Below are positions 1 to 64,000 of a stretch of DNA of 64,000 nt, in pieces; position 1 is the first letter of the stretch; every line of letters starts with the position of its first letter. The position numbers and the translations under genes were made by a program. The stretch covers positions 62,001 through 126,000 of the forward strand of contig CAMUYQ010000008.1 of assembly GCA_947165025.1 (NCBI GenBank), given 5' to 3'. Below the pieces are notes generated by a model. The model made no database searches and was not told where the DNA came from. It saw only the letters and a list, made by a program, of their open reading frames with translations. This DNA is from an uncultured Lachnospiraceae bacterium. GTDB taxonomy: Bacteria > Bacillota > Clostridia > Lachnospirales > Lachnospiraceae.

Positions 1-1061
1 TCAAACGTCTGGTACGGATGATGCATCAGTATGTCATGCATCCTGATCGATTCGAATATGTCATTACCATCGCTTATCTCAGGTACCGCCTTCGGAACGT
101 GCAATGCGGTCTTTAAGTGATCAAACCCGTCAAGCGAATACATCTTCATCAAAAATGTCAGATCTATCGGACCTGCTATCCTGTATATGTTGTCCTCGCC
201 AACCGACAGTTCCTTCTTAAGTATCTTCATGAGAGCGGGATCGATATCATCGGCAACCTCGAGCCTGATGACTTCTCCCCACTGTCTTCTCTTGATCTGT
301 CTCTCTATCTCCTTCAGAAGGTCTGCCGCCTCTTCCTCATCTATCGTAAGGTCGGCGTTTCTCATTATCCTGTACGGATAAGCGCATACGACGTCATAGT
401 TCAGAAAGAGCTTAGGCATGTTGCGCTCTATGACCTCTTCGAGCAGGATGAACGAACGCGGTCCCGGCTTATCGTCACTATTCTTTATCTCAACGATACG
501 GTCAAGTCCTCCGGGAACCTGTACGGTCGCAAAATCATGCTCATCCTCACCCTTCTTGCTTATAAGTGCTCCTATGTTAAGCGTCTTGTTGCGGACAAGC
601 GGGAACGGCCTTGAAGAATCAACAGCCATCGGAGTCAGCACCGGATACACTTCCTCCTCAAAATATCTGTCAACATACGCAGCCTGCTCATCAGTCAGTT
701 CCTCATGCTTCGTGATCAGATTGATACCCTCGGATTCCATGAGCGGCAGCAGTGTATGCATCAGCACAAAATACTGCATGTCGACAAGATCATGCGTCTT
801 GTCGGCTATCGCATCGAGCTGTTCGTCTATCGTCATGCCGGCGATATCGCGTTTGCTGTACTTTGCGTGCTGCATATCGATGAGAGATGCAACCCTTACC
901 ATGAAGAATTCATCCAGGTTCGAAGCGGTTATCGACAGAAACTTCAGCCTCTCCATAAGCGGATTGGACGTGTCGGTCGCCTCTCCGAGAACCCTCTCGT
1001 CAAACATGAGCCACGACAGTTCCCTGTTCACATAGTAGTCTCTTTTTCCAAAATCACTCAT
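1..1061 (-). CDS. ppk: Polyphosphate kinase 1 (N-terminal part, cut by window edge)
   Basis: PPK1 makes polyphosphate from the gamma-phosphate of ATP, reversibly, in the cytoplasm. About 353 N-terminal residues are present. The protein opens MSDFGKRDYYVNRELSWLMF, followed by NLDEFFMVRVASL, which is the family's N-terminal signature. At the window edge it reads VPEISDGNDIFESIRMHDIL and then MHHPYQTF, the conserved segment before the catalytic core. The catalytic histidines lie outside the window. The ATG at 1061 sits 5 nt after the stop of the exopolyphosphatase gene, so the two are almost certainly co-transcribed and translationally linked. Synthesis and degradation of polyphosphate are therefore encoded in one operon. 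Confidence 0.95.
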   Translation of the reverse strand, partial: MSDFGKRDYYVNRELSWLMFDERVLGEATDTSNPLMERLKFLSITASNLDEFFMVRVASLIDMQHAKYSKRDIAGMTIDEQLDAIADKTHDLVDMQYFVLMHTLLPLMESEGINLITKHEELTDEQAAYVDRYFEEEVYPVLTPMAVDSSRPFPLVRNKTLNIGALISKKGEDEHDFATVQVPGGLDRIVEIKNSDDKPGPRSFILLEEVIERNMPKLFLNYDVVCAYPYRIMRNADLTIDEEEAADLLKEIERQIKRRQWGEVIRLEVADDIDPALMKILKKELSVGEDNIYRIAGPIDLTFLMKMYSLDGFDHLKTALHVPKAVPEISDGNDIFESIRMHDILMHHPYQTF

Positions 1062-1066
1062 ACACT

Positions 1067-2599
1067 TTACCTTCGTTTGTATTTAAGCACCGGCTTTACC
1101 GAGAACACTTCTTCAAAAAGTGATGCCTTCCTGTAGAAGAATCCCTGCTCCAGATCGATATCATCCACCGTATATACACTGACTGAGAGTTCATCGCCCT
1201 TGACCGCAAATCTGACGTCGTTCACTTTCGTCCTGTAGCTTCTGCACACACCATCGGCGATCCTGAAAAGTGCAGACAGCTTTGCTATCTTCAGATAAGT
1301 ATTTCTGTCAATAAGCGAGGTCGCTGCGATCTCGTCAAAGTATTTGAACTTGACCTTGTTGAACCTGACAATGTTTGCGACTATCTGTCTCTCGGTATGG
1401 GACAGTCCTATCATCTCGGTCGCCATGATGATGTCATATCCGCACTCCGCACCGGCTTCAATGCTGACATATCTTCCGCAGTCGTTGAGAAGTGCCGCGA
1501 TACGCAGAAGGAGCTTGTCGCGCTTTCCCATTCCGTGTATCTTGCGCGTGTCATCAAACAGGTCACACGCAACACGCTCTATCAGTTCGTTTCTTTCCTC
1601 ATTCCCCTGATACCGCCTGGACATTGCCTTCGCGCACGCTACTATATCGTTTTCAAAATCATGCCGGTAGTGTACGAGCTTTTCCTTCTCGGCATATTCG
1701 TATGCCATACCGTCGCAGAGCGATACACCCGGCGACCAGATGTTTTCCGCTTTCGTGATCTTGATGATCCTGGCAACGAGCGTCAGCGCCGGAAGAAGGA
1801 GCGGTACGGTCTCTTCGTTGATACCGTACTTCTTTGCGATATCACTGTTGGGCATTGTCTTTATGGATGAGTACAGCTGTTTGAAAGAATCAGCCGTAAA
1901 TGACCTGTCACGCGATCCAGTATGATAAAGCATCACGGAAACGTAATCGTCTATCAGTATAAGGTTTTTGATCGTGCGTCCCTTCAGGTAGAGCTTTTTG
2001 AACACCTGAAGCTGGTTGTCGATCAGTTCCTTGAGGATCCCTTCAATATCCCTTGTCTTCGGTGCAAGTGTTGCAAGCATATCCATGGCACGAAGCACAC
2101 CGAGCCTGATGTTCTGTGTCGTCACAAGTGCCTCGTTGTCAAAAAGGGACAGCTGGATACTGCCGCCTCCGATATCAGCGATCGCACATCCTTCCCTTAT
2201 AAACTCGTCAAACCTTGAACCCTTTATCGCGGCAGCCTTGTAATGAAGGAAACGCTGCTCGGAATTGGACAGAACGTCAAGCCTTATTCCGGTCCTCAGT
2301 TTTATCTGTTCGATCAGTATCTGCGTGTTCTTTGTCTCACGTATCGCACTCGTTCCGTAGGCCTTGTAATCATCGACTTTGTAAGAGCGCATTATCGACG
2401 CAAAGTCAGACAGAACATAGCACAGTTCATCCATGTGATCCGTGCCTATGATCCCTCTCTGATAAGTTTCGGTGCCCAGTTCTATCGAGTGACGGATGCT
2501 GTCGATCTCTTTCATGCTGCCTTTATTGTTGAACTCGAATATCTTCATCCCAAGTTCGTAAGATCCGACATCGATCGCGGCAAATGTACGGACTGCCAT
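1067..2599 (-). CDS. ppx: Ppx/GppA exopolyphosphatase with C-terminal HD-like domain
   Basis: Predicted to hydrolyse polyphosphate and/or pppGpp. 510 residues. The N-terminal half is an actin-fold Ppx/GppA phosphatase: AAIDVGSYELGMKI near residue 7 (phosphate loop 1), YGTSAIRETKN near 83, and AIADIGGGSIQLSLF near 140 (phosphate loop 2). The C-terminal part, about residues 320-500, is helical and resembles the HD-type C-domain of long Ppx proteins (LLLRIAALLNDCGRYVS, LSHTERQIVANIVRF). The start has a clear GGGAGG ribosome site 5 nt upstream. It lies 1 nt after the DUF815 ATPase and 5 nt before ppk. Whether polyphosphate or guanosine pentaphosphate is preferred cannot be read from the sequence. 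Confidence 0.92.
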   Translation of the reverse strand: MAVRTFAAIDVGSYELGMKIFEFNNKGSMKEIDSIRHSIELGTETYQRGIIGTDHMDELCYVLSDFASIMRSYKVDDYKAYGTSAIRETKNTQILIEQIKLRTGIRLDVLSNSEQRFLHYKAAAIKGSRFDEFIREGCAIADIGGGSIQLSLFDNEALVTTQNIRLGVLRAMDMLATLAPKTRDIEGILKELIDNQLQVFKKLYLKGRTIKNLILIDDYVSVMLYHTGSRDRSFTADSFKQLYSSIKTMPNSDIAKKYGINEETVPLLLPALTLVARIIKITKAENIWSPGVSLCDGMAYEYAEKEKLVHYRHDFENDIVACAKAMSRRYQGNEERNELIERVACDLFDDTRKIHGMGKRDKLLLRIAALLNDCGRYVSIEAGAECGYDIIMATEMIGLSHTERQIVANIVRFNKVKFKYFDEIAATSLIDRNTYLKIAKLSALFRIADGVCRSYRTKVNDVRFAVKGDELSVSVYTVDDIDLEQGFFYRKASLFEEVFSVKPVLKYKRR

Positions 2600-2600
2600 C

Positions 2601-3887
2601 TCAACCTCCCTGCAAACCGAGTAAATGATCTATAAACTGCTGTGCCGTCCTGCCGGACAGACCGCCGTGCGAAAGCTCCCATCTGTTCGCTTCAAGAAGG
2701 AGTTCATCCTCACTCATCGTCACATGATATCTGTCGGCAAGCGTCTTTACTATGTTCTCAAACTGCTTCTTATCCGGACGTGAAAAGAATATCGTCTCAC
2801 CGAATCTGTATGAAAGCGACAGCTTTTCCTGAACCGTATCATTCGTATGAAGATCGTCATTCCTGTCTTCTTTGTCCGAATGCTTCTCCCTGACGATATG
2901 CCGCCTGTTGCTCGTCGCATATATAAGTATGTTATCCGGCTTCTTCTCAAGTCCGCCTTCGATCACGGCCTTGAGATATTTGTACTCCGTCTCAAAATCC
3001 TCGAACGACAGATCATCCATGTAAATGATGAACCTGTAATTGCGGTTCTTGATCTGTGCGATGATCTCGAGAAGATCCCTGAACTGGTGCTTGTAGACCT
3101 CGATCATTCGAAGTCCCTTATCGTAATATCTGTTAAGGATACCTTTGACGCTCGATGATTTTCCGGTACCGGCGTCTCCGAACAGAAGGCAGTTGTTGCA
3201 CGGCCTGCCTTCGACAAACGCTTCCGTGTTGTCGCACAGCTTCTTCTTGGCGCTCTCGTATCCGACAAGATCCTCAAGATATACATGCGTGATGTTCGTG
3301 ATAGGCTCTATCACAACACCTTCTTCGGTGTGATCTACCCTGAACGCTTTGTGAAGTCCGAACTTTCCGACTCCGTATGACCCATAAAAGCGTGCTGTTA
3401 TACGGGCAAACTCTTCATCCGATCCGGCCTTTGCAAGCGCATCCCGAAGCGTCAGTATATTGTCGCGTATACGGCTGTTGAACATCCTGGACTTCTCATC
3501 GACGGCCTTATAATTTTCGATCAGTTTTGCAAAAGATGTTCCGCATTTTCTGTCAAACGCATAAAGATCGGTCGCAAACAGTTTTCTGAACACGGCAAGA
3601 TCACAAAGCGCGAGGTCATTTATCGAACCGGCAACTTCTCCTCTCATCTCGCATGACATTGAAAACGCATTCTCATTGTTCGCGATCAGATATGCAAGAT
3701 ATGCCTGCCATATGTTCCCGCTGTATCCGTGGCTGACCGCCAGTTCTGCAAGGGACCCCGCAAACCGGTTCATGGTAAGCTTCAGTGCGGCTTCATCGCC
3801 GCCTGTACTGTCTTCGATATCATATGCCGTATCAAGTATGTCTTCATGTCTGAAGTCCCTGTACAGTATCATCCTGTGATCACTCAT
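2601..3887 (-). CDS. DUF815 family AAA+ ATPase
   Basis: 428-residue P-loop ATPase of the DUF815 family, molecular role unknown. The Walker A is FGDAGTGKSSSVKG near residue 237 and the Walker B is RFIIYMDDLSFE near 290. A sensor-1-like segment (ILIYATSNRRH) and a C-terminal lid with LSYRFGETIFF follow. The N-terminal 200 residues are helical and specific to the family. The start overlaps the chorismate mutase stop by 8 nt and the stop lies 1 nt before the ppx start, giving a tight operon. The family is widespread in Clostridia. Linkage to polyphosphate genes is seen here, but a functional link is only inferred. Confidence 0.88.
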   Translation of the reverse strand: MSDHRMILYRDFRHEDILDTAYDIEDSTGGDEAALKLTMNRFAGSLAELAVSHGYSGNIWQAYLAYLIANNENAFSMSCEMRGEVAGSINDLALCDLAVFRKLFATDLYAFDRKCGTSFAKLIENYKAVDEKSRMFNSRIRDNILTLRDALAKAGSDEEFARITARFYGSYGVGKFGLHKAFRVDHTEEGVVIEPITNITHVYLEDLVGYESAKKKLCDNTEAFVEGRPCNNCLLFGDAGTGKSSSVKGILNRYYDKGLRMIEVYKHQFRDLLEIIAQIKNRNYRFIIYMDDLSFEDFETEYKYLKAVIEGGLEKKPDNILIYATSNRRHIVREKHSDKEDRNDDLHTNDTVQEKLSLSYRFGETIFFSRPDKKQFENIVKTLADRYHVTMSEDELLLEANRWELSHGGLSGRTAQQFIDHLLGLQGG

Positions 3888-4245
3888 CCGTTTCTTTCAG
3901 CCCTCCGAGCATTTCAAGGTTTATCTCAACAGGCTCACCGTCCCAGTTAAAATCATCATAATCACCATCGGACACGCCCGCCATCTCTTCCTGAAATTCC
4001 CTGCTTGCCTGCATCAGGGTGATGAACAGCTGTGCTGCGCCATCCGCATATCTGCGATTTGTGACCGATGCGAAAACGTCGTCAAGCTTCGCATCTTCCC
4101 TTGCCGCATCGTATACGGGGAGGTTGTTCTCCATCTTGTATTCTCCAATGGCTTTGACAACATCCATCCTCTCTTCATAAAGCTTCAGGATCTGCTTGTC
4201 TATCCTGTCTATCTGTTCACGGAGCTTCTTCATATCGGCTGCCAT
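3880..4245 (-). CDS. Chorismate mutase, AroQ type
   Basis: 121 residues, matching the size of a stand-alone AroQ chorismate mutase, which converts chorismate to prephenate for phenylalanine and tyrosine. The N-terminal helix KKLREQIDRIDKQILKLYEERMDVV carries the family pattern (R-x2-ID-x2-D-x2-I-x2-L-x2-R-M). KAIGEYKMENNLPVYDAAREDAKL supplies the conserved Lys and the R-E segment. A helix near residue 75 (AAQLFITLMQASREFQEEM) completes the bundle. The C-terminal 25 residues are acidic and not conserved. A GGAGG site precedes the ATG. First gene of the polyphosphate operon. An aromatic-pathway enzyme is an unusual leader for it, and no other aromatic gene is adjacent. Confidence 0.9.
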   Translation of the reverse strand: MAADMKKLREQIDRIDKQILKLYEERMDVVKAIGEYKMENNLPVYDAAREDAKLDDVFASVTNRRYADGAAQLFITLMQASREFQEEMAGVSDGDYDDFNWDGEPVEINLEMLGGLKETDE

Positions 4246-4278
4246 TTCACACCTCCGGGGGGTATAGTTTTCCCATAT

Positions 4279-4287
4279 AGTATATCA
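4279..4287 (-). promoter_or_regulatory. Extended -10 promoter for the chorismate mutase-ppk operon
   Basis: Read on the minus strand this is TGA-TATACT, an extended -10, followed by a leader of about 27 nt to the GGAGG site of the chorismate mutase gene. No good -35 is visible at 17 nt, as expected for extended -10 promoters. It faces away from the promoter of the zinc-ribbon gene, so the 122-bp gap at 4246-4367 is a divergent promoter region. Confidence 0.55.
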
Positions 4288-4297
4288 TATAAAAACA

Positions 4298-4326
4298 TTG
4301 TTTTCTTTCACTAAAAATGATAAAAT
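4298..4326 (+). promoter_or_regulatory. Sigma-A type promoter of the zinc-ribbon membrane gene
   Basis: TTGTTT at 4298-4303 and TAAAAT at 4321-4326 are separated by 17 nt, with an extended TGA immediately before the -10. An AAGGAGG ribosome site follows at 4353-4359, 8 nt before the ATG at 4368. Confidence 0.6.
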
Positions 4327-4367
4327 AACACTTAGTTTTACATATTATATTTAAGGAGGTTTCAGTT

Positions 4368-4811
4368 ATGGCATTTTGTTCAAATTGCGGTAAGGAAATT
4401 CCCGAAGGGTCAACTGCCTGCCCGGCATGCGGTGCTGCTTTTTCACCCAATACCGTTCCCGCAGGTCCCTGGGATCATACATCCGAATTCGAAGCACAGG
4501 ACATCTCCGATAACAAGGTATATGCTCTTTCGGCATATCTGTTCTCATTCATAGGAATAATCCTGTGCCACCTTCTTGCGAAGGATTCACCTTATGCACA
4601 GTTCCATGCTCGCGAAGCACTCAAGCTTGATGTTACGACTGTTGTCATTTATCTTCTCGCGGTTTTCTTCTGCTGGACATGCATCGGTCTGGTCGCAGGA
4701 ATCATTCTTATCGTTATCCTGTTCGTTGTAAGGATCATCTCTTTCATCCAGGTATGCAAGGGACAGGCAAAAGAGCCCTGGCTCATCCGCTCCATCGGAG
4801 CTCTTCACTGA
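4368..4811 (+). CDS. Zinc-ribbon membrane protein (DUF4870-like)
   Basis: 147 residues, function unknown. An N-terminal zinc ribbon (CSNCGKEIPEGSTACPACG, two CxxC pairs) is followed by a short linker. A membrane region from about residue 45 has a first helix at SAYLFSFIGIILCHLL, the loop YAQFHAREAL, and two further hydrophobic stretches. The loop (QFHAREAL, like QFHA/NQ in DUF4870) and the layout match small DUF4870/Tic20-like membrane proteins. It is expressed alone, from its own promoter, and ends in a strong bidirectional terminator. Confidence 0.8.
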   Translation: MAFCSNCGKEIPEGSTACPACGAAFSPNTVPAGPWDHTSEFEAQDISDNKVYALSAYLFSFIGIILCHLLAKDSPYAQFHAREALKLDVTTVVIYLLAVFFCWTCIGLVAGIILIVILFVVRIISFIQVCKGQAKEPWLIRSIGALH

Positions 4812-4830
4812 TCATATACGGTCAGATACA

Positions 4831-4867
4831 GAAAGCACCTGCCATATCAGATATGGCAGGTGCTTTC
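4831..4867. terminator. Bidirectional terminator, 17-bp perfect stem
   Basis: A perfect 17-bp inverted repeat (4831-4847 against 4851-4867) with a 3-nt loop, flanked by a short T-run at 4868-4871 on + and an A-rich start on the other side. It lies between the convergent stops of the zinc-ribbon gene (4811) and the HD-GYP gene (4880) and can serve both. Confidence 0.85.
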
Positions 4868-4879
4868 TTTTATACCCGG

Positions 4880-7273
4880 TTACTGTCTGATCCTGATATC
4901 GGTCAGTGCACACTGATCACCCGTCAGGCAGACATATACGTCCTTCTCTCCGTCGGTGATGGTAAGCTCATCTCTGATATATACACCGAAGTTTTCCGTC
5001 ACGAGAACGATCCTGTCACCCTTGCGCTCAAATTCGACCGAACACTCCAGACCCTTTTTGTTCTCGGCTTTCCATGCATCCCATCCCTCAAAATCATCAC
5101 GGATGTTGACGAACATTTTATTGTCGGCACGTCCCGCTGCTTCCCAGTTTTCACCGTCAAGGCGGACAAGCGCATATTCTTTGTAGTTATCTCCGTCCAC
5201 CATACCGTTATTGGAATGATACAGCACGATGAATGCGGTATGCCATATGAGTCTCGCGGTCGGAAGACTCATCGTGTGGAACTTTATCTCCAGCCCGTCC
5301 GTTACAGGTATACCGTCAGTTGCTTTAAGCCTGTATCCGTTTATCTGGATGTTCGGAACATCGCCTTCAAGCCTGTCAATAAAGCTGACCTCATCGGCGA
5401 TCCTTACGATATAGTCATCATTTACCGGCTCCTCATCCCTATCTATCGCAACATCGCTTATATGGCAATGCTCGCCCGTAAGTCCGATGTATCCGTATCT
5501 GACGCTGTCAGGAAGCGCAACGGTGACTTCAGCGACCTTCTCTGCGCTCTTTATCCTGACAAGTATATGATCCTTGATCTTGACAGCCTCAACTTCGTAA
5601 ACGGTCTCATCGGGATCGGAAGATGCATTTGCAAGCTCCGGGATTCCGGGCAGTATATCCGTCTTGATCTTTCTGGCACCGTTAGCGACGGCATGACCGT
5701 CAAACCAGATCTCACAATACTCGAAGTAATTCAGTTCCTCCATCGTTCTCTCTTCATCATGGACACGTCCGTCAAGCGAATCAAACAGGATCAAGGTCGG
5801 GATGTATTTAAGATCCGGTGTGCTGTCTTTGCTCTTTGACCTCAGCCGGATATGGGTCATGTTCTGTAATATCACGATACCTTCGGATATCGCACTCCTG
5901 TACTCACCGCATTCAAGCTCGTTCTTACCCGCAAGTTCCTTGACCTCCTGTTTTTCCTTCATCCTGAACTCACCGTCGATATCGATAAGATGAAGCATGA
6001 TCTTTGCAAACTTCGGGTCAAACTGCGTTCCCGTACCTGTAACTATCTCCTCACGTACGATCTGCTGCTGCTTCGCCTCCCTGTAGCTTCTGTTTGATGT
6101 CATTGCATCATATGCATCGGCTACGGCGATAATCCTTGCGATCTCGGGGATGTCGTCCCCCTTGAGCCTTCCGGGATAACCCTTTCCGTCATATCTTTCA
6201 TGATGATGCTTTGCCGCAATGCTCAGGTAAGGATAGTCGACTATACTGGACAGGATGTCGGCTCCGTACACGGAATGATTTTTGATAACATCATATTCTT
6301 CGGGTGTGAGCTTTCCCTTCTTGTGGATCACAACATCGGGGATCTCAAGCTTTCCGACGTCATGAAGGAGTCCCGCATAGTAAACCTCATCGCATTCCTC
6401 AACCGTCTTGCCGGCAGTTTCGGCGATCATTCTCGAGTACTGCGCCACTCTTGCCGAATGCCCCGATGAGTACTCATCCTTCGCATCTATCGCATTGACA
6501 AACGCAGTTGCAGTCTGTTCGAACAGGCGCTGTGCAAGCTTTGTCTGGCCTTTCAGGAATTCTCTTTCGATATCGGCCGCGATCTCTATCTTGTCGTTCA
6601 GGTCAAGGTATGAAAAAACATACAGCATCATCGACACGAGAACAATGACCATGTTCGTAAGAGAGATACCGTATGCGAATACCTGAATAACAGCCGCAGC
6701 TATCGGAGCGAATATGAACAGAACAAGAGATATGTATATCTTTTTTGAAAAAGATATACGGAACTGATAAATGACCGTGAACATGATGATCATGGAAAGT
6801 ATCGGGATTATGTGACTGATCAGAAATCCGTCAGCCCTGTGATACTTATTCGTCTCGTCAAACGTGTAGTACAGGCCTGTAAAATGTGCTATCACAGCCA
6901 TCGCCATACCCGTTACCGCCAGAGCGAATGTGAATTTTGTCCTTTTGGGGAGCACTTCCTGTTTCCCCTCTACCTTCAGAAGATCACATATATACAGATT
7001 TAACGCGAATACCGATGCCGATGTCATAAAGAACACAAGGAAATTGCTGAGTCTTACCATAATGTACCCTGTGTGCGAAGGGTCACCTGCATACACGTAA
7101 GCAAGCCTGTCAAACCCGACGAGTATCATCGCAAAAAGTTCAACGAGTATCAGTATCCGTTTTCTTCTGGGTGACATCGCCTTCGTGATCAGAAGCATGA
7201 CGATCATCGCCGCGCATATTCCCGTAAAGGCTTCCATTACATTAAGCTGATATGTGTGCAGAAATTCCATCAT
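4880..7273 (-). CDS. Membrane HD-GYP phosphodiesterase with C-terminal beta-sandwich repeats
   Basis: 797 residues. Residues 1-225 are hydrophobic with about seven membrane helices, a sensory module. The HD-GYP domain (about 255-420) has the full signature: SGHSARVAQYSRMIAE, LLHDVGKLEIPD near 300, then HHERYDGKGYPGRLKG and ADAYDAMTSNRSYR. It is thus predicted to hydrolyse cyclic di-GMP. The C-terminal 320 residues are unusual: two successive beta-rich units end in near-identical segments, LTGEHCHISDVAI and LTGDQCALTDIRI, suggesting tandem jelly-roll-like domains on the cytoplasmic side. Starts at an ATG-ATG pair behind AGGGGAAAC. Last gene of the signalling block and probably co-transcribed with the regulator 22 nt upstream. 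Confidence 0.88.
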   Translation of the reverse strand: MMEFLHTYQLNVMEAFTGICAAMIVMLLITKAMSPRRKRILILVELFAMILVGFDRLAYVYAGDPSHTGYIMVRLSNFLVFFMTSASVFALNLYICDLLKVEGKQEVLPKRTKFTFALAVTGMAMAVIAHFTGLYYTFDETNKYHRADGFLISHIIPILSMIIMFTVIYQFRISFSKKIYISLVLFIFAPIAAAVIQVFAYGISLTNMVIVLVSMMLYVFSYLDLNDKIEIAADIEREFLKGQTKLAQRLFEQTATAFVNAIDAKDEYSSGHSARVAQYSRMIAETAGKTVEECDEVYYAGLLHDVGKLEIPDVVIHKKGKLTPEEYDVIKNHSVYGADILSSIVDYPYLSIAAKHHHERYDGKGYPGRLKGDDIPEIARIIAVADAYDAMTSNRSYREAKQQQIVREEIVTGTGTQFDPKFAKIMLHLIDIDGEFRMKEKQEVKELAGKNELECGEYRSAISEGIVILQNMTHIRLRSKSKDSTPDLKYIPTLILFDSLDGRVHDEERTMEELNYFEYCEIWFDGHAVANGARKIKTDILPGIPELANASSDPDETVYEVEAVKIKDHILVRIKSAEKVAEVTVALPDSVRYGYIGLTGEHCHISDVAIDRDEEPVNDDYIVRIADEVSFIDRLEGDVPNIQINGYRLKATDGIPVTDGLEIKFHTMSLPTARLIWHTAFIVLYHSNNGMVDGDNYKEYALVRLDGENWEAAGRADNKMFVNIRDDFEGWDAWKAENKKGLECSVEFERKGDRIVLVTENFGVYIRDELTITDGEKDVYVCLTGDQCALTDIRIRQ

Positions 7274-7295
7274 AATTGTTTCCCCTGTCCGATCC

Positions 7296-8054
7296 CTATT
7301 TATGCAGTATGAAATAATCCTTCAGATTTGCGAGCAGTTCATCTTTGGAAATGTTCTTAAGAAAATAGCCTTCAGGTCGAAGCGCCAGCACCGCCATAAC
7401 GCTTTCCTTGTCTCCTTTTCCCGTCAGGAACATGACCGGAATGTTCCTGGTCTCATCCTCACTCCTTAACATCTCAAGTACCTGCGGGCCCGATGTGACC
7501 GGCATCTCATTGTCCAGAAGTATCAGATCCACTTTGTTCTTGGCGAGCATCTTGATCGCCTGAAGTCCGGAATTGGCCATATACACCTTATACGTTCCCT
7601 TCAGCCAGTCCCTGACAAGCCCGAGAAAGTTCGGATCATCATCAACAATGAGGATGCTCTTTCTGAACTCTCCAGCATCCATCTTCTTAAACATGTCGGT
7701 AACGGAATTAATGTATTCCGCATTGTTCATCGGACGTATGAATGACTTATAGATAAGATCCGTTGACAGGCGGCTCTTGGCATGCTCTATCTCATTCGCG
7801 GAACCGATCAGTATAATCTGTATCCCGTCATCTGTCATCCTGTCAGCAAGAAAACGAAGAACATCGTCTCCGGGTCTTACATCCTCATCCATATAAAGAG
7901 TCACAAGATTTGTTCCGGCCCATTTTTCATTGATCGCGTTAATGCTCCAGTAGGCAAACTCACAGTCTATCCCCGCTTCCGTTGTCTTCTGGATCATGAC
8001 CCGGACAAGAAATGTCTCTTTCTCGCTGATCATCAGAATTCTGTTCTTTTCCAT
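7296..8054 (-). CDS. Two-receiver response regulator without output domain
   Basis: 252 residues. The C-terminal half (about 130-250) is a standard receiver: SILIVDDDPNFLGLVRDWL has the acidic pair, VDLILLDNEMPVTSGPQV the phospho-accepting Asp, VMFLTGKGDKES the Thr and EGYFLKNISK the Lys. The N-terminal half has receiver-like spacing (ILMISEKETFLVRVMIQKT, LVTLYMDEDVRPGDD, IQIILIGSANE, YKSFIRPMNNAEY) but lacks the full acidic pocket, so it looks like a degenerate receiver. There is no DNA-binding or enzymatic output, so it may act as a phosphate relay for the hybrid kinase encoded 23 nt upstream. GGGAGAGG precedes the ATG. Confidence 0.87.
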   Translation of the reverse strand: MEKNRILMISEKETFLVRVMIQKTTEAGIDCEFAYWSINAINEKWAGTNLVTLYMDEDVRPGDDVLRFLADRMTDDGIQIILIGSANEIEHAKSRLSTDLIYKSFIRPMNNAEYINSVTDMFKKMDAGEFRKSILIVDDDPNFLGLVRDWLKGTYKVYMANSGLQAIKMLAKNKVDLILLDNEMPVTSGPQVLEMLRSEDETRNIPVMFLTGKGDKESVMAVLALRPEGYFLKNISKDELLANLKDYFILHK

Positions 8055-8077
8055 GCCCTCTCCCTTTTCGGTTGGTG

Positions 8078-11000
8078 TCAGCTTTCAAGTATCTGTGTGA
8101 TGCCGTCCCAGTCAAGAACCTTCAGCATCTTGCCGATGTTATCGATCTTTTCGGCATCTTTTTCGGGAAGAGCATACTTGCTCAGGTTCCCGAGTACCAT
8201 TTCAACGGAATCGTAATCCATCTGATCCGCAAGCTCCTTAAGAGCAAAATACGCATCAGCAAGTTCCGACTCCGGTATCATTTCCTTACCTTCATCATCA
8301 GGCTTCTCGTGAAGTTTTTTCAGTTTCTCCTTAAATGCGATGTAATCATCAAGAAGCTTTCCTGCATTCTCTTTTATGAAATCCGTATCCTGCCTGTTTC
8401 CGGCGTTCTCAAGTTTCTCCGCAAGAGCGGAAAGTCCCATCGCACCGACGATCCTTGCGCTTGATTTGAGCGCATGTACCTTGATCGTGAACAGTTTGAT
8501 ATCGTCTTCCTCAAATGCACTCCTGATCACTTTCGCACTGTCGTCAAGAGTATCGGAGAAGAGATTCAGCGAATTGATGAACGGTCCGATACCGCCCGAA
8601 TTGCGCACGCCTTCGTCCATCGATATCCCGTCGATATCCTTAACCCATGACATCTCTTCAGGCAGCTCTTCCATCTGCGGCATATCCGGAATGCCTTCGG
8701 GCTTCATCATCATCTCCGGCGGAAGATGCTTCATAATCGCACGCTCGACCGCTCGCGAGTCAATGGGCTTTGCAAGATATCCGGTAAATCCTTTTGAAAT
8801 GTAGAAATCCTCTCCGACCGTGGAATTGGCCGTAAGTGCGTATACAGGCAGATCCGGATGATCCTCACGGATATGTTCAACCGTCTCCACGCCGTCCATT
8901 CCCGGCATCATATGATCCAGCAGAACGACATTGAAAGAGCCGTATTTGATCTTTTCAAGACATTCCTCTCCGCTCGATGCGGTCGTGATGAACATCTTGG
9001 TCGCCTTCAGAAGTCCCTTTATGACGGCAAGGTTCATCGGATTATCATCAACTATAAGTATGTCTGCATCGGGCGCAACAAACTGCGGTATGTAAGGTCC
9101 CTTTGCACTGTCATCGACATGCTCGACAAATGTTCCCATCGGGGTTTCGTCTTCAATGCGCTGGGCCGTCGTAAAGAGGAATTCGCTTCCTTTGCCGTAC
9201 ACGCTCTCACATCTAAGATCGCCGCCCATAAGCTCCGCGAAACGTCTCGATATGTCAAGTCCCAGTCCGGTTCCCTGGATGCCGCTGTTCTTTTCTTCAT
9301 CAAGTCTTTCATATGCCGTGAACAGCTTGTCCATATCTTCGGCCCTGATACCTATTCCGGTATCCTTGACGGAGAATGTGAGATCGCAGTCCTCTTCCCT
9401 CTTTTCATTCATCCTGACGGAAAGAGTGAAACCGCCTTCGTCAGTGTATTTAACGGCATTTGTCAGAAGGTTCAGTACGACCTGTTTGATCTTTCCGGCA
9501 TCTCCGTACAGACGCTTCGGTATATTCTCATCGACCTTTACATCAAACGTCAGATCCTTCTCGGTGCTTCTGACTCTTATCATCGTGACTATCGATCTTA
9601 ACAGTTCTGCAGTGTCATATCCCTGCTCGACAAGATGCATCTTGCCCGACTCGATCTTCGATATATCAAGAAGGTCATTGATGAGTCCGAGCAGTGATTC
9701 CGATGCTGTCCTGATATCAAGCGCATAGTTTATTATCGACATGAAATAGCCTTTGGGAACATCTGTCGAATCCTCTCGCAGGATCATCTCATCCATTCCC
9801 ATTATCGTATTGATAGGCGTCCTGATCTCATGAGACATGTTTGCCAAAAATCGTGACTTGGCTGTATTGGCTCTCTCCGCCTCTTCCTTGGCACGCCTGA
9901 TCTGCTCGTACTGTTTTGTGATGACTGTTCCCGTCAGAACGCGCCATACGATAAATCCGGCAAGTGCGGCAACAAGAAGTGCTCCGAGAACGCGGACGAT
10001 AAGGAGCTCCGTAAATCTCGGTTTCTTTACAACGTGAAAGACCTCATCCTGTATAACGTTATGAGTTGTCTTATCAAGTATACGGATATGCAGATTGTAA
10101 TCGCCATACGACAGTCCCGTATATTCGAGCGATGTCATGCTCTTCAGATCGGTCGTTATACCGCTCTCTTTTGCACCTTCAAGGAATATGTCGACTGTAG
10201 GATTATTCATCGAATAGTCGAGTATCGCAGGTGTGATCTGTATACGTCCGAGCTCTGAAGGGATCGTATAAGTTCCCGTATCATCCGCAGCGATCGTCTC
10301 GTCATTGTAAGTGATCGATCTGACTCCGATCTTGACAGTCGAATTATGCTCGTAGAAATGATTGATATTTACCTTGCATACGCCCGCACGCTCAGCGATG
10401 AACAGATTACCCTCTTCGTCTATCGCGCTGAACGCATTTGCCGTAGGTGCTCCCGGAAGGCCGTTGAAATAATTATAGAGCCTGTAATCCACCACCGCAT
10501 CGTCCAAAAGGCTTTTCGTACTTGCGCAGTACACACCCATCGATGAGAGTACCCATGCGTTATCATCATCGTCGGTAAAAATGTCAAAGTTATTATTGTA
10601 CGGGAAAGTAGTCACGGTCTTGATGGAACCGTTCTTCATATACTGGATCGAATTGGAAGTAATGATCCAGTTGACACCGTGCTTCTCATCTCTCTTGATA
10701 CGGAGCACGACTTCACTCGTAAGACCTTCCTCGCGTCCGATCTTTTTAACCTTGTCATCCTTTATCGCATAAATACCGTCACCGTCGGATCCGGCATATA
10801 TCGTTCCGTCGTCGCCCTCGCATACCGTCAGGAATACGGTGTTGGTTATCACATCCGAAGCACCGATGACTTTTCTGATCACTCCGTCCCTTATGATAAC
10901 GAGGCCCTCGTTCGTACCGACAAGTACGTCGTTGTTCTTTGTAAACGAAATGCATCTGACCTTGGTCGTCGGCATTCCGGCTGTCTCATCGAAGCGCTTG

Positions 11001-12274
11001 ATGGCTCCGTATGCCGACTGAAATACAAGTCCTAAATCGTTTGTGTATGTAGTGATCCAGAGATTGCCTTCGGCATCTTCTTCGATATCCCTGATCCTTG
11101 TATCTTTGAGATATTCCGTCAGTGAATTTTCAACACTGCGATTTTCATTGTTAAGGATATAAAGACCCGAATCCGTACCGACATACAGAAGTGTCTTGTG
11201 TATGCACGTCGCATTGACAGCTCCCGTATCAAGTCCCGCTATTTTGGTAAGGTCCTGGAAATTGTTCGTGACAACCTTCATGACACCCTGCCTTGACGAA
11301 GCGAACCAGAGATTCCCCTCATAATCGGCAGTCATCATGTCGATCGAATTGTTCATCGGGATATTCTTAAGTATCCGGAATTTGAATTTCTCATCGATAT
11401 ACCCGGCTACATTCTCGGAAGTTATCCATATCCGGTCGCATGCCGAGGTTATCCAGTAAACCTCCCCTGCGGGTGATACATCGATCTTCGTGCATTCATC
11501 AGCCGGTGCCCCGAAATCTCCATAGTACACGCTGCTTGATTCGGTACCGAAGTATATCTTTCCTGCCTCTTTCTCATCGGCGTAGACGGTTGATATCCTG
11601 TCTACTCCGAGTTCCGAACTCGTATGGTAATCCGTTAGTTTTCCGGATCTGATGGTGAATATCGATCCCTCACTCGTCGCACCGTATATCGTCCCCTCGG
11701 AATCAACCGAAAACCGTGTGATGATCTTATCGTTGATCCTCGGATCGCTGAGGTCGTGAAGTCTGAAATTCCCGTCGGCATAACATATACCTCCGGTCGT
11801 TCCGATGTAGATGTTTCCGTCATTGCCCTCTACTATCGTTCTGATCGATGCAGACGGAAGTCCGTTTTCGTATGTAAAACGCTTTGTCTCTCCGTCGGAA
11901 AGCATTGCGACAACACCGTTGTCGTTTGTGCCGATCCACATCCTGTCGCGGCTGTCCTCATATATGACCCTTCCGCTCGTAAGACCACCGGTTGCATCAA
12001 GTCTTTCAAAATTGGATCCGTCATAACGGATGATACCGCTGTAACCGCCTATCCAGATGTAACCGTCCTTTGCTCCGTAAATGTAGTTTGCATCCGAAGT
12101 CGGAAGTCCGTTTGTTGCATCATAGATCTGGGCCATGTATCCGACATTATCAAGCTGTCCGCTCGCAGCATATCCGCCGCCGTTCGGGGTTGCCGATACG
12201 CTGACTGCTCCCACGGCAAAAGTCAGTGCCGCAACAGTTGCGGCCGTTATGATCCTGAATGATTTTACCGGCAT
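8078..12274 (-). CDS. Hybrid histidine kinase with extracellular propeller sensor, receiver and Hpt domains
   Basis: 1398 residues from the ATG at 12274, which has GGAGG upstream; the frame is open to 12304 but that start lacks a site. A signal peptide ends near SVSATP. A two-component propeller sensor (about 40-640) shows repeats such as GLPTSDANYIYGAKDGYIWI and GLPSASIRTIVEGNDGNIYI. A Y_Y_Y-like domain follows, then a membrane helix near 760. Next come HisKA (MSHEIRTPINTIMGM, about 812), an HATPase (DTGIGI, GTGLGLDI), a receiver (VVLLDHMMPGMDGVE, about 1120) and an Hpt domain (KVHALKSSARIVGA, about 1269). This layout resembles polysaccharide-sensing hybrid kinases, but it ends in Hpt rather than an AraC domain. 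It probably relays phosphate to the adjacent regulator. Confidence 0.93.
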   Translation of the reverse strand: MPVKSFRIITAATVAALTFAVGAVSVSATPNGGGYAASGQLDNVGYMAQIYDATNGLPTSDANYIYGAKDGYIWIGGYSGIIRYDGSNFERLDATGGLTSGRVIYEDSRDRMWIGTNDNGVVAMLSDGETKRFTYENGLPSASIRTIVEGNDGNIYIGTTGGICYADGNFRLHDLSDPRINDKIITRFSVDSEGTIYGATSEGSIFTIRSGKLTDYHTSSELGVDRISTVYADEKEAGKIYFGTESSSVYYGDFGAPADECTKIDVSPAGEVYWITSACDRIWITSENVAGYIDEKFKFRILKNIPMNNSIDMMTADYEGNLWFASSRQGVMKVVTNNFQDLTKIAGLDTGAVNATCIHKTLLYVGTDSGLYILNNENRSVENSLTEYLKDTRIRDIEEDAEGNLWITTYTNDLGLVFQSAYGAIKRFDETAGMPTTKVRCISFTKNNDVLVGTNEGLVIIRDGVIRKVIGASDVITNTVFLTVCEGDDGTIYAGSDGDGIYAIKDDKVKKIGREEGLTSEVVLRIKRDEKHGVNWIITSNSIQYMKNGSIKTVTTFPYNNNFDIFTDDDDNAWVLSSMGVYCASTKSLLDDAVVDYRLYNYFNGLPGAPTANAFSAIDEEGNLFIAERAGVCKVNINHFYEHNSTVKIGVRSITYNDETIAADDTGTYTIPSELGRIQITPAILDYSMNNPTVDIFLEGAKESGITTDLKSMTSLEYTGLSYGDYNLHIRILDKTTHNVIQDEVFHVVKKPRFTELLIVRVLGALLVAALAGFIVWRVLTGTVITKQYEQIRRAKEEAERANTAKSRFLANMSHEIRTPINTIMGMDEMILREDSTDVPKGYFMSIINYALDIRTASESLLGLINDLLDISKIESGKMHLVEQGYDTAELLRSIVTMIRVRSTEKDLTFDVKVDENIPKRLYGDAGKIKQVVLNLLTNAVKYTDEGGFTLSVRMNEKREEDCDLTFSVKDTGIGIRAEDMDKLFTAYERLDEEKNSGIQGTGLGLDISRRFAELMGGDLRCESVYGKGSEFLFTTAQRIEDETPMGTFVEHVDDSAKGPYIPQFVAPDADILIVDDNPMNLAVIKGLLKATKMFITTASSGEECLEKIKYGSFNVVLLDHMMPGMDGVETVEHIREDHPDLPVYALTANSTVGEDFYISKGFTGYLAKPIDSRAVERAIMKHLPPEMMMKPEGIPDMPQMEELPEEMSWVKDIDGISMDEGVRNSGGIGPFINSLNLFSDTLDDSAKVIRSAFEEDDIKLFTIKVHALKSSARIVGAMGLSALAEKLENAGNRQDTDFIKENAGKLLDDYIAFKEKLKKLHEKPDDEGKEMIPESELADAYFALKELADQMDYDSVEMVLGNLSKYALPEKDAEKIDNIGKMLKVLDWDGITQILES

Positions 12275-12303
12275 GTAAAATGATCCTCCGTTAAAGACCG
12301 TCA

Positions 12304-14442
12304 TCAGACGATCTCTCCGTTATATTTTCTGAGTACCACCTTGACCTCGTCAAGCGACTCCATGAATACCTCTACGCATTTCGGATCGAACTGTGTTCCC
12401 GATCCTTCCCTGATGATATCAAGCGCCTTCTCCAGCGGGAATGCGGGCTTGTATACTCTCGGTGAAGTAAGTGCGTCAAATACATCCGCAACAGCCATGA
12501 CACGCGCCGAAAGAGGGATGACCTCTCCGTGAAGCTTCTCCGGGTAACCTTTTCCGTCCCAGCGCTCGTGATGGTATGCCGCCATGTTCCTTGCCTCCTT
12601 CAGGTAGTTCTCACCCTGAAGAGTTGCGATCGCCTTTTCGATTATCTTCTTGCCGGCTGTCGTATGTGTCTTCATGATCTCAAACTCATCCGGCAGAAGC
12701 TTTCCGGGCTTGTTAAGTATCTTATCGGGAATGTTGATCTTACCGACATCATGAAGAGGTGCCGACATCTCAACATCGGATATGTAATTGGGCGTGATCT
12801 TCTGCGCGTAATATCCCTTCCTGCGAAGACCGTCAAGTACTATCCTGACGTATGCAGCAGTCTTCTGGATATGCGCACCCGTGTCGGAGTCACGGTTCTC
12901 GACCATGTCCGCCATCGTTATGATCAGACCATTCTGCATCTTGGCAGTCGCTGCCGCATAGTGGCGAACGCTTCTGACCTTTTCCGCCATGTCGGCGGAC
13001 ATTTTGCATATAGCTTTGTACAGCTCCTCAACTTCGTCATCAGTCCTGATATCCAGTTCTCTTATCGCACGTACACTGTTATCAAATGCTACCTGGTCAT
13101 CACCGCTGACAACAAATTCTTTCGTGCTCTTTGTCATGCTGCCTATCGGATAAATGAGGTTGTATCTTGATATCCACAGACCGTATCCGAGCACAAGCGT
13201 AAAGAATCCCGAGAAGATCAGTATCGTCTTGATCGAGAAATCTCTCATGTAATCCGACAGATAATACATCGATACATCGGCGCCGACATAACAGACCGTC
13301 CTGCCCTGGGAATTTTTGACGGGAGTATATGATGTAAGAACCCATCCCGAAATATCATTTGACTCGATCGAAGGTATCTCCTCGCCGGCAAACAGTTTTG
13401 AAAGATACGGCCTGAAAGCATCTTCAAACTCGATCATATCGCCCGGCTGATAAGCCGTCTGGTCATCTGAGTCCAGATCGAATACGAAATAACATCCGTC
13501 CTCTTCAAACTTGACCGCATACAGATATTTGACTCCTCTTGAATTCTCGCGGATCGAATAGAGCATGCTCTCCGTCTCCCTGTATCCGGGGGCACTCTTT
13601 CCATGCCTGATGTATTCATCGACCATATCGCCGTCAATAACTCTGGCTGCCAGCTTCGTGGCATTTTTGGAGCTTTCCGAGTATTCTGCCTTTGTGTTGA
13701 TGAAGTACAGTTCGATGCTGATCCATGCCATTGCAAGCGTCAGCGCAAGAGAGGCGACAACCAGCATCTTTGCCATTCTGCCGCTGAGCGAATGACTGTC
13801 CTTTTTGACACGCATTTCTTTGACATCATCGAATGAAAGGGGCTTCTGATGCCATGCGCTGTTCCATATGGACTCGACAAGATTCTTCGGAATGAAATAC
13901 ATTATCATGAACGCGTCCATAACCGCGATTCCCTTGTCGATAATATTAAATCCGGTATTGACGAGCATCGTTGCGAAGAAATACTTTACTCCCTGCGTTG
14001 CTATCACCCTGGCGCTTTCGGCAACCTCAGCAAACTGCGGACCTCCCATGAGGAACCACTGCAGAAGTGTCCCGAACACTCCCCCAATTGCGGACAGTAT
14101 CAAAATGAATATCGATACCCACTTTATACTTTTTAATCTGTCGCGTAGCATGAACCATGCCGTAACAAACACGATCAGTACGCTGATGAACGTATAATAC
14201 AGGGATGTTTCATTAAAGAAACTGCATATTACGTTGGTGGCAACACCGGTTACCATGCCGGGCAGAACACCTCCGACCATTGTGACGAGTATTGTTCCCG
14301 CGCAGTCAAGGTAAAGCGGAAGATCATTCTTAAGCGCAATGAATGCCAGTCCGACATTCAGCACTATACCTATGAGTATTGCCACTCTTCTCTTTATCGC
14401 ATTGACATTTCGTTTTCTCGAAAGTCCGGAAAAGCCTTTCAT
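12304..14442 (-). CDS. Membrane HD-GYP phosphodiesterase with ECF-like N-terminus
   Basis: 712 residues from the ATG at 14442, chosen for GGAGGT just upstream; an in-frame start 10 codons earlier has no site. Residues 10-200 form about five or six membrane helices with DCAGTILVTMVGGVLPGMV, reminiscent of ECF-transporter S-components. An extracellular sensor (about 240-390) follows the next helix, then a helix near 400 and a HAMP-like linker. The HD-GYP domain (about 520-700) has DTGAHIQKTAAYVRIV, PLHDVGKINIPDKIL and HHERWDGKGYPEKLHG. It is probably active against cyclic di-GMP. Its stop abuts the hybrid kinase frame, so they are probably co-expressed. It is the first gene of the block. Confidence 0.88.
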   Translation of the reverse strand: MKGFSGLSRKRNVNAIKRRVAILIGIVLNVGLAFIALKNDLPLYLDCAGTILVTMVGGVLPGMVTGVATNVICSFFNETSLYYTFISVLIVFVTAWFMLRDRLKSIKWVSIFILILSAIGGVFGTLLQWFLMGGPQFAEVAESARVIATQGVKYFFATMLVNTGFNIIDKGIAVMDAFMIMYFIPKNLVESIWNSAWHQKPLSFDDVKEMRVKKDSHSLSGRMAKMLVVASLALTLAMAWISIELYFINTKAEYSESSKNATKLAARVIDGDMVDEYIRHGKSAPGYRETESMLYSIRENSRGVKYLYAVKFEEDGCYFVFDLDSDDQTAYQPGDMIEFEDAFRPYLSKLFAGEEIPSIESNDISGWVLTSYTPVKNSQGRTVCYVGADVSMYYLSDYMRDFSIKTILIFSGFFTLVLGYGLWISRYNLIYPIGSMTKSTKEFVVSGDDQVAFDNSVRAIRELDIRTDDEVEELYKAICKMSADMAEKVRSVRHYAAATAKMQNGLIITMADMVENRDSDTGAHIQKTAAYVRIVLDGLRRKGYYAQKITPNYISDVEMSAPLHDVGKINIPDKILNKPGKLLPDEFEIMKTHTTAGKKIIEKAIATLQGENYLKEARNMAAYHHERWDGKGYPEKLHGEVIPLSARVMAVADVFDALTSPRVYKPAFPLEKALDIIREGSGTQFDPKCVEVFMESLDEVKVVLRKYNGEIV

Positions 14443-14527
14443 TAACACCTCCAAATGGGTATAATAACCCAATCTGCTTAATTATATGACAAAACGACGA
14501 TTTTTTCAAAAACATTTCTGCGCCTTG

Positions 14528-14536
14528 TGGTATAAT
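14528..14536 (+). promoter_or_regulatory. Extended -10 promoter directly before the MurD-like gene (leaderless)
   Basis: TGG-TATAAT is a perfect extended -10. The hexamer ends 7 nt before the ATG at 14544, so the expected transcription start falls at the start codon itself. No Shine-Dalgarno sequence lies between -10 and ATG. No recognisable -35 is present. Confidence 0.7.
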
Positions 14537-14543
14537 ACGGGTT

Positions 14544-15728
14544 ATGAAACTTTACGAGAAATTCACAGGCAAACGCATACTCATATGGGGATTCGGACGC
14601 GAAGGCAAGTCAACGAAACAGTTCTGCGAAGACTTCTGCAGGGCAAAGAGCGTTGATGTATTTGAAGGAAAGCGCGAAGACATATGCGAGGACGACTATG
14701 ACTATATAGTAAAGAGCCCCGGCATAATCATGGATGATGACAACCCGAAATACACTTCCCAGACGCAGATCTTTCTGGAAAACTTCCGCGCCAATACTGT
14801 CGGCATAACCGGAACAAAGGGAAAGAGCACCACTTCGGCCCTTCTTCACCATGTTCTCGCAGAGGCCGGCAAAAAGGTGATCCTTCTCGGAAACATCGGA
14901 GAACCGTGCCTTGACTCATACGGTCATATCGATCCCGACACGATCGTCGTGTTTGAGATGTCGTGTCACCAGCTCGCTCATGTTACCGTCTCTCCTCATA
15001 TAGCGGTTTTTCTGAACCTGTTTGAAGAACATCTCGATTATTACAAAACGTTTGAGAGATATTTTGCGGCCAAGGCCAACATCACCCGGTTCCAGACCGG
15101 ATCGGACATACTCTTTGAAGGTACCGGTGTTCCCGCTCTTGATACAAAAGCATCGGTTTATCGGATCGATCCGGCAAACGTTCCGGAATATGACCTTAAG
15201 ATACTCGGACATCATAACAGCTTCAATGCGCACTTCGTGCACGAGATATGCTCGAAGGTTTATGGGATCGACCATGATATGATAATAAAGGCTCTGTCCT
15301 CCTTCACAGGTCTTGCGCACCGCCTTCAGCACATAGGCTGTACAGACGGGGTCGATTTCTATGATGATTCGATATCTACCATACCGTCCGCAACGATCGA
15401 GGCGGCACAGGCTGTCGTCAATGCAAAGACCATACTCATCGGCGGAATGGACCGCGGTATCAGTTACGATACCCTTATAGATTTTATCAATTCGAATACG
15501 AAGTATAATTACATCTTCTCGTATGATTCGGGAAAAAGGATATACGACAGCGTCAACAAGACAGACAACACATTCCTTTGCGAAGATCTTGCTTCCTCTG
15601 TGAAGCTTGCAAAAAAGATCACTCCGAAAGGCTGTGCCGTCATCCTCTCTCCCGCTTCGGCAAGTTACGGTTATTTCAAAAACTTCGAAGAGCGCGGAGA
15701 TGTTTTCAGACAGCTTTGCGGTCTGTGA
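14544..15728 (+). CDS. MurD-like Mur ligase
   Basis: 394 residues, shorter than typical MurD (about 450). MurD joins D-glutamate to UDP-MurNAc-L-alanine. Seen: an N-terminal Rossmann segment (ILIWGFGREGKSTKQF), a P-loop VGITGTKGKSTTSALL near residue 93, VFLNLFEEHLDYYKTF, the carbamylated-lysine-type segment FAAKANITRF, and a C-terminal domain with GLAHRLQHIG and FYDDSISTIPSATIEA, which match MurD rather than MurE/F. It is not in a cell-division cluster but directly precedes a CapA-like gene. CapB/PgsB, the partner of CapA, is also a Mur-type ligase, so a role in a glutamate-containing polymer is possible. The start has no ribosome site and seems leaderless. Confidence 0.82.
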   Translation: MKLYEKFTGKRILIWGFGREGKSTKQFCEDFCRAKSVDVFEGKREDICEDDYDYIVKSPGIIMDDDNPKYTSQTQIFLENFRANTVGITGTKGKSTTSALLHHVLAEAGKKVILLGNIGEPCLDSYGHIDPDTIVVFEMSCHQLAHVTVSPHIAVFLNLFEEHLDYYKTFERYFAAKANITRFQTGSDILFEGTGVPALDTKASVYRIDPANVPEYDLKILGHHNSFNAHFVHEICSKVYGIDHDMIIKALSSFTGLAHRLQHIGCTDGVDFYDDSISTIPSATIEAAQAVVNAKTILIGGMDRGISYDTLIDFINSNTKYNYIFSYDSGKRIYDSVNKTDNTFLCEDLASSVKLAKKITPKGCAVILSPASASYGYFKNFEERGDVFRQLCGL

Positions 15729-15755
15729 CAGTTGTGCGAAAGGAATCATTGTTTG

Positions 15756-16943
15756 ATGAGCACTGCCACTCTCACATTTACGGGTGATATCGGATTTGAC
15801 AAATATATGGCGAAAAAATGGGACGATGACAGACTTCTCGATCCCGCTGTTTCATCGTTCATTAAAGAAAGTGATCATCTGATCGTAAATCTCGAAGGCC
15901 CTCTGTACAACGGGCAGGATGAGCCGGACGCGCCCCGGCCCGAGGGGACTGCGGCATCGCTTGTCCACGCGATGGATCCCGGGGTCGCAGATTTTCTGAA
16001 CTGTATCGGTGCCGGTATATGGAACATATGCAACAACCACATAATGGATGAAGGCGCCGCAGGTATCGGCAGCACGCTCCGTCTTGCAAAAGAGTCTGGT
16101 GCAAAGCCACTCGGTGCCGGAATGAACATACACGAAGCATCATCTCCCGTTATCATAAATGAAGCCGGCGGTATCGGAATGATCGGTGTCGGATACCAGC
16201 GCGCATGCAGGAAGGCGGGCGATGATACTCCCGGGTGCTTTTCCTGGAGTGACCTTGACCTTATAAAGCAGCGCATCGAAGAGATAAAGAAAAAATGCAG
16301 ATGGTGCATCGTTGTCGCACACGCCGGTGAGGAATTCACCGCAATACCGTCTCCGTACACAAGAGCCAGATATATCTCATATCTTGAAATGGGTGCTGAC
16401 ATCGTCATCGCACATCACCCGCATGTCGTGAACAATTACGAACTCATAAACGGTAAAGCGGTATTCTACTCTCTCGGAAATTTCATCTTTGATACCGACT
16501 ACCAGCGAAGCCAGTTTTACACCGAGTTCGGCGTGATCTTAAAATTTCACTTTACCGAAGACTCGTTCACGTTCGAGCCTCTCGGGATAAAGATCGACAG
16601 AAAAAGCGAACGCATCATCCCATGCGATCTTCCGGATATCTTCACTGACATTTCTGAAATTGAATACGAAAAGATCAAGGCGCTCGGTGCAAAGGTACTG
16701 ATAGAAAACACAAAACGCCAGCTTCGCTATATGAAAAAAGCGGAGTTTGAAAATGCCACCGAGGATGATTTTGTACGCAATTTCTATGAGCCCTTAAGGA
16801 GCGGCCGCGTTCCCGGGGAAACTCTTGATATGCAGATCATATATCCGCTCTCGCAGAAGGCTTCGGACGGCAAATGGAAAACATGCCGCCTGTCTGAAGT
16901 GGTTTCCTACATGCTTTCACAGATCCCAGAAGAACAACTTTGA
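15756..16943 (+). CDS. CapA family metallophosphatase-like protein
   Basis: 395 residues from the ATG at 15756 (AAAGGA upstream); a TTG at 15732 also opens the frame. The CapA/PgsA fold is seen from motifs: LTFTGDIGFDKYM, VNLEGPLYN, NICNNHIMDEGAAGI, CIVVAHAGEEF and DIVIAHHPHVVNNYE, ending with FYSLGNFIFD. These are the metal-binding positions of the calcineurin-like CapA group, tied to poly-gamma-glutamate or related capsule functions. No signal peptide or membrane helix is evident, unlike classical CapA, so this copy is probably cytoplasmic. It lies 27 nt downstream of the MurD-like gene and 20 nt upstream of the metallopeptidase gene. Three consecutive co-directional genes suggest one operon. 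Confidence 0.86.
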   Translation: MSTATLTFTGDIGFDKYMAKKWDDDRLLDPAVSSFIKESDHLIVNLEGPLYNGQDEPDAPRPEGTAASLVHAMDPGVADFLNCIGAGIWNICNNHIMDEGAAGIGSTLRLAKESGAKPLGAGMNIHEASSPVIINEAGGIGMIGVGYQRACRKAGDDTPGCFSWSDLDLIKQRIEEIKKKCRWCIVVAHAGEEFTAIPSPYTRARYISYLEMGADIVIAHHPHVVNNYELINGKAVFYSLGNFIFDTDYQRSQFYTEFGVILKFHFTEDSFTFEPLGIKIDRKSERIIPCDLPDIFTDISEIEYEKIKALGAKVLIENTKRQLRYMKKAEFENATEDDFVRNFYEPLRSGRVPGETLDMQIIYPLSQKASDGKWKTCRLSEVVSYMLSQIPEEQL

Positions 16944-16963
16944 CACGAATAAAGGATCCGGCC

Positions 16964-17518
16964 ATGGACTATGAACCCGTCATCATCAGATCACGCAGAA
17001 AATCACTTCAGGTTGAAGTGCACAACGACCTGTCCGTGATCGTCAGAGCCCCGAGGTGGGTATCGCTCAGGGAGATAAACAGGTTTATCGATGAGCGGCG
17101 CGACTGGATCGAAGAAACGCTAGCCAGGGCAAAAAAACGGATCGACGATAATCCCGTGCCCGACAGGTACTCTGAATATGAGCTTCAAAAGCTGGCAGAG
17201 CAGGCAAGAAAAACAATACCTCCTCTTGTCGAAAAGTACGCGGATGAGATCGGAGTTAAATACTCAAGGGTCACGATACGTACCCAGAAGACGCGCTGGG
17301 GCAGCTGCAGTAATAAGGGAAATCTCAACTTCAACTGTCTTCTTATGCTCCTTCCCGAGCCTGTCATGAACTATGTCATAGTACACGAACTGTGCCACAT
17401 AAAAGAGATGAACCACTCTCCCGCTTTCTGGCGTGAAGTCGAGAAGCACTGCCCCGATTACAGGTACTTAAGAGACTTCCTTAAGGACAACGGCGAGAAG
17501 GTTCTGCTCAGGCTGTAA
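16964..17518 (+). CDS. YgjP-like (M48/DUF45) zinc metallopeptidase
   Basis: 184 residues from the ATG at 16964 with AAAGGA 7 nt upstream; a TTG start overlapping the CapA stop is less likely. The N-terminus (IIRSRRKSLQVEVHNDLSVI) and basic central part (VTIRTQKTRWGSCSNKGNLN) are diagnostic of the YgjP/DUF45 family. The zinc site is VHELCHIKEMNHSPAFW (HExxH-type HELCH with a distal His in the helix), followed by the C-terminal segment REVEKHCPDYRYLRDFLK. The substrate is unknown for the family. Last gene of the MurD-like/CapA cluster. Confidence 0.88.
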   Translation: MDYEPVIIRSRRKSLQVEVHNDLSVIVRAPRWVSLREINRFIDERRDWIEETLARAKKRIDDNPVPDRYSEYELQKLAEQARKTIPPLVEKYADEIGVKYSRVTIRTQKTRWGSCSNKGNLNFNCLLMLLPEPVMNYVIVHELCHIKEMNHSPAFWREVEKHCPDYRYLRDFLKDNGEKVLLRL

Positions 17519-17538
17519 TAATTTTTTCTAAATTTCTG

Positions 17539-17568
17539 TTGACACAAAAAACGCTTTAGTGTAATAAT
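17539..17568 (+). promoter_or_regulatory. Promoter of the trpB T-box leader
   Basis: A perfect TTGACA at 17539-17544, a 17-nt spacer, then TAATAAT at 17562-17568 with TG just before it. It drives the T-box leader. Confidence 0.75.
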
Positions 17569-17574
17569 CAATTA

Positions 17575-17838
17575 AACCGTTGAAGGAGAGTGAGTAACTT
17601 CCGACTACCTTTCTCTGAGAGAGCCGCCGATGGTGAGATGGCGGCAGAAAGACCGGAAGCGAATGGGCTCCTGAGGGCGAGCAGAACTTACAGTATGTGA
17701 GCCGGAGTTAATCCTCCGTTATCAAAGATTGGCGTATGATGGTACGCATGAGTGGGTACGACAAGTACCAAGCCGGGTGGCACCGCAGGATCAGAATTCT
17801 ATCCTGTCCCAGCAAATCGTTGGGACGGGATTTTTTTA
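17575..17838 (+). promoter_or_regulatory. T-box leader, probably tRNA-Trp specific
   Basis: Transcription-attenuating T-box upstream of trpB. The T-box core CCGGGTGGCACCGCA is at 17773-17787. Stem I contains a distal hairpin GCCGCC...GGCGGC (about 17620-17644). The likely specifier is TGG at 17664-17666 within the segment GAATGGGC, matching tryptophan. Uncharged tRNA-Trp would stabilise the antiterminator and allow trpB expression. A terminator at 17801-17837 completes the unit. The specifier is assigned by position and by the downstream gene, not by a full fold. Confidence 0.88.
17801..17837 (+). terminator. T-box intrinsic terminator
   Basis: ATCCTGTCCCA (17801-17811) pairs with TGGGACGGGAT (17821-17831), with one G-T wobble and a 9-nt loop, followed by seven T residues. 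It is the regulated terminator of the T-box. Confidence 0.88.
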
Positions 17839-17865
17839 TTTCTCCCAACTGTAACTCAGTACCGG

Positions 17866-17997
17866 GGAGGTCATCCGTGTAATTCTCTCCTCGGACGCTC
17901 TCGCTCACTGTCCTCGCACAGCGGTTCTAAGCTCGACAATACCTCGCTAAGAACCGGGCTGCGGAGTGCCGCGTCGAGAGTTACACGGATGGCCTCC
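17866..17997 (+). repeat. Structured palindromic element, copy C
   Basis: 132-bp element between the T-box terminator and trpB. The outer arms 17866-17887 and 17976-17997 are complementary over 22 bp, with two positions that are G-U wobbles in RNA of this strand. Inside, 17922-17932 pairs with 17946-17956 around a 13-nt loop TCGACAATACCTC, with an A-A mismatch at 17929/17949. The loop and mismatch are shared with copy B at 39207-39343, on the opposite strand, while the stems differ in compensating ways. In this copy the element would form part of the trpB leader mRNA. Its function is unknown. Confidence 0.8.
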
Positions 17998-18041
17998 TGC
18001 AGAAACCACCACTCACCCAGTAACCGAAAGGAGAAAAAATC

Positions 18042-19418
18042 ATGAGCGAACAGAACAAGATCCCCTACAAGATCTACCTTAACGAGAATGAGATCCCGAA
18101 GCAGTGGTACAACGTAAGGGCCGATATGAAGAACAAGCCCGCACCGCTCATCAACCCGGGAACACACGAGCCGATGGGATTTGACGATCTTCGTCCCGTA
18201 TTCTGCGACGAGCTGATCAAGCAGGAACTTGACAACGACACGGCATACTTTGATATCCCTCAGGAGATCCGGGACTTCTACAAGATGTACCGTCCTTCAC
18301 CGCTCGTTCGTGCGTACTGCCTTGAGAAGGCACTCGGCACACCGGCAAAGATCTACTACAAATTCGAGGGTAACAACACGAGCGGAAGCCATAAGCTCAA
18401 TTCCGCGATCGCACAGGCTTACTACGCAAAGAACCAGGGACTTAAGGGTCTGACCACCGAGACCGGTGCGGGTCAGTGGGGAACAGCTCTTTCAATGGCA
18501 TGTGCTTATCTCGGACTCGACCTCAAAGTGTTCATGGTCAAAGTATCATACGAACAGAAGCCTTTCAGACGTGAGGTCATGAGAACATACGGAGCAAGCG
18601 TTACTCCTTCTCCTTCAATGGAGACACAGATCGGCAGGAAGATCAACGCAGAGCATCCCGGAACGACAGGAAGTCTCGGATGTGCGATCTCGGAAGCTGT
18701 TGAAGTTGCAACAACAAATGAAGGTTACAGATACGTTCTCGGATCGGTGCTCAACCAGGTTCTTCTTCACCAGAGCGTCATCGGTCTTGAGACAAAGGCT
18801 GCACTTGACAAGTACGGCATCGTTCCCGATATGATCATCGGCTGCGCAGGCGGCGGATCAAACCTCGGCGGACTCATCTCCCCGTTCATGGGCGAAAAGC
18901 TCCGAGGTGAGAAAGACTACAGGATCATCGCAGTTGAGCCTGCAAGCTGCCCGAGCTTCACGAGAGGAAAGTACGCATATGATTTTTGCGATACAGGTAT
19001 GGTATGTCCCCTTGCAAAGATGTACACACTCGGAAGCAACTTCATCCCTTCGGCAAACCACGCAGGCGGACTTCGCTATCACGGCATGAGCCCGATACTG
19101 TCACAGCTGTACGCGGACGGCTACATGGAAGCTGTTTCGGTTGAACAGACAAGCGTATTTGAAGCTGCAGAGAATTTTGCAAGAACGGAAGGGATCCTCC
19201 CCGCTCCCGAATCAAGCCATGCGATCAGGGTTGCGATCGACGAGGCTCTCAAGTGCAAAGCAAGTGGCGAAGAAAAGACGATCGTATTCGGACTTACCGG
19301 AACAGGTTATTTCGATCTTGTCGCTTACCAGAAGTTCAACGACGGCGAGATGACCGATTACATCCCTACGGATGAAGACCTTGCAAAGAGCCTTGCTTCT
19401 CTTCCCAAGGTTGACTGA
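18042..19418 (+). CDS. trpB: Tryptophan synthase beta chain, TrpB2 type
   Basis: 458 residues, the length of the TrpB2 class (TrpB1 is about 400). It condenses indole and L-serine to L-tryptophan with PLP. The N-terminal extension (NENEIPKQWYNVRADM) and RPSPLVRAYCLEKAL are TrpB2 features. The PLP lysine lies in NNTSGSHKLNSAIAQ, the substrate loop in TETGAGQWGTALSMA, and the phosphate-binding loop in GCAGGGSNLGG. No trpA or other trp gene is nearby, so it may salvage indole or act as an independent synthase. It starts at ATG behind AAAGGAG. Control by the Trp T-box supports the specificity. A terminator follows 32 nt after the stop. Confidence 0.95.
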   Translation: MSEQNKIPYKIYLNENEIPKQWYNVRADMKNKPAPLINPGTHEPMGFDDLRPVFCDELIKQELDNDTAYFDIPQEIRDFYKMYRPSPLVRAYCLEKALGTPAKIYYKFEGNNTSGSHKLNSAIAQAYYAKNQGLKGLTTETGAGQWGTALSMACAYLGLDLKVFMVKVSYEQKPFRREVMRTYGASVTPSPSMETQIGRKINAEHPGTTGSLGCAISEAVEVATTNEGYRYVLGSVLNQVLLHQSVIGLETKAALDKYGIVPDMIIGCAGGGSNLGGLISPFMGEKLRGEKDYRIIAVEPASCPSFTRGKYAYDFCDTGMVCPLAKMYTLGSNFIPSANHAGGLRYHGMSPILSQLYADGYMEAVSVEQTSVFEAAENFARTEGILPAPESSHAIRVAIDEALKCKASGEEKTIVFGLTGTGYFDLVAYQKFNDGEMTDYIPTDEDLAKSLASLPKVD

Positions 19419-19450
19419 TAAAGATTTATACCTCCCTTTAATGAAAAGAA

Positions 19451-19479
19451 AAGCGGCCGGCCAAAACCGGTCGCTTTTT
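19451..19479 (+). terminator. Terminator after trpB
   Basis: AAGCGGCCGG (19451-19460) pairs with CCGGTCGCTT (19467-19476) with one wobble, followed by T-rich sequence. It also lies just beyond the stop of the convergent phosphoesterase gene (19497). Confidence 0.8.
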
Positions 19480-19496
19480 GATCGCTTGATATCATA

Positions 19497-20597
19497 TCAT
19501 TTGCGTTCTATATCGATTATGTTGTATTCGGACCTGCATCCGGTCCTGAACACTATCGCCCAGTCTGATATGCCGTCCGTAACGATAAAATCAGTGTTGC
19601 CGCATCTTACGAATCCGCGGACGTTGTCATTTTCCGACATGAGCGGCTGTATGTATTCAAGCGGCCAGAGCTGTCCTCCGTGCGTATGTCCCGAAAGGAC
19701 CAGATCAAAGCCCGCTGCCGCCTCATTATCATAATCTGTCGGCTGATGATCGAGGACGATCGTGTATTTATCCGTATCAAGCCCTTCGGCTATCTCCTCT
19801 GCGCTCATACGCCCGCCTCCTCCGAATCCGGCATCACGTCTTCCGATCACATAGAAACTGTCATCTATAAGGACACTCTCGTCAAGCAGGACCTTAACAC
19901 CTGCATTTCTCAGTTCATCAAGAAGCTCATCTCCCGAATATCCTCTTCTCTCATTCGAATAATAACCGTAGTCATGATTACCGAGGCAGTAGAACACACC
20001 GTAGCGGCTCTCAAACTCTGACAGAGCCGCGCATGCATCGACCATATCCTGTTTCATCGTCGAGTCGTCGACAAAGTCACCCGTGATCACGAGCATGTCC
20101 GGCTTCTTTTCTTCTATCACGGCGAGCCTGTCGGCAAATTCCTTCCCCGAAAATCCCGTGCCCATGTGCGAATCTGCAATGTGGGCTATACGGATCTTTC
20201 CGATATCCTTCTGTGTATCAAGCGAATAATAGCTCTCCCACATGCCGTGCATGAGTATCCATCCGATAACGAAATACACCACGCATAATGAAAGTGCCAC
20301 ACAGTCAATAACATACTGCTTTACATCCGCTTTTGCCGCCCTTCTGATCACGTATCCGGCAAGATCCCCGATGAGAAGAAAAGCGGCTGCATGCATTACG
20401 ATCACTATCATGTTGATTAGATCAAATACAAATGAAAGAAGTACAGCCACTGCGACAACAACAAGGATGGCAGCAAGGCGCGAAACGACCCTGTTCTGAA
20501 TAAGCGCAATGAGCGGAAGCTTTCCTGCTTTGTTTGACATGTATATCAGCCCGGCAAGAGCAACGAGCATCGATACACCGAATATCACAAGCCACAT
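19497..20597 (-). CDS. Membrane-anchored metallophosphoesterase (YaeI/YkuE type)
   Basis: 366 residues from the ATG at 20597; starts at 20624 or 20651 are also in frame, overlapping the upstream gene. Four N-terminal hydrophobic segments (LVIFGVSMLVALAGLIYM, AAILVVVAVAVLLSFVF, MIVIVMHAAAFLLIG, CVALSLCVVYFVIGWIL) precede a calcineurin-like domain from about residue 130: IAHIADSHMGTG, LVITGDFVDDSTM, YCLGNHDYGYY and LVLSGHTHGGQLWP. These are all the metal ligands of the family. Relatives act on lipid or nucleotide phosphodiesters, and the substrate here is unknown. It overlaps or abuts the SGNH hydrolase upstream, so the two form a transcription unit. Confidence 0.88.
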   Translation of the reverse strand: MWLVIFGVSMLVALAGLIYMSNKAGKLPLIALIQNRVVSRLAAILVVVAVAVLLSFVFDLINMIVIVMHAAAFLLIGDLAGYVIRRAAKADVKQYVIDCVALSLCVVYFVIGWILMHGMWESYYSLDTQKDIGKIRIAHIADSHMGTGFSGKEFADRLAVIEEKKPDMLVITGDFVDDSTMKQDMVDACAALSEFESRYGVFYCLGNHDYGYYSNERRGYSGDELLDELRNAGVKVLLDESVLIDDSFYVIGRRDAGFGGGGRMSAEEIAEGLDTDKYTIVLDHQPTDYDNEAAAGFDLVLSGHTHGGQLWPLEYIQPLMSENDNVRGFVRCGNTDFIVTDGISDWAIVFRTGCRSEYNIIDIERK

Positions 20598-20613
20598 TAT
20601 CGTTTCCCTGCTC

Positions 20614-21264
20614 CTATGCTTCATATATCCCGGTGATCTTATCCTTAACAAGAGCTGCCATCATCTTATGGCCCTCGGGATCGAGATGAAGATGGTCAGC
20701 ATTACCGGCAGCGATCTTTTCAGTTGCGTTTAAAAACCCGCATTTAAACTGATCCGCAACCATCTCATACCACTTTGCAAGTTCCTTTGACTTCGCAACT
20801 ACAGTGTCCGTATCAAAGAAAGGTGCGAACACCGATTCCTTCACGGGCTCCGACAGAGCCGGCGGTGATACGATAAGTATCTTCATATCAGGACAAGCGA
20901 GAAAGTGTTCACAGTATCCTTTTATTTTCATCAGCATCGTCATAAGACTCCCCGCTATATCCGCAGCGGGAAGATTGAACTTAAGCTTCAGATCGTTGGA
21001 TCCGAGCATAATAACGAGAAGATCCGGGCGCTTTGTCTCGAGCATCGGAAGCACGTAGTCCATACCGCACTTTGTCCCGCCTTCCCACGGATCCTCATTT
21101 GCGATCGTCCTTCCGTTCTGTCCCTCTTCGATGATCTCATATCCGTCACCAAGCATGGCCTGCAGAAGTTTGGGCCAGCGCGTGTTCTCATCAAACCTTC
21201 CGCCTGTTGCCGGATCGTATCCGTATGTGTTTGAATCTCCGAAGCAAACTATTTTCTTCTTCAT
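20614..21264 (-). CDS. SGNH/GDSL-family hydrolase
   Basis: 216 residues from the ATG at 21264, which has AAGGAG 7 nt upstream; the frame is open from 21288. Block I is IVCFGDSNTYGYDP (nucleophile Ser), block II includes EEGQNGRTIANEDPWEGG, block III is VIMLGSNDLKLKF, and block V is ADHLHLDPEGHKMMA with the catalytic Asp-His. It resembles the arylesterase/acylhydrolase subgroup with the W-E-G segment. There is no signal peptide, so it is cytoplasmic. The natural substrate is unknown. Confidence 0.9.
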   Translation of the reverse strand: MKKKIVCFGDSNTYGYDPATGGRFDENTRWPKLLQAMLGDGYEIIEEGQNGRTIANEDPWEGGTKCGMDYVLPMLETKRPDLLVIMLGSNDLKLKFNLPAADIAGSLMTMLMKIKGYCEHFLACPDMKILIVSPPALSEPVKESVFAPFFDTDTVVAKSKELAKWYEMVADQFKCGFLNATEKIAAGNADHLHLDPEGHKMMAALVKDKITGIYEA

Positions 21265-21325
21265 GACTGTTCTCCTTAAACTGCGCACTTAACGGCTTTG
21301 TTCGGATATTGTAACATATACGACG

Positions 21326-21354
21326 TTGACTTTAAATCTTTATATAAGTACAAT
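21326..21354 (+). promoter_or_regulatory. Promoter of degV
   Basis: TTGACT at 21326-21331 and TACAAT at 21349-21354 with an exact 17-nt spacer. AAGGAG follows at 21375-21380, 7 nt before the ATG at 21388. Confidence 0.75.
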
Positions 21355-21387
21355 ACCCTTATTACGTTAAAATCAAGGAGACGGGAT

Positions 21388-22257
21388 ATGAGCAGAATCG
21401 CCATAATGACCGACAGCAACAGCGGTATCACGCAGGAGCATGCCAAAAAGCTCGGGATCAGCGTTATTCCCATGCCATTCACGATAGACGGCAACGACTA
21501 TTTTGAAGATATAAATCTTACACAGGAAGAGTTCTACGAAAAACTGATGAGCGACTGCAAAGTCATGACATCCCAGCCCAATCCGGATACAGTTAAAAAG
21601 TACTGGGATGAGGCTCTTGCTTCATACGATGAGGTCGTATACATACCGATGTCAAGCGGTCTTTCCGGATCCACACAGACAGCAATGATCCTGGCCGAGG
21701 ATTACGACGGCAGGGTTCATGTTGCCGACAACCAGCGAATCTCGGTAACGCAGTACCAGTCAGTTCTTGATTCAATGGAAATGGCATCCCTCGGATACAC
21801 GGGAGCCGCCATAAAAGAACGTCTTGAAAACGACAGATTTGATTCGTCGATCTATATCATGGTCGACACACTCAAATATCTTAAGGCAGGCGGACGTCTT
21901 ACGCCGGCTGTTGCGGCTCTCGGAACGCTCCTTAAGATAAAACCGGTTCTTCAGATACAGGGGGAAAAGCTTGATACATTCTCTCTTGCCAGGACCCACG
22001 CCCAGGCAAAGACAATGATGATGAACCAGATCGCAAGGGATATCACCTCAAGATTTGACGGCAATGAAAACGGCGGCGGTGTGAATCTGTACGTGGCATA
22101 TTCATATGACAGGGATTCGGCCGAGACCTTCGTTAAAGAAATAAAAGAGCGCTTCCCCGAAACATCTCCCGAGGCTTATGCGCTCTCACTCTCAGTCAGC
22201 TGTCACATCGGACCGGGTGCACTTGCAGTTGCCGCATCAAAGACCGAAAAATACTGA
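21388..22257 (+). CDS. DegV family fatty-acid-binding protein
   Basis: 289 residues from the ATG at 21388 (AAGGAG); the frame is open from 21298 but only over promoter sequence. DegV/FakB proteins hold a fatty acid and can present it to the FakA kinase. Seen: the N-terminal IAIMTDSNSGITQEHAKKLG, VIPMPFTIDGNDYFEDINLT, TSQPNPDTVKKYWDE, IPMSSGLSGSTQTAM and the second-domain LKYLKAGGRLTPAVAALGTLLKIKPVL, which is the DegV hallmark. The C-terminus has SVSCHIGPGALAVA. It is transcribed alone. No fakA is in the window. Confidence 0.93.
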   Translation: MSRIAIMTDSNSGITQEHAKKLGISVIPMPFTIDGNDYFEDINLTQEEFYEKLMSDCKVMTSQPNPDTVKKYWDEALASYDEVVYIPMSSGLSGSTQTAMILAEDYDGRVHVADNQRISVTQYQSVLDSMEMASLGYTGAAIKERLENDRFDSSIYIMVDTLKYLKAGGRLTPAVAALGTLLKIKPVLQIQGEKLDTFSLARTHAQAKTMMMNQIARDITSRFDGNENGGGVNLYVAYSYDRDSAETFVKEIKERFPETSPEAYALSLSVSCHIGPGALAVAASKTEKY

Positions 22258-22264
22258 AACCCGA

Positions 22265-24304
22265 TCACGAGTTTTTCTTAATACATCTCTTGTTTTCGTA
22301 CATCTGACTGTCGGCTCTCTCAAATACTTCCGCAACAGACTTATCCGTTCCCGGTATGTATTTTGATATTCCGGCTGCTATGACCGGCCCTTTTTTATTG
22401 ATCACATTCTCCATTACCGTGTTCTTCAGATCATCAAACAGTTCGTCGGCCGCATCGTAATCATTTTTGCGAAGTATGACACAGAACTCATCCCCGCCTA
22501 TACGGAATACCGGACTGTGCGCAAAGATCCTGCACAGAAGCATTGCCGATGCACTGATGTAGTCATCGCCGGCGCGATGTCCCTCGGTATCATTTATCGT
22601 TTTCAGGTTGTTCATATCGCCTACGACTATCGCAAAAGGCTCATCACCTGCACCGCTGTCAATACTCTCCTGTATGGCGTTTTCAAATTCCTTATATGCA
22701 GTCTTATTTTTGACACCCGTCAATTCGTCTCTTCTGGCAAGTTCCTTCTCATTCTCAAGTGCCCTTAAGTGTTCCTTCTCACGTCTCATCTCATTATCGA
22801 TGTTTTCAACACCGATGATGTAATGCACCCCGTCACTTGCCTTTCTGGCGGTCATTCTGAAATACTTTATCGCATTATCAATGATCAGGCGGTAATCAAT
22901 ACTTAAACGCTTCCTGTCTTCAAGTGCGGACTGCATCTTATCCGGATCAAGGAATTCGATTGCCTTCTCCTTGTCATCCTGATGGAACAGCCGCGAAATA
23001 TCCGTTTTTGCCATTTCATAGAACCGATCACCCGACGTCTTGGTCTCGAGCTGTCCGTACATATGATCCGTCTCAAAGCACACAAAGCTGCCGTCGTTTT
23101 TATCAACGTAATACAGAGCATCGTAGTTTGCCGCGAGACTCTCGGCTATCTGGCTGAAAGTAATGTGCTTCTTCTGATTTTCGAGGCGAAGAGTCTCGGC
23201 CGTTATCTCATCATCTATATCCTTCTCGTAAAGGACAAAATGCTTACCGTCATATGCGAGCATTACGGTGAATCTGAAATATCTGGCTGAGCCGTTTACC
23301 ATGACCCTGTATTTGTAAGAGTATGATCTTCTTCCCTCAAGCTTTTCAAGCATAGACTCTCTCGTATAGAGACTTCCTGCAAAAGCGCGGTCATCGTGAT
23401 GAACAAATCTTGCCACGTTCTCACGGGTTTCCCCGTAGAAATCATTACCGCTCATCGGAACGTTCATTGATTCGTATTCGCTGCTTTTCGAATACTCCCT
23501 GTAATGTCCGCTTTCGATATTGATATAGTATATCGCCTCATAGTCCGATGCCAGACCGCTTGCTATATGATCGTATATTTCCTTCTCTTTGCGCGTCTCC
23601 TCGTTCTGCTGTCTCTCTATGTCCTGATCGATCCTCTCATCTTCTTCGACATACACATGTATCAGGCATGTTCCGATAAGACATCCGACAGCATAGAACG
23701 GATAGTCCGATGAAAAGAACTGCGCAACCATAAACAGTCCCATGACCACGCATGTAAGTCCGACCGCCCTGTTGTACAGCTTCTGTCTGCCTTCGCGCAG
23801 AAATGCGAAGGTGAGTGTGAATGCCGCTGTCATAAAATAAAGGAGAATCTGGAATGCAAAAGTTATGTGTCTTCCGATGGTCGGAATATAAACATTGTCC
23901 TGACCGAATCTGAACATGACGGGCGTAAAGAAGTTAACAGTAAGATGTATGACCTCGAACAGCAAAAGGAGCCATGCCGAATACAGAAGTAATTTACCGG
24001 GTGCTCCTTTTGTATCCAGATATGCCACGACGTATCTGACAAAAAGGAGCACGGAAACGGCCATCAGGAGAAAGTACAGTTCGCCGCCGGCAAAGAGAGC
24101 AGGAAACAGTTTCGGTACGGAGCGCAGATCATACAGTATGCCCCAGAAAATGTCGATAAAATAATAGATGAGAACGCCCAAAAGGAACTGCCTGTAGCGC
24201 TTTGCCGCAACACTGTTGTTCGCCAGGGCTGATTTTTTCAGCGTCTCTTTATTGATTATCATATGAAGTATCAGGGCAACAATATCTATACCCGCATACA
24301 ACAT
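22265..24304 (-). CDS. Membrane diguanylate cyclase (GGDEF)
   Basis: 679 residues from the ATG at 24304, with GGAGG upstream; the frame is open to 24343. Residues 1-220 carry about seven membrane helices. The middle (about 230-500) has two repeated PAS-like units with matching segments: IYDHIASGLASDYEAIYYIN and ITFSQIAESLAANYDALYYV, then MSGNDFYGETRENVARFVHHDD and SGDRFYEMAKTDISRLFHQD. The GGDEF domain (about 520-679) has RRDELTGVKNKTAY, VVGDMNNLKTINDTEGHRAG and the intact RIGGDEFCVILRK, so it should make cyclic di-GMP. Its convergent stop lies 7 nt after degV. It is probably transcribed alone. Confidence 0.9.
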   Translation of the reverse strand: MLYAGIDIVALILHMIINKETLKKSALANNSVAAKRYRQFLLGVLIYYFIDIFWGILYDLRSVPKLFPALFAGGELYFLLMAVSVLLFVRYVVAYLDTKGAPGKLLLYSAWLLLLFEVIHLTVNFFTPVMFRFGQDNVYIPTIGRHITFAFQILLYFMTAAFTLTFAFLREGRQKLYNRAVGLTCVVMGLFMVAQFFSSDYPFYAVGCLIGTCLIHVYVEEDERIDQDIERQQNEETRKEKEIYDHIASGLASDYEAIYYINIESGHYREYSKSSEYESMNVPMSGNDFYGETRENVARFVHHDDRAFAGSLYTRESMLEKLEGRRSYSYKYRVMVNGSARYFRFTVMLAYDGKHFVLYEKDIDDEITAETLRLENQKKHITFSQIAESLAANYDALYYVDKNDGSFVCFETDHMYGQLETKTSGDRFYEMAKTDISRLFHQDDKEKAIEFLDPDKMQSALEDRKRLSIDYRLIIDNAIKYFRMTARKASDGVHYIIGVENIDNEMRREKEHLRALENEKELARRDELTGVKNKTAYKEFENAIQESIDSGAGDEPFAIVVGDMNNLKTINDTEGHRAGDDYISASAMLLCRIFAHSPVFRIGGDEFCVILRKNDYDAADELFDDLKNTVMENVINKKGPVIAAGISKYIPGTDKSVAEVFERADSQMYENKRCIKKNS

Positions 24305-24382
24305 CGTATCGTACCTCCGTAAACACTGATCATAATTATACATTATTGTGACAAAAACGCAAAGAATATAAGCCTTAAGTTA

Positions 24383-24391
24383 TGATATAAT
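24383..24391 (+). promoter_or_regulatory. Extended -10 promoter directly before the hydrolase operon (leaderless)
   Basis: TGA-TATAAT ends 6 nt before the ATG at 24398, putting the expected start of transcription on the A of the start codon. No ribosome site is present. No clear -35 is seen. Confidence 0.7.
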
Positions 24392-24397
24392 CATCGC

Positions 24398-25354
24398 ATG
24401 GACAGATTCGGCGATAAAAAAACAAATATGAACACTCCGCTGATGAAGACCCTGAAGATAGTCAACTCTATCTCAGGAAGGTCGCTGACGGAGTCGGATC
24501 TGAAGAAACACCGTTCGGCAATGGCCCGTGCCGGCCGCATCGCCGCCCCAAAGGGCGGTATCGAGGTCAACACCTTTAATGCCGGCGGGATCGCATGCGA
24601 GGCGATAAAACCCGAATATGCACACAACCCCAACTATGCGATACTGTATGCCCACGGTGGCGGATACGTTTCCGGAAATCTGTCATATGCACGGATACTC
24701 GCGGCAAAGCTTGCTATCGCTACGGGATTTACGACATACTCTTTCGATTACAGGCTCTCGCCCGAAGATCCCTATCCCGCTGCTCTTGAAGATGCCCTCA
24801 CTGTCTGGTCGTATCTGACAATGGGGCGATACAGTCCGGATCATATCATCATTGCGGGAGAATCCGCGGGCGGAAACCTCGCGCTCTGTCTCGTACAGCA
24901 TTTAAAGGCCGCGGATCAGCCTCTTTGCAAAAGTCTTCTGCTGTTCAGTCCTTGGACCGATATGACATCGACATCCGACTCATATGAGATATACGCCGAA
25001 AAGGACCCGATACTGACAAAAGACTACGTGGCGGAAGCTGCAAAAGCGTACATCGCGGGCAAAGGCGCCACTGCCGAGGCGCGATTTTCTCCGCTGTTCG
25101 GAGATCTTCACGATCTTCCCGACGTTTATATCATGGCCGGAAGAAACGAAATTCTTCTTGATGACTCCGTAAAGCTCCATGATGAGATCATCCGTCACGG
25201 CGGAAAATGCGTACTTGATATAGAAGAAGACGGCTGGCACGTGTACCAGCAGATGCCCGTTCCGATCGCAACGCGTGCGATGAAACGGCTCAGTGCACAT
25301 GTGTCGGCTCAGATATACGGAGAAGTTTTATGGGAGATAACTGGTATAAAGTAG
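24398..25354 (+). CDS. HSL-type alpha/beta hydrolase (esterase)
   Basis: 318 residues. A hormone-sensitive-lipase family esterase: oxyanion motif YAHGGGYVSGN near residue 87, nucleophile IAGESAGGNLAL near 152, then DVYIMAGRNEILLDDS (acid) and EEDGWHVYQ (His). It probably cleaves or transfers short acyl esters. It is the first gene of a three-gene operon: its last 25 nt overlap the acyltransferase gene in another frame, so translation is coupled. The start lacks a ribosome site and appears leaderless. The next in-frame ATGs (codons 11 and 16) have no ribosome site either. Confidence 0.9.
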   Translation: MDRFGDKKTNMNTPLMKTLKIVNSISGRSLTESDLKKHRSAMARAGRIAAPKGGIEVNTFNAGGIACEAIKPEYAHNPNYAILYAHGGGYVSGNLSYARILAAKLAIATGFTTYSFDYRLSPEDPYPAALEDALTVWSYLTMGRYSPDHIIIAGESAGGNLALCLVQHLKAADQPLCKSLLLFSPWTDMTSTSDSYEIYAEKDPILTKDYVAEAAKAYIAGKGATAEARFSPLFGDLHDLPDVYIMAGRNEILLDDSVKLHDEIIRHGGKCVLDIEEDGWHVYQQMPVPIATRAMKRLSAHVSAQIYGEVLWEITGIK

Positions 25355-26577
25355 ATAACGTTGCAAACATGTTCCTTGCGACTGTTTCGGCAAGAGATAC
25401 GAAGACTCTGAGAGTCAGCTGCAGCCTTAACGAGGACATCGACCCCGCACTTTTACAGGAAGCGGTCCTGTCCGCGATCCAGGACAGGCCGCAGTTTCAG
25501 ATGCGTATACGCCGCGGTCTCTTCTGGCACTATATGGAGAACACGGATATCATGCCGCAGGTCACCGAAGAGAGCGACAGGATATGCCCTCTTCTCTATG
25601 CACCGGCAAAGGCGATGCTGCACTATCAGGTGACATACTTTGCCAAAAGGATCAATCTGGATATTTTCCATGCACTGACCGACGGGACCGGAGCGCTGGA
25701 ATTTCTGAACATCATAGTACTTGATTATCTGAGGCTGAAATATCCCGGAAAATACGAGGATGTGACGATCCACTCGGGTGCATCGGCAGATGACTTAAGC
25801 CAGGACAGCTATAAACAGTTTTTTGGAAAAGCCGCTCTTTCAGGTGTGAACTTTTCAAAGAAAGCATATCATCCCGGAGGCCTGAAGCTTCCGTATGACC
25901 AGCTGCAGTTCTTTGAGATAACGATGCCGACAGATCAGATACTTCCCAAGGCAAAAGAGCTCGGCGTGTCGCTGACAAGCTATATCGGAGCCGCATGGAT
26001 GCTCGCGATCAGGGATGACATGCCGCCGAGAAAGCGTAAACTTCCGGTGACGCTGTCCCTTCCGGTCAACCTGAGAAACTACTATCCTTCACACACAAAC
26101 AGGAACTTTTTCAATAACGTCAGTGTGACACACGTGTTTGATGAAGATATCACACTCGAGGATCTTGCGGTCAAGTTTGACGCTTCTCTCAGGAGCCAGC
26201 TGACGGAAGAAAACATAAGAAAACAGATGGACAGCTTCGAGACGATGGAGTACGTTGCACCTGTACGTGCGGTCCCTCTTTTCATAAAACAGCTTGTCAT
26301 ACGCCACGGCAAAAAACTGTCGGAGCGGAAAGTATCGATGGTCTTTTCCAATCTTGGTGTGCAGAAGCTTCCTGAGGAACTTACGGAAAAGATATCAGGC
26401 TACAGCGCATTCTGCAGCAGCGCGCACCTGTTCTCGACGATGTCAAGTTATAACGGGATGCTCTCTCTAGGTGTCTCATCGCCGTACATAAACACCGGTG
26501 TGATCAAAAACCTTGTCAGACGATTTTCGCATCAGGATGCGGATATAAAAGTATGTGCAACGGAGGTCATAGGATGA
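25330..26577 (+). CDS. Condensation-fold acyltransferase (alcohol acetyltransferase-like)
   Basis: 415 residues of the chloramphenicol-acetyltransferase/condensation superfamily. The active-site HxxxDG is present as NLDIFHALTDGTGALEF near residue 117. A second-half motif region includes LPVTLSLPVNLRNYYPSHTN (compare the structural Arg/Asn segments of alcohol acetyltransferases) and VSMVFSNLGVQKLP (DFG-like loop). It is expected to transfer an acyl group to an alcohol or amine, with donor and acceptor unknown. There is no carrier-protein domain, so it is not an NRPS fragment. It overlaps the esterase gene by 25 nt and the DUF6320 gene by 4 nt. Confidence 0.82.
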   Translation: MGDNWYKVDNVANMFLATVSARDTKTLRVSCSLNEDIDPALLQEAVLSAIQDRPQFQMRIRRGLFWHYMENTDIMPQVTEESDRICPLLYAPAKAMLHYQVTYFAKRINLDIFHALTDGTGALEFLNIIVLDYLRLKYPGKYEDVTIHSGASADDLSQDSYKQFFGKAALSGVNFSKKAYHPGGLKLPYDQLQFFEITMPTDQILPKAKELGVSLTSYIGAAWMLAIRDDMPPRKRKLPVTLSLPVNLRNYYPSHTNRNFFNNVSVTHVFDEDITLEDLAVKFDASLRSQLTEENIRKQMDSFETMEYVAPVRAVPLFIKQLVIRHGKKLSERKVSMVFSNLGVQKLPEELTEKISGYSAFCSSAHLFSTMSSYNGMLSLGVSSPYINTGVIKNLVRRFSHQDADIKVCATEVIG

Positions 26578-27242
26578 AGAAATGTCCTTACTGCAAAATA
26601 GATGTCGGCGGCGATCTGAAGAAGTGCCCGCTCTGCCAGAGCAAACTTGCGGGTGTTGCAGGCGAAGCGTATTTCCCGAAGCAGACTCACCGGAAGATAC
26701 AGTCGTTTCTGTACAAGCTCCAGCTGTTCATAATATGGACTCTCATAATCGCGGGGATCGGTGTGGACTTCCTGTTTGACATCAGGATCCCGCATTTTGA
26801 GAATGTGCACTACAGCCTCATCATCGCGATGTGGCTCATCGCATTTGAGTTCGGCATAATGAGCCAGTTCAGGCGCGGCGGCGGATCGTCCCGCAAGATG
26901 ACGCTTGTCGTGTTCATCATTCTCGCCCTTCTGTCCGTGACAGCTTATTATTTTGATTTTCTTGAGCTTACGCTTAACTGGATATGTCCCGTTGCGATAA
27001 CGGGTACGATGATCGCCAATTTCGTTCTGGCGATGATAGACAGGAAGGGGAACGCAATGGTCTATCTTCTGACCAATCTTCTCGTCGGCGTCCTTCCTTA
27101 TATCGTGCTGCATTTCTGGGATAAAAAAATGCCCGCCACATGGATCATCTGTACGCTCATGAGCGTGATCCTGTTTGTGGGGGCCATCATCTTCAAAAGC
27201 CGCTCCGTCGCCGGCGAGATCCGCCGGCGGCTGAGCGTGTGA
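26574..27242 (+). CDS. DUF6320 zinc-ribbon membrane protein
   Basis: 222 residues from the ATG at 26574, which overlaps the acyltransferase stop (ATGA) and has GGAGG 8 nt upstream. An N-terminal zinc ribbon (KKCPYCKIDVGGDLKKCPLC) is followed by a short linker and six hydrophobic segments, starting FIIWTLIIAGIGVDFL and ending ICTLMSVILFVGAIIF. I recognise the family as DUF6320, found next to alcohol-acetyltransferase-like genes in Clostridia; that association is from memory. Function unknown. A membrane-bound acyl modification is a reasonable guess from its partners. Confidence 0.82.
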   Translation: MKKCPYCKIDVGGDLKKCPLCQSKLAGVAGEAYFPKQTHRKIQSFLYKLQLFIIWTLIIAGIGVDFLFDIRIPHFENVHYSLIIAMWLIAFEFGIMSQFRRGGGSSRKMTLVVFIILALLSVTAYYFDFLELTLNWICPVAITGTMIANFVLAMIDRKGNAMVYLLTNLLVGVLPYIVLHFWDKKMPATWIICTLMSVILFVGAIIFKSRSVAGEIRRRLSV

Positions 27243-27250
27243 TGAACGTC

Positions 27251-28198
27251 TTATTTTGTCATCCTGGTAACTACCTTACCGTCCTTAACAGCTGCAAGTG
27301 AAAGGAAGCTTACCTTTCCGCCAACCATCTTGGATGTAAGATCATATCCTGCGGGGATAGCCATCAGATAAGCATGTCCGTTGTAAGGATATGCGATGAG
27401 CAGTCCTACGTCAGGGCGAAGTTTAAGGGCATTGATCATGCCTGCATCAAAGCTGAGTGCCTTGGGTGCCACAAGATTGACAACCTGGCCGGGGGCTGCT
27501 GCAACTACCATCTGTGTTGCTGCTGCCATCCATGATGAATCCTGAACGGCTGTCTGTGCAGCCTGTGCGGGCGCAGGATTGACTCTGACGTATGTGCATG
27601 CCTGGAAACCGCCCTCGTGTGATCTTGCTGTTACATAGCAGCTTCCGACGTTGTTTGCTTTAATGATACCACTTGCATCGATCGTTGCGGTATTGGGATC
27701 ACTCGTTGAGAACGAAATACCTCTGTTTCTAGCGGAATCGGGCTTAACTCCTGCAACGATCTGGAACGTCTGTCCCGGTGTAAGAGTAACTTCAGTTGTG
27801 CTTACCCAGATACCGCTGACGTTCTGAGCCTTTTTCTGCTCCTCGAGCTTTTTCTGTGCTTCGAGTGTTGCCTGCTTCTGAGCCTCAAGAGCTGCCTGCT
27901 GCTTGGCAATTTCTGCCTTGTACTGCTGCTCCTGCTCCTGTGCAGCCTGCGATATGGCAGCAACAGTGATCATGGTTGCAACGGCGTCAACATCATCTTC
28001 ATCAATGTCTCCGTCTCCGTCATGGTCCTTCAAACTTCTGAGAGCTTTCTCCTCATCATCGTCCATATCAACGAGATCTTCAAGGAACTCATCATCGTCA
28101 TCATCGGCCCATACATTAACGGGGGCTGCAAGAGAACCAAAGGCAACCGTCACCGCAGTAAGTCCACACATCATTCTGATCTTCAATGAATCTAACAT
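27251..28198 (-). CDS. Secreted Ig-like (BIG2) domain protein with acidic and coiled-coil segments
   Basis: 315 residues from the ATG at 28198 with AGGAGG upstream. The signal peptide is followed by a very acidic stretch (VWADDDDDEFLEDLVDMDDD) and an EF-hand/dockerin-like loop (DHDGDGDIDEDDVDA), which could bind calcium. Then come a Gln/Ala/Lys coiled coil (QKQATLEAQKKLEEQKKAQ) and a bacterial Ig-like domain (WVSTTEVTLTPGQTFQIVAG, then ISFSTSDPNTATIDASGIIK, YVTARSHEGGFQACTYVRV). The C-terminal 100 residues, Ala/Gln/Pro-rich then globular, have no recognised fold. It is probably extracellular or wall-associated. Its role is unknown. Confidence 0.8.
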   Translation of the reverse strand: MLDSLKIRMMCGLTAVTVAFGSLAAPVNVWADDDDDEFLEDLVDMDDDEEKALRSLKDHDGDGDIDEDDVDAVATMITVAAISQAAQEQEQQYKAEIAKQQAALEAQKQATLEAQKKLEEQKKAQNVSGIWVSTTEVTLTPGQTFQIVAGVKPDSARNRGISFSTSDPNTATIDASGIIKANNVGSCYVTARSHEGGFQACTYVRVNPAPAQAAQTAVQDSSWMAAATQMVVAAAPGQVVNLVAPKALSFDAGMINALKLRPDVGLLIAYPYNGHAYLMAIPAGYDLTSKMVGGKVSFLSLAAVKDGKVVTRMTK

Positions 28199-28280
28199 TA
28201 ATATTCCTCCTTTTTGCATTCTGCAATATTCCGATCCAAACTACGCATAAAACACTAACAGATGTTCAGTCACAAAAGCG

Positions 28281-29078
28281 TCACACGCAAAAATCGTACA
28301 CTCTCTGCTTGTAATCCGGTGCCGTGTCAAATGCGGCATGACCGTAGCCTGTGTACATATAAAGTGAAAAATCATCCCTGTAGTCAAGATTTTCGGCTAT
28401 CTCCATTGTAGCGTCGCTGTCAAGAACGGGATCCTCAAAACAGCCGAGAGCCAGTACCGGGCAGTTTATCTTTTTCAGTTCATCCGTAACATTAAAGTCC
28501 GGTATCGATGAAGCAAGGATGACAAACTTTGCAAGCTCCTCATCGGTCACCGTCTTTGCAACTTCCTCAAAGTAGCCTTTGTACTGTTCGTAAACCTGCG
28601 GCGGATATATCTCTTTTCCGTATTCAAGGTAAAGCCCGACCCTGTCCTTCTTTTTGGCAAGTTCTATCCATTTGTCGATGACCGCACGCTGTTCTTCCTT
28701 TACATGGGATGAAGTCGATCCGAGCACAAGTTTTTTAACGAGTTCGGGATACTTGATCGCGATCACGAGTGCGATCATTCCTCCCTGTGATGCACCGAAA
28801 ATGCACGCATCCTTAATCCCGAGTTCCTTCATCGCAGCTGCCGTGTCATCGGCCATGTCATAAATGGAATAACCTTCCGGGACAGTCTTTCTTCTGTCAA
28901 ACAGCCACACCTTAAACTTTTCCTTCAGTATCCCGTATCCTTCCTCCACGGCATCCATGGCGCCCATCACGCTCTGTATGCTCAGACCCGGGATCATGAC
29001 AAAAGGCTGCTCCCCGGCTCCCGCGCTGAAGTACTCCATCTCAAATCCGTTTATCCTGACAATTCCCGCATCAGCCAT
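28281..29078 (-). CDS. Alpha/beta hydrolase
   Basis: 265 residues. The fold is seen from FVMIPGLSIQSV, the nucleophile elbow CIFGASQGGMIALVIAIKYP near residue 95, the acid VLALGCFEDPVLDSDATMEI near 212, and the catalytic His in MYTGYGHAAFDTAPDY near 248. It resembles carboxylesterase/lactonase-type hydrolases, with unknown substrate. No signal peptide. AGGAGAG lies upstream of the ATG. It lies 29 nt downstream of the HAD lipoprotein gene on the same strand, so it is probably co-transcribed. Confidence 0.87.
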   Translation of the reverse strand: MADAGIVRINGFEMEYFSAGAGEQPFVMIPGLSIQSVMGAMDAVEEGYGILKEKFKVWLFDRRKTVPEGYSIYDMADDTAAAMKELGIKDACIFGASQGGMIALVIAIKYPELVKKLVLGSTSSHVKEEQRAVIDKWIELAKKKDRVGLYLEYGKEIYPPQVYEQYKGYFEEVAKTVTDEELAKFVILASSIPDFNVTDELKKINCPVLALGCFEDPVLDSDATMEIAENLDYRDDFSLYMYTGYGHAAFDTAPDYKQRVYDFCV

Positions 29079-29107
29079 AGTCTTCTCTCCTGTTCTTCAA
29101 ATGTGCG

Positions 29108-30241
29108 TCAGGCTGCCTCATCGAGCGCATCACCGGGTTCGACTTCAAGCTGCTCATAAGGTACTGCTTCCACGTCATCACCGTAGATCGTTGCAAAATC
29201 ATCTCTCATGGATATAGGCTCGAATCCAAACTCTTCGCACATCTGCTTCATCGCATCTGCCTTGTCCATGTTGCCGTGCTCTCTTTCAAGATCGTCACAC
29301 ATGAGCATATATGCCTTCGACTCGTACTGACTGTTGTTTACTGTGTACTGTGCCATCGACTGGTCACCTGCCGTGTTTCCGAATGAAAGCACCGGAACCT
29401 TACCTATCTCCTGTGATATCGCACTCACCTTGTTCATCTTGATCGTCTTGATCACAAGATCGCCGCCAATCTCAAGCTCATCATCCGGCGCATACTGGTA
29501 CTCAAGACCGTCAGCTCCGTTCTGGCCTTTTGCCACCATTGTGTAGCTCATGCCGATCACATGATTTTCGGGAACACCAAGCTTCTCCTTGACCATCTCG
29601 CGGACGAGTGTCCTGTCCGATCCGCTCACGATATATACCGTAAAATCATTTGCCATAAGATATTTAACAACCGAGACCATCGGCCGGTAGAACGCATCAC
29701 CCTTTGTCAGGTTCGTAAATCCGTCAGCGGGTGTCTTCATGTACTCTCTCGTATAGGCCCTAAGCTCGTCCGGAGTCATTCCGGCATGTGACATGCCCGC
29801 ATACTTTGCATGAAGTCTCTCGTGGTTGTCGGGCATCTTCCTGTTATATACTCCTGCCTCGAGCGCCTCGGCAAACTCTCTCATGTCATCCGGAGCATCA
29901 TAGGTGTCATCGTGAAGCGCCCTGTGGATGAACATCATATATTCGAAATACGACGGATACAGTTCTCCGATCAGAGTACCGTCAAGATCAAACACTGCTA
30001 TCCTGTCCTCGACAGGTATGAATGCTTCATTTGATTCATCGGTAACTCTTGATACATAGTCCCTTATCGAAGCAGCCGCAGCAGAGTCCTCGCTCCAGTA
30101 TTCAAGCTCCGCAGCGTTCTCCTTTGTGCTGAGCGAATCCTTTGATGCCGGATTGTTAAATGAAATGTTCAGTCCGCAGCCGGTAAGAGAGATCATAAGC
30201 GCAGCCACAAGCATAAGAGCAGTGATTTTTATTCTGTTCAT
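29108..30241 (-). CDS. HAD-family phosphatase lipoprotein
   Basis: 377 residues from the ATG at 30241, which has AAGGAGG upstream; the frame is open to 30274. A lipoprotein signal peptide ends in the lipobox MISLTGC. The HAD core shows motif I IAVFDLDGTLIGELYPSYFE near residue 80, motif II VYIVSGSDRTLVREMV near 200, and motif IV VLSFGNTAGDQSMAQY near 285. Insertions between motifs I and II form an alpha-helical cap. The enzyme should act on the outer face of the membrane. Secreted HADs of this type resemble acid phosphatases acting on phosphomonoesters, and the substrate is unknown. Confidence 0.88.
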   Translation of the reverse strand: MNRIKITALMLVAALMISLTGCGLNISFNNPASKDSLSTKENAAELEYWSEDSAAAASIRDYVSRVTDESNEAFIPVEDRIAVFDLDGTLIGELYPSYFEYMMFIHRALHDDTYDAPDDMREFAEALEAGVYNRKMPDNHERLHAKYAGMSHAGMTPDELRAYTREYMKTPADGFTNLTKGDAFYRPMVSVVKYLMANDFTVYIVSGSDRTLVREMVKEKLGVPENHVIGMSYTMVAKGQNGADGLEYQYAPDDELEIGGDLVIKTIKMNKVSAISQEIGKVPVLSFGNTAGDQSMAQYTVNNSQYESKAYMLMCDDLEREHGNMDKADAMKQMCEEFGFEPISMRDDFATIYGDDVEAVPYEQLEVEPGDALDEAA

Positions 30242-30275
30242 GGGGTCTGTACCTCCTTGCAGTATATTAACCAAT

Positions 30276-30284
30276 ATTATACCA
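30276..30284 (-). promoter_or_regulatory. Extended -10 promoter of the HAD lipoprotein gene
   Basis: On the minus strand this reads TGG-TATAAT, followed by a leader of about 28 nt with the AAGGAGG site. A second TATAAT on the plus strand (30304-30309) faces the other way. Confidence 0.65.
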
Positions 30285-30315
30285 CTTAAATGAGATCGTG
30301 TTGTATAATAATGTT

Positions 30316-30438
30316 CATACAGAACAGCTCATCTGTGAATGACACAAAGACTGCGACGGGTTATGGTGTCCGGGATACGATTGGTCGTAACCGCACAAAC
30401 AAAAAGAGAGACGAAGGTTTTCTTCGTCTCTCTTTTTT
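30316..30438 (+). ncRNA. Possible small structured RNA
   Basis: A plus-strand TATAAT at 30304-30309 would start a transcript near 30316 that ends at the strong hairpin 30402-30436. In between, GGTTATG (30359-30365) can pair with CGTAACC (30386-30392), enclosing a small hairpin GTGTC-CGG-GATAC, and a weaker stem lies nearer the 5' end. No family was recognised. The terminator is equally needed by the opposite-strand SDR gene, so transcription on this strand is uncertain. Confidence 0.25.
30402..30436. terminator. Bidirectional terminator downstream of the SDR gene
   Basis: A 15-bp perfect stem (30402-30416 against 30422-30436) with a GTTTT loop, T-rich on either strand. On the minus strand it lies just after the SDR stop at 30445. 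Confidence 0.85.
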
Positions 30439-30444
30439 AAGTCA

Positions 30445-31221
30445 TTACATACAGGTGTAACCGCCGTCAACCGGAAGTGCGATACCTGTCACATATGAAG
30501 AATTCGGGGAAGCCAGGAATACGATCGCCGTATCCAGTTCTCCTTCGTTTCCGTAACGCTCAAGAGGTATCATCGTCTTGGCATTCTGCTGGAAGAAATC
30601 ACTGTTAAGTGTATCTGTTGTAAGCGGCGTGTAGAAGTATCCGGGACAGATCGAATTGACTGTGATACAGTATTTGCCCCACTCTGCAGCAAGTGCTCTT
30701 GTCAGATTGACAACGCCTCCCTTGGCTGCATGATACGGAGCGGATCCCGCTATCTTGTTTCCTACAAGACCGTACATGGAAGCGATGTTGATAATACGTC
30801 CGTACTTGGCCGGGATCATCGCCTGTTTCGCAACCGCACGCGCAAACTTGAAAGTTCCGAAAAGGTCAACGTCAAACTCTTTCTGGAACTGTTCATCGGT
30901 TATATTTTCCGCATGATCCACAGCACCTGTTCCGGCATTGTTCACAAGAATGTCCACACGGCCGAACCTGTCCATTACCTGCTTTACGGTCGCATCAATC
31001 TCATCTGTATTTGTGATATCACACTTGATGGGAAGCGTCTCCACACCATGTTCTTCCTCGATCTTTTTGCAGACATCCTCAAGCATGTCAAGTCTTCTTG
31101 CTATGGCTACGATCTTACAGCCCTGGTTCGCAAGAGCATTTGCCATCTGGACACCGAGCCCCGAAGAACATCCTGTAACAATGGCAACATTTCCGGTGAT
31201 CTCAAAAATCCTTTTAAACAT
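30445..31221 (-). CDS. Short-chain dehydrogenase/reductase
   Basis: 258 residues from the ATG at 31221; the frame extends to 31251, overlapping the decayed gene upstream by 4 nt. Classical SDR features: the cofactor motif VAIVTGCSSGLGVQMA, the Asn-Ala-Gly motif ILVNNAGTG, catalytic Ser in IINIASMYG, and Tyr-x3-Lys in APYHAAKGGVVNL. The C-terminal segment is YVTGIALPVDGGYTCM. It resembles gluconate 5-dehydrogenase and FabG-like reductases. The Arg after the glycine motif (IARRLDML) suggests NADP(H). The substrate is unknown. It ends at a strong terminator. Confidence 0.9.
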   Translation of the reverse strand: MFKRIFEITGNVAIVTGCSSGLGVQMANALANQGCKIVAIARRLDMLEDVCKKIEEEHGVETLPIKCDITNTDEIDATVKQVMDRFGRVDILVNNAGTGAVDHAENITDEQFQKEFDVDLFGTFKFARAVAKQAMIPAKYGRIINIASMYGLVGNKIAGSAPYHAAKGGVVNLTRALAAEWGKYCITVNSICPGYFYTPLTTDTLNSDFFQQNAKTMIPLERYGNEGELDTAIVFLASPNSSYVTGIALPVDGGYTCM

Positions 31222-31247
31222 CAGTTTCACCAACCTTTCCGACAGAC

Positions 31248-31607
31248 TCATTCACATCCGTCATTTTCATTTATTATATCATTCTTTTTGTCAATTAACT
31301 TCTTTTGTTTTTCATAAAGTGCCCTGACAAATGCCTCGGGAGAATATTTATATGTGACACAGCTTTTCTCTCCTTCAAGCCTTTGCACGGGACAGCCGCC
31401 GCGACATACCGGAAGCCATATGCACTCCCTGCACTGTGTATCTTCAATGGCACCCGAAGTGTTGAGAAAGGATGTCAGATTATCGGCATTTGAAGCGGTT
31501 TCGATCGGATTTGCGACACTCCATTCGGAAACATTCCCGAATCTTAATTCCTTCTTATCTTCCGTATCCCGTCGCAAAGAAGCGTGCTCTTTTCGGCACG
31601 CAGGCAC
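31248..31607 (-). pseudogene. Remnant of a radical SAM/SPASM peptide-maturase gene
   Basis: An open frame of 119 codons, starting only at a GTG, encodes the C-terminal SPASM part of a radical SAM enzyme: RFGNVSEWSVANPIET, then the cluster-binding CRECIWLPVCRGGCP and a helical tail. The radical SAM core with its CxxxCxxC motif is absent, and only 71 nt remain before the divergent gene at 31679, so the first two thirds of the gene have been lost. Full-length relatives mature ribosomal peptides or sulfatases. No precursor peptide gene was seen nearby. The frame's stop overlaps the SDR frame. Confidence 0.65.
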
Positions 31608-31664
31608 AATAAAGCAAATGCGTCTTCATAGGATATCCCCGTTATTTTGCTCATGTGATCATTG

Positions 31665-31670
31665 TATATT
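31665..31670 (+). promoter_or_regulatory. Probable -10 close to the ATG at 31679
   Basis: TATATT with a TTATTT 17 nt upstream (31642-31647). Only 8 nt separate it from the ATG and no ribosome site is present, so the mRNA would have a leader of 0-2 nt. Confidence 0.45.
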
Positions 31671-31678
31671 AGACATGT

Positions 31679-32178
31679 ATGATTTACAATAAAAACGGAA
31701 CTGCAGGCATAGTGTCAAATGTGTTCTGTCCCAAGGTTTTTAAGTGGTTTGCTTCGGCTGACAATGTCCGTCAGCTTGCCTTAAGCCATGATCTGTCAAA
31801 GGGGATATTTGATTCTCCGGCTGTGCAACTCCTTGTTAACACGACGGATCATGATGCCGTTCACTCATTTCTTGATGTCTGTCGTCACTCATCCGACAAA
31901 GAGGCGCTCAGAAATGATCTTCTGTCGGCAGGATATGATCCGGATGAGTGCTCTCTTGAACTGATGAGATTCATGTCGTCCGGCTTATGGAAAGGCTGTG
32001 TGATATGCGTCTTTCGGACGACAGATGGAAAAAGCTTTGCGAGACTGCATTTTCGAAACGCCTCGGCCGTGGGGACGAGACGTTTCATCTTACGGGAATT
32101 CCCGCGTTTATTAAAGTAAGGTTCGATCATGACGGACCGCTTGATTCAAAAGCATATATAAGATGTGAGTTCCGGTAA
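31679..32178 (+). pseudogene. Hypothetical protein gene with a frameshift
   Basis: The first frame (31679-32119) opens MIYNKNGTAGIVSNVFCPKV and looks protein-like to about LELMRFMSSGLWK. After about 31985, codon use in that frame turns poor (CGG, TTA, CGA). The -1 frame, open to a TAA at 32176-32178, has typical codons and a plausible sequence (LSDDRWKKLCETAFSKRLG, then GIPAFIKVRFDHDGPL). Joined, the product would be about 165 residues. No family was recognised and there is no classical slippery heptamer at the junction (TGG AAA GGC). It is either a decayed gene, a sequencing error, or two overlapping frames. It sits beside another decayed gene. Confidence 0.5.
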
Positions 32179-32184
32179 AACTGT

Positions 32185-32213
32185 TTTAACATACCGTCAT
32201 TTTTTGGTACAAT
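32185..32213 (+). promoter_or_regulatory. Extended -10 promoter of the second hybrid kinase
   Basis: TGG-TACAAT (hexamer at 32208-32213) with a weak TTTAAC 17 nt upstream. AAGGAG at 32241-32246 leads into the ATG at 32256. Confidence 0.55.
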
Positions 32214-32255
32214 ATAAAGGACGCGGTCATACAGATCAAAAAGGAGCCGACGCGC

Positions 32256-34019
32256 ATGATCAAAAAGATCAGAAGTCTTTTATCAGATCCCGAACTTGAT
32301 TACCAGAGCAAATCGTTTGTTCTGCTGTCCGTCATTGCGCTCCTGGGCCTGCTTGCAGCCATGATAAGCGGTATCCTTCTTGGTCAGTCCTTTATGGCAA
32401 ATCTGTCCGTGTTCATTGAATTCGTTCTGTTTACCGGCATCTTTTTGTGGGCGATCTTCTATAACGGCATAAAAAAGGCAATGATCATCATCGCCGGTTT
32501 TCTCATATTTGTATTTCTGCCTGCTGCCTTCTTCACGAGCGGCGGTGCGGCAGGAGGTACTCCGGTCTGGTTTGCATTTACCACTCTTTACGTCGTAATG
32601 ACATTATCCGGAAGGCCGAAGATCTTCTTTCTTGTATGCAACACCTTTATAGTGGTCGCATGCTGGTGGATCGGATACACCTACCCCGAGACCATCACCG
32701 AATTCACAAGGGACGAGGCTTTCTTCGATTCGTTCTTCACGCTTCTGATCGTCGGTGTCGTGACAACCGCACTTGTCAGCTATCAGGCTCTTCTGTTCCG
32801 CAAGGAGAACGAACGTGTAAATAAACAGAAAATGGAGATCGAAGAACTCAACCGTTCACAAAGCCGCTTCTTCTCGAGCATGAGCCACGAGATCAGAACT
32901 CCCATCAATGCCATACTCGGGCTTAACGAAGTCATCCTTCGTCAGGAAGATGCATCGGAAGAGATATTAAGTGATGCGGGAAACATTCAGGGTGCCGGCA
33001 AAATGCTCCTTCAGCTCATAAACGACATCCTTGATTTCTCCCGCATGGATGAGGGACGAATGGATATAGTCCCCGTCAGATACAATGTTGCCGATATGAT
33101 GTCGGAAGTCGTAAATATGATCCTCATTCAGGCCACGACAAAAGGGCTGGCATTTAATGCCGAGATAGATCCTGCCACTCCGTCCGGTCTGTTCGGCGAT
33201 GAGATAAGGATAAGGCAGGTCATCATCAATCTTCTCAACAACGCAGTAAAATATACGGAGACCGGCAGTGTCACCATCCGCGTGAAGGCGGAGCAGACAA
33301 CAGCCACCAATACAATATTCGTTATCTCCGTTACCGATACGGGTATCGGTATCAAGGAAGATGTGCTTCCGACGCTCTTTGATGCTTTTTCAAGAATGGA
33401 TCAGGAAAAGAACAGAAAGATCGAAGGTACGGGACTGGGACTGTATATCGTCAAACAGCTCGTAGATCTCATGAACGGTGAGATAAATGTTGAAAGCGTT
33501 TACGGTCAGGGAACAACATTTACCGTAAAGATACCGCAGGAGCTGTCCGATGATCTGAAGATCGGCAAGATCAACATCATGGATCATGCCGCTAAACGCT
33601 CCGTATATAAGAGCATGTTCACTGCACCGGATGCCGAGATACTGATCGTCGATGACATCAAGATGAACCTTATGGTTGAAAAAAAACTGCTGCGTGAGAC
33701 GATGATAAAAGTCGACACCGCCACAAGCGGAAAAGAGGCTCTCGAGCTTACACACACCAAGAAATACGATGTCATCCTCATGGATCATCTGATGCCCGAG
33801 ATGGACGGTATAGAATGCTTCCGGCGGATAAGAAACCAGCATGACGGAAAATGTACGTACGTTCCCGTGATCGTACTTACCGCCAACGTTGCCGGAAAAG
33901 ACAACGACATTTACGAACAGGCCGGATTTGACGGTCATCTCGGAAAGCCCGTTACGGGACGCTCACTCGAGGAATGCCTCATGAGATATCTCCCGCCCGA
34001 GAAGATCACGCGCAACTGA
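32256..34019 (+). CDS. Membrane hybrid histidine kinase
   Basis: 587 residues. Residues 20-190 have five or six membrane helices. The kinase core follows: H-box SMSHEIRTPINAILGLNEVI near residue 209, N-box VIINLLNNAVKYTETG, G1 VTDTGIGIKEDV and G2 GTGLGLYIVKQL. The receiver (about 465-585) has ILIVDDIKMNLMVEKKL, phospho-accepting Asp in DVILMDHLMPEMDG near 507, and the Lys in FDGHLGKPVTGRS. It lacks an Hpt domain and an output domain, so phosphate must be passed to another protein. It is a shorter relative of the 1398-residue kinase at 8078-12274. It probably has its own promoter and no cognate regulator gene next to it. Confidence 0.93.
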   Translation: MIKKIRSLLSDPELDYQSKSFVLLSVIALLGLLAAMISGILLGQSFMANLSVFIEFVLFTGIFLWAIFYNGIKKAMIIIAGFLIFVFLPAAFFTSGGAAGGTPVWFAFTTLYVVMTLSGRPKIFFLVCNTFIVVACWWIGYTYPETITEFTRDEAFFDSFFTLLIVGVVTTALVSYQALLFRKENERVNKQKMEIEELNRSQSRFFSSMSHEIRTPINAILGLNEVILRQEDASEEILSDAGNIQGAGKMLLQLINDILDFSRMDEGRMDIVPVRYNVADMMSEVVNMILIQATTKGLAFNAEIDPATPSGLFGDEIRIRQVIINLLNNAVKYTETGSVTIRVKAEQTTATNTIFVISVTDTGIGIKEDVLPTLFDAFSRMDQEKNRKIEGTGLGLYIVKQLVDLMNGEINVESVYGQGTTFTVKIPQELSDDLKIGKINIMDHAAKRSVYKSMFTAPDAEILIVDDIKMNLMVEKKLLRETMIKVDTATSGKEALELTHTKKYDVILMDHLMPEMDGIECFRRIRNQHDGKCTYVPVIVLTANVAGKDNDIYEQAGFDGHLGKPVTGRSLEECLMRYLPPEKITRN

Positions 34020-34109
34020 AACATCAACTGTTTTTTTATCCGGGTATAAAGTAATCCTCCGTTTGGTCCGATGAATTATATACAGGGGAGAGACACGGAG
34101 GAAATGATA

Positions 34110-34283
34110 ATGAACAGAAAAGCCATCGCACACGCACTTTTGATCACGGCTATAATATTCACGGTATTCTTCGCTGCTGCCCTTTCAGGCGCAAAGACAG
34201 CTTCGGCAGCACCGGAACAGATAACAACAATGAATCTTGCAAAGGCGGATCTTCAGATCAGACAGGCTCACGCAGATCTGTAA
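34110..34283 (+). CDS. Small secreted peptide (57 residues)
   Basis: Starts at the ATG at 34110 behind GGAGG; an upstream in-frame ATG at 34071 lacks a site. The product is a signal peptide (MNRKAIAHALLITAIIFTVF through a small-residue region ending ASAA) and a short mature part of about 23 residues (PEQITTMNLAKADLQIRQAH and three more). The good ribosome site and textbook signal peptide favour a real gene. Its last 26 nt overlap the 3' end of the opposite-strand membrane protein gene. No family was recognised. It may be a secreted peptide or a truncated secreted protein. Confidence 0.55.
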   Translation: MNRKAIAHALLITAIIFTVFFAAALSGAKTASAAPEQITTMNLAKADLQIRQAHADL

Positions 34284-35787
34284 GACTGATAAGCTTTGAC
34301 GAAAGCGTCAGGACAATAAGCGGGACGATCTGCAGAAGAACACGGTTTCCCGAATCTCCGACGTTTTCAGCCAGGATATCGCCCCTTCCGTAGGAAGCGG
34401 CAATGACTATGAGCAAAAATCCCACCGTAAGGGTTATATCATAAGCTTCAGGTATGATTTTTTCGATCTTCCTGCCTTTAAGGTGCGATACAGCATAAAC
34501 GGCGGCGATCAGGATAAGGGTTGTGATCACAAAATAAGGGAACATTCCCCATCCGCTCTGCCTGAACAGGTTTGCCAGGAAAGCCTTCAGGTTTCCTACA
34601 TACAGCTGTCTGTCAAGAACAAACAGCGCAGCGTTTCCAAGAACAAGCGCACTGACGTACACAAACGGCAGTGCTTTTTTATACCTTTTTTTGAACACGG
34701 GCTCGACAAATGCGATGTATATCCCCGTCAGCACCATAAGAGACACGAGAAGGACAGCCTTCTGCGGTGTCAGGAACAGATATACGTTATCAAGAACATA
34801 AAATCCCACGAATATCCTGAGGCAGTAACCGCCGAACAGGAGCACCATCGGGGCGATCACAAATAATGCAAGCTTCTTTCCGCTCTTGTGGTAAAGGCTT
34901 ATACAGATGATCAGCCAGACAACAAACAGCGTGCCCTCGATCCTGAAAAGCGAAAGTGCGACAAGAAGAAGCGGGCATATCCCAAGCTTCTCCTCTCTGT
35001 CATCGGCCGCAGTATACGCTGCGATAAAGAACATCTCCATGAAATACATGTTGGCGAGCGCCCAGTGTCCGAGAATGACAAACGGCGTTGAGGCAGCAAG
35101 GACGAGCGTAACAAGAAAAGCCGCCGCATAAGCGCCCTTTACGGACATCTTTGACTTTGCACGTTCGTAAACACAAACCGCAAAGAAGCAGATAAAATCA
35201 ATATGGAAGAACTCTCTTATACCGAACGACTCTCCGAATCCGAAAAGTGCGCAAAGAGTGTCAATGCTTACCGTCCCGAGTCCCGTATCGGTCAGCCAGA
35301 AATCAAACTGGTCTCTCAGCTTTCCGTAATACACGATGATATCCGGGTATCTTCTGAAGAAGTACATCGAATCGTTGGATATCGAAACGGGTGCGATACC
35401 GCTTACCGCTATGGCAGCAATGACAAGAACCGCGATCAGCGCCGTAAGCATGTGCCTGATCTCGGATTTGCCCGTATGTGCGGCATATGATCTTCTGTTC
35501 AGTATGATCACAGCTGCTGTCTCGAGAACGAGCGCGGCAGTGACCGTCAGTGTATTATATGGGATCTGCGTGATGAGCATCGCATAGGCGGTTATGACAA
35601 ACGCGGACAGTCCGACAGGAAATGCGAGGATGCTGCGCTTTATCCACGACAGAGCGCTCCCCTCAAAGCGGTCCGTAATCAGAGATCCGAATATGAAGAT
35701 GCACACTATCACCGCATACTGTCTGAAAAAGTATGGGAATGACTGGCCTTGAAGATATTCGGTTACAAGCGTTTCAAGCAGGTTCAT
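34258..35787 (-). CDS. Polytopic membrane protein (possible GT-C type glycosyltransferase)
   Basis: 509 residues with about twelve membrane helices (for example VIVCIFIFGSLI, AFPVGLSAFVITAYAML, AAFLVTLVLAASTPFVIL, LILIAAVYAVSHL). A long first extracellular loop between helices 4 and 5 contains ISNDSMYFFRRYPDIIVYYG, and an acidic/aromatic loop of this type is typical of GT-C enzymes, but no diagnostic motif fixes the family. It overlaps the upstream gene by 4 nt (ATGA), so the pair is translationally coupled and probably works together at the membrane. Substrate unknown. Confidence 0.7.
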   Translation of the reverse strand: MNLLETLVTEYLQGQSFPYFFRQYAVIVCIFIFGSLITDRFEGSALSWIKRSILAFPVGLSAFVITAYAMLITQIPYNTLTVTAALVLETAAVIILNRRSYAAHTGKSEIRHMLTALIAVLVIAAIAVSGIAPVSISNDSMYFFRRYPDIIVYYGKLRDQFDFWLTDTGLGTVSIDTLCALFGFGESFGIREFFHIDFICFFAVCVYERAKSKMSVKGAYAAAFLVTLVLAASTPFVILGHWALANMYFMEMFFIAAYTAADDREEKLGICPLLLVALSLFRIEGTLFVVWLIICISLYHKSGKKLALFVIAPMVLLFGGYCLRIFVGFYVLDNVYLFLTPQKAVLLVSLMVLTGIYIAFVEPVFKKRYKKALPFVYVSALVLGNAALFVLDRQLYVGNLKAFLANLFRQSGWGMFPYFVITTLILIAAVYAVSHLKGRKIEKIIPEAYDITLTVGFLLIVIAASYGRGDILAENVGDSGNRVLLQIVPLIVLTLSSKLISLTDLREPV

Positions 35788-36506
35788 TTTGCGATGACCT
35801 CATCAAAATATGTTTTGGATGCGATATAAAAACTGTCGGTATCGTGGTGCTCTGCACGCTGCCACAAAACAACCAGATCCTTTGCGTCCTTTATGTCATC
35901 GGGGCATATATACACGCGCGAATCGCCGATGTATGTGTTGTAGAACCAGTAATAATAAAAGCCGTTGCCCCATTCACCGTCATAAGGAGTGAGTGCGAAA
36001 GTGTATCGCATCATATCGTTCGCTGCTCCGAAGTCGTCAAAATATTCCTTCTGTTCATCGGTCAGAACGACATCGTTGAGCGCACTGTCCTTAACTACTT
36101 CCGCCTTGCTAAAATCAAGGAAATCCCACATGTTGACCGCATGATAATACTCATACAGCCAGTAGTTTCCCTCGGAATCGTAGTCGGTACCTTCTCCTTC
36201 GTTTACAGCATCCTTTACCTCGTATGCATCGTCCGGCGTGTACACACGTCTTCCGGCGAAGAACTCATTGAGAAATGCATCCGGATATTCACCGGTTGAA
36301 AGGAATTCGCGCTGGTACATAGTCTGGTCGTACGGATGATAAAACGGAAGGATATTGCCGATAGTCCTTACATTATAAACAGCAAAAAACAGAACCATTC
36401 CCACAGCATACAGACCGAGAATGATCCCGTTTTTCTTTTTTAATACAGGAATATGAAGCGCTGCAAAAGCTGCAACTGCCAGCGCAAGCGCAAGTACGAT
36501 CTTCAT
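35784..36506 (-). CDS. Membrane-anchored extracellular protein of unknown function
   Basis: 240 residues. Two N-terminal hydrophobic segments (IVLALALAVAAFAALHIPVL and GIILGLYAVGMVLFFAVYNV) precede a hydrophilic, acidic and Tyr/Trp-rich domain (SEGNYWLYEYYHAVNMWDFL, GNGFYYYWFYNTYIGDSRVY) predicted outside. No family was recognised. It is coupled to the polytopic membrane protein gene through an ATGA overlap and is likely its accessory subunit (inference). The gene begins 27 nt after the clpB stop is passed in the other direction of reading, on the same strand, so it may be read from the clpB transcript. Confidence 0.65.
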   Translation of the reverse strand: MKIVLALALAVAAFAALHIPVLKKKNGIILGLYAVGMVLFFAVYNVRTIGNILPFYHPYDQTMYQREFLSTGEYPDAFLNEFFAGRRVYTPDDAYEVKDAVNEGEGTDYDSEGNYWLYEYYHAVNMWDFLDFSKAEVVKDSALNDVVLTDEQKEYFDDFGAANDMMRYTFALTPYDGEWGNGFYYYWFYNTYIGDSRVYICPDDIKDAKDLVVLWQRAEHHDTDSFYIASKTYFDEVIAK

Positions 36507-36532
36507 AAGTCTCTCCGTTCCTACAGAGAAGA

Positions 36533-39127
36533 TTATATATCGGCAGACGGAGTTTGTGCAACAAGCGTATCGTTTACGGCATCGATCGTGACAGTGTCGC
36601 CTTCCTCTATATTTCCTTCAAGTATCTTCTTTGCGGCGAGCGTTTCGACAGTGCGCTGCATGAATCTCTTAAGCGGACGGGCTCCGTATACCGGATCGTA
36701 TGCCTCTCTGATGATCAGCTCTTTTGCGGCATCGGTAAGCTCTATCGACAGTCTCCTGTCTGATAGTCTTGCATTGACGTCATCAAGAATGAGCTTCATG
36801 ATACCGCCGATATTGTCGCGGGTAAGCGGCTTGAACAGTATCGTCTCATCAAGACGGTTTAAGAATTCCGGCCTGAAGTTTGCGCGAAGCTCGTTCATGA
36901 CCGCTTCGGATGCCTCGGAGCTTATGTTTCCGTTATCGTCTATCCCGTCAAGAAGATACTGGGCACCGATATTACTCGTCATTATGAGTATCGTGTTCTT
37001 AAAATCAACCGTCCTGCCCTGTGAATCAGTGATCCGTCCGTCATCAAGCACCTGGAGCAGAACATTGAACACGTCCGGATGCGCTTTCTCTATCTCATCA
37101 AACAGAACGACCGAATAAGGTTTTCTTCTGACCGCTTCCGTAAGCTGGCCGCCTTCCTCGTATCCGACGTATCCGGGAGGCGCTCCGATAAGACGCGATA
37201 CGGAGAACTTCTCCATGTATTCGCTCATGTCTATACGGACCATGTTGTTTTCATCGTCAAACAGGCTTGCTGCAAGTGATTTTGCAAGCTCGGTCTTTCC
37301 GACGCCGGTCGGTCCGAGGAACAGGAACGATCCTATCGGCTTCGCGGGATCCTTAATTCCTGCCTTCGATCTTAAGATAGCCTCTGTAACCTTTGTAACG
37401 CCTTCATCCTGACCGATGACACGCTTATGAAGTTCCTCATCAAGATGAAGTATCTTGGTCCTCTCGCCTTCGGTAAGCTTTGATACCGGAATACCGGTCC
37501 AGCGGCTGACGATCTGGGAGATCTCTTCGTCGGATACGCTTTCGTGTACGAGTGTAAGGTCTTTATCCCTTACGGCTTCTTCCTCGACCCTCAGCTGTTC
37601 GGTCAGTTTCGGAAGCTTTCCGTACTGAAGCTCACCGGCAAGTTCGTAATTGTTCTCGCGCTTTGCTATCTCTATCTCATTATTTGTGCTTTCTATCTGG
37701 GCACGGAGCTTTGAGAGTTTCTCGACCGAGGCCTTTTCGTTTTCCCAAAGTGCCATCTTGGTATCATACTCTTCCTTTATCTCCGCAAGCTCTTTTCGAA
37801 GTTCCTCAAGCCTGGACTGACTGAGCTGGTCTGTTTCCTTATTCAGCGCCGCTTCCTCGATCTCAAGCTGCATCTTTCTGCGGCTGATCTCATCAAGTTC
37901 GGCAGGCATGGATTTCATCTCTGTCTTTACGAGCGCACATGCCTCGTCAACAAGATCGATCGCTTTATCGGGAAGAAATCTGTCCGTGATGTAACGGTCG
38001 GAAAGAGTTGCCGCAGCAACAAGCGCGGTATCCACTATCTTTACTTCATGATAGTTCTCGTATCTTTCCTTCAGTCCGCGGAGAATGGAGATCGTATCCT
38101 CAACCGTAGGCTCGTCGACCATCACAGGCTGGAACCTTCTCTCAAGCGCCGCATCCTTTTCGATATACTGCCTGTATTCATCAAGCGTTGTAGCACCTAT
38201 GCAGTGAAGCTCACCGCGTGCGAGCATAGGCTTTAACATGTTTCCGGCATCAAGTGCACCGTCGGTCTTACCGGCACCGACTATCGTATGAAGCTCATCA
38301 ATGAACAGGATTATCCTGCCGTCGCTCGCCTTGACATCCTCGAGTACCGCTTTCAGACGCTCTTCGAATTCACCGCGGTATTTTGCTCCCGCAACAAGCG
38401 CACCCATATCAAGCGCAAATATCGTCTTATCTTTTAATCCTTCGGGAACATCCCCGCCGACTATACGCTGTGCGAGTCCTTCGACTACGGCTGTCTTTCC
38501 GACACCGGGCTCACCGATAAGAACAGGGTTGTTCTTTGTCTTACGCGACAGGATACGAATGATGTTTCTGATCTCCGTGTCCCTTCCGATAACAGGATCG
38601 AGCTTCTGGTTTCTGGCGCGTTCCACAAGATCCTGGCCGTATTTTTCAAGCGTATCGTACGTTGCTTCCGGATTGTCCGTATTAACGTTGTGATTGCCTC
38701 TGACCTCGGCAAGCGCCGTAAGGAAACGGTCTCTTGTTATGCCGTATTCCTTCATAAGGTCTTTGATGTCGCTGTCAGCATATTTCAGAATGCTCAGGAA
38801 CAGATGCTCTACGGAAACGTAGGAATCGTTCATCGCCTTCGCTTCATCTTCCGCCGACACAAGGACCTTGTTGAGCTTGTCGCCGACATAGACCTGCCCT
38901 CCGGAAACCTTCGGACGTCTGTTGATGTGGCTCTCCACATTATCGAGAAAATGTTCCGTGTTGATCTCCATCTTCTCGATCAGTTTCGGAAGAAGACCGT
39001 CCTCCTGCGTCATAAGGGCATAGAGAAGATGGACCTGCGCTATCTCCTGGTTTCCGTGATCATATGTGATCTTCTCGAGCGAATTGACCGCGTCGAGTGA
39101 TTTTTGCGTAAATTTCTGTATGTTCAT
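36533..39127 (-). CDS. clpB: ClpB disaggregase
   Basis: 864 residues, full ClpB length. The hexameric AAA+ chaperone extracts polypeptides from aggregates together with DnaK. The N-domain ([20 protein letters not shown]) is followed by AAA-1 (Walker [14 protein letters not shown] near 205), a coiled-coil middle domain of about 110 residues (EIARR.. through [16 protein letters not shown]) that separates ClpB from ClpC, and AAA-2 ([14 protein letters not shown] near 600, sensor [16 protein letters not shown]). AGGAG precedes the ATG. It is controlled by a CIRCE box and an extended -10 promoter about 240 nt upstream, with a long structured leader between. Confidence 0.97.
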
Positions 39128-39168
39128 AATATCAACTCCTCTCCTCTTAAATACGGGCGCGGCAGAGT

Positions 39169-39188
39169 AATTCCTCGAAAACGCGCTT
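39169..39188 (+). repeat. Truncated end of the structured element family
   Basis: AATTCCTCGAAAACGCGCT matches 18 of 19 positions of copy A (41248-41266), same strand. The homology stops shortly after, so this is an element end without its partner, next to the inverted full copy B. Confidence 0.6.
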
Positions 39189-39206
39189 TGGCACCACCAG
39201 TAACTA

Positions 39207-39343
39207 ATAGGGCGCGCAAAAGTGTTTCCGAGAAAACCTCGTGAAGTCGCCTGCGCTTGGCGAGGTTTTGTCGAGCCTAGCGTCAGCTGCGGCTGAACAA
39301 GAGCGCGAGCGCGTTTTAGAGGAAATACTTTTGTGCGCCCTAT
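39207..39343 (-). repeat. Structured palindromic element, copy B, in the clpB leader
   Basis: 137 bp. Arms 39207-39229 and 39321-39343 are complementary over 23 bp with two G-U type positions. Read on the minus strand, 39322-39284 matches copy A (41252-41290) at 35 of 39 positions, and the right side shares AGGTTTTCTCGGAA with copy A. The inner hairpin is CGCT-A-GGC, loop TCGACAAAACCTC, GCC-A-AGCG (39282-39254), which has the same plan as copy C. It lies between the clpB promoter and ATG, so it would be part of the clpB mRNA. Function unknown. Confidence 0.82.
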
Positions 39344-39356
39344 GTATCACATACGT

Positions 39357-39385
39357 AGGGTACCACTTATGATTAGCACTGTCAA
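39357..39385 (-). promoter_or_regulatory. Promoter of clpB
   Basis: On the minus strand TTGACA (39385-39380), a 17-nt spacer, and TACCCT (39362-39357) with an extended TGG. The -35 hexamer lies inside the CIRCE box, so HrcA binding would block polymerase. The 5' leader is about 220 nt and includes copy B. The gap 39128-39432 holds this promoter, the CIRCE box and the repeats, and no gene. Confidence 0.75.
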
Positions 39386-39399
39386 GAGCTGAGTGCTAA
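39373..39399 (-). promoter_or_regulatory. CIRCE operator (HrcA-binding)
   Basis: TTAGCACTG-N9-GAGTGCTAA; one position differs from the consensus TTAGCACTC-N9-GAGTGCTAA. It places clpB in the HrcA regulon rather than under CtsR (known for CIRCE; the binding here is inferred). Confidence 0.93.
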
Positions 39400-39432
39400 T
39401 ATTTTCAGAATATTTAGATATTTGCGTGAAAA

Positions 39433-41202
39433 TCACATTTTCTCGGGTGCTGCAAACCCCAGAAGGTCTATCGAAGTCTCGAGGATATCCCTTGTCAGGA
39501 TCAGAAGTGCTATCCAGCCTTCCTTCCTGGCGGTATCTTCTTCCGTCAGTATCCTCGTCTCATGATAGAACCTGTTGAACGCATTGCATACGTCGTAGAT
39601 GTAGGCGCATATCCTGTGCGGTGCGATCTCCTCATATGACAGCGCGATGACCTGCGAGAACTTGGTTATCTCGAGCATGAGTGCTTTTTCGGCATCGTTC
39701 TGCGGCAGCCCTATGACTTCGGGAAGCGCAGATGCGCCCGAAAGAGCGTCTTTATATTTTGCAAGGATCGATTTGATCCTGACTATCGTATAGAGGATGT
39801 ACGGGCCTGTATTTCCCTCAAATGAGGTGAACTTGTCCGTATCGAATATGTAATCCTTGGTCGCCTGATTGGAAAGATCGCCGTATTTGATCGCAGCAAG
39901 TGCAACGATCCTTGCGGTCTTTTCGGCTTCCTGAGGGTCGGTCTCATGATTCTCCGTGATCTTTTTAAGCATCGTCTCACGGATGTCCGCGATCAGCGTC
40001 TCGAGTCTCATGACTCCGCCCTCACGCGTCTTGAACGGCTTGCCGTCCTTTCCGTTCATCGTCCCGAAACCGAGAAAATCAAGCTGCGTATCCTTACGTG
40101 CGATCCCGGTCTTTTTGGCGCAGCGGAACACCTGGATAAAATGCATCTCCTGGCGTTTGTCGACAACGTATATGAGATGGTCCGGATCGAAGTTATTCTT
40201 CCTGTCAACGAGCGTTGCAAGATCAGTCGTTGTATAAAGTGCGGCGCCGTCTGATTTTAATATCATGCACGGAGGAATCTCTTTTGTATCGGACTGTTCA
40301 GCAACATCAACGACAAGGGCTCCCTCGCTCTCATGCGCGAAACCGTTCTTCTTCATATCATCGACCATGCCGGGGATGATCTTATCAACGCTGCTCTCGC
40401 CCTTCCACCAGTCAAAATCAACCGACAGATCGGCATAGTTTCTCTTAAGGTCGGGAACCGACACGTTCATTATATGTTCCCAGAGCGCGTGGTATCCGCG
40501 GTTTCCCTTCTGCAGCTGCTTTGTCGCTTCAAGAGCTTCCTCTTTGAAAGCGTCGTCCTCTTTGCTTTTTGCGGATGCCGCAGGATATATCTCTTCAAGT
40601 TCGGACAGTGTAAACGGTGCTTCCTTCGGATATTCGCCGGTAAAGCTTTCATCAAAATACGGAAGATCAGGGCATCTCTTTTTCAGTTCGGTGATGATCA
40701 GTCCCATCTGCAGTCCCCAGTCGCCGAGATGCACGTCGCCGATGACCTCGTTTCCCATGTAGCGGCATATCCTCTTGACGCTCTCACCGATGATCGCGGC
40801 ACGAAGATGTCCTACATGAAGCGGCTTCGCAACGTTCGGTCCGCCGTAATCAACTATTATCTTTTTCGGAGCGGCAACCTCAAGCCCGAATCTCTCTCCA
40901 GTCCTCATACCGTTTAAATACTCTGCGAGAAAATCATCCGATACCTTTATGTTCAGAAAGCCGGGCGCTACGGCACCGATCTCGGAAAATGCGCTCTCAT
41001 CCTTGAGCACTTCGGCAACCTCGTTAGCGATCATGATCGGAGCCTTGTGGTATGCCTTGGCGCCGGCCATCGCTCCGTTACACTGGAATTCGCACAGATC
41101 CGGCCTGTTACTGAGGCCGACCTTTCCGTACGAAGCATCATATCCCGCCTTCTCAAATCCGCGCGATACTGTTTCCGAAATCTGTTCCAAAATTGTTTTC
41201 AT
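39433..41202 (-). CDS. argS: Arginyl-tRNA synthetase
   Basis: 589 residues. It charges tRNA-Arg with arginine. The N-terminal domain (VGLSNRPDLCEFQCNGAMAG) is followed by the class I signature VDYGGPNVAKPLHVGHLRAAIIGE, whose HVGH is the HIGH motif, then YGDLSNQATKDYIFD in place of a strict KMSKS-bearing stretch, as in many ArgRS, and a C-terminal DALR anticodon domain (ALSYEEIAPHRICAYIYDVC, FNRFYHETRIL). AAAGGA lies 7 nt before the ATG. It lies downstream of queH with copy A of the structured repeat between them. Confidence 0.96.
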   Translation of the reverse strand: MKTILEQISETVSRGFEKAGYDASYGKVGLSNRPDLCEFQCNGAMAGAKAYHKAPIMIANEVAEVLKDESAFSEIGAVAPGFLNIKVSDDFLAEYLNGMRTGERFGLEVAAPKKIIVDYGGPNVAKPLHVGHLRAAIIGESVKRICRYMGNEVIGDVHLGDWGLQMGLIITELKKRCPDLPYFDESFTGEYPKEAPFTLSELEEIYPAASAKSKEDDAFKEEALEATKQLQKGNRGYHALWEHIMNVSVPDLKRNYADLSVDFDWWKGESSVDKIIPGMVDDMKKNGFAHESEGALVVDVAEQSDTKEIPPCMILKSDGAALYTTTDLATLVDRKNNFDPDHLIYVVDKRQEMHFIQVFRCAKKTGIARKDTQLDFLGFGTMNGKDGKPFKTREGGVMRLETLIADIRETMLKKITENHETDPQEAEKTARIVALAAIKYGDLSNQATKDYIFDTDKFTSFEGNTGPYILYTIVRIKSILAKYKDALSGASALPEVIGLPQNDAEKALMLEITKFSQVIALSYEEIAPHRICAYIYDVCNAFNRFYHETRILTEEDTARKEGWIALLILTRDILETSIDLLGFAAPEKM

Positions 41203-41231
41203 GGTGGATCCTTTCCATCTATTTCTATATT

Positions 41232-41391
41232 AGGTGCGGGACATAATAATTTCTCGAAAACGCGCTCCCGCTCCTGTTCAGCCGCAGCTGTTGTCAGGAT
41301 TGCGAAGCGATCGTGACGCGGCGACATCTGCAAAGCAGATGTTGGCAGACGTCTCCACAAGGTTTTCTCGGAACAATTATGTCCCGCACCT
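41232..41391 (+). repeat. Structured palindromic element, copy A
   Basis: 160 bp between queH and argS. The arms 41232-41247 and 41376-41391 are perfectly complementary (16 bp: AGGTGCGGGACATAAT and its reverse complement). The interior shares a 39-bp block (35 identities) and AGGTTTTCTCGGAA with copy B. The centre differs from B and C and instead forms two hairpins: GTCA-GAT-GC repeated inversely around 41293-41317, and GACATCTGC-AAA-GCAGATGT around 41323-41342. It is oriented opposite to the neighbouring genes. The 198-bp gap holds nothing else. Confidence 0.8.
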
Positions 41392-41400
41392 TGTACTATA

Positions 41401-42018
41401 TTACCTGGAGAATTCGCACCCGCAGTAGTTCTGCCGGTACAGATCGTATTTCTTCGACAGTTCGATCGACTGCCGGTACCCGTCGTTCTTCTTGAAGTCC
41501 GAGGGCAGCCATATCGGCCCGTCTTCTCCTGATGATCGTGCGATGGCTGTTCCTGTCGAATTGATCAGCTGCGCATCCTTGTGCGGACTGATCGTGAGTG
41601 TCGTCGTAAAGTACGTAAAACCTTTCTGCCGTGCGACTTCATATGTCTTACCAAGACGCATGCCAAAGCACATCTCGCAGCGCTTTCCGCCTTCGGGACT
41701 AAGTGCAAGATCATTGTCCCTGACGCTTTTTATGAACCTGTCCGGTTCATAGTCTCCGTCAATGATCTTCACGTCAGAGCCGTACTCTTCGTTGATCAGT
41801 GATACGAGCCTGTGAAGTTCCGCCACGCGCTTTTTGTACTCGCCCTCATCCGTAATGTTCGGATTGTAGTAAAAGCACGTGATGTCAAAATATTTCAGAA
41901 GGCTAATCAAGCAATAGCTGCTGCACGGTGCGCAGCAGCTATGTAAGAGCAGTTTCTTACTGCCATCAAGAGACGCTACCGTCTTCTCAAATTCCTTTTG
42001 CCAGTTGATCTTATTCAT
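41401..42018 (-). CDS. queH: Epoxyqueuosine reductase QueH
   Basis: 205 residues, the QueH (DUF208) type, which reduces epoxyqueuosine to queuosine in tRNA without cobalamin. Cysteines that bind the metal/4Fe-4S centre are seen: LLHSCCAPCSSYCL at residue 25, KRCEMCFGMRLGKTYEVA near 115 and the C-terminal RQNYCGCEFS. Other matching segments are FYYNPNITDEGEYKKR, YFTTTLTISPHKDAQLIN and IWLPSDFKKNDGYRQSIELS. The start overlaps the stop of the GGDEF-EAL gene by 8 nt, suggesting translational coupling. No other queuosine gene is present. Confidence 0.93.
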   Translation of the reverse strand: MNKINWQKEFEKTVASLDGSKKLLLHSCCAPCSSYCLISLLKYFDITCFYYNPNITDEGEYKKRVAELHRLVSLINEEYGSDVKIIDGDYEPDRFIKSVRDNDLALSPEGGKRCEMCFGMRLGKTYEVARQKGFTYFTTTLTISPHKDAQLINSTGTAIARSSGEDGPIWLPSDFKKNDGYRQSIELSKKYDLYRQNYCGCEFSR

Positions 42019-44344
42019 CTTCCGTATACGTTACCGGTGAGTCCTCATCGAGCAGTGTGTTGTACTTGTCGATGAAATCCTCAAGCGGTATAGGCCGCGA
42101 ATACAGGAATCCCTGTGCATAGATACAGCCGATCTCCAGAAGCATGTCAACCTGTTCGTGTGTCTCAACACCTTCGCAGATGACTCTCAGTTTCAGTCCC
42201 TCAGCCATCTCGACGATCTTACGCAGGATCCACTTTCCGCTCTCACTCTGAGTCGATTCATCAAGGAATCCCCTGTCGATCTTAAGCACATCGAACGGAA
42301 TGTCCCTAAGCAGATTGAGCGATGAATAACCCGATCCGAAATCGTCTATCGAAAGGTTCATGTTGAACTCCTTGAGGTTGCGCATGACCTCGAGCATCCT
42401 CTCTTTTTCGCTGAAGAACACGGTCTCGGTTATCTCGAGTTCGATAAGTCCCTTCGGCACTTTATAGCGGAGCATGATCTCCTGAACCTTCATGATATAG
42501 TTCGGATCATACAGCAGATATCTCGACTGGTTGATGGAGATCGGATATACCTCACGTCCTTCATCGATCATCTTCCTGATATATTTGCAGATCTCCTCAA
42601 GCATGAAGAAATCGACATTTTCAATAAAGCCGTTACGTTCAAATACAGGTATGAATTCGTTAGGAGGAATGATGTGTCCGGTCGAATCAACCCATCTGAT
42701 AAGAGCCTCGGCGCCCGATATCTGATCGGTTGCCATGTTCCACTTGGGCTGCAGATACGGCTTGAACTCGCCCTTTTCAAGCGCCTCATGCATACGCGAT
42801 TCGACTCTTTCCTGCTTGCGGGTTTCTTCCATCAGCTGTTCACGGTACTCTGCCTGGAATTGGCCGCGAAGTGCCGTGGATACTGACTTACGTGCAAGGT
42901 TTGCTTTATCGATCATGTCAGCGATCGGTTCCTTCTTGTCGCGTATGTAGTATATACCGGTCTTGAACTTGATAGGATATTTCATTCCTATCTCTTCCGT
43001 TGCCTTTGACAGTCTGTCGTCAATAAATTCCTTTCTCTCTATACCTCTTTCATCATCGACACACAGTCCGACGAATCTGTCTGCCGACAGACGTCCGAAA
43101 GTTTCGTTATAGGAATAACTTTCCTTGAGAGCCATGGCAATGTCACGAAGCAGAATATCCGCTTTCAAATGTCCGTATCCCTCGTTTATGTATCGGAAAT
43201 TGACAACGTCGAAACATGTCAGCATGTACGGGACATCGGGATTTTCAAGGAGCAGCTGTGTAGCCTTTTCCTTGAACGCATTTTCATTCGGTGCACTCGT
43301 CAGGTCATCGACATAAGCAAGGTCGAACACTTTCTTCTGCTCGCTCTGGATATACCTGATGACAAAGAACGCCATGACACCCATGATCAGGATAACGACT
43401 ACCATCATCACAAAAGCTTCGACAAGTATTGACATGACGGATTCGCGCACATCGTCGGAATAAACTATATAGAATATGTTCCAGCCGCTCTCTCCCTGAA
43501 GCTGCTTATAAAGTGCATATCCCTTCCTGCCGTCAACCGATATCCTGCGGTCCGTGATGAGTTCCTGGTTTATCTCATTAAGGACCTGGTCTCTGATCTG
43601 CTGCGCCGCAAAATCATCGATCGCATCCCTTGTCAGAAGATCGAAAATGTTCTTGCCTGTACCGTCATATATCTTGTCATTCTTGACGTATGCGACTATG
43701 TTTCCGTGTGAGTCGGTAAGGTATCTTTCAGCGACCATCGAGACCGAATTGGATGTCGTTGACTCGAACATGTATGATGCGTTTGCAACACCGATAACAT
43801 AACCCTGAATGACACCGTTCTTCTGTACGGCGGATCCGAAGCAGACTTCATCGTTTGATTTTTCCGGAGCGAAGTTTCTGAAAATGGACATCGGCTTTGT
43901 CGCATCGACCTCATCGGCGTATGCATTGAGAGGAGTTGATACGAGTGCACCATTTGCCCTGTACTTGATACCGCGGTTACTGATGTAAAACGCATACGAG
44001 AACTCGCCGGTCTCTTCGAGCACTTTCAGACAGTTGCATATCGTCGCCTTGTCGATATCTTCATCCTCTGCGAGCACCTGTGCCTCTGCGGCAACGAGGG
44101 ATCCTCTTCTCTCGAAGTTGTCCGAAAAATACTTTGAAGAAAGATCCGATCTGTTGATGATGTAATCGTAGGAAGACTGCTCAAATGCCGAGAATATCCT
44201 GCTGACATGAAACGCACTCAGGAAAATACACAGAAGCAGAAGCACCAGACATATCGCGAGAAGTCTGACAAGTGATTTTTCCGCCTTGGCTCTCTTTATG
44301 AACTTGGAAAGGGCGTTCTGCCTCTTTCTCCTTCGTTTAAACAT
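42011..44344 (-). CDS. Membrane EAL phosphodiesterase with degenerate GGDEF domain
   Basis: 777 residues. A basic N-terminus and helix (VRLLAICLVLLLLCIFLSAF) lead into an extracellular Cache-like sensor (about 55-300) and a second helix near 310 (VEAFVMMVVVILIMGVMAFF). The GGDEF domain (about 345-500) has SADRF in place of GGDEF near 421, so it is unlikely to make cyclic di-GMP. The EAL domain (about 515-765) is complete: SGAEALIRWVD, LIELEITETVFF, IDDFGSGYSSLNLL, VLKIDRGFL, VICEGVETHEQ and AQGFLYSRPI. It is predicted to be a cyclic di-GMP phosphodiesterase regulated by an outside signal. It lies 10 nt downstream of purL. Confidence 0.93.
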   Translation of the reverse strand: MFKRRRKRQNALSKFIKRAKAEKSLVRLLAICLVLLLLCIFLSAFHVSRIFSAFEQSSYDYIINRSDLSSKYFSDNFERRGSLVAAEAQVLAEDEDIDKATICNCLKVLEETGEFSYAFYISNRGIKYRANGALVSTPLNAYADEVDATKPMSIFRNFAPEKSNDEVCFGSAVQKNGVIQGYVIGVANASYMFESTTSNSVSMVAERYLTDSHGNIVAYVKNDKIYDGTGKNIFDLLTRDAIDDFAAQQIRDQVLNEINQELITDRRISVDGRKGYALYKQLQGESGWNIFYIVYSDDVRESVMSILVEAFVMMVVVILIMGVMAFFVIRYIQSEQKKVFDLAYVDDLTSAPNENAFKEKATQLLLENPDVPYMLTCFDVVNFRYINEGYGHLKADILLRDIAMALKESYSYNETFGRLSADRFVGLCVDDERGIERKEFIDDRLSKATEEIGMKYPIKFKTGIYYIRDKKEPIADMIDKANLARKSVSTALRGQFQAEYREQLMEETRKQERVESRMHEALEKGEFKPYLQPKWNMATDQISGAEALIRWVDSTGHIIPPNEFIPVFERNGFIENVDFFMLEEICKYIRKMIDEGREVYPISINQSRYLLYDPNYIMKVQEIMLRYKVPKGLIELEITETVFFSEKERMLEVMRNLKEFNMNLSIDDFGSGYSSLNLLRDIPFDVLKIDRGFLDESTQSESGKWILRKIVEMAEGLKLRVICEGVETHEQVDMLLEIGCIYAQGFLYSRPIPLEDFIDKYNTLLDEDSPVTYTEDE

Positions 44345-44354
44345 TCAGCCTCTC

Positions 44355-47300
44355 CTACAGGAAGTACTGTACTCCCGACTCAAATATCTTCATATCCTGT
44401 TCGCCGTATATGTTCACGGCAACGTTATCCCCGCGTCTTTCCGAGTGGCACATCTTACCGAACACTCTTCCGTCGGGGCTCGTGATACCTTCGATCGCCT
44501 CGAATGAACCGTTGATGTTGTATTCCTCATCCATCGAAACCATTCCGTCGGGATCGCAGTATCTTGTCGCAACCTGTCCGTTCTCAAACAGTTTCTTTAT
44601 CACGTCATCAGGTGCAACAAAACGACCCTCTCCGTGGGATACGGGAATGACGTATGTTCCGCCAAGCTCTGCATTCGCAAGCCACGGTGACAGATTGGAA
44701 ACGACTTTGGTATATGCCATCTTGGAAATATGGCGGTTGATCGTATTATATGTCAGTGTCGGAGATGCGCTGTCCTGACCGGTGATCTTTCCGTTCGGAA
44801 CAAGCCCGAGCTTGATCAGTGCCTGGAATCCGTTACAGATACCGAGCGCCAGTCCGTCACGCTCATCAAGAAGCTGTCTTATGGCATCGGCAAGGACCTC
44901 ATTCCTGAACGCCGTTGCAAAGAACTTCGCGGAGCCGTCAGGCTCATCGCCTGCCGAAAAACCTCCCGGGAACATTATCATCTGCGCTTTTCCTATTCCC
45001 TTTTTGAACGCTTCAACCGAATCCCTTATATCCTGTGCGTTGCGGTTTGCAAATACCTGTGTGATAACGTCTGAGCCCGCACGCTCAAATGCCTTCGCAC
45101 TGTCATATTCACAGTTCGTTCCGGGAAATACCGGAATGAAGACTGTGGGCTTTGCGACTTTGTTCCTGCATACATATACGCTTCTGCCTTTTTCGGAAAC
45201 GTCATATGACATCTCGGCAAGTGCATCCCTTGTCTTGTAGCTTCTGGTCGGGAATACTCTCTCAAGCGGCTTCGTCCATGCAGAGAGTGCATCGGAAAGC
45301 AGGAGCGAAGAACTTCCGTATGAGAATGCGGCATCATCCGTTACTTCTCCGATAAGCGTATATCTGCCCGAAAGCTTCTGCACATCTTCACCGGCAACTT
45401 CTGCGACGATCCATCCGAATCCCGGAACGAACAGACGCGAAAGATCAACGCTGTGTTCTATCTTAACACCGAATCCGTTACCGAATGCCATCTTGGAAAG
45501 AGCAGGTGCGATACCGTATCCGTCAACGGCATAAGCAGCCTTTATGATACCGCTCTTAACATCGTTATGAAACTTTGCGTACTGGTCTTTTGCATCTTCA
45601 AAATCAACCAGTTTGTAGCCGTCAGTCTTTATATCAACAAGAACGAGCTTGTCGCCTGCCTTCTTCAGTTCGGGCGTTACGACATCCTTTGCATCCGCGA
45701 TATCAACTGCAAATGACACGAGTGTCGGAGGAACATCGATATCCTGGAATGTTCCCGACATCGAATCCTTACCGCCTATCGACGGGAGAGAAAATCCCAT
45801 CTGCGCAGAGAACGCTCCGAGAAGAGCGGCAAACGGCTGGCTCCACCTTGCAGGATCTTCCGACATTCTCCTGAAGTATTCCTGGAATGTGAACCTTATC
45901 TTTGAATGATCACCGCCGGCACTGACAACCTTTGCGACCGACTGTGTAACGGCATATACGGCTCCGTGATACGGGCTCCAGCTTGAAAGGAACGGATCGA
46001 AACCGTAGCTCATCATAGTTATCGTATCGCACTTTCCTTCGTACACCGGAAGCTTGGCGATCATGACCTGTGTCTCGGTAAGCTGGCTTCTTCCGCCGTA
46101 TGGCATCAGAACACTGCCGGCACCGATCGACGAGTCAAACATCTCGACAAGACCCTTCTGCGAGCATACGTTGAGATCCGAGAGTGAATCCGAAAGCGCT
46201 GCTTTAAAATCACCCGATGCAACATCATCGGCAACTTTTCCGACAATGGGCTTTTCAAAGAACTCCTTCTCTTCGGGAACATCAACAAATACCTTTGTCT
46301 CCTGGTGTGCCCCGTTTGTATCAAGAAATGCTCTCTTAAGGTTAACTATCTCTTTACCGCGCCATGTGAGGATGAGCCTCGGCTCTTCTGTAACAACGGC
46401 AACCTCAACCGCCTCGAGGTTTTCCTCTGCGGCGTATGCGAGGAACTGTTTTACATCATCGGGACCGACAACAACAGCCATTCTTTCCTGGGATTCGGAT
46501 ATCGCAAGCTCGGTTCCGTCCAGTCCGGCATACTTCTTCGGCACCTTGTCAAGGTCGATACGAAGACCGTCCGCAAGTTCACCTATCGCAACCGAAACAC
46601 CGCCGGCTCCGAAGTCGTTACATTTTCTGATAAGTTTTGAAACCTCGGGACGTCTGAACAGTCTCTGAAGTTTTCTCTCGGTCGGAGCATTACCCTTCTG
46701 CACTTCCGCTCCGCATGTCTCAATTGATGAGAGCGTATGTGCCTTGGAAGAACCCGTTGCTCCGCCGCATCCGTCTCTTCCCGTTCTTCCGCCGAGAAGT
46801 ATGATGATATCGCCGGGATCCGATGTTTCCCTGACAACGTTCGATCTCTTTGCGGCACCCATTACGGCACCGATCTCCATACGTTTTGCAACATAATCGG
46901 GATGATATATCTCTTTAACGTATCCGGTCGCAAGACCTATCTGGTTACCGTACGAACTGTATCCGCTTGCAGCACCTCTTACGAGCTTCTTCTGCGGAAG
47001 CTTTCCCGAAAGCGTATCTGCTATAGGCACTGTCGGATCTGCGGCACCCGTAACACGCATCGCCTGATATACATAGCTCCTGCCCGAAAGCGGATCACGG
47101 ATCGCACCGCCCAGACACGTTGCTGCTCCACCGAAAGGCTCAATCTCGGTAGGATGATTGTGTGTCTCATTCTTGAAGCTGACAAGCCACTCTTCGGTAA
47201 CACCGTCGATCTTAACGGGAACGACTATCGAGCATGCATTGATCTCATCGGATTCTTCCTGATCGGCAAGCCTGCCCTGCTTCTTCAGTTCCTTCATACC

Positions 47301-48137
47301 CATAAGCGCGATGTCCATAAGGCATATGAACTTGTCCTTACGGTCACCATACACATCGGCTCTTGCAGCCTTGTAATCTTCAAAACTTTTTTTGATAGGA
47401 GCCGAATAAAAACCATCCGCAAACTGCACATCCGTAAGTTCCGTCGAGAACGTCGTATGTCTGCAGTGGTCGCTCCAGTATGTGTCAAGAACGCGTATCT
47501 CCGTCATCGACGGATCGCGTTTTTCATCGTTTGCAAAATAGTTCTGAATGTGAAGAAAATCCCTGAATGTCATCGCGAGTGAGAGCGAATCGTAAAGCTT
47601 TTTAAGATCGTCTTCATTCATTGACGAAAAGCCGTCAAATATCCTGATGTCTTCCGGCTCTTCATAGTTTGCAACAAGAGTCTCGGGCTTGATAAAGCCG
47701 GTCTCTCTGGAATCGACGGGATTGATGCAGTATGATTTTATCTGTGTAAGTTCTTCATCGCTGATCGTTCCCTCCAGGCAGTACGTGACCGCGGTCCTGA
47801 TGATCGGATCGGCATCGGCCGACAGGAACTGTACGCACTGTACCGCTGAATCCGCACGCTGGTCGAACTGTCCCGGGAGATACTCTACCGAGAATACCCT
47901 GTCGCCTTCCCCTCTCGGAAAATCATCTTCATAAATGTCATCTACGGGCGGTTCGGAAAACACACACTTTTTGGCAACATCGAAAACATCGTCAGAAAGA
48001 TTTTCAATATCATACCTGATCAGTATCCGGACCTTCTCAAGGCCTGTAAGATCGAGATATCCTTTGAGATCTTCAAAGAGTTCGTTCGCAGCTGCCGCAT
48101 AGGGAGCTTTCTTTTCAACGTAGATTCGTCTGACCAT
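44355..48137 (-). CDS. purL: Phosphoribosylformylglycinamidine synthase (large PurL)
   Basis: 1260 residues, the single-chain form with synthetase and glutaminase fused; Bacillus uses PurS/Q/L instead. It converts FGAR to FGAM with ATP and glutamine. Seen: linker SDHCRHTTFSTELTD, FKNETHNHPTEIEPFGGAAT, the ATP site GGRTGRDGCGGATGSSKAHT, FSAQMGFSLPSIGGKDSMSG, and the glutaminase with PVFPGTNCEYDSAKAFERAG, GGFSAGDEPDG and nucleophile GICNGFQALIKLGL. Fusion of PurQ to the C-terminus is clear. It lies 12 nt after radA on the same strand. The other pur genes are 10 kb away. Confidence 0.97.
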   Translation of the reverse strand: MVRRIYVEKKAPYAAAANELFEDLKGYLDLTGLEKVRILIRYDIENLSDDVFDVAKKCVFSEPPVDDIYEDDFPRGEGDRVFSVEYLPGQFDQRADSAVQCVQFLSADADPIIRTAVTYCLEGTISDEELTQIKSYCINPVDSRETGFIKPETLVANYEEPEDIRIFDGFSSMNEDDLKKLYDSLSLAMTFRDFLHIQNYFANDEKRDPSMTEIRVLDTYWSDHCRHTTFSTELTDVQFADGFYSAPIKKSFEDYKAARADVYGDRKDKFICLMDIALMGMKELKKQGRLADQEESDEINACSIVVPVKIDGVTEEWLVSFKNETHNHPTEIEPFGGAATCLGGAIRDPLSGRSYVYQAMRVTGAADPTVPIADTLSGKLPQKKLVRGAASGYSSYGNQIGLATGYVKEIYHPDYVAKRMEIGAVMGAAKRSNVVRETSDPGDIIILLGGRTGRDGCGGATGSSKAHTLSSIETCGAEVQKGNAPTERKLQRLFRRPEVSKLIRKCNDFGAGGVSVAIGELADGLRIDLDKVPKKYAGLDGTELAISESQERMAVVVGPDDVKQFLAYAAEENLEAVEVAVVTEEPRLILTWRGKEIVNLKRAFLDTNGAHQETKVFVDVPEEKEFFEKPIVGKVADDVASGDFKAALSDSLSDLNVCSQKGLVEMFDSSIGAGSVLMPYGGRSQLTETQVMIAKLPVYEGKCDTITMMSYGFDPFLSSWSPYHGAVYAVTQSVAKVVSAGGDHSKIRFTFQEYFRRMSEDPARWSQPFAALLGAFSAQMGFSLPSIGGKDSMSGTFQDIDVPPTLVSFAVDIADAKDVVTPELKKAGDKLVLVDIKTDGYKLVDFEDAKDQYAKFHNDVKSGIIKAAYAVDGYGIAPALSKMAFGNGFGVKIEHSVDLSRLFVPGFGWIVAEVAGEDVQKLSGRYTLIGEVTDDAAFSYGSSSLLLSDALSAWTKPLERVFPTRSYKTRDALAEMSYDVSEKGRSVYVCRNKVAKPTVFIPVFPGTNCEYDSAKAFERAGSDVITQVFANRNAQDIRDSVEAFKKGIGKAQMIMFPGGFSAGDEPDGSAKFFATAFRNEVLADAIRQLLDERDGLALGICNGFQALIKLGLVPNGKITGQDSASPTLTYNTINRHISKMAYTKVVSNLSPWLANAELGGTYVIPVSHGEGRFVAPDDVIKKLFENGQVATRYCDPDGMVSMDEEYNINGSFEAIEGITSPDGRVFGKMCHSERRGDNVAVNIYGEQDMKIFESGVQYFL

Positions 48138-48149
48138 TTTCTTCTTCCT

Positions 48150-49523
48150 TTACTGTTTGATGGCTTTTATTGCATCCGACAGAGTCTCTGCCGGGATCAT
48201 GTTCTTTTTCATTTCCGCAGGCATTGTATCATAATTTGCCTTCGGAAGGATGATCTTTGAAAAACCGAGCTTCCTGCATTCCGCAACTCTGCTGTCCGCA
48301 AGCGATACGGACCTTACTTCTCCCGATAGTCCCACTTCACCGAATGCAACCGTATCTTCACTTATGACCGTATTGTCAAAGCCGGATACGACCGCAAGTG
48401 CGATCCCGAGATCCACCGCAGGCTCGTTCATCTTCATCCCGCCGGCCACGTTTATGTATGCATCACATTCCGATGTCTTAAGTCCGAGACGCTTTTCGAG
48501 AACAGCCATCAGCAGATTCACACGGTTCAGATCCGTACCGGTCGCCTGCCTTCTCGGAATACCGAAACTGCTCCTGCATACAAGTGCCTGCACCTCAACC
48601 AGCATCGGGCGGGTACCTTCCATCGCGCAAACAACGCACGATCCGGCCGAATCCTTCGGACGTCCCGAGAGCATGTACTCGGAGGGGTTTGAGACCTCAA
48701 CGAGTCCGCCGCTCTGCATCTCGAAAACACCTATCTCGTTAGTGGAGCCGAACCTGTTCTTGACGGCTCTTATGATCCTGTATGAAGCGTACCGGTCGCC
48801 TTCAAAATACAGCACCGTGTCGACCATGTGCTCAAGGACTCTGGGGCCAGCAACCGTACCTTCCTTCGTGACATGACCCACGATAAAGATCGTGATCGCC
48901 ATGCTCTTTGCTATCGACAGAAGAACAGCCGTTGCCTCACGCACCTGGGAAACGCTGCCCGGTGCCGAAGAGACGTTCTCCGAAAACATCGTCTGGATAC
49001 TGTCTATGATGACCGTTTCGGGTTTGTGCTTTCTGATCACATCTTCGATGAGCGTCAGATTTGTCTCACACAGAAGCTGAAGGTTATCGGACATCTGACC
49101 GATACGCATGGCTCTCATCTTTATCTGCTTTGCACTTTCCTCGCCCGAGATATACAGAACTTTATGCGAAGACTGTGAAAGATTCCTGCCGACCTGCAGA
49201 AGGAGGGTTGATTTTCCGATGCCGGGATCTCCTCCAACGAGAACAAGGGAGCCCGGTACCATACCGCCTCCCAAAACCCTGTCAAGCTCAGACATCCCTG
49301 TTTGGAAACGTTCAAGAGAGTTCAGAGATACATCCCCGATGCTTACGGGTTCGGGGATGCTCAAACGGGAACTTCCCGACTTGCCTGATCGCGTCGTATT
49401 AACTGTCGGCTCTTCCACCATCGTGTTCCATGCCTTGCATGCGGGACACTGTCCCATCCATTTGGACGATTCGTATCCGCACTCATTGCAGAAGAACACC
49501 GTGGAAGGTCGTCCTTTAGCCAT
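48150..49523 (-). CDS. radA: DNA repair protein RadA
   Basis: 457 residues. RadA is a RecA-related helicase-like ATPase that drives branch migration in recombinational repair. The zinc finger CNECGYESSKWMGQCPACKAW is at residue 12, Walker A VGGDPGIGKSTLLLQVG near 95, Walker B PETVIIDSIQTMF, the RadA motif IRAVKNRFGSTNEIGVF, and a C-terminal Lon-like domain (INVAGGMKMNEPAVDLGIAL, ISEDTVAFGEVGLSGEVRSV). Its start codon lies 3 nt after the small protein gene's stop and lacks a strong ribosome site, so it is probably coupled. clpC-radA adjacency is common in Firmicutes. Confidence 0.96.
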   Translation of the reverse strand: MAKGRPSTVFFCNECGYESSKWMGQCPACKAWNTMVEEPTVNTTRSGKSGSSRLSIPEPVSIGDVSLNSLERFQTGMSELDRVLGGGMVPGSLVLVGGDPGIGKSTLLLQVGRNLSQSSHKVLYISGEESAKQIKMRAMRIGQMSDNLQLLCETNLTLIEDVIRKHKPETVIIDSIQTMFSENVSSAPGSVSQVREATAVLLSIAKSMAITIFIVGHVTKEGTVAGPRVLEHMVDTVLYFEGDRYASYRIIRAVKNRFGSTNEIGVFEMQSGGLVEVSNPSEYMLSGRPKDSAGSCVVCAMEGTRPMLVEVQALVCRSSFGIPRRQATGTDLNRVNLLMAVLEKRLGLKTSECDAYINVAGGMKMNEPAVDLGIALAVVSGFDNTVISEDTVAFGEVGLSGEVRSVSLADSRVAECRKLGFSKIILPKANYDTMPAEMKKNMIPAETLSDAIKAIKQ

Positions 49524-49526
49524 TAA

Positions 49527-49937
49527 TTATTCAACAACCTTTACGCTTATTTCGCCTTTACCTTCAAGCTCAACCGATATACTGAGCTTTCCGCCGAGGT
49601 TGGTCCTGATCTTTCCGATATCCCTGCCGCCAACGTTTACGCTGTACTCGGTATCTTCCTTCAGACCGACCGTTATCATGGCGTCTTTGTCGCCGCAGAC
49701 CGTGAACGATAATCCGTCAGGTTTAACCTCGAAATTATTGACGCTTGTTCCGGGTTCCGATTCATACACGAACATCCCGTCGCGTTCAAGCTTGGTCAGA
49801 TCCTTAAATGTCTTGACCTTGTAAAGGTTACCCGCAACGTCGAAATCCTCGACCTTTGCCTTCGTATCAAGCGTGTGATCACCGAAACTGATCGCATTAC
49901 CGTTTTCCTTACGGATCAATTCTGAAACTGCAGCCAT
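49527..49937 (-). CDS. Conserved small protein of the Lachnospiraceae type (function unknown)
   Basis: 136 residues, no signal peptide. The sequence AISFGDHTLDTKAKVEDFDV, LYKVKTFKDLTKLERDGMFV, NFEVKPDGLSFTVCGDKDAM and KLSISVELEGKGEISV is beta-rich. From memory this resembles a family that databases often label endosialidase. I see no catalytic motif to support that activity. It sits between clpC and radA with AGGAGG before its ATG and its own likely promoter (TATAAT on the minus strand in 49985-49995). A cytoplasmic envelope- or stress-related role would be pure guesswork. Confidence 0.7.
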   Translation of the reverse strand: MAAVSELIRKENGNAISFGDHTLDTKAKVEDFDVAGNLYKVKTFKDLTKLERDGMFVYESEPGTSVNNFEVKPDGLSFTVCGDKDAMITVGLKEDTEYSVNVGGRDIGKIRTNLGGKLSISVELEGKGEISVKVVE

Positions 49938-50037
49938 TTAAAACCTCCTGTCGATCAAACATTAAAGATAAAAACTGCGCTTTTATTATATTCTAAAACC
50001 GAGAATTTATCCACAAATATTATCAAAAAATGGGGCA

Positions 50038-52467
50038 TTACGAAAAAACGATCTTATCCCCTTTGGCCCGTATCGTAACCTCGTCTCCCTCCTTGAACTT
50101 TCCTTCAAGAATCTCAAGGGCGAGCGGGTCTTCGAGCATCGTCTGTATGGCCCTTCTGATCGGTCGTGCACCGAACTTTTTGTCCGTTCCCTTGAGGGCT
50201 ACGAGCTTTCTTGCCGAATCGGTGATCTTAAGCTTAATGCCGCGTGCCTCAAACGCACGGTCGCAGAGCTCTTTCGTCTGAAGCGTTACGATCTTCCTGA
50301 GGTCGTCGTCATTAAGTGTCCTGAACACCACGATCTCGTCAATACGGTTGATGAACTCGGGTTTGAACGTATTCTTGACCTCTTCCATGACGCCCGATTT
50401 CATGCGATCGTGATCACTCTTCTCATCGGTCTGAGTGATGAATCCGAGCTTCTTGGGATCGATGATACGGTTTGCTCCGGCATTACTCGTCATTATGATG
50501 ATCGTGTTCTTAAAGCTTACCTTGCGTCCGTTCGAATCGGTGATATGACCGTCATCGAGCACCTGCAGAAGGATGTTGAACACATCCGGGTGAGCCTTTT
50601 CTATCTCATCAAACAGGACTACCGAATACGGATTCCTTCTGACCTTCTCGGACAGCTGGCCGCCCTCCTCGAATCCAACGTATCCCGGAGGTGAGCCTAT
50701 CATCTTCGATACCGTATGCTTTTCCATGTATTCGGACATATCAACGCGGATGAGCGCATTCTCTGTTCCGAACAGGGTTCTTGCAAGAGTCTTTGAAAGC
50801 TCGGTCTTGCCGACACCGGTAGGTCCGAGGAATAAGAACGATCCTATCGGCCTGTCTGCTTCCTTGAGTCCGACGCGTCCTCTCTTTATCGCACGTGCGA
50901 CAGCGCCTACAGCCTCGTCCTGTCCGATGACCGACTTTGCAAGTTCGTTTTCAAGTCTGATGAGCTTGCTCGACTCGGATTCCGACAGTCTTTCCGTAGG
51001 TATCTTTGTAAGTGCGGCAACGATGCTCTCGATATCTTCCTTAGTGACAACAGTTACGCCGGAGGCTTTTTTGCCGCTTGATCTGCGCTCGATCTGGCGG
51101 GACAGCTTTTGGGCTTCCTTCTTGTGCGCTGAAAAACCTTCGATATCGTTGTTCTTCAGACACTGTTCTTCAAGCTTCTCGACAGCTGCGAGCTTTTCTT
51201 TCAGCTCATTGAGCTCCTTCGGATCCGAAAGCTTTGAGAGCTTGACCTTTGAGGCAGCCTCATCGATAAGATCGATCGCCTTGTCGGGAAGGAATCTGTC
51301 GCTTATGTATCTGGCGGCAAGCTTTACGGCAGCAACAAGCGCCTCATCGTCATATTTAACATGATGGTGCTTCTCGTATGCTCCTGCTATGCCGCGCAGT
51401 ATATCGATACAGTCGTTCTCCGAAGGCTCCTCCACGTAGATCGGCTGGAACCTTCTCTCAAGTGCTGCGTCTTTTTCTATATGCTTTCTGTATTCGTCAT
51501 ATGTCGTTGCTCCGATAAGCTGGACTTCGCCTCGAGCAAGTGACGGTTTTAATATGTTCGAAGCATCGATCGAGCCTTCAGCACCGCCTGCTCCGATGAT
51601 CGTATGTACCTCATCCATGAACAGAAGTATGTTGCCTTCCGTCGTGACCTCACTGATCACCCGTTTGATACGCTCCTCGAATTCACCTCTGTATTTGCTT
51701 CCTGCGACCATGGCGGAAAGATCGAGTGTGAGAAGTCTCTTTCCCGCAACGGTATCGGGAACCGAACCGTCAACTATGCGCTGTGCAAGGCCCTCAACTA
51801 TCGCTGTCTTACCTACACCGGGTTCGCCTATAAGGCACGGATTGTTCTTCGTCCTTCTTGACAGAGTCTGGATCATCCTTGTTATCTCGACATCACGGCC
51901 GATCACCGGATCGAGCTTTCCGTCTGCGGCAAGTGCCGTAAGATCCCTGCTGTATCTGTCTATGAGCATTCCCTGGCCGCTGTCCGAACGCTTGGCGGCC
52001 GCTCTTATCTGGTCTTTGTAATCCTCGAGATTCTCGCCCATCGCAACGAGCGTATCGGCAAAAAGCTTCTGCGGATTGACCGACAGCGTATTGATAAGAC
52101 GCAGTGCCAGATTGTCGGCGTCGGTGATTATCGCAAGGAGAAGATGTTCGGTACCGATCTCCTCACAGTCAAACGACTCTGCCAGTTCCTGTGCAAGATC
52201 AAGGATAGTCTCAACCTTCGGAGTAAATCCCTCGCGCTCTTTCTTGGCAACCTTTCCGGGAAGTTCGATCTGTTCGCTTATCAGTCCGATGATCTTTTCC
52301 TGGGTGATATCGTTGGCACGAAGCACCATTGCCGCAACTCCGGTGTTTTCGGCACACAGAGCCAGCAGGAGGTGTTCGCTTCCTACATACCCGTGCTTGA
52401 ACTTCTCACTGGAACGCTTTGCCATCTCCAGAACGTTCCAGGCTTTTTGTGTATATTTACGTGACAT
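50038..52467 (-). CDS. clpC: ClpC ATPase subunit
   Basis: 809 residues. A class I Clp/Hsp100 ATPase that unfolds substrates for ClpP. Double N-domain repeats (SEHLLLALCAENTGVAAMVL, TEHLLLAIITDADNLALRLI), AAA-1 Walker [14 protein letters not shown] near 205, a short UVR-like middle domain (LEEQCLKNNDIEGFSAHKKE), and AAA-2 [14 protein letters not shown] near 535 with IGSPPGYVGFEEGG. It lacks the long ClpB coiled coil. AAAGGAG precedes the ATG. The usual Firmicutes neighbours ctsR, mcsA and mcsB are absent, and no CtsR box was seen in the 22-nt gap upstream, so it is probably transcribed with the cohesin-like gene. Confidence 0.95.
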   Translation of the reverse strand: MSRKYTQKAWNVLEMAKRSSEKFKHGYVGSEHLLLALCAENTGVAAMVLRANDITQEKIIGLISEQIELPGKVAKKEREGFTPKVETILDLAQELAESFDCEEIGTEHLLLAIITDADNLALRLINTLSVNPQKLFADTLVAMGENLEDYKDQIRAAAKRSDSGQGMLIDRYSRDLTALAADGKLDPVIGRDVEITRMIQTLSRRTKNNPCLIGEPGVGKTAIVEGLAQRIVDGSVPDTVAGKRLLTLDLSAMVAGSKYRGEFEERIKRVISEVTTEGNILLFMDEVHTIIGAGGAEGSIDASNILKPSLARGEVQLIGATTYDEYRKHIEKDAALERRFQPIYVEEPSENDCIDILRGIAGAYEKHHHVKYDDEALVAAVKLAARYISDRFLPDKAIDLIDEAASKVKLSKLSDPKELNELKEKLAAVEKLEEQCLKNNDIEGFSAHKKEAQKLSRQIERRSSGKKASGVTVVTKEDIESIVAALTKIPTERLSESESSKLIRLENELAKSVIGQDEAVGAVARAIKRGRVGLKEADRPIGSFLFLGPTGVGKTELSKTLARTLFGTENALIRVDMSEYMEKHTVSKMIGSPPGYVGFEEGGQLSEKVRRNPYSVVLFDEIEKAHPDVFNILLQVLDDGHITDSNGRKVSFKNTIIIMTSNAGANRIIDPKKLGFITQTDEKSDHDRMKSGVMEEVKNTFKPEFINRIDEIVVFRTLNDDDLRKIVTLQTKELCDRAFEARGIKLKITDSARKLVALKGTDKKFGARPIRRAIQTMLEDPLALEILEGKFKEGDEVTIRAKGDKIVFS

Positions 52468-52489
52468 TTAAATCTCCTTTGCAGATCAC

Positions 52490-54457
52490 TTATTTGAGAT
52501 CGAGGAATTCGAACTGGAAGTCCTCATCAAGATCCATGTCTTCCGTCCGTGATGCGATGAACTGCTGCTGCTCTTTGAGCCGCTCTTTTTCCTGTGCCTC
52601 TTTTTCTATCCTGCGCTGTTCCTCGATGCGCTGCTGCTGTTCAAACAGCCGTCTCTGTCTCTCCCTGGCATCTTCGTCATGAAGTGCGCGGGGCTTTTCG
52701 ATCTCCTCTTCGGTGACGACTTTTTTGCGCGGAGGAAGCGGCGCTTTCTTCGGCTTCTCCTCCATCATATCACTTTCGTCATCATTTTCCACATTTAAAC
52801 TTTCCGTCATGTATTTGGGCGGTTTGCTCTTTCTCATCGGCGCGATCTTGACGTCCTCATCGCGCTCCTTCTCAAAAGAACTCCAGTCCATCGGAGTTGC
52901 TTCCTCGTATCCTCTTGCCCTTCTCTTTGCAGCCTTCTTTTCTTCCTTCAGTCTCCATTTTTCTTCGCGGGCAAGTTCTCTTTGTTCCCTTCTCGTAAGA
53001 GGTCTTGAGTATCTGTCATCTTCCTCGTCGTCCTCTTCTTCATCCTCTTCTTCATCCTCTTCGTCTTCTTCGTCGTCTTCTTCGTCTTCTTCCTCGTCGT
53101 CCTCTTCCTCTTCTTCGGCCTCTTCGTCTTCTTCCTCGTCGTCCTCTTCCTCTTCTTCGTCTTCCTCGTCTTCTTCCTCGTCATCATCTTCCTCGGCCAT
53201 GGAACGTCCGACAAGGGATGCGGCGGTCACTTGGCCTCTCTTTACGGGTACTTCTTCTTTCTCTTCATCATCTTCCTCTTCATCCTCGTAATATCCGCCC
53301 TCGTAAATGGAATCAAGTTCATCCGTCAGGTCACGGACCTTGACGATGAGTACGATCATGACGATGATAAGGATCAGCGCGAACGGAACAAGTGCGATAA
53401 CAAGTATCGACTGAATGTTTCCGGGAATATAATCATCAAGAATGCCTGCCGTTGAGGTCTCATCCTCAGCTTCGGCGCCGTCAGTACCTGCAAGCTGTGA
53501 ATCGCCTCCGGTAATGAACCTCTGGTATGTTCCCTCGGTCTTATCGTATCTGTACCAGCCTTTGTTACCTTCGGAACTCATGGCGTACACAAGGAAGAAA
53601 TCAGCGGGGTTGATGCCGTCAGCACTTGCGGCTGTTCCTGCCGCAACGCTCTCTTCCATAAATGCCGTAAGAGTCTGTCCGTTCCACTCGAGAACGGCCT
53701 TTGTATATCCTGCGGGAATAGCTCCCTCGCAGTCGGAAAGAACGATGATGAAATGATTTTCGATCCCTTCGATCATCCTGAAATCAGTCAGTTCCTGCGA
53801 TGCGGGATCGAGTATCATGAACCTGCCGTCGCTTCCCGATGCATCGCTCGTATATAAAAGCGTCATATCGCCCATGTCGAACTTTGCGCACTCAACAGTC
53901 TGGCCTTTGTATTCGATCGTTTCCTTGTGGAAAAGCTTGGGATTGAACTCGTCGGCATATACCGTCTGGACGACTCTTCCCTCTCCGATATCAAGCGTTC
54001 CGGCAGCCACACCCGTCGATGAGGGTTCGGATTCCATTCCCGCTGCGGCCGTATCTTCGCCGTTTACCGAAAGCGTGACGGTTGCCGTCTCGGGCTCTGC
54101 TGCATCATCTGCAAGCGCAGTCACCTTGACTTCGGCAGTTCCGCCAGAAAGGACGGAAAAATCGATCGTTGCGCTTTTGTCCTTGAACGTTACTAGTCCG
54201 CCGCCGCCACCGCCGTATTCTACCGAACAGTTCTCGAAGTTCAGGCGTCTTTCGTCGAATTCAACCTGGATATCCGGCGGGATTGTACCGTCCCCTACCT
54301 TGTCCGCATTCACGGTTATGACCGCTTTGTCGCCGACCTCGTATGTGTCTTTGTCTGCGGATGCCGACAGTCCCTCGGCGTGAACATCCTTTGCTGCAAA
54401 GAGCAGTGTAAACGCAAAAGCTGTCATGATCACGAGTGTCTTTGCAAATTTTTTCAT
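52490..54457 (-). CDS. Cohesin-like membrane protein with a large acidic cytoplasmic region
   Basis: 655 residues from the ATG at 54457 (GGTAGG upstream); the frame is open to 54499, overlapping the upstream stop (ATGA), so the longer start is possible. A signal peptide (KTLVIMTAFAFTLLFAAKDV) precedes a cohesin-like beta domain (ASADKDTYEVGDKAVITVNA, IQVEFDERRLNFENCS). A second extracellular region is followed by a membrane helix (SILVIALVPFALILIIVMIV) near residue 370. The cytoplasmic tail has about 60 consecutive Glu/Asp with one Ala, then a basic coiled coil (EQRELAREEKWRLKEEKKAA) and a Gln/Arg/Glu-rich end. It lies between an SH3b-glucosaminidase and clpC, suggesting an envelope role. Function unknown. 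Confidence 0.8.
   Translation of the reverse strand: MKKFAKTLVIMTAFAFTLLFAAKDVHAEGLSASADKDTYEVGDKAVITVNADKVGDGTIPPDIQVEFDERRLNFENCSVEYGGGGGGLVTFKDKSATIDFSVLSGGTAEVKVTALADDAAEPETATVTLSVNGEDTAAAGMESEPSSTGVAAGTLDIGEGRVVQTVYADEFNPKLFHKETIEYKGQTVECAKFDMGDMTLLYTSDASGSDGRFMILDPASQELTDFRMIEGIENHFIIVLSDCEGAIPAGYTKAVLEWNGQTLTAFMEESVAAGTAASADGINPADFFLVYAMSSEGNKGWYRYDKTEGTYQRFITGGDSQLAGTDGAEAEDETSTAGILDDYIPGNIQSILVIALVPFALILIIVMIVLIVKVRDLTDELDSIYEGGYYEDEEEDDEEKEEVPVKRGQVTAASLVGRSMAEEDDDEEEDEEDEEEEEDDEEEDEEAEEEEEDDEEEDEEDDEEDEEDEEEDEEEDDEEDDRYSRPLTRREQRELAREEKWRLKEEKKAAKRRARGYEEATPMDWSSFEKERDEDVKIAPMRKSKPPKYMTESLNVENDDESDMMEEKPKKAPLPPRKKVVTEEEIEKPRALHDEDARERQRRLFEQQQRIEEQRRIEKEAQEKERLKEQQQFIASRTEDMDLDEDFQFEFLDLK
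53022..53205 (-). repeat. Low-complexity Glu/Asp codon tract
   Basis: About 180 bp of almost pure GAG/GAA/GAT/GAC codons on the minus strand, read as TCN repeats on plus. Segments recur with small variations, for example units of roughly 30-40 bp near 53040-53110 and 53110-53170. Such tracts are prone to slippage. Confidence 0.85.
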
Positions 54458-54495
54458 TTTCCTACCTGCCTTCTTTCCTGTTTGGTTTACTTTTG

Positions 54496-57033
54496 TCATC
54501 TTTTGACTGTTATCGTATATGTCTTGAGTGCTCCGTTCTGAGCCTTACATGCAACATAAAGTGTATTTTCGCCCGGCGTTACCGGATATGTTCCGACCCC
54601 TCCTACCGATGACGATGAACATACTGCCGTCGCCTTTATCTCAACCGTTTCCTGATCCGACGGAACAGTCACGGTATACTTCTCCGTCAGTCCCGAGAAT
54701 GCCGGATAAAGCTCCCCGCCGCTTACAGAAAGCGATGCAAGATACGTATTGGGATTGGAATCCGATGTAGGCTTTACGCATGGCGAATCAGGCATATTTT
54801 TGTAGTACGGGATCCTGAACGTGAGCACCTCGTCATCACCAAGATAAGCCAGCTGCAGTCTCGAGCTTTCGGATGATGCTGCCTGGATATTTGACATATA
54901 CTGGTGCGAATACAGTCCGTTCTCCCTATTCACGACATTGAACTTCTGGAAATACAGTGTGTTCTGTCCTTTTGTGACATACTTCTCAGCCAGATATTTA
55001 CCGCCGCCGTACAGTGACTTTGCTCTTGTGTTCCACGGCCTTGCATAGTTCTCATCGGTGCCCTTTGCATAGATGAGCCCGTTTATCGTCGCGCTCCTTC
55101 CGCTGTATGCGAATGCTCCGATGTTGAAGTAATTGAAATAATTCTCATATCCCGCAACTTTTCCGGATATGCTCTGGCTCGTGCCGCGGATACCCATTTC
55201 CTGAAGCGCGCGTCCCGCAAGCAGATACGGACTGACTCCGGTCTGTTCGCCGACTGTTTTGAACATCTGCGCGTAGTTGAACGTCGTGCCGTCCGAATCC
55301 GTCACTTCGCCGCTCATGAACGTTCCGGTGAGCATCTTCGCAACGCTCTCCTCGGTCTGCGTATCCGAATAATCAAGCTTCTCGAACATGTATATGCCGC
55401 TCTCGTTCAGGAAGTTCCTGGGATCGAGATAATATGCGATAAGCTCCGGCGATGCCGATGCCCAGCTTCCGCCGTCAAACGTGTACCACTGGTTCGTTTT
55501 CTGGTTGTATGACTGCGGTGCGGTTGATTTCCACGATGCGATCGCGTTTTTCGACACGAGGTTCTTGCCGACCGATGACTGTGCGGTGAGCACATCCGAC
55601 CATTCAAGATCCGTGTCGACTACCTCGAACTTCCACTGCGGATGCTTGGCATGAATGGCTCTCAGCCTGTTTTTGTATATGTCCGGAAGTGATGCGACCG
55701 ACTCTTCAAAATCGGCGCTTCCGACCGGAGCGTCCTCAGCTTCGGCTTCGGTGCGCATCACAAGATCGGATCTGACATAGCCTTCTTTCTCTGCTCCTAA
55801 ATACGAAAAAGACACCTGGTACCAGGTGTAGTTGTCGCTTCCGGATGTTTCCTTGTTGATGGTGAGCGGATGTCCCGATGACAATTGGCAGACCACATTG
55901 CCGTCCACCGGCGATTGTCGTATCCGCACCCCCACGCCTTTAATGGAGGCACCGCCCGGATCGGGTCCGGTATTGTCACTCACTGTCTTTGTTGTGCCTC
56001 CCGCCGTGGTGCCTGTTGTGGTGCCTGCCGTAGTTCCTGCAGTTGACGTGTCACTTCCGACTATAGTCTGCACGGTCTGTGTCACTTCTTTGACTTCTTT
56101 GGTCACTGTGACGTAATCACGTGCTATATATCCGCTGACGCCTTTTCCCGATACGGTGGCTTCAACCTTTATCCATTCCCTGTCCGGCGACTTCTCAACA
56201 CCGAGGAGCTTGAGAGCGCAGCCCGAGCTGACGGTTCCGACTATATCTCCCGTCGTTCCGGCTATGCTTCTGATCCTGACATTATTACCCTTTACAAGAC
56301 CCGCACCCGGCTCGATCGTTTTGACGGATCCGTTTGACGTTGTCGATGTCGTTGCTGCCGCTGCCGTCGTTGCAGCCGCAGTGGATGCTGCTACCGTTGT
56401 AGCTCCTGAAGTTGATGTCTTATTAATAAGGTCGCTTCTGACAAACCCCGTCTGATCACCCTTCTTGACCTGATACCAGATCTGTCCGTCGGCTGCCTTT
56501 CCTTCCGCAAGAATAGAAACACTCGTTCCGGCATCAAGATATGTAACAACACCTGAATTGAGCGATGCATCTTTTCTCATCCTTACATAAGTGCCTTTGA
56601 CCACACCGGTATTGCCTGACGCGGTGACGTTTGCAGGTGTTGCGGAAGCAGTTGCCGTCGCAGCGGTAGTACCTGCAGCCGCTGTCGTTGTCGTCTGCTG
56701 CTTGCCGGCAAGGGAATCACTTATGTTTACTTTTTTGTTTGTCTTGGAAACAAGGTCGGAGCGGATGTAACCGGTAGAGGTTCCGACAGCCACTTTATAC
56801 CATGTCTTGCCATCTTTACCTTTTTCTTCTCCGATGATCGCCACTTCATCTCCTGAAGAGACGCAGAACGAAACGGCCGCCTGTGCCGAAGCATTTGCTC
56901 TTACGAACCCGCTCCTGGCTTTGACCGTTCCGGATGATACGGTTGCACTGTATGCGCTTGCCGGGAATGCTATTGCCATGCATTGTGCCAGAAGGACAAC
57001 GCACAGCATTCCCGATGTGAAACGACGTTTCAT
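54496..57033 (-). CDS. Secreted SH3b-repeat glucosaminidase (cell-wall hydrolase)
   Basis: 845 residues from the ATG at 57033 behind AAAGGGGATAGG. A signal peptide ends near PASAYSA. Four SH3b wall-binding repeats follow, with segments such as WYKVAVGTSTGYIRSDLV, VRMRKDASLNSGVVTYLD, VRIRSIAGTTGDIVGTVS and VRIRQSPVDGNVVCQLSS, separated by Thr/Ala-rich linkers. A glucosaminidase-type lysozyme domain (about 460-740) contains YYLDPRNFLNESGIYMFEKL and GRALQEMGIRGTS. The C-terminus has a cadherin-like Ig fold (YLASLSVSGGELYPAFSGL, then YTVTVPSDQETVEIKATAVC). It should cleave peptidoglycan glycan strands outside the cell. It overlaps the acidic membrane protein gene by 4 nt. Confidence 0.93.
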   Translation of the reverse strand: MKRRFTSGMLCVVLLAQCMAIAFPASAYSATVSSGTVKARSGFVRANASAQAAVSFCVSSGDEVAIIGEEKGKDGKTWYKVAVGTSTGYIRSDLVSKTNKKVNISDSLAGKQQTTTTAAAGTTAATATASATPANVTASGNTGVVKGTYVRMRKDASLNSGVVTYLDAGTSVSILAEGKAADGQIWYQVKKGDQTGFVRSDLINKTSTSGATTVAASTAAATTAAAATTSTTSNGSVKTIEPGAGLVKGNNVRIRSIAGTTGDIVGTVSSGCALKLLGVEKSPDREWIKVEATVSGKGVSGYIARDYVTVTKEVKEVTQTVQTIVGSDTSTAGTTAGTTTGTTAGGTTKTVSDNTGPDPGGASIKGVGVRIRQSPVDGNVVCQLSSGHPLTINKETSGSDNYTWYQVSFSYLGAEKEGYVRSDLVMRTEAEAEDAPVGSADFEESVASLPDIYKNRLRAIHAKHPQWKFEVVDTDLEWSDVLTAQSSVGKNLVSKNAIASWKSTAPQSYNQKTNQWYTFDGGSWASASPELIAYYLDPRNFLNESGIYMFEKLDYSDTQTEESVAKMLTGTFMSGEVTDSDGTTFNYAQMFKTVGEQTGVSPYLLAGRALQEMGIRGTSQSISGKVAGYENYFNYFNIGAFAYSGRSATINGLIYAKGTDENYARPWNTRAKSLYGGGKYLAEKYVTKGQNTLYFQKFNVVNRENGLYSHQYMSNIQAASSESSRLQLAYLGDDEVLTFRIPYYKNMPDSPCVKPTSDSNPNTYLASLSVSGGELYPAFSGLTEKYTVTVPSDQETVEIKATAVCSSSSVGGVGTYPVTPGENTLYVACKAQNGALKTYTITVKR

Positions 57034-57082
57034 AATATACCTATCCCCTTTAAGTATATTCTGACCCCTGTTGTTCACAATC

Positions 57083-57095
57083 GACCTGGCAGGTC
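57083..57095. promoter_or_regulatory. Palindrome in the leader of the glucosaminidase gene
   Basis: GACCTG-G-CAGGTC, a perfect 13-bp palindrome about 17-29 nt downstream of the predicted transcription start. Its position suits an operator. No known regulator site was recognised. Confidence 0.4.
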
Positions 57096-57118
57096 AATTA
57101 TGGTTTCCCTCAAACACA

Positions 57119-57147
57119 ATAATACATTCCGATTTAATTTATGTCAA
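57119..57147 (-). promoter_or_regulatory. Promoter of the glucosaminidase-clpC unit
   Basis: On the minus strand TTGACA (57147-57142), an exact 17-nt spacer, and TATTAT (57124-57119). The leader to the ATG at 57033 is about 80 nt. Confidence 0.8.
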
Positions 57148-57162
57148 CTAAAAAATGAAAAA

Positions 57163-57618
57163 TCATCTCTTAAATCTCATCGAGCCCGAATCACCTCTGT
57201 GTGTCGATCCAAATCCCTTCATCTGGTTCTTGAGCGCAGAAGGTTTTGATTCCTCCTTCATAAGTGCTACTTTCTTTGCACAGGATTCACAGTATTTACC
57301 GCTCCTGATCGGTGCCCTGCATATCTCGCACGCCATGTAAACACCCGAATTGGCGGCTATCTCAAGCCTGTCCTCGCGAAGGAACTGCCGGATCGTCTCC
57401 ATCGAAACGCCCGTTGCCTGCGATACCTGTGACTGCGTGGCACCCCTGTGTGCCTCCAGATAATTGCGGACGATGCCGAAATCGTCATACATTATGTATC
57501 CGCATTCGGCGCACCTGTATTCACCGACCCCTTTGTACTCGGGGTCACGCTTTCCGCATCTTTCACAGACGCGCGGGATATGGGTATCTCTGAACGTGAG
57601 TATTTCTTCGTCTTTCAT
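57163..57618 (-). CDS. Zinc-ribbon/HTH protein (YvyF-like)
   Basis: 151 residues. Two zinc-binding modules flank a helix-turn-helix-like region: CERCGKRDPEYKG with CAECG, then YLEAHRGATQSQVSQATGVS followed by IRQFLREDRLEI, and CEICRAPIRSGKYCESCAKK. The C-terminal 35 residues are basic and disordered. It resembles the flagellar-operon proteins of the YvyF/TIGR03826 group, but no flagellar gene is near. It overlaps the purD stop by 4 nt (ATGA), so it is made with the purine enzymes. It may bind DNA or RNA, with unknown target. Confidence 0.75.
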   Translation of the reverse strand: MKDEEILTFRDTHIPRVCERCGKRDPEYKGVGEYRCAECGYIMYDDFGIVRNYLEAHRGATQSQVSQATGVSMETIRQFLREDRLEIAANSGVYMACEICRAPIRSGKYCESCAKKVALMKEESKPSALKNQMKGFGSTHRGDSGSMRFKR

Positions 57619-58883
57619 GCTTTGACCGATGCTCCGATATCCGTTCTCATATATTTGTTCTCAAAATCGATCCACTTAACGGCTTCGTACGCTTTTGCCC
57701 TTGCCTCGGGGACGTTCTTTCCGAGGGCCGTTATACCGAGTACTCTTCCGCCGTTCGTAACTATCTTATCACCTTCAAACTTCGTTCCCGCATGGAAACA
57801 GAAGTAGTCGCTCTTTCCTTCAAATGCTTCAAAGCCGGTGATAGGGAAGCCCTTCTCGTAGTGCTCGGGATAACCGTCACTCGCAAGCACAACACATACC
57901 GCAGCCTCATCAGAGAACTGAAGGTCAAGATCGGCAAGCTTTCCGTCGCAGCATGCGATCATAACGTCGATGATGTCGTTCTTCAGTCTGGGGAGAACGA
58001 CCTGTGCCTCGGGATCCCCGAACCTTGCGTTGAACTCAAGAACCTTCGGGCCGTCTTCCGTCAGCATCAGTCCGAAGAAGATGACACCCTTAAACGTACG
58101 TCCCTCTTTGGCCATTGCGTCAACGGTAGCCTGATATATATGCTTTCTGCAAAAATCATCCACTTCATCCGTATAGAAAGGACTCGGCGAAAAGTTACCC
58201 ATTCCTCCGGTATTTAGGCCTTCGTCATTATCTTTGGCACGCTTGTGGTCCTGTGCGCTTGACATCGTTTTGATCGTCTTTCCGTCCACAAACGAAAGTA
58301 CCGATACTTCGCGTCCGGTCATGAACTCCTCGATGACGACAGTGTTTCCGCTCTTGCCGAACTTCTTGTCGATCATGATCGTGTTGATGCCCGCTTTTGC
58401 CTCTTCAAGTGTGTTGCATATGAGCACACCCTTTCCGAGTGCGAGACCGTCAGCCTTAAGCACTATCGGCATCTTTGCATTCTCAAGATATGCCAGAGCC
58501 TTTTCGGGATCGTCAAAGTTCTCGTACTGTGCCGTAGGTATATTGTATTTCTTCATCAGATCCTTTGAGAAAGCCTTGCTGCCTTCAAGAATGGCTGCAT
58601 TCTGTCTCGGACCGAATGTCTTGATGCCGCGCTTCTCGAATACATCAACGATACCTCCGACAAGCGGATCGTCAGGTCCGATGATCGCAAAATCGATCTT
58701 CTTCTCTGTCGCAAAATCCGCAAGCTGATCAAATTCCATGACACCTATCGGAACAAGCTCGGCAAGCTTTGCTATGCCTGCATTTCCGGGCGCACAGTAT
58801 ATCTTATCGACTTTGTCAGACTTCGCAACAGCAGTCGCTATCGCATGCTCTCTTCCACCGCCTCCGACAATAAGTACTTTCAT
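57615..58883 (-). CDS. purD: Phosphoribosylamine-glycine ligase
   Basis: 422 residues, normal length. It joins glycine to phosphoribosylamine with ATP to give GAR, the second step of purine synthesis. The N-domain (MKVLIVGGGGREHAIATAV) is followed by the ATP-grasp fold: FGPRQNAAILEGSKAFSKDL, VLKADGLALGKGVLICN, TVVIEEFMTGREVSVLSFVD and the metal-binding LEFNARFGDPEAQVVLPRL. GGAGG lies 9 nt before the ATG. It lies 15 nt downstream of purN. Confidence 0.97.
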   Translation of the reverse strand: MKVLIVGGGGREHAIATAVAKSDKVDKIYCAPGNAGIAKLAELVPIGVMEFDQLADFATEKKIDFAIIGPDDPLVGGIVDVFEKRGIKTFGPRQNAAILEGSKAFSKDLMKKYNIPTAQYENFDDPEKALAYLENAKMPIVLKADGLALGKGVLICNTLEEAKAGINTIMIDKKFGKSGNTVVIEEFMTGREVSVLSFVDGKTIKTMSSAQDHKRAKDNDEGLNTGGMGNFSPSPFYTDEVDDFCRKHIYQATVDAMAKEGRTFKGVIFFGLMLTEDGPKVLEFNARFGDPEAQVVLPRLKNDIIDVMIACCDGKLADLDLQFSDEAAVCVVLASDGYPEHYEKGFPITGFEAFEGKSDYFCFHAGTKFEGDKIVTNGGRVLGITALGKNVPEARAKAYEAVKWIDFENKYMRTDIGASVKA

Positions 58884-58898
58884 CCTGTAATCCTCCGA

Positions 58899-59495
58899 TC
58901 AGTTTTTGTGTTTATCTGCTATGAGCTGGATAGCCTGCGGGAGTATTATCCACTCGGCCTGTTCCATAACGCGCTTCTGAAGTATCTCGGGTGTATCCCC
59001 TTCCTGTACGCTGACAGCCTTCTGAAGAATGATAGGTCCCGTGTCGCATCCCCTGTCAACAAAGTGGACCGTGGCTCCGGTAACCTTGACACCTCTTGAA
59101 AGTGCCGACTCGTGAACCTTCAGCCCGTAAAATCCTTCTCCGCAGAACGACGGGATGAGCGACGGATGGATGTTGATGATCCTTCCTTCAAAAGCATCGA
59201 TGAAGTTTTCGGGAAGCACAACGAGGAATCCCGCAAGTACAACAAGATCGATACCGTATTCCGTCAGATACTGCGCAAGATATTCTCCGTAAGCTGCCTT
59301 GTCCTTATAATCCTTCGGGCGTATGCATACCCCGGGGATACCGTTATCCTCTGCTCTTGTCAGCGCATATGCATCGGGCTTGTTTGAAACAACGCACTCT
59401 ATTGAAACGTTCGTAAGCTTATGCGACTTTACAGCATCTATAATGGCCTGCAGGTTTGTCCCGCCTCCGCTTACAAGTACAGCGATCTTCAGCAT
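58899..59495 (-). CDS. purN: Phosphoribosylglycinamide formyltransferase (PurN)
   Basis: 198 residues. It transfers the formyl group of 10-formyl-THF to GAR. Seen: AVLVSGGGTNLQAIIDAV, VLAGFLVVLPENFIDAFEG, the active-site INIHPSLIPSFCGEGFYGL (Asn-His) and VTGATVHFVDRGCDTGPI with the catalytic Asp. Its start overlaps the purM stop by 7 nt, so translation is coupled. Confidence 0.97.
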   Translation of the reverse strand: MLKIAVLVSGGGTNLQAIIDAVKSHKLTNVSIECVVSNKPDAYALTRAEDNGIPGVCIRPKDYKDKAAYGEYLAQYLTEYGIDLVVLAGFLVVLPENFIDAFEGRIINIHPSLIPSFCGEGFYGLKVHESALSRGVKVTGATVHFVDRGCDTGPIILQKAVSVQEGDTPEILQKRVMEQAEWIILPQAIQLIADKHKN

Positions 59496-60514
59496 AAGGT
59501 GACTCCTTTTTCTCCGGCTTCGATCTTACCGATCACATATGCTTTGTCGCCCGCTGCCTCAAAGCATTCAATGGCTTTTGAAATATCGCTTTCGGGTACG
59601 GCAACGACCATTCCGATACCCATGTTGAATGTGTTATACATCATATCCTCGTCAAGGTCTGCCTTCTTCTTCATAAGTTCAAAGATCGCGGGCACCTTGT
59701 AGGAATCCTTCCTGATAACGGCACGCGTGCCTTCCTTCAGCATTCTCGGAACGTTCTCGTAAAATCCCCCGCCCGTTATATGGCTGCACGCCTTAATATC
59801 GACCTTCTTATCAAGCGCATTGCGCAGCGCCTTAACGTATATCCTGGTCGGAGTGATGAGGCACTCTCCCAAAGTGGTGCCAAGTTCTTCGTAATATGTA
59901 TCAAGACTTTCCTTTGTCATCTCGAACACTTTTCTGACAAGTGAGAATCCGTTTGAATGAACGCCCGTCGATGCAAGACCGATCAGGACATCGCCATCGC
60001 ACAGACGGCTTCCGTCGATGATATCTTTCCTGTCTATAATGCCGACAGCGAATCCGGCAAGATCGTATTCATCCTCCGGCATCAGTCCCGGATGTTCCGC
60101 CGTCTCACCTCCGACGAGAGAACAGCCCGACTGTTTGCATCCTTTGGCAACACCTTTGACGATCTGTGCGATCTTCTCGGGATGATTTTTGCCGCAGGCT
60201 ATGTAATCAAGGAAGAACAGCGGCTCAGCACCTCCGCACACGATATCGTTGACGCACATCGCGACCGCATCTATTCCGATCGTGTCATGTTTGTCCATGA
60301 GGAATGCGAGCTTGACCTTCGTTCCGCATCCGTCCGTTCCCGAAACAAGAACCGGATCCTCCATATTCTTAAAGCCCGCCATCGAGAATGCTCCCGCGAA
60401 TCCGCCGAGTCCGCCGATCACTTCACTTCGTGTCGTTTCCCTGACGAACCCTTTGATGAGTTCGACGGACCTGTAACCCGCTTCGATATCAACACCGGCT
60501 GATCTGTAATCCAT
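59489..60514 (-). CDS. purM: Phosphoribosylformylglycinamidine cyclo-ligase (PurM)
   Basis: 341 residues from the ATG at 60514, which has AAGGAG 7 nt upstream; the frame is open to 60643 but only through the purE 3' end. It closes the imidazole ring to give AIR. Seen: MDYRSAGVDIEAGYRSVELI, VSGTDGCGTKVKLAF, IDAVAMCVNDIVCGGAEPLF, VGGETAEHPGL and LASTGVHSNGFSLVRKVFE, and the C-terminal HITGGGFYENVPRML. Confidence 0.97.
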   Translation of the reverse strand: MDYRSAGVDIEAGYRSVELIKGFVRETTRSEVIGGLGGFAGAFSMAGFKNMEDPVLVSGTDGCGTKVKLAFLMDKHDTIGIDAVAMCVNDIVCGGAEPLFFLDYIACGKNHPEKIAQIVKGVAKGCKQSGCSLVGGETAEHPGLMPEDEYDLAGFAVGIIDRKDIIDGSRLCDGDVLIGLASTGVHSNGFSLVRKVFEMTKESLDTYYEELGTTLGECLITPTRIYVKALRNALDKKVDIKACSHITGGGFYENVPRMLKEGTRAVIRKDSYKVPAIFELMKKKADLDEDMMYNTFNMGIGMVVAVPESDISKAIECFEAAGDKAYVIGKIEAGEKGVTLC

Positions 60515-60533
60515 AATAGTCTCCTTTAGAAAA

Positions 60534-61040
60534 TCATTTGCTGTAGTTTCTGTATCCGGTCTCGGAAAGCTTTGCGTCCTTCTTCTCGACCGCTTCCTTA
60601 AGATCGAGCGAATACTTCTCGAGCTTTTCAAGAAGTGATGCATCCGATATCGCGAGCATCTTTACCGCAAGAAGTCCGGCATTTGTTCCGCCGTTTATGG
60701 CAACTGTCGCCACCGGGATACCCGACGGCATCTGAACTATCGAGTACAGGCTGTCCCTGCCTCCGAGAGATGTCGTATGCATCGGGATGCCGATAACGGG
60801 AAGCGGAAAGATCGCCGCACACATTCCCGGAAGATGCGCTGCCATTCCCGCACCTGCTATGATGACCTTCATGCCTTTTTCCTTTGCGCTCTTTGCATAC
60901 TCAAAGAACACATCGGGTTCCCTGTGTGCCGAGATTATCCTTACGTCAAAATCGATCCCGAACTGTTCGAGTATCTCACATGCCTTGCTCATGACGGGCA
61001 TATCCGAGTCGGAGCCCATAACGATCCCTACTGTTGCCAT
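60534..61040 (-). CDS. purE: N5-carboxyaminoimidazole ribonucleotide mutase (PurE)
   Basis: 168 residues from the ATG at 61040 (GGAGG upstream); a TTG 12 nt earlier is in frame. It converts N5-CAIR to CAIR (class I) or AIR plus CO2 (class II). Seen: VGIVMGSDSDMPVMSKACEI, IISAHREPDVFFEYAK, IAGAGMAAHLPGMCAA and MPSGIPVATVAINGGTNAGL. It is the first gene of the purE-M-N-D unit. No purK is nearby and no purine riboswitch was seen in the 66 nt upstream. Confidence 0.96.
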   Translation of the reverse strand: MATVGIVMGSDSDMPVMSKACEILEQFGIDFDVRIISAHREPDVFFEYAKSAKEKGMKVIIAGAGMAAHLPGMCAAIFPLPVIGIPMHTTSLGGRDSLYSIVQMPSGIPVATVAINGGTNAGLLAVKMLAISDASLLEKLEKYSLDLKEAVEKKDAKLSETGYRNYSK

Positions 61041-61107
61041 ATCTTCCTCCAAATATTATGTGATTTTTTTCGTGCCCTATAACTCTATCATAATTTCACT
61101 CATTTTT

Positions 61108-61617
61108 TCAATGACCGGCGGCCTCGATCCTGTGCTTGATCTCTTCCGCGCGCGCGATGACCTTTTCCTTCCAGTCATCATCCTGTGCTTCGAGCTGGTA
61201 CGCCTCAAACCCGTACTGTCTGCCGAGTGAGCAGATGACCGATTCGTCGTCGACATGAAGCGATATCCTGTACATGCTCGGGACCTTCTGCGGAAGTATC
61301 TGTTTGCGGTCTCTCTGGACCTCAGCCAGATGCCGCTGTCCGTTTATGATCCCGTCAAACTTCACACCGTACAGGAAGAACAGATGCCTGATGTATCGCT
61401 GGCTTCTGAACGACGACGTATATACCCACACCTCGTATCCCGTCTTCTGAAGCGAATTGATAAGCTCCGGAGTGCCGAGCCGCAGTCGTTCCTTATATAT
61501 CCTGTTAAACGGGAAACGCAGCTCAGGTTCTGTTTTATGAGTCTCGGGCGAGACGAACAGAACCTCGTCAAGATCAAATGACACTCGCATCTTTTCCTGT
61601 GTATTGTTATTTTTCAT
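61108..61617 (-). CDS. Small HAD-like hydrolase
   Basis: 169 residues from the ATG at 61617, overlapping the upstream ParB-HAD gene by 11 nt. HAD motifs: I VSFDLDEVLFVSP (DxDEV in place of DxDGT), II EVWVYTSSFRSQRYI, a Lys region DRKQILPQK, and IV ISLHVDDESVICSLG with the acidic pair intact. It is therefore probably catalytically competent. The sequence RLGTPELINSLQKTGYEVWV closely parallels the HAD half of its neighbour, so the two are paralogues. The substrate is unknown; metal-dependent phosphatase activity is inferred. Confidence 0.75.
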   Translation of the reverse strand: MKNNNTQEKMRVSFDLDEVLFVSPETHKTEPELRFPFNRIYKERLRLGTPELINSLQKTGYEVWVYTSSFRSQRYIRHLFFLYGVKFDGIINGQRHLAEVQRDRKQILPQKVPSMYRISLHVDDESVICSLGRQYGFEAYQLEAQDDDWKEKVIARAEEIKHRIEAAGH

Positions 61618-62485
61618 CCCGCTCGATCCTGTCGATTGCATCAATAACAGCTGAAGACCAGTTCTGTGCAGGAGCTTGAACAGCCTCTTCGCGAAAATCA
61701 CCCGACCCGGTATTTGTCGAAAGAACCATCTCCCTGTCTATATGAAGAGTCCTGCTGTACTTGTTCTTAAACAGTTCTTCCATCTTCCTGGCGGCGCCCG
61801 ACTTCTTAACGCTCTTTCCTTTCAGTCCGGTAACGATACCGTCAACGCTCACAGCATAATGCGCAAAAAATCTCCTGATATCATCAACGCTGAAAAAGTT
61901 TGCCGAATAAACCCATATGTCATAACCCCTGAGCCGCAGGTTCTGAATGAGAGCCGGAACTCCGAGGCTTAAGCGCTTTTTCTGTAGTCCGAAAAGAGGT
62001 ATACCGCGACGTTTTTCAACGGTATCCGAACCGTCCGGTGCGAATATGACCTCATCAAGATCGATCGTCGCTCGCTTCTCGTGTGTTGACGCTTCAAGTA
62101 TCTTTTTGATGTCGCCCTCGTAAACACCGTTCACAATGCTTATCGGAACGCTTCGTACCGACAGCCTGAGTGCGGCCATCCATCTGTGATGTCCGTTGAG
62201 GATCATATATCCGGAAGGACGTATCTTCTGTACATACAGAGGCTCATCCATGAGCGGCAGGGCCTTCTTTTTGTTGTCTACGAACCGGGAAACGTATGAA
62301 GATATTATGCCCATGTTCGGTCCTATATCCGGAAAACAGAATTCATCTTCGGGATTGGGCCGAAGCTTTTGGGGATTGATACGTCTTACGAAAAGACGCT
62401 CGATAAATGAAGCCTTTACAGGTACTGCCGTATTTCGCTGTTTGAGCGCTTCCTCTTCCACGAATATTTCAAGATCGGTCTTCAT
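61607..62485 (-). CDS. ParB/sulfiredoxin-like domain fused to a HAD-like domain
   Basis: 292 residues. The N-terminal part (about 35-130) ends in YMILNGHHRWMAALRLSVRS, the GHHRW signature of ParB/Srx nucleotide-binding folds such as free serine kinase and CTP-binding ParB proteins. The C-terminal part (about 140-285) is HAD-like: ATIDLDEVIFAPDGSD, GYDIWVYSANFFSV, and motif IV LHIDREMVLS, where the second acid is replaced by Arg. The HAD part may thus be inactive or altered. It overlaps its HAD paralogue downstream by 11 nt. There is no recognition helix, so chromosome partition is unlikely. Nucleotide-dependent phosphate chemistry is a guess. Confidence 0.75.
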   Translation of the reverse strand: MKTDLEIFVEEEALKQRNTAVPVKASFIERLFVRRINPQKLRPNPEDEFCFPDIGPNMGIISSYVSRFVDNKKKALPLMDEPLYVQKIRPSGYMILNGHHRWMAALRLSVRSVPISIVNGVYEGDIKKILEASTHEKRATIDLDEVIFAPDGSDTVEKRRGIPLFGLQKKRLSLGVPALIQNLRLRGYDIWVYSANFFSVDDIRRFFAHYAVSVDGIVTGLKGKSVKKSGAARKMEELFKNKYSRTLHIDREMVLSTNTGSGDFREEAVQAPAQNWSSAVIDAIDRIERDEK

Positions 62486-62491
62486 CGTTTA

Positions 62492-64000
62492 TCACCTTTG
62501 GTCAAGTGCATCGTTAAGTTCTTCGCATCCGTCAAGAACAAATCTTCCGTCCTTTATTATATAAACACTTTCGCCGTTACGCACGCTCCTGATATATCCA
62601 AGTTCATCGTACGGGATCGTGATATCGGTATGGCACTGGAAATAAGCTTTCTCCGGATCCTCATTTCTCTTTGCCGATATCTCGTTCTGTCTTGCGATGA
62701 TCTCCTTCCCGTCGGGATTGTAAACCTTCACATCTTCCTCATGGCTGTAGCACGTATCCCCGACGGCAAAGTGCGGACCTGTCTTCTCGGCGATCAGTAT
62801 GGGAAGTCTTCCCTCAATGTCATAGTCCCTTCCCATCCTGTATGCGGTCGTGTTCGTGCCTATCGCAAACTCTCCTATAGGAAGCGTATCGTGCCTGTGA
62901 AGTATGTTGTCCCTGATGAACTTTCTGCCCTCTTCGGGATCATCATAGTTATCGCACGAATAGTCCGTTATCATTCCGTCGGTAAATGTGATCGTAAGAT
63001 TTTTATAAAGAAGTCCGTTCAGGAAAACCTTCGTTACGTTCAGGACGCCGTTTGTACCTTTAAGCTGCGGGGAAGTGAACACTTCGCCGACCGGGATGTT
63101 GACATCCGCAACGCAGTTCTCAAACTTTGTTTCCTTTGAAGGGTCAGCTGTCGGATGAAGCGCCACCGTTATATCGGTCCTGTTGTTGCCGCAACCCTTT
63201 ATCTCAACAAAGTCTCCCGTATCGAGTGCATCGATCATGCACTGCTGGATCCTCTCGTACTTTTTGTATGACAGTGTGTTGAGCTTTACCGTGTCCGTGA
63301 ATATCTTTTCAAAATCATTTCCGATCATCGGTACCGGAAATGCGATGATAGTAAAGCTTCTCTCTTCTCCGATTATGTATCTGTTTACGATCTCGGATGC
63401 CTTGGCGGCATATGATACCGACAGCTTCTGTGTCTTATCGGTATGCTTTATGACGCCTTCCTTTATCGTGGGAGTAAAAGGCTCCTCTCCGAACGTTTCG
63501 ACAACGGCAGGTCCCGCATGCGTGTTTGCAAGTTCTTTTCTCTCACCGTACGCTGCCTCGAGAACCTCGAGCCTTCTTGTTACAAAAGCGGGATCGATGA
63601 AGATCGCGGCATCATCCTTATGATCGTAATCATACTGCCTGTTTGCTATCGCACCGTAAAATCCGATCTTAGATGCGGCCGATCTTGTCAGTGCAAGAGA
63701 ACCTGCCCTGTATATGACACTCTTTAATCCCATGTCATCAAAGTTTTTGACGGCAGCTCTTATCATCCTCTCAAACCCGAGGCTGTATCTGATGTTAACG
63801 CTTCTCTTTTTATCAAGCGGTTTGCCGGCCTTTATAAAGCCCGTCCTGTAGCCTTCGGTGAAAGTATCCGCCATCAGCTTTACCGTCTCTTCGGGAAGCG
63901 ATGACATGAAACGTGCGATCTTTTTTTCTTCTTCAGTCACGTATTCTCCGGACAGATACAGATATCTGTCATCGTCAAGATCTTCATCGCACACTATCCG
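62492..64000 (-). CDS. M29-like aminopeptidase (5' end outside the window)
   Basis: About 503 residues are visible. The frame remains open to the last base, and the only start near the edge is a weak GTG at 63994, so the gene most likely continues beyond the window. The C-terminal domain has the likely metal ligands of thermophilic-type M29 aminopeptidases: NIPVGEVFTSPQLKG (Glu), LPIGEFAIGTNTTAYR (Glu), GPHFAVGDTCY (His) and QCHTDITIPYDELG (His, Asp). The N-terminal half is an additional domain not found in the short 410-residue members. It should release N-terminal amino acids in the cytoplasm. The ParB-HAD gene starts 6 nt downstream. Confidence 0.82.
   Translation of the reverse strand, partial: RIVCDEDLDDDRYLYLSGEYVTEEEKKIARFMSSLPEETVKLMADTFTEGYRTGFIKAGKPLDKKRSVNIRYSLGFERMIRAAVKNFDDMGLKSVIYRAGSLALTRSAASKIGFYGAIANRQYDYDHKDDAAIFIDPAFVTRRLEVLEAAYGERKELANTHAGPAVVETFGEEPFTPTIKEGVIKHTDKTQKLSVSYAAKASEIVNRYIIGEERSFTIIAFPVPMIGNDFEKIFTDTVKLNTLSYKKYERIQQCMIDALDTGDFVEIKGCGNNRTDITVALHPTADPSKETKFENCVADVNIPVGEVFTSPQLKGTNGVLNVTKVFLNGLLYKNLTITFTDGMITDYSCDNYDDPEEGRKFIRDNILHRHDTLPIGEFAIGTNTTAYRMGRDYDIEGRLPILIAEKTGPHFAVGDTCYSHEEDVKVYNPDGKEIIARQNEISAKRNEDPEKAYFQCHTDITIPYDELGYIRSVRNGESVYIIKDGRFVLDGCEELNDALDQR

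Follow-up and report, generated by a model that had tools for sequence, protein, structure and literature searches.

The three intergenic palindromes in the DNA analysed here (the window, 64,000 nucleotides from an uncultured Lachnospiraceae bacterium) are members of what is probably a Lachnospiraceae family of non-autonomous mobile interspersed elements, palindromic and ~140 bp long. A covariance model (R1) built from 22 copies of the source genome, including B but neither A nor C, recovers exactly these three places in the window (Table 1), and the predicted folds show the long arms that the first-pass annotation had described. That annotation had, however, chosen the other strand: tandem GA/GA loops, and mispairs that are G.T rather than A.C, mark its reverse as the structured one. 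Its assignments of orientation (sense to trpB and clpB, antisense to argS) are each reversed accordingly. On the structured strand, A is sense to argS and lies within the gap upstream of it, B is antisense to clpB and argS, and C is antisense to a TrpB-like gene and has a T-box leader on its other side. Positions 60-114 of A, which cover its substituted apical domain, match C6:16631-16685, with parts matching other places in the genome (blastn; loci L023, L026); this two-hairpin repeat is in part also present at genomic places that lack the element.

Table 1. Elements and their parts in the window (positions count from the first letter of the window).
Feature	Position	Strand	Basis
Element B, complete, subfamily a	39204-39343	+	148.4 bits with covariance model; B in training set
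B 5' arm, pairs with 39321-39343	39207-39229	+	fold, sequence
B tip hairpin CTTGGCGAGGTTTTGTCGAGCCTAG, most conserved module	39256-39280	+	sequence; motif present in many Lachnospiraceae
B small conserved hairpin GAGCGCGAGCGC (helix 8)	39301-39312	+	sequence, covariation alignment
B 3' arm	39321-39343	+	fold
Truncated copy adjoining B, reduced to the core end plus a single arm	~39154-39189	-	blastn piece C8:101157-101187, sequence
Element A, arms complete, apical domain replaced	41231-41395	-	96.5 bits, E 4e-19; outside training set
A 5' arm (structured strand), pairs with 41232-41247	41376-41391	-	fold, sequence
A 3' arm (structured strand)	41232-41247	-	fold
A apical domain after substitution, with a pair of small hairpins	41291-41345	-	blastn matches elsewhere in genome
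Element C, a divergent copy closest to subfamily c	17865-18001	-	61.4 bits, E 3e-11; outside training set
C 5' arm (structured strand), pairs with 17867-17887	17976-17996	-	fold, sequence
C 3' arm (structured strand)	17867-17887	-	fold

The elements share a conserved fold of one strand, consisting of a long arm stem, a tandem G.A loop, an inner helix and two hairpins: a small one with the consensus GAGCGnnAGCG and a tip hairpin with the consensus CTTrrCGAGGTnTTnTCGAGyyTAG. Covariation in the family is overwhelming. The genus alignment (A3) comprises 98 elements from 90 of 98 sources, leaving out five overlapping duplicate loci, the three atypical copies L079, L080 and L099, and four matches at E>1e-4, three of which are the opposite strand of a palindrome. 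In it, 93.3% of pair cells are standard, compared with 36-46% for slid and 61% for shuffled controls; the figure is 94.6% for 107 distinct copies drawn nearly all from other genera. Mispairs on the structured strand favour G.T and G.A over A.C and T.C, alike in sense and antisense copies, which argues that the mRNA of the host gene is not the thing selected. In other genera the bias is weaker (GT 27 vs AC 14; GA 19 vs TC 4), missing from helices P4-5 (14 vs 8; 8 vs 12) and gone from the outer 30 nt (79 vs 102; 78 vs 60), all of these being counts that are not independent, because the copies have common ancestry.

The first-pass annotation had proposed a covariance-model search for further copies, and had taken a lack of both copies and covariation as the outcome that would speak against a family; many copies were found in the source genome and in its relatives, with strong covariation. 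In the source genome, 46 model matches fall at E<1e-6, including the 22 of the training set, and blastn with A returns 55 pieces. The element is present in 22 of the 37 genomes searched in the genus (0 to 46 copies per genome), in at least 65 of 392 in the order and in at least 7 of 291 in the class, the latter two being lower bounds because 8 and 11 candidates, respectively, were scored per genome. All genomes with a match belong to Lachnospiraceae, the source's own family. The majority of copies are single, but inverted doublets occur, and 19 of the 21 close pairs counted in loci already retrieved are divergent. The 77 tip motifs recorded outside elements are not a usable count, as they include unscanned loci (the R2 search covered part of L128-L243).

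Gaps between co-directional genes are occupied in both orientations, with 46 copies sense, 39 antisense and 12 other (n=97), and 36, 31 and 32, respectively, in other genera (n=99); the gene calls behind these counts come from codon-score scripts, and the tpiA start in L102, which the scripts missed, was read from the flank. Orientation relative to genes is therefore not constant, as had been noted from the window alone, and it differs even at single sites: across genomes, the pgk-tpiA site holds six sense and two antisense copies, the gyrB-gyrA site two and one, and the scpA-scpB site a sense copy in genome G004 and an antisense copy with nearly identical arms in G417. At such shared sites the core seems to flip in place. 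The earlier preference for an element over a riboswitch is borne out by the mixed counts and by these opposite orientations; a riboswitch or leader is rejected on the orientation mix, the same strand bias in antisense copies and the site flips, and the constant sense orientation expected of a cis-regulatory RNA was not found.

It is possible, if unlikely, that the family is instead a host structured RNA, either protein-binding or serving operon RNA processing or stability. The arm stem would then be a free P1, purifying selection would act on the core, and the copies would be paralogous regulatory sites. Cis-regulatory RNAs usually combine a conserved core with a variable P1, as seen here, and the motifs are of RNA type (tandem GA, G.U). 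Many sense copies terminate 15-30 nt upstream of a start codon, and some occupied sites are common to several species. The gyrB-gyrA cores are 96-97% identical across species diverged enough that their clpB/argS ends are only ~74-79% identical to those of the source genome, which exceeds what a merely mobile relic should keep. However, a host RNA accords poorly with antisense copies that are nearly as common as sense ones and share their strand bias, with flips between species at shared sites, with the unrelated housekeeping functions of the neighbours checked (some judged by eye), and with the wide range of copy number inside one genus.

Mobile interspersed palindromes, our preferred reading, are multi-copy, present or absent among relatives, intergenic and found in both orientations, and the element is all of these. 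The first-pass annotation suggested looking for empty sites; in relatives, the model search scores 20 of the 22 sites examined as empty, comprising all 11 at lon-ysxC and 9 of 11 at scpA-scpB. Target-site duplication was not found in the flanks: the longest shared flank word averages 3.82, against 3.77 (sd 0.09) after shuffling, and 92 of 300 shuffles reach the observed value. By eye, no shared terminal repeat is obvious in the genus (5' arm identity 0.31 vs 0.27 shuffled); an outer stem like TTAGGTAATTGCGAAACT is common to L212, L228 and L234. The initial description of a palindromic, MITE-like element or structured RNA comes close; classic MITE traits, however, were not seen in these comparisons. 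A Y1 transposase (PF01797) was not detected in the two genomes richest in copies, G000 and G023, of which one is 89% complete; PF01797 is present in 18 of the 37 genus genomes. No transposase was recognised by eye among the first 70 residues of 84 neighbour proteins. As to a phage or plasmid origin, the tip pattern has 0 matches in viral contigs, and the core consensus is unmatched in plasmids and phages.

Nearly every copy carries its own arm sequence, yet the arms stay self-complementary around a conserved core. Core identity is 96-99% in 22 same-genome pairs from different loci, yet in 16 of these the arms are 14-50% alike; ordinary paired point mutation would be too slow to produce this. 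The earlier proposal that the arms coevolve is therefore not the whole story. Arms are similar chiefly between copies that occupy the same site. Outer-arm scores for same-site and other interspecies pairs are 11.2 vs 8.4 at core identity 0.75-0.85 and 14.5 vs 8.5 at 0.85-0.95, a same-site likeness that rests largely on pgk-tpiA and on pairs that are not independent; at gyrB-gyrA the score, from three pairs, is 10.0 and thus close to background. These matched scores are relied on because the unmatched comparison (same-site 14.2 over 50 pairs, other interspecies 9.5, same-genome 13.9 over 17 pairs with cores >=0.95) ignores core identity and includes the shared inner arm, which partly makes up the same-genome value.

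Rapid arm change could also be read, with still lower probability than a host RNA, as the mark of a new mobile-element class in which the core alone moves with ~5 bp of stem, insertion writes the arms by copying one target flank to the other side (e.g., via hairpin-primed synthesis), and the core may then flip. Consistent with arms written at insertion, copies with 97-99% identical cores have little in common beyond the innermost arm base pairs; the outer arms of the 17 same-genome pairs score 9.5, close to the 8.0-9.0 of less related cores; and at lon-ysxC and scpA-scpB, exact inverted repeats >7 are absent from 18 of 20 empty spacers. But random targets would not be expected to give the purine richness of the 5' arm seen across the genus alignment, where 60 of 98 elements have G at column 9, and arms are in fact common to some recent copies (L031, L039 and L040; L090 and L092). 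Relatives' spacers, moreover, are too diverged to reveal a single ancestral arm, and those at clpB-argS, like the G344 pair site and its counterpart in G431, do not align. Insertion into pre-existing palindromes such as hairpins or terminators, with the arms being target sequence, is very improbable: some empty clpB spacers (G004, G358, G417) show, by eye, a small hairpin in the corresponding position, and in G358 and G417 the empty lon-ysxC spacer contains a different inverted repeat, exact over 9-10 bases, but the other 18 of the 20 empty spacers at lon-ysxC and scpA-scpB have no such repeat >7, the bases after the arms are A-rich with no T-run, and the purine bias of the arms is oriented.

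If the family is one of mobile interspersed palindromes, mobility would account for its copy number: copies would spread into short intergenic gaps, stay long, and then be pruned or replaced. The conserved entity would be the single-stranded fold of one strand, as RNA or ssDNA, and a candidate trans-acting factor may read the tip hairpin. The arm stem would need only to pair, and its sequence changes fast; plausibly, arm-to-arm template switching in replication keeps the arms complementary and flips the core in place. Template switching is described as homogenising inverted-repeat arms and inverting spacers (PMC8604942, PMC8794818), the inversions treated in PMC8604942 having spacers of few bases, compared with ~100 in the present element. 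This would be a repeat family, without description in the sources searched, that extends across a major gut-bacterial family and sits in housekeeping operons (gyrB-gyrA, pgk-tpiA, lon-ysxC). Its conserved cores and freely changing complementary arms offer a natural test bed for how the pairing of long stems is maintained as their sequence changes, whether by selection on a single-stranded form or by template switching in replication; given the opposite orientations at shared sites, this question is directly testable in cultured Lachnospiraceae.

Rfam 15 gives 0 matches at gathering threshold on the window and 0 on seven loci, and E-value scans of eight loci (mostly tip-hairpin loci) and of window positions 17400-18060 show nothing over the element. 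Nor is it described in the open-licence literature searched, a scope outside which most subscription papers fall. Like the present element, YPAL/RU-2 of Yersinia and the bcr repeats of the Bacillus cereus group are interspersed palindromes with predicted long hairpins; they belong to other bacteria and are not known to be related to it in sequence. ERIC resembles it as an intergenic imperfect palindrome, in both orientations and retained at shared sites, but has sequence-conserved arms, whereas here the arms differ in nearly every copy. The Correia/NEMIS repeats of Neisseria, as listed in PMC2229807, are similar in size (~107-155 bp) and in forming stem-loops, their transcripts being proposed RNase III targets, but have 24-bp TIRs and target duplication, neither of which was found for the element in the source genus. 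REP/REPIN sequences are likewise extragenic palindromes with inverted doublets and compensatory hairpin changes, their hairpins having been proposed in ssDNA or mRNA (in the account of PMC3116915); yet REPs measure 20-40 bp (as given in PMC3733652), and the element is excluded from that class by its ~140-bp unit, mostly single with doublets a minority, and by the lack of a detected Y1 transposase in the two richest genomes. ERIC, grouped with the enterobacterial IRU and RU-1, comes close in length (127 bp), although the entry in PMC2229807 lists a 7-bp TIR and a target duplication, the latter not found for the present element in our flank comparison. The element is best read as ERIC/REPIN-like in behaviour and as standing outside every known family tested.

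For all three copies that the first-pass annotation had described in the window, both strands were inspected and folded, and all three were recovered, as the known places, by a covariance model trained on 22 copies from the same genome (an alignment with few gaps, including copy B and excluding A and C). The consensus fold of these 22 copies comprises 46 pairs, of which 31 vary on both sides. Within the genome searched (2.70 Mb, 20 contigs), copy A matches 55 pieces by blastn, many of which pair up as the 5' and 3' blocks of additional copies, and a model search of the kind that annotation had proposed finds 46 places at E<1e-6, 22 of which are the training set. The family is a palindromic interspersed element of Lachnospiraceae. 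One complete copy (L014/L090) abuts half of another, broken in the apical loop and resembling the truncated copy beside B; fresh copies may land in or beside older ones.

The family also occurs in relatives. The own-genome model matches 14 of 25 genus genomes, the window's own included, and none of 16 genomes from other families of the order. A broader model is positive in 22 of 37 genus genomes (0 to 46 matches each), in 65 of 392 genomes of the order (31 of 173 genera) and in 7 of 291 genomes of the class, all positives in the latter two being Lachnospiraceae; the order and class figures are lower bounds, with 8 and 11 candidates scored per genome. A scan for the tip motif finds it in at least 116 stretches of genome contigs. 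Among the matches listed, 97 are labelled Lachnospiraceae or a member genus (we take Butyrivibrio, Roseburia, Dorea, Robinsoniella and others in these labels to be such genera), and 19 carry labels that are broader or different, Bacteroides in one case. The tip pattern is absent from the viral contigs searched, and the core consensus has no match in the phages or plasmids searched.

From 5' to 3' along the structured strand, which bears the GA/GA loops and G.T mispairs, the element begins with an arm of about 16-23 bp, followed by a short helix (GTTTCC/GGAAAT, including a G.T wobble), an internal loop of tandem GA/GA, a helix GAAAAC/GTTTTC, a purine-rich 3x3 loop (GAA/TGA or GGA/GGA), an inner helix and the tip hairpin CTTrrCGAGGTnTTnTCGAGyyTAG. 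A second type of tip is also present, and the 3' side carries the hairpin GAGCGnnAGCGC. By eye, own-genome copies form three subfamilies, copy C being closest to the third. In copy A two small hairpins, portions of which are found elsewhere in the genome, replace the apical part; this second small repeat, two adjacent hairpins of GCGGCGACATCTGCnnnGCAGATGTTGG type, also occurs alone. On Robinsoniella-labelled contigs (L241, L145, L186) the arms extend to roughly 50-85 near-perfect base pairs, and in L145 the arms of one element seem nested within another's. An additional outer stem like TTAGGTAATTGCGAAACT, resembling a terminal inverted repeat, is alike among L212, L228 and L234 (more weakly L152 and L165). 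Elsewhere (by eye, L144, L171, L182, L202, L214, L227 and others) the tip hairpin is present as two copies spaced 44 bases from each other, within another architecture that lacks the long arms; this may be a second element recognised by the same putative factor.

Coordinates of the features, by window position, own-genome contig (C6) or retrieved locus (L numbers)
Feature	Location	Positions	Remark
Copy A	window	41231-41395	minus strand
Copy B	window	39204-39343	plus strand
Copy C	window	17865-18001	minus strand
T-box leader	window	17571-17814	
Complete copy abutting a half copy	C6 (L014/L090)	92533-92672	
Two-hairpin repeat	window	41291-41345	
Two-hairpin repeat	L023	1501-1555	
Two-hairpin repeat	L026	447-474	
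Apical substitution	L079	1501-1653	similar substitution, other hairpins
Close pairs	L103, L104, L033, L154, L164, L180, L200, L217, L218, L221		
Close pairs, continued	L229, L230, L231, L247, L255, L257, L264, L268, L269		

That unrelated arms remain complementary, as had been claimed, holds widely. In alignments fitted to the model, and hence biased towards it, standard pairs fill 93.3% of cells among 98 genus elements (both sides varying in 44 of 46 pairs; 36-46% paired with partners slid, 61% when shuffled) and 94.6% among 107 distinct matches, of which almost all come from other genera. Arm complementarity holds in model-free alignments too. Arm and core identity are nearly unrelated (rho 0.09, all 4753 pairs): arm identity averages 40% in the 32 pairs whose core identity over model columns is 95% or higher, and in 16 of 22 pairs with cores 96-99% identical the arms are just 14-50% identical. 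A few pairs retain similar arms (L090/L092, L031/L039/L040).

With core identity equalised and outer arms alone scored, same-site pairs reach 11.2 (21 pairs) versus 8.4 for other interspecies pairs at core identity 0.75-0.85, and 14.5 (12 pairs) versus 8.5 at 0.85-0.95; pgk-tpiA supplies most same-site pairs, and the three at gyrB-gyrA score only 10.0. Within one genome, the 17 pairs whose core identity is 0.95 or higher score 9.5. The element is sense in six species and antisense in two at pgk-tpiA, sense in two and antisense in one at gyrB-gyrA, and at scpA-scpB opposite cores lie inside nearly identical arms (G004 sense, G417 antisense). Because arms are more alike at shared sites and cores there can be opposite, arms tend to go with the site, while the core can flip or be exchanged. 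Template switching is reported to homogenise inverted-repeat arms and invert their spacer (PMC8604942); RNA hairpins, too, are reported to be created and maintained by it (PMC8794818). The inversions reported in PMC8604942 span a few bases, so inverting a core of about 100 bases would extend the mechanism. What is unusual is that the arms change fast, always stay complementary, and surround a conserved core that is found either way round at a single site.

Mispairs, whose counts are all inflated by the common ancestry of copies, indicate which strand is kept. In model-free arm alignments of the genus, the structured strand has 38 G.T versus 12 A.C and 47 G.A versus 1 T.C. The bias has one direction whether copies are sense (19:8, 22:1) or antisense (14:3, 19:0), and is therefore independent of the host gene's mRNA. 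For other genera the bias weakens within the model (27:14, 19:4), is not seen in helices P4-5 (14:8, 8:12) and is gone when 30 further bases are added (79:102, 78:60); the tip gives 80:1. On the most cautious reading, a single-stranded fold of the structured strand, RNA or ssDNA, is maintained in tip, core and inner stem, and something of lower strand specificity holds the outer arms paired.

Orientation to genes is, as first supposed, not constant. Both neighbours were called for 97 genus elements. Between co-directional genes, 46 of these are sense and 39 antisense; convergent genes flank 8 and divergent genes 4, and 2 of the elements overlap a called gene. Elements frequently start within tens of bases 3' of a stop codon; among sense copies, many leave 15-30 bases between their end and the following start. 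Of the 108 from other genera, 36 are sense and 31 antisense, 18 lie between convergent and 14 between divergent genes, and 9 are at contig edges. Family models confirm gyrB, gyrA, pgk, tpiA, scpA, lon, ysxC, clpB, argS and a TrpB-like gene as neighbours; a family-model search gave no confirmation of scpB. A T-box leader (92.1 bits, just missing the gathering score of 93) precedes both copy C and the TrpB-like gene.

Of two insertion signs that the annotation had suggested seeking, empty sites were found, and target duplications at element ends were absent from the genus copies. By model search the element is missing at lon-ysxC in 11 of 11 relatives retrieved and at scpA-scpB in 9 of 11. In 18 of the 20 spacers without the element, no exact inverted repeat exceeds 7 bases; the lon-ysxC spacers of G358 (L335) and G417 (L336) hold longer palindromic inserts (repeats of 10 and 9). 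The clpB-argS spacer is occupied by B in the window's genome, by two other copies in G023 and by a partial copy in G419, and is without the element in eight further genomes. Of 21 close pairs in retrieved loci, 19 are divergent and none is convergent, an ordering that points to a composite unit or a preference in insertion. No Y1 transposase was found in the two richest genomes, and the 84 proteins neighbouring own-genome copies all resemble ordinary genes (first 70 residues, by eye), with no mobiliser among them; we therefore infer mobility from copy number and presence/absence.

The element matches nothing in Rfam 15, and no description was found in the open-licence literature searched. The earlier 'palindromic, MITE-like' label keeps its first half: this is a palindromic interspersed element that differs from classic MITEs in that its genus copies show no target duplication. 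It also lacks, as tested, the features that define REPINs, and its likeness to ERIC or REPIN elements is one of behaviour.
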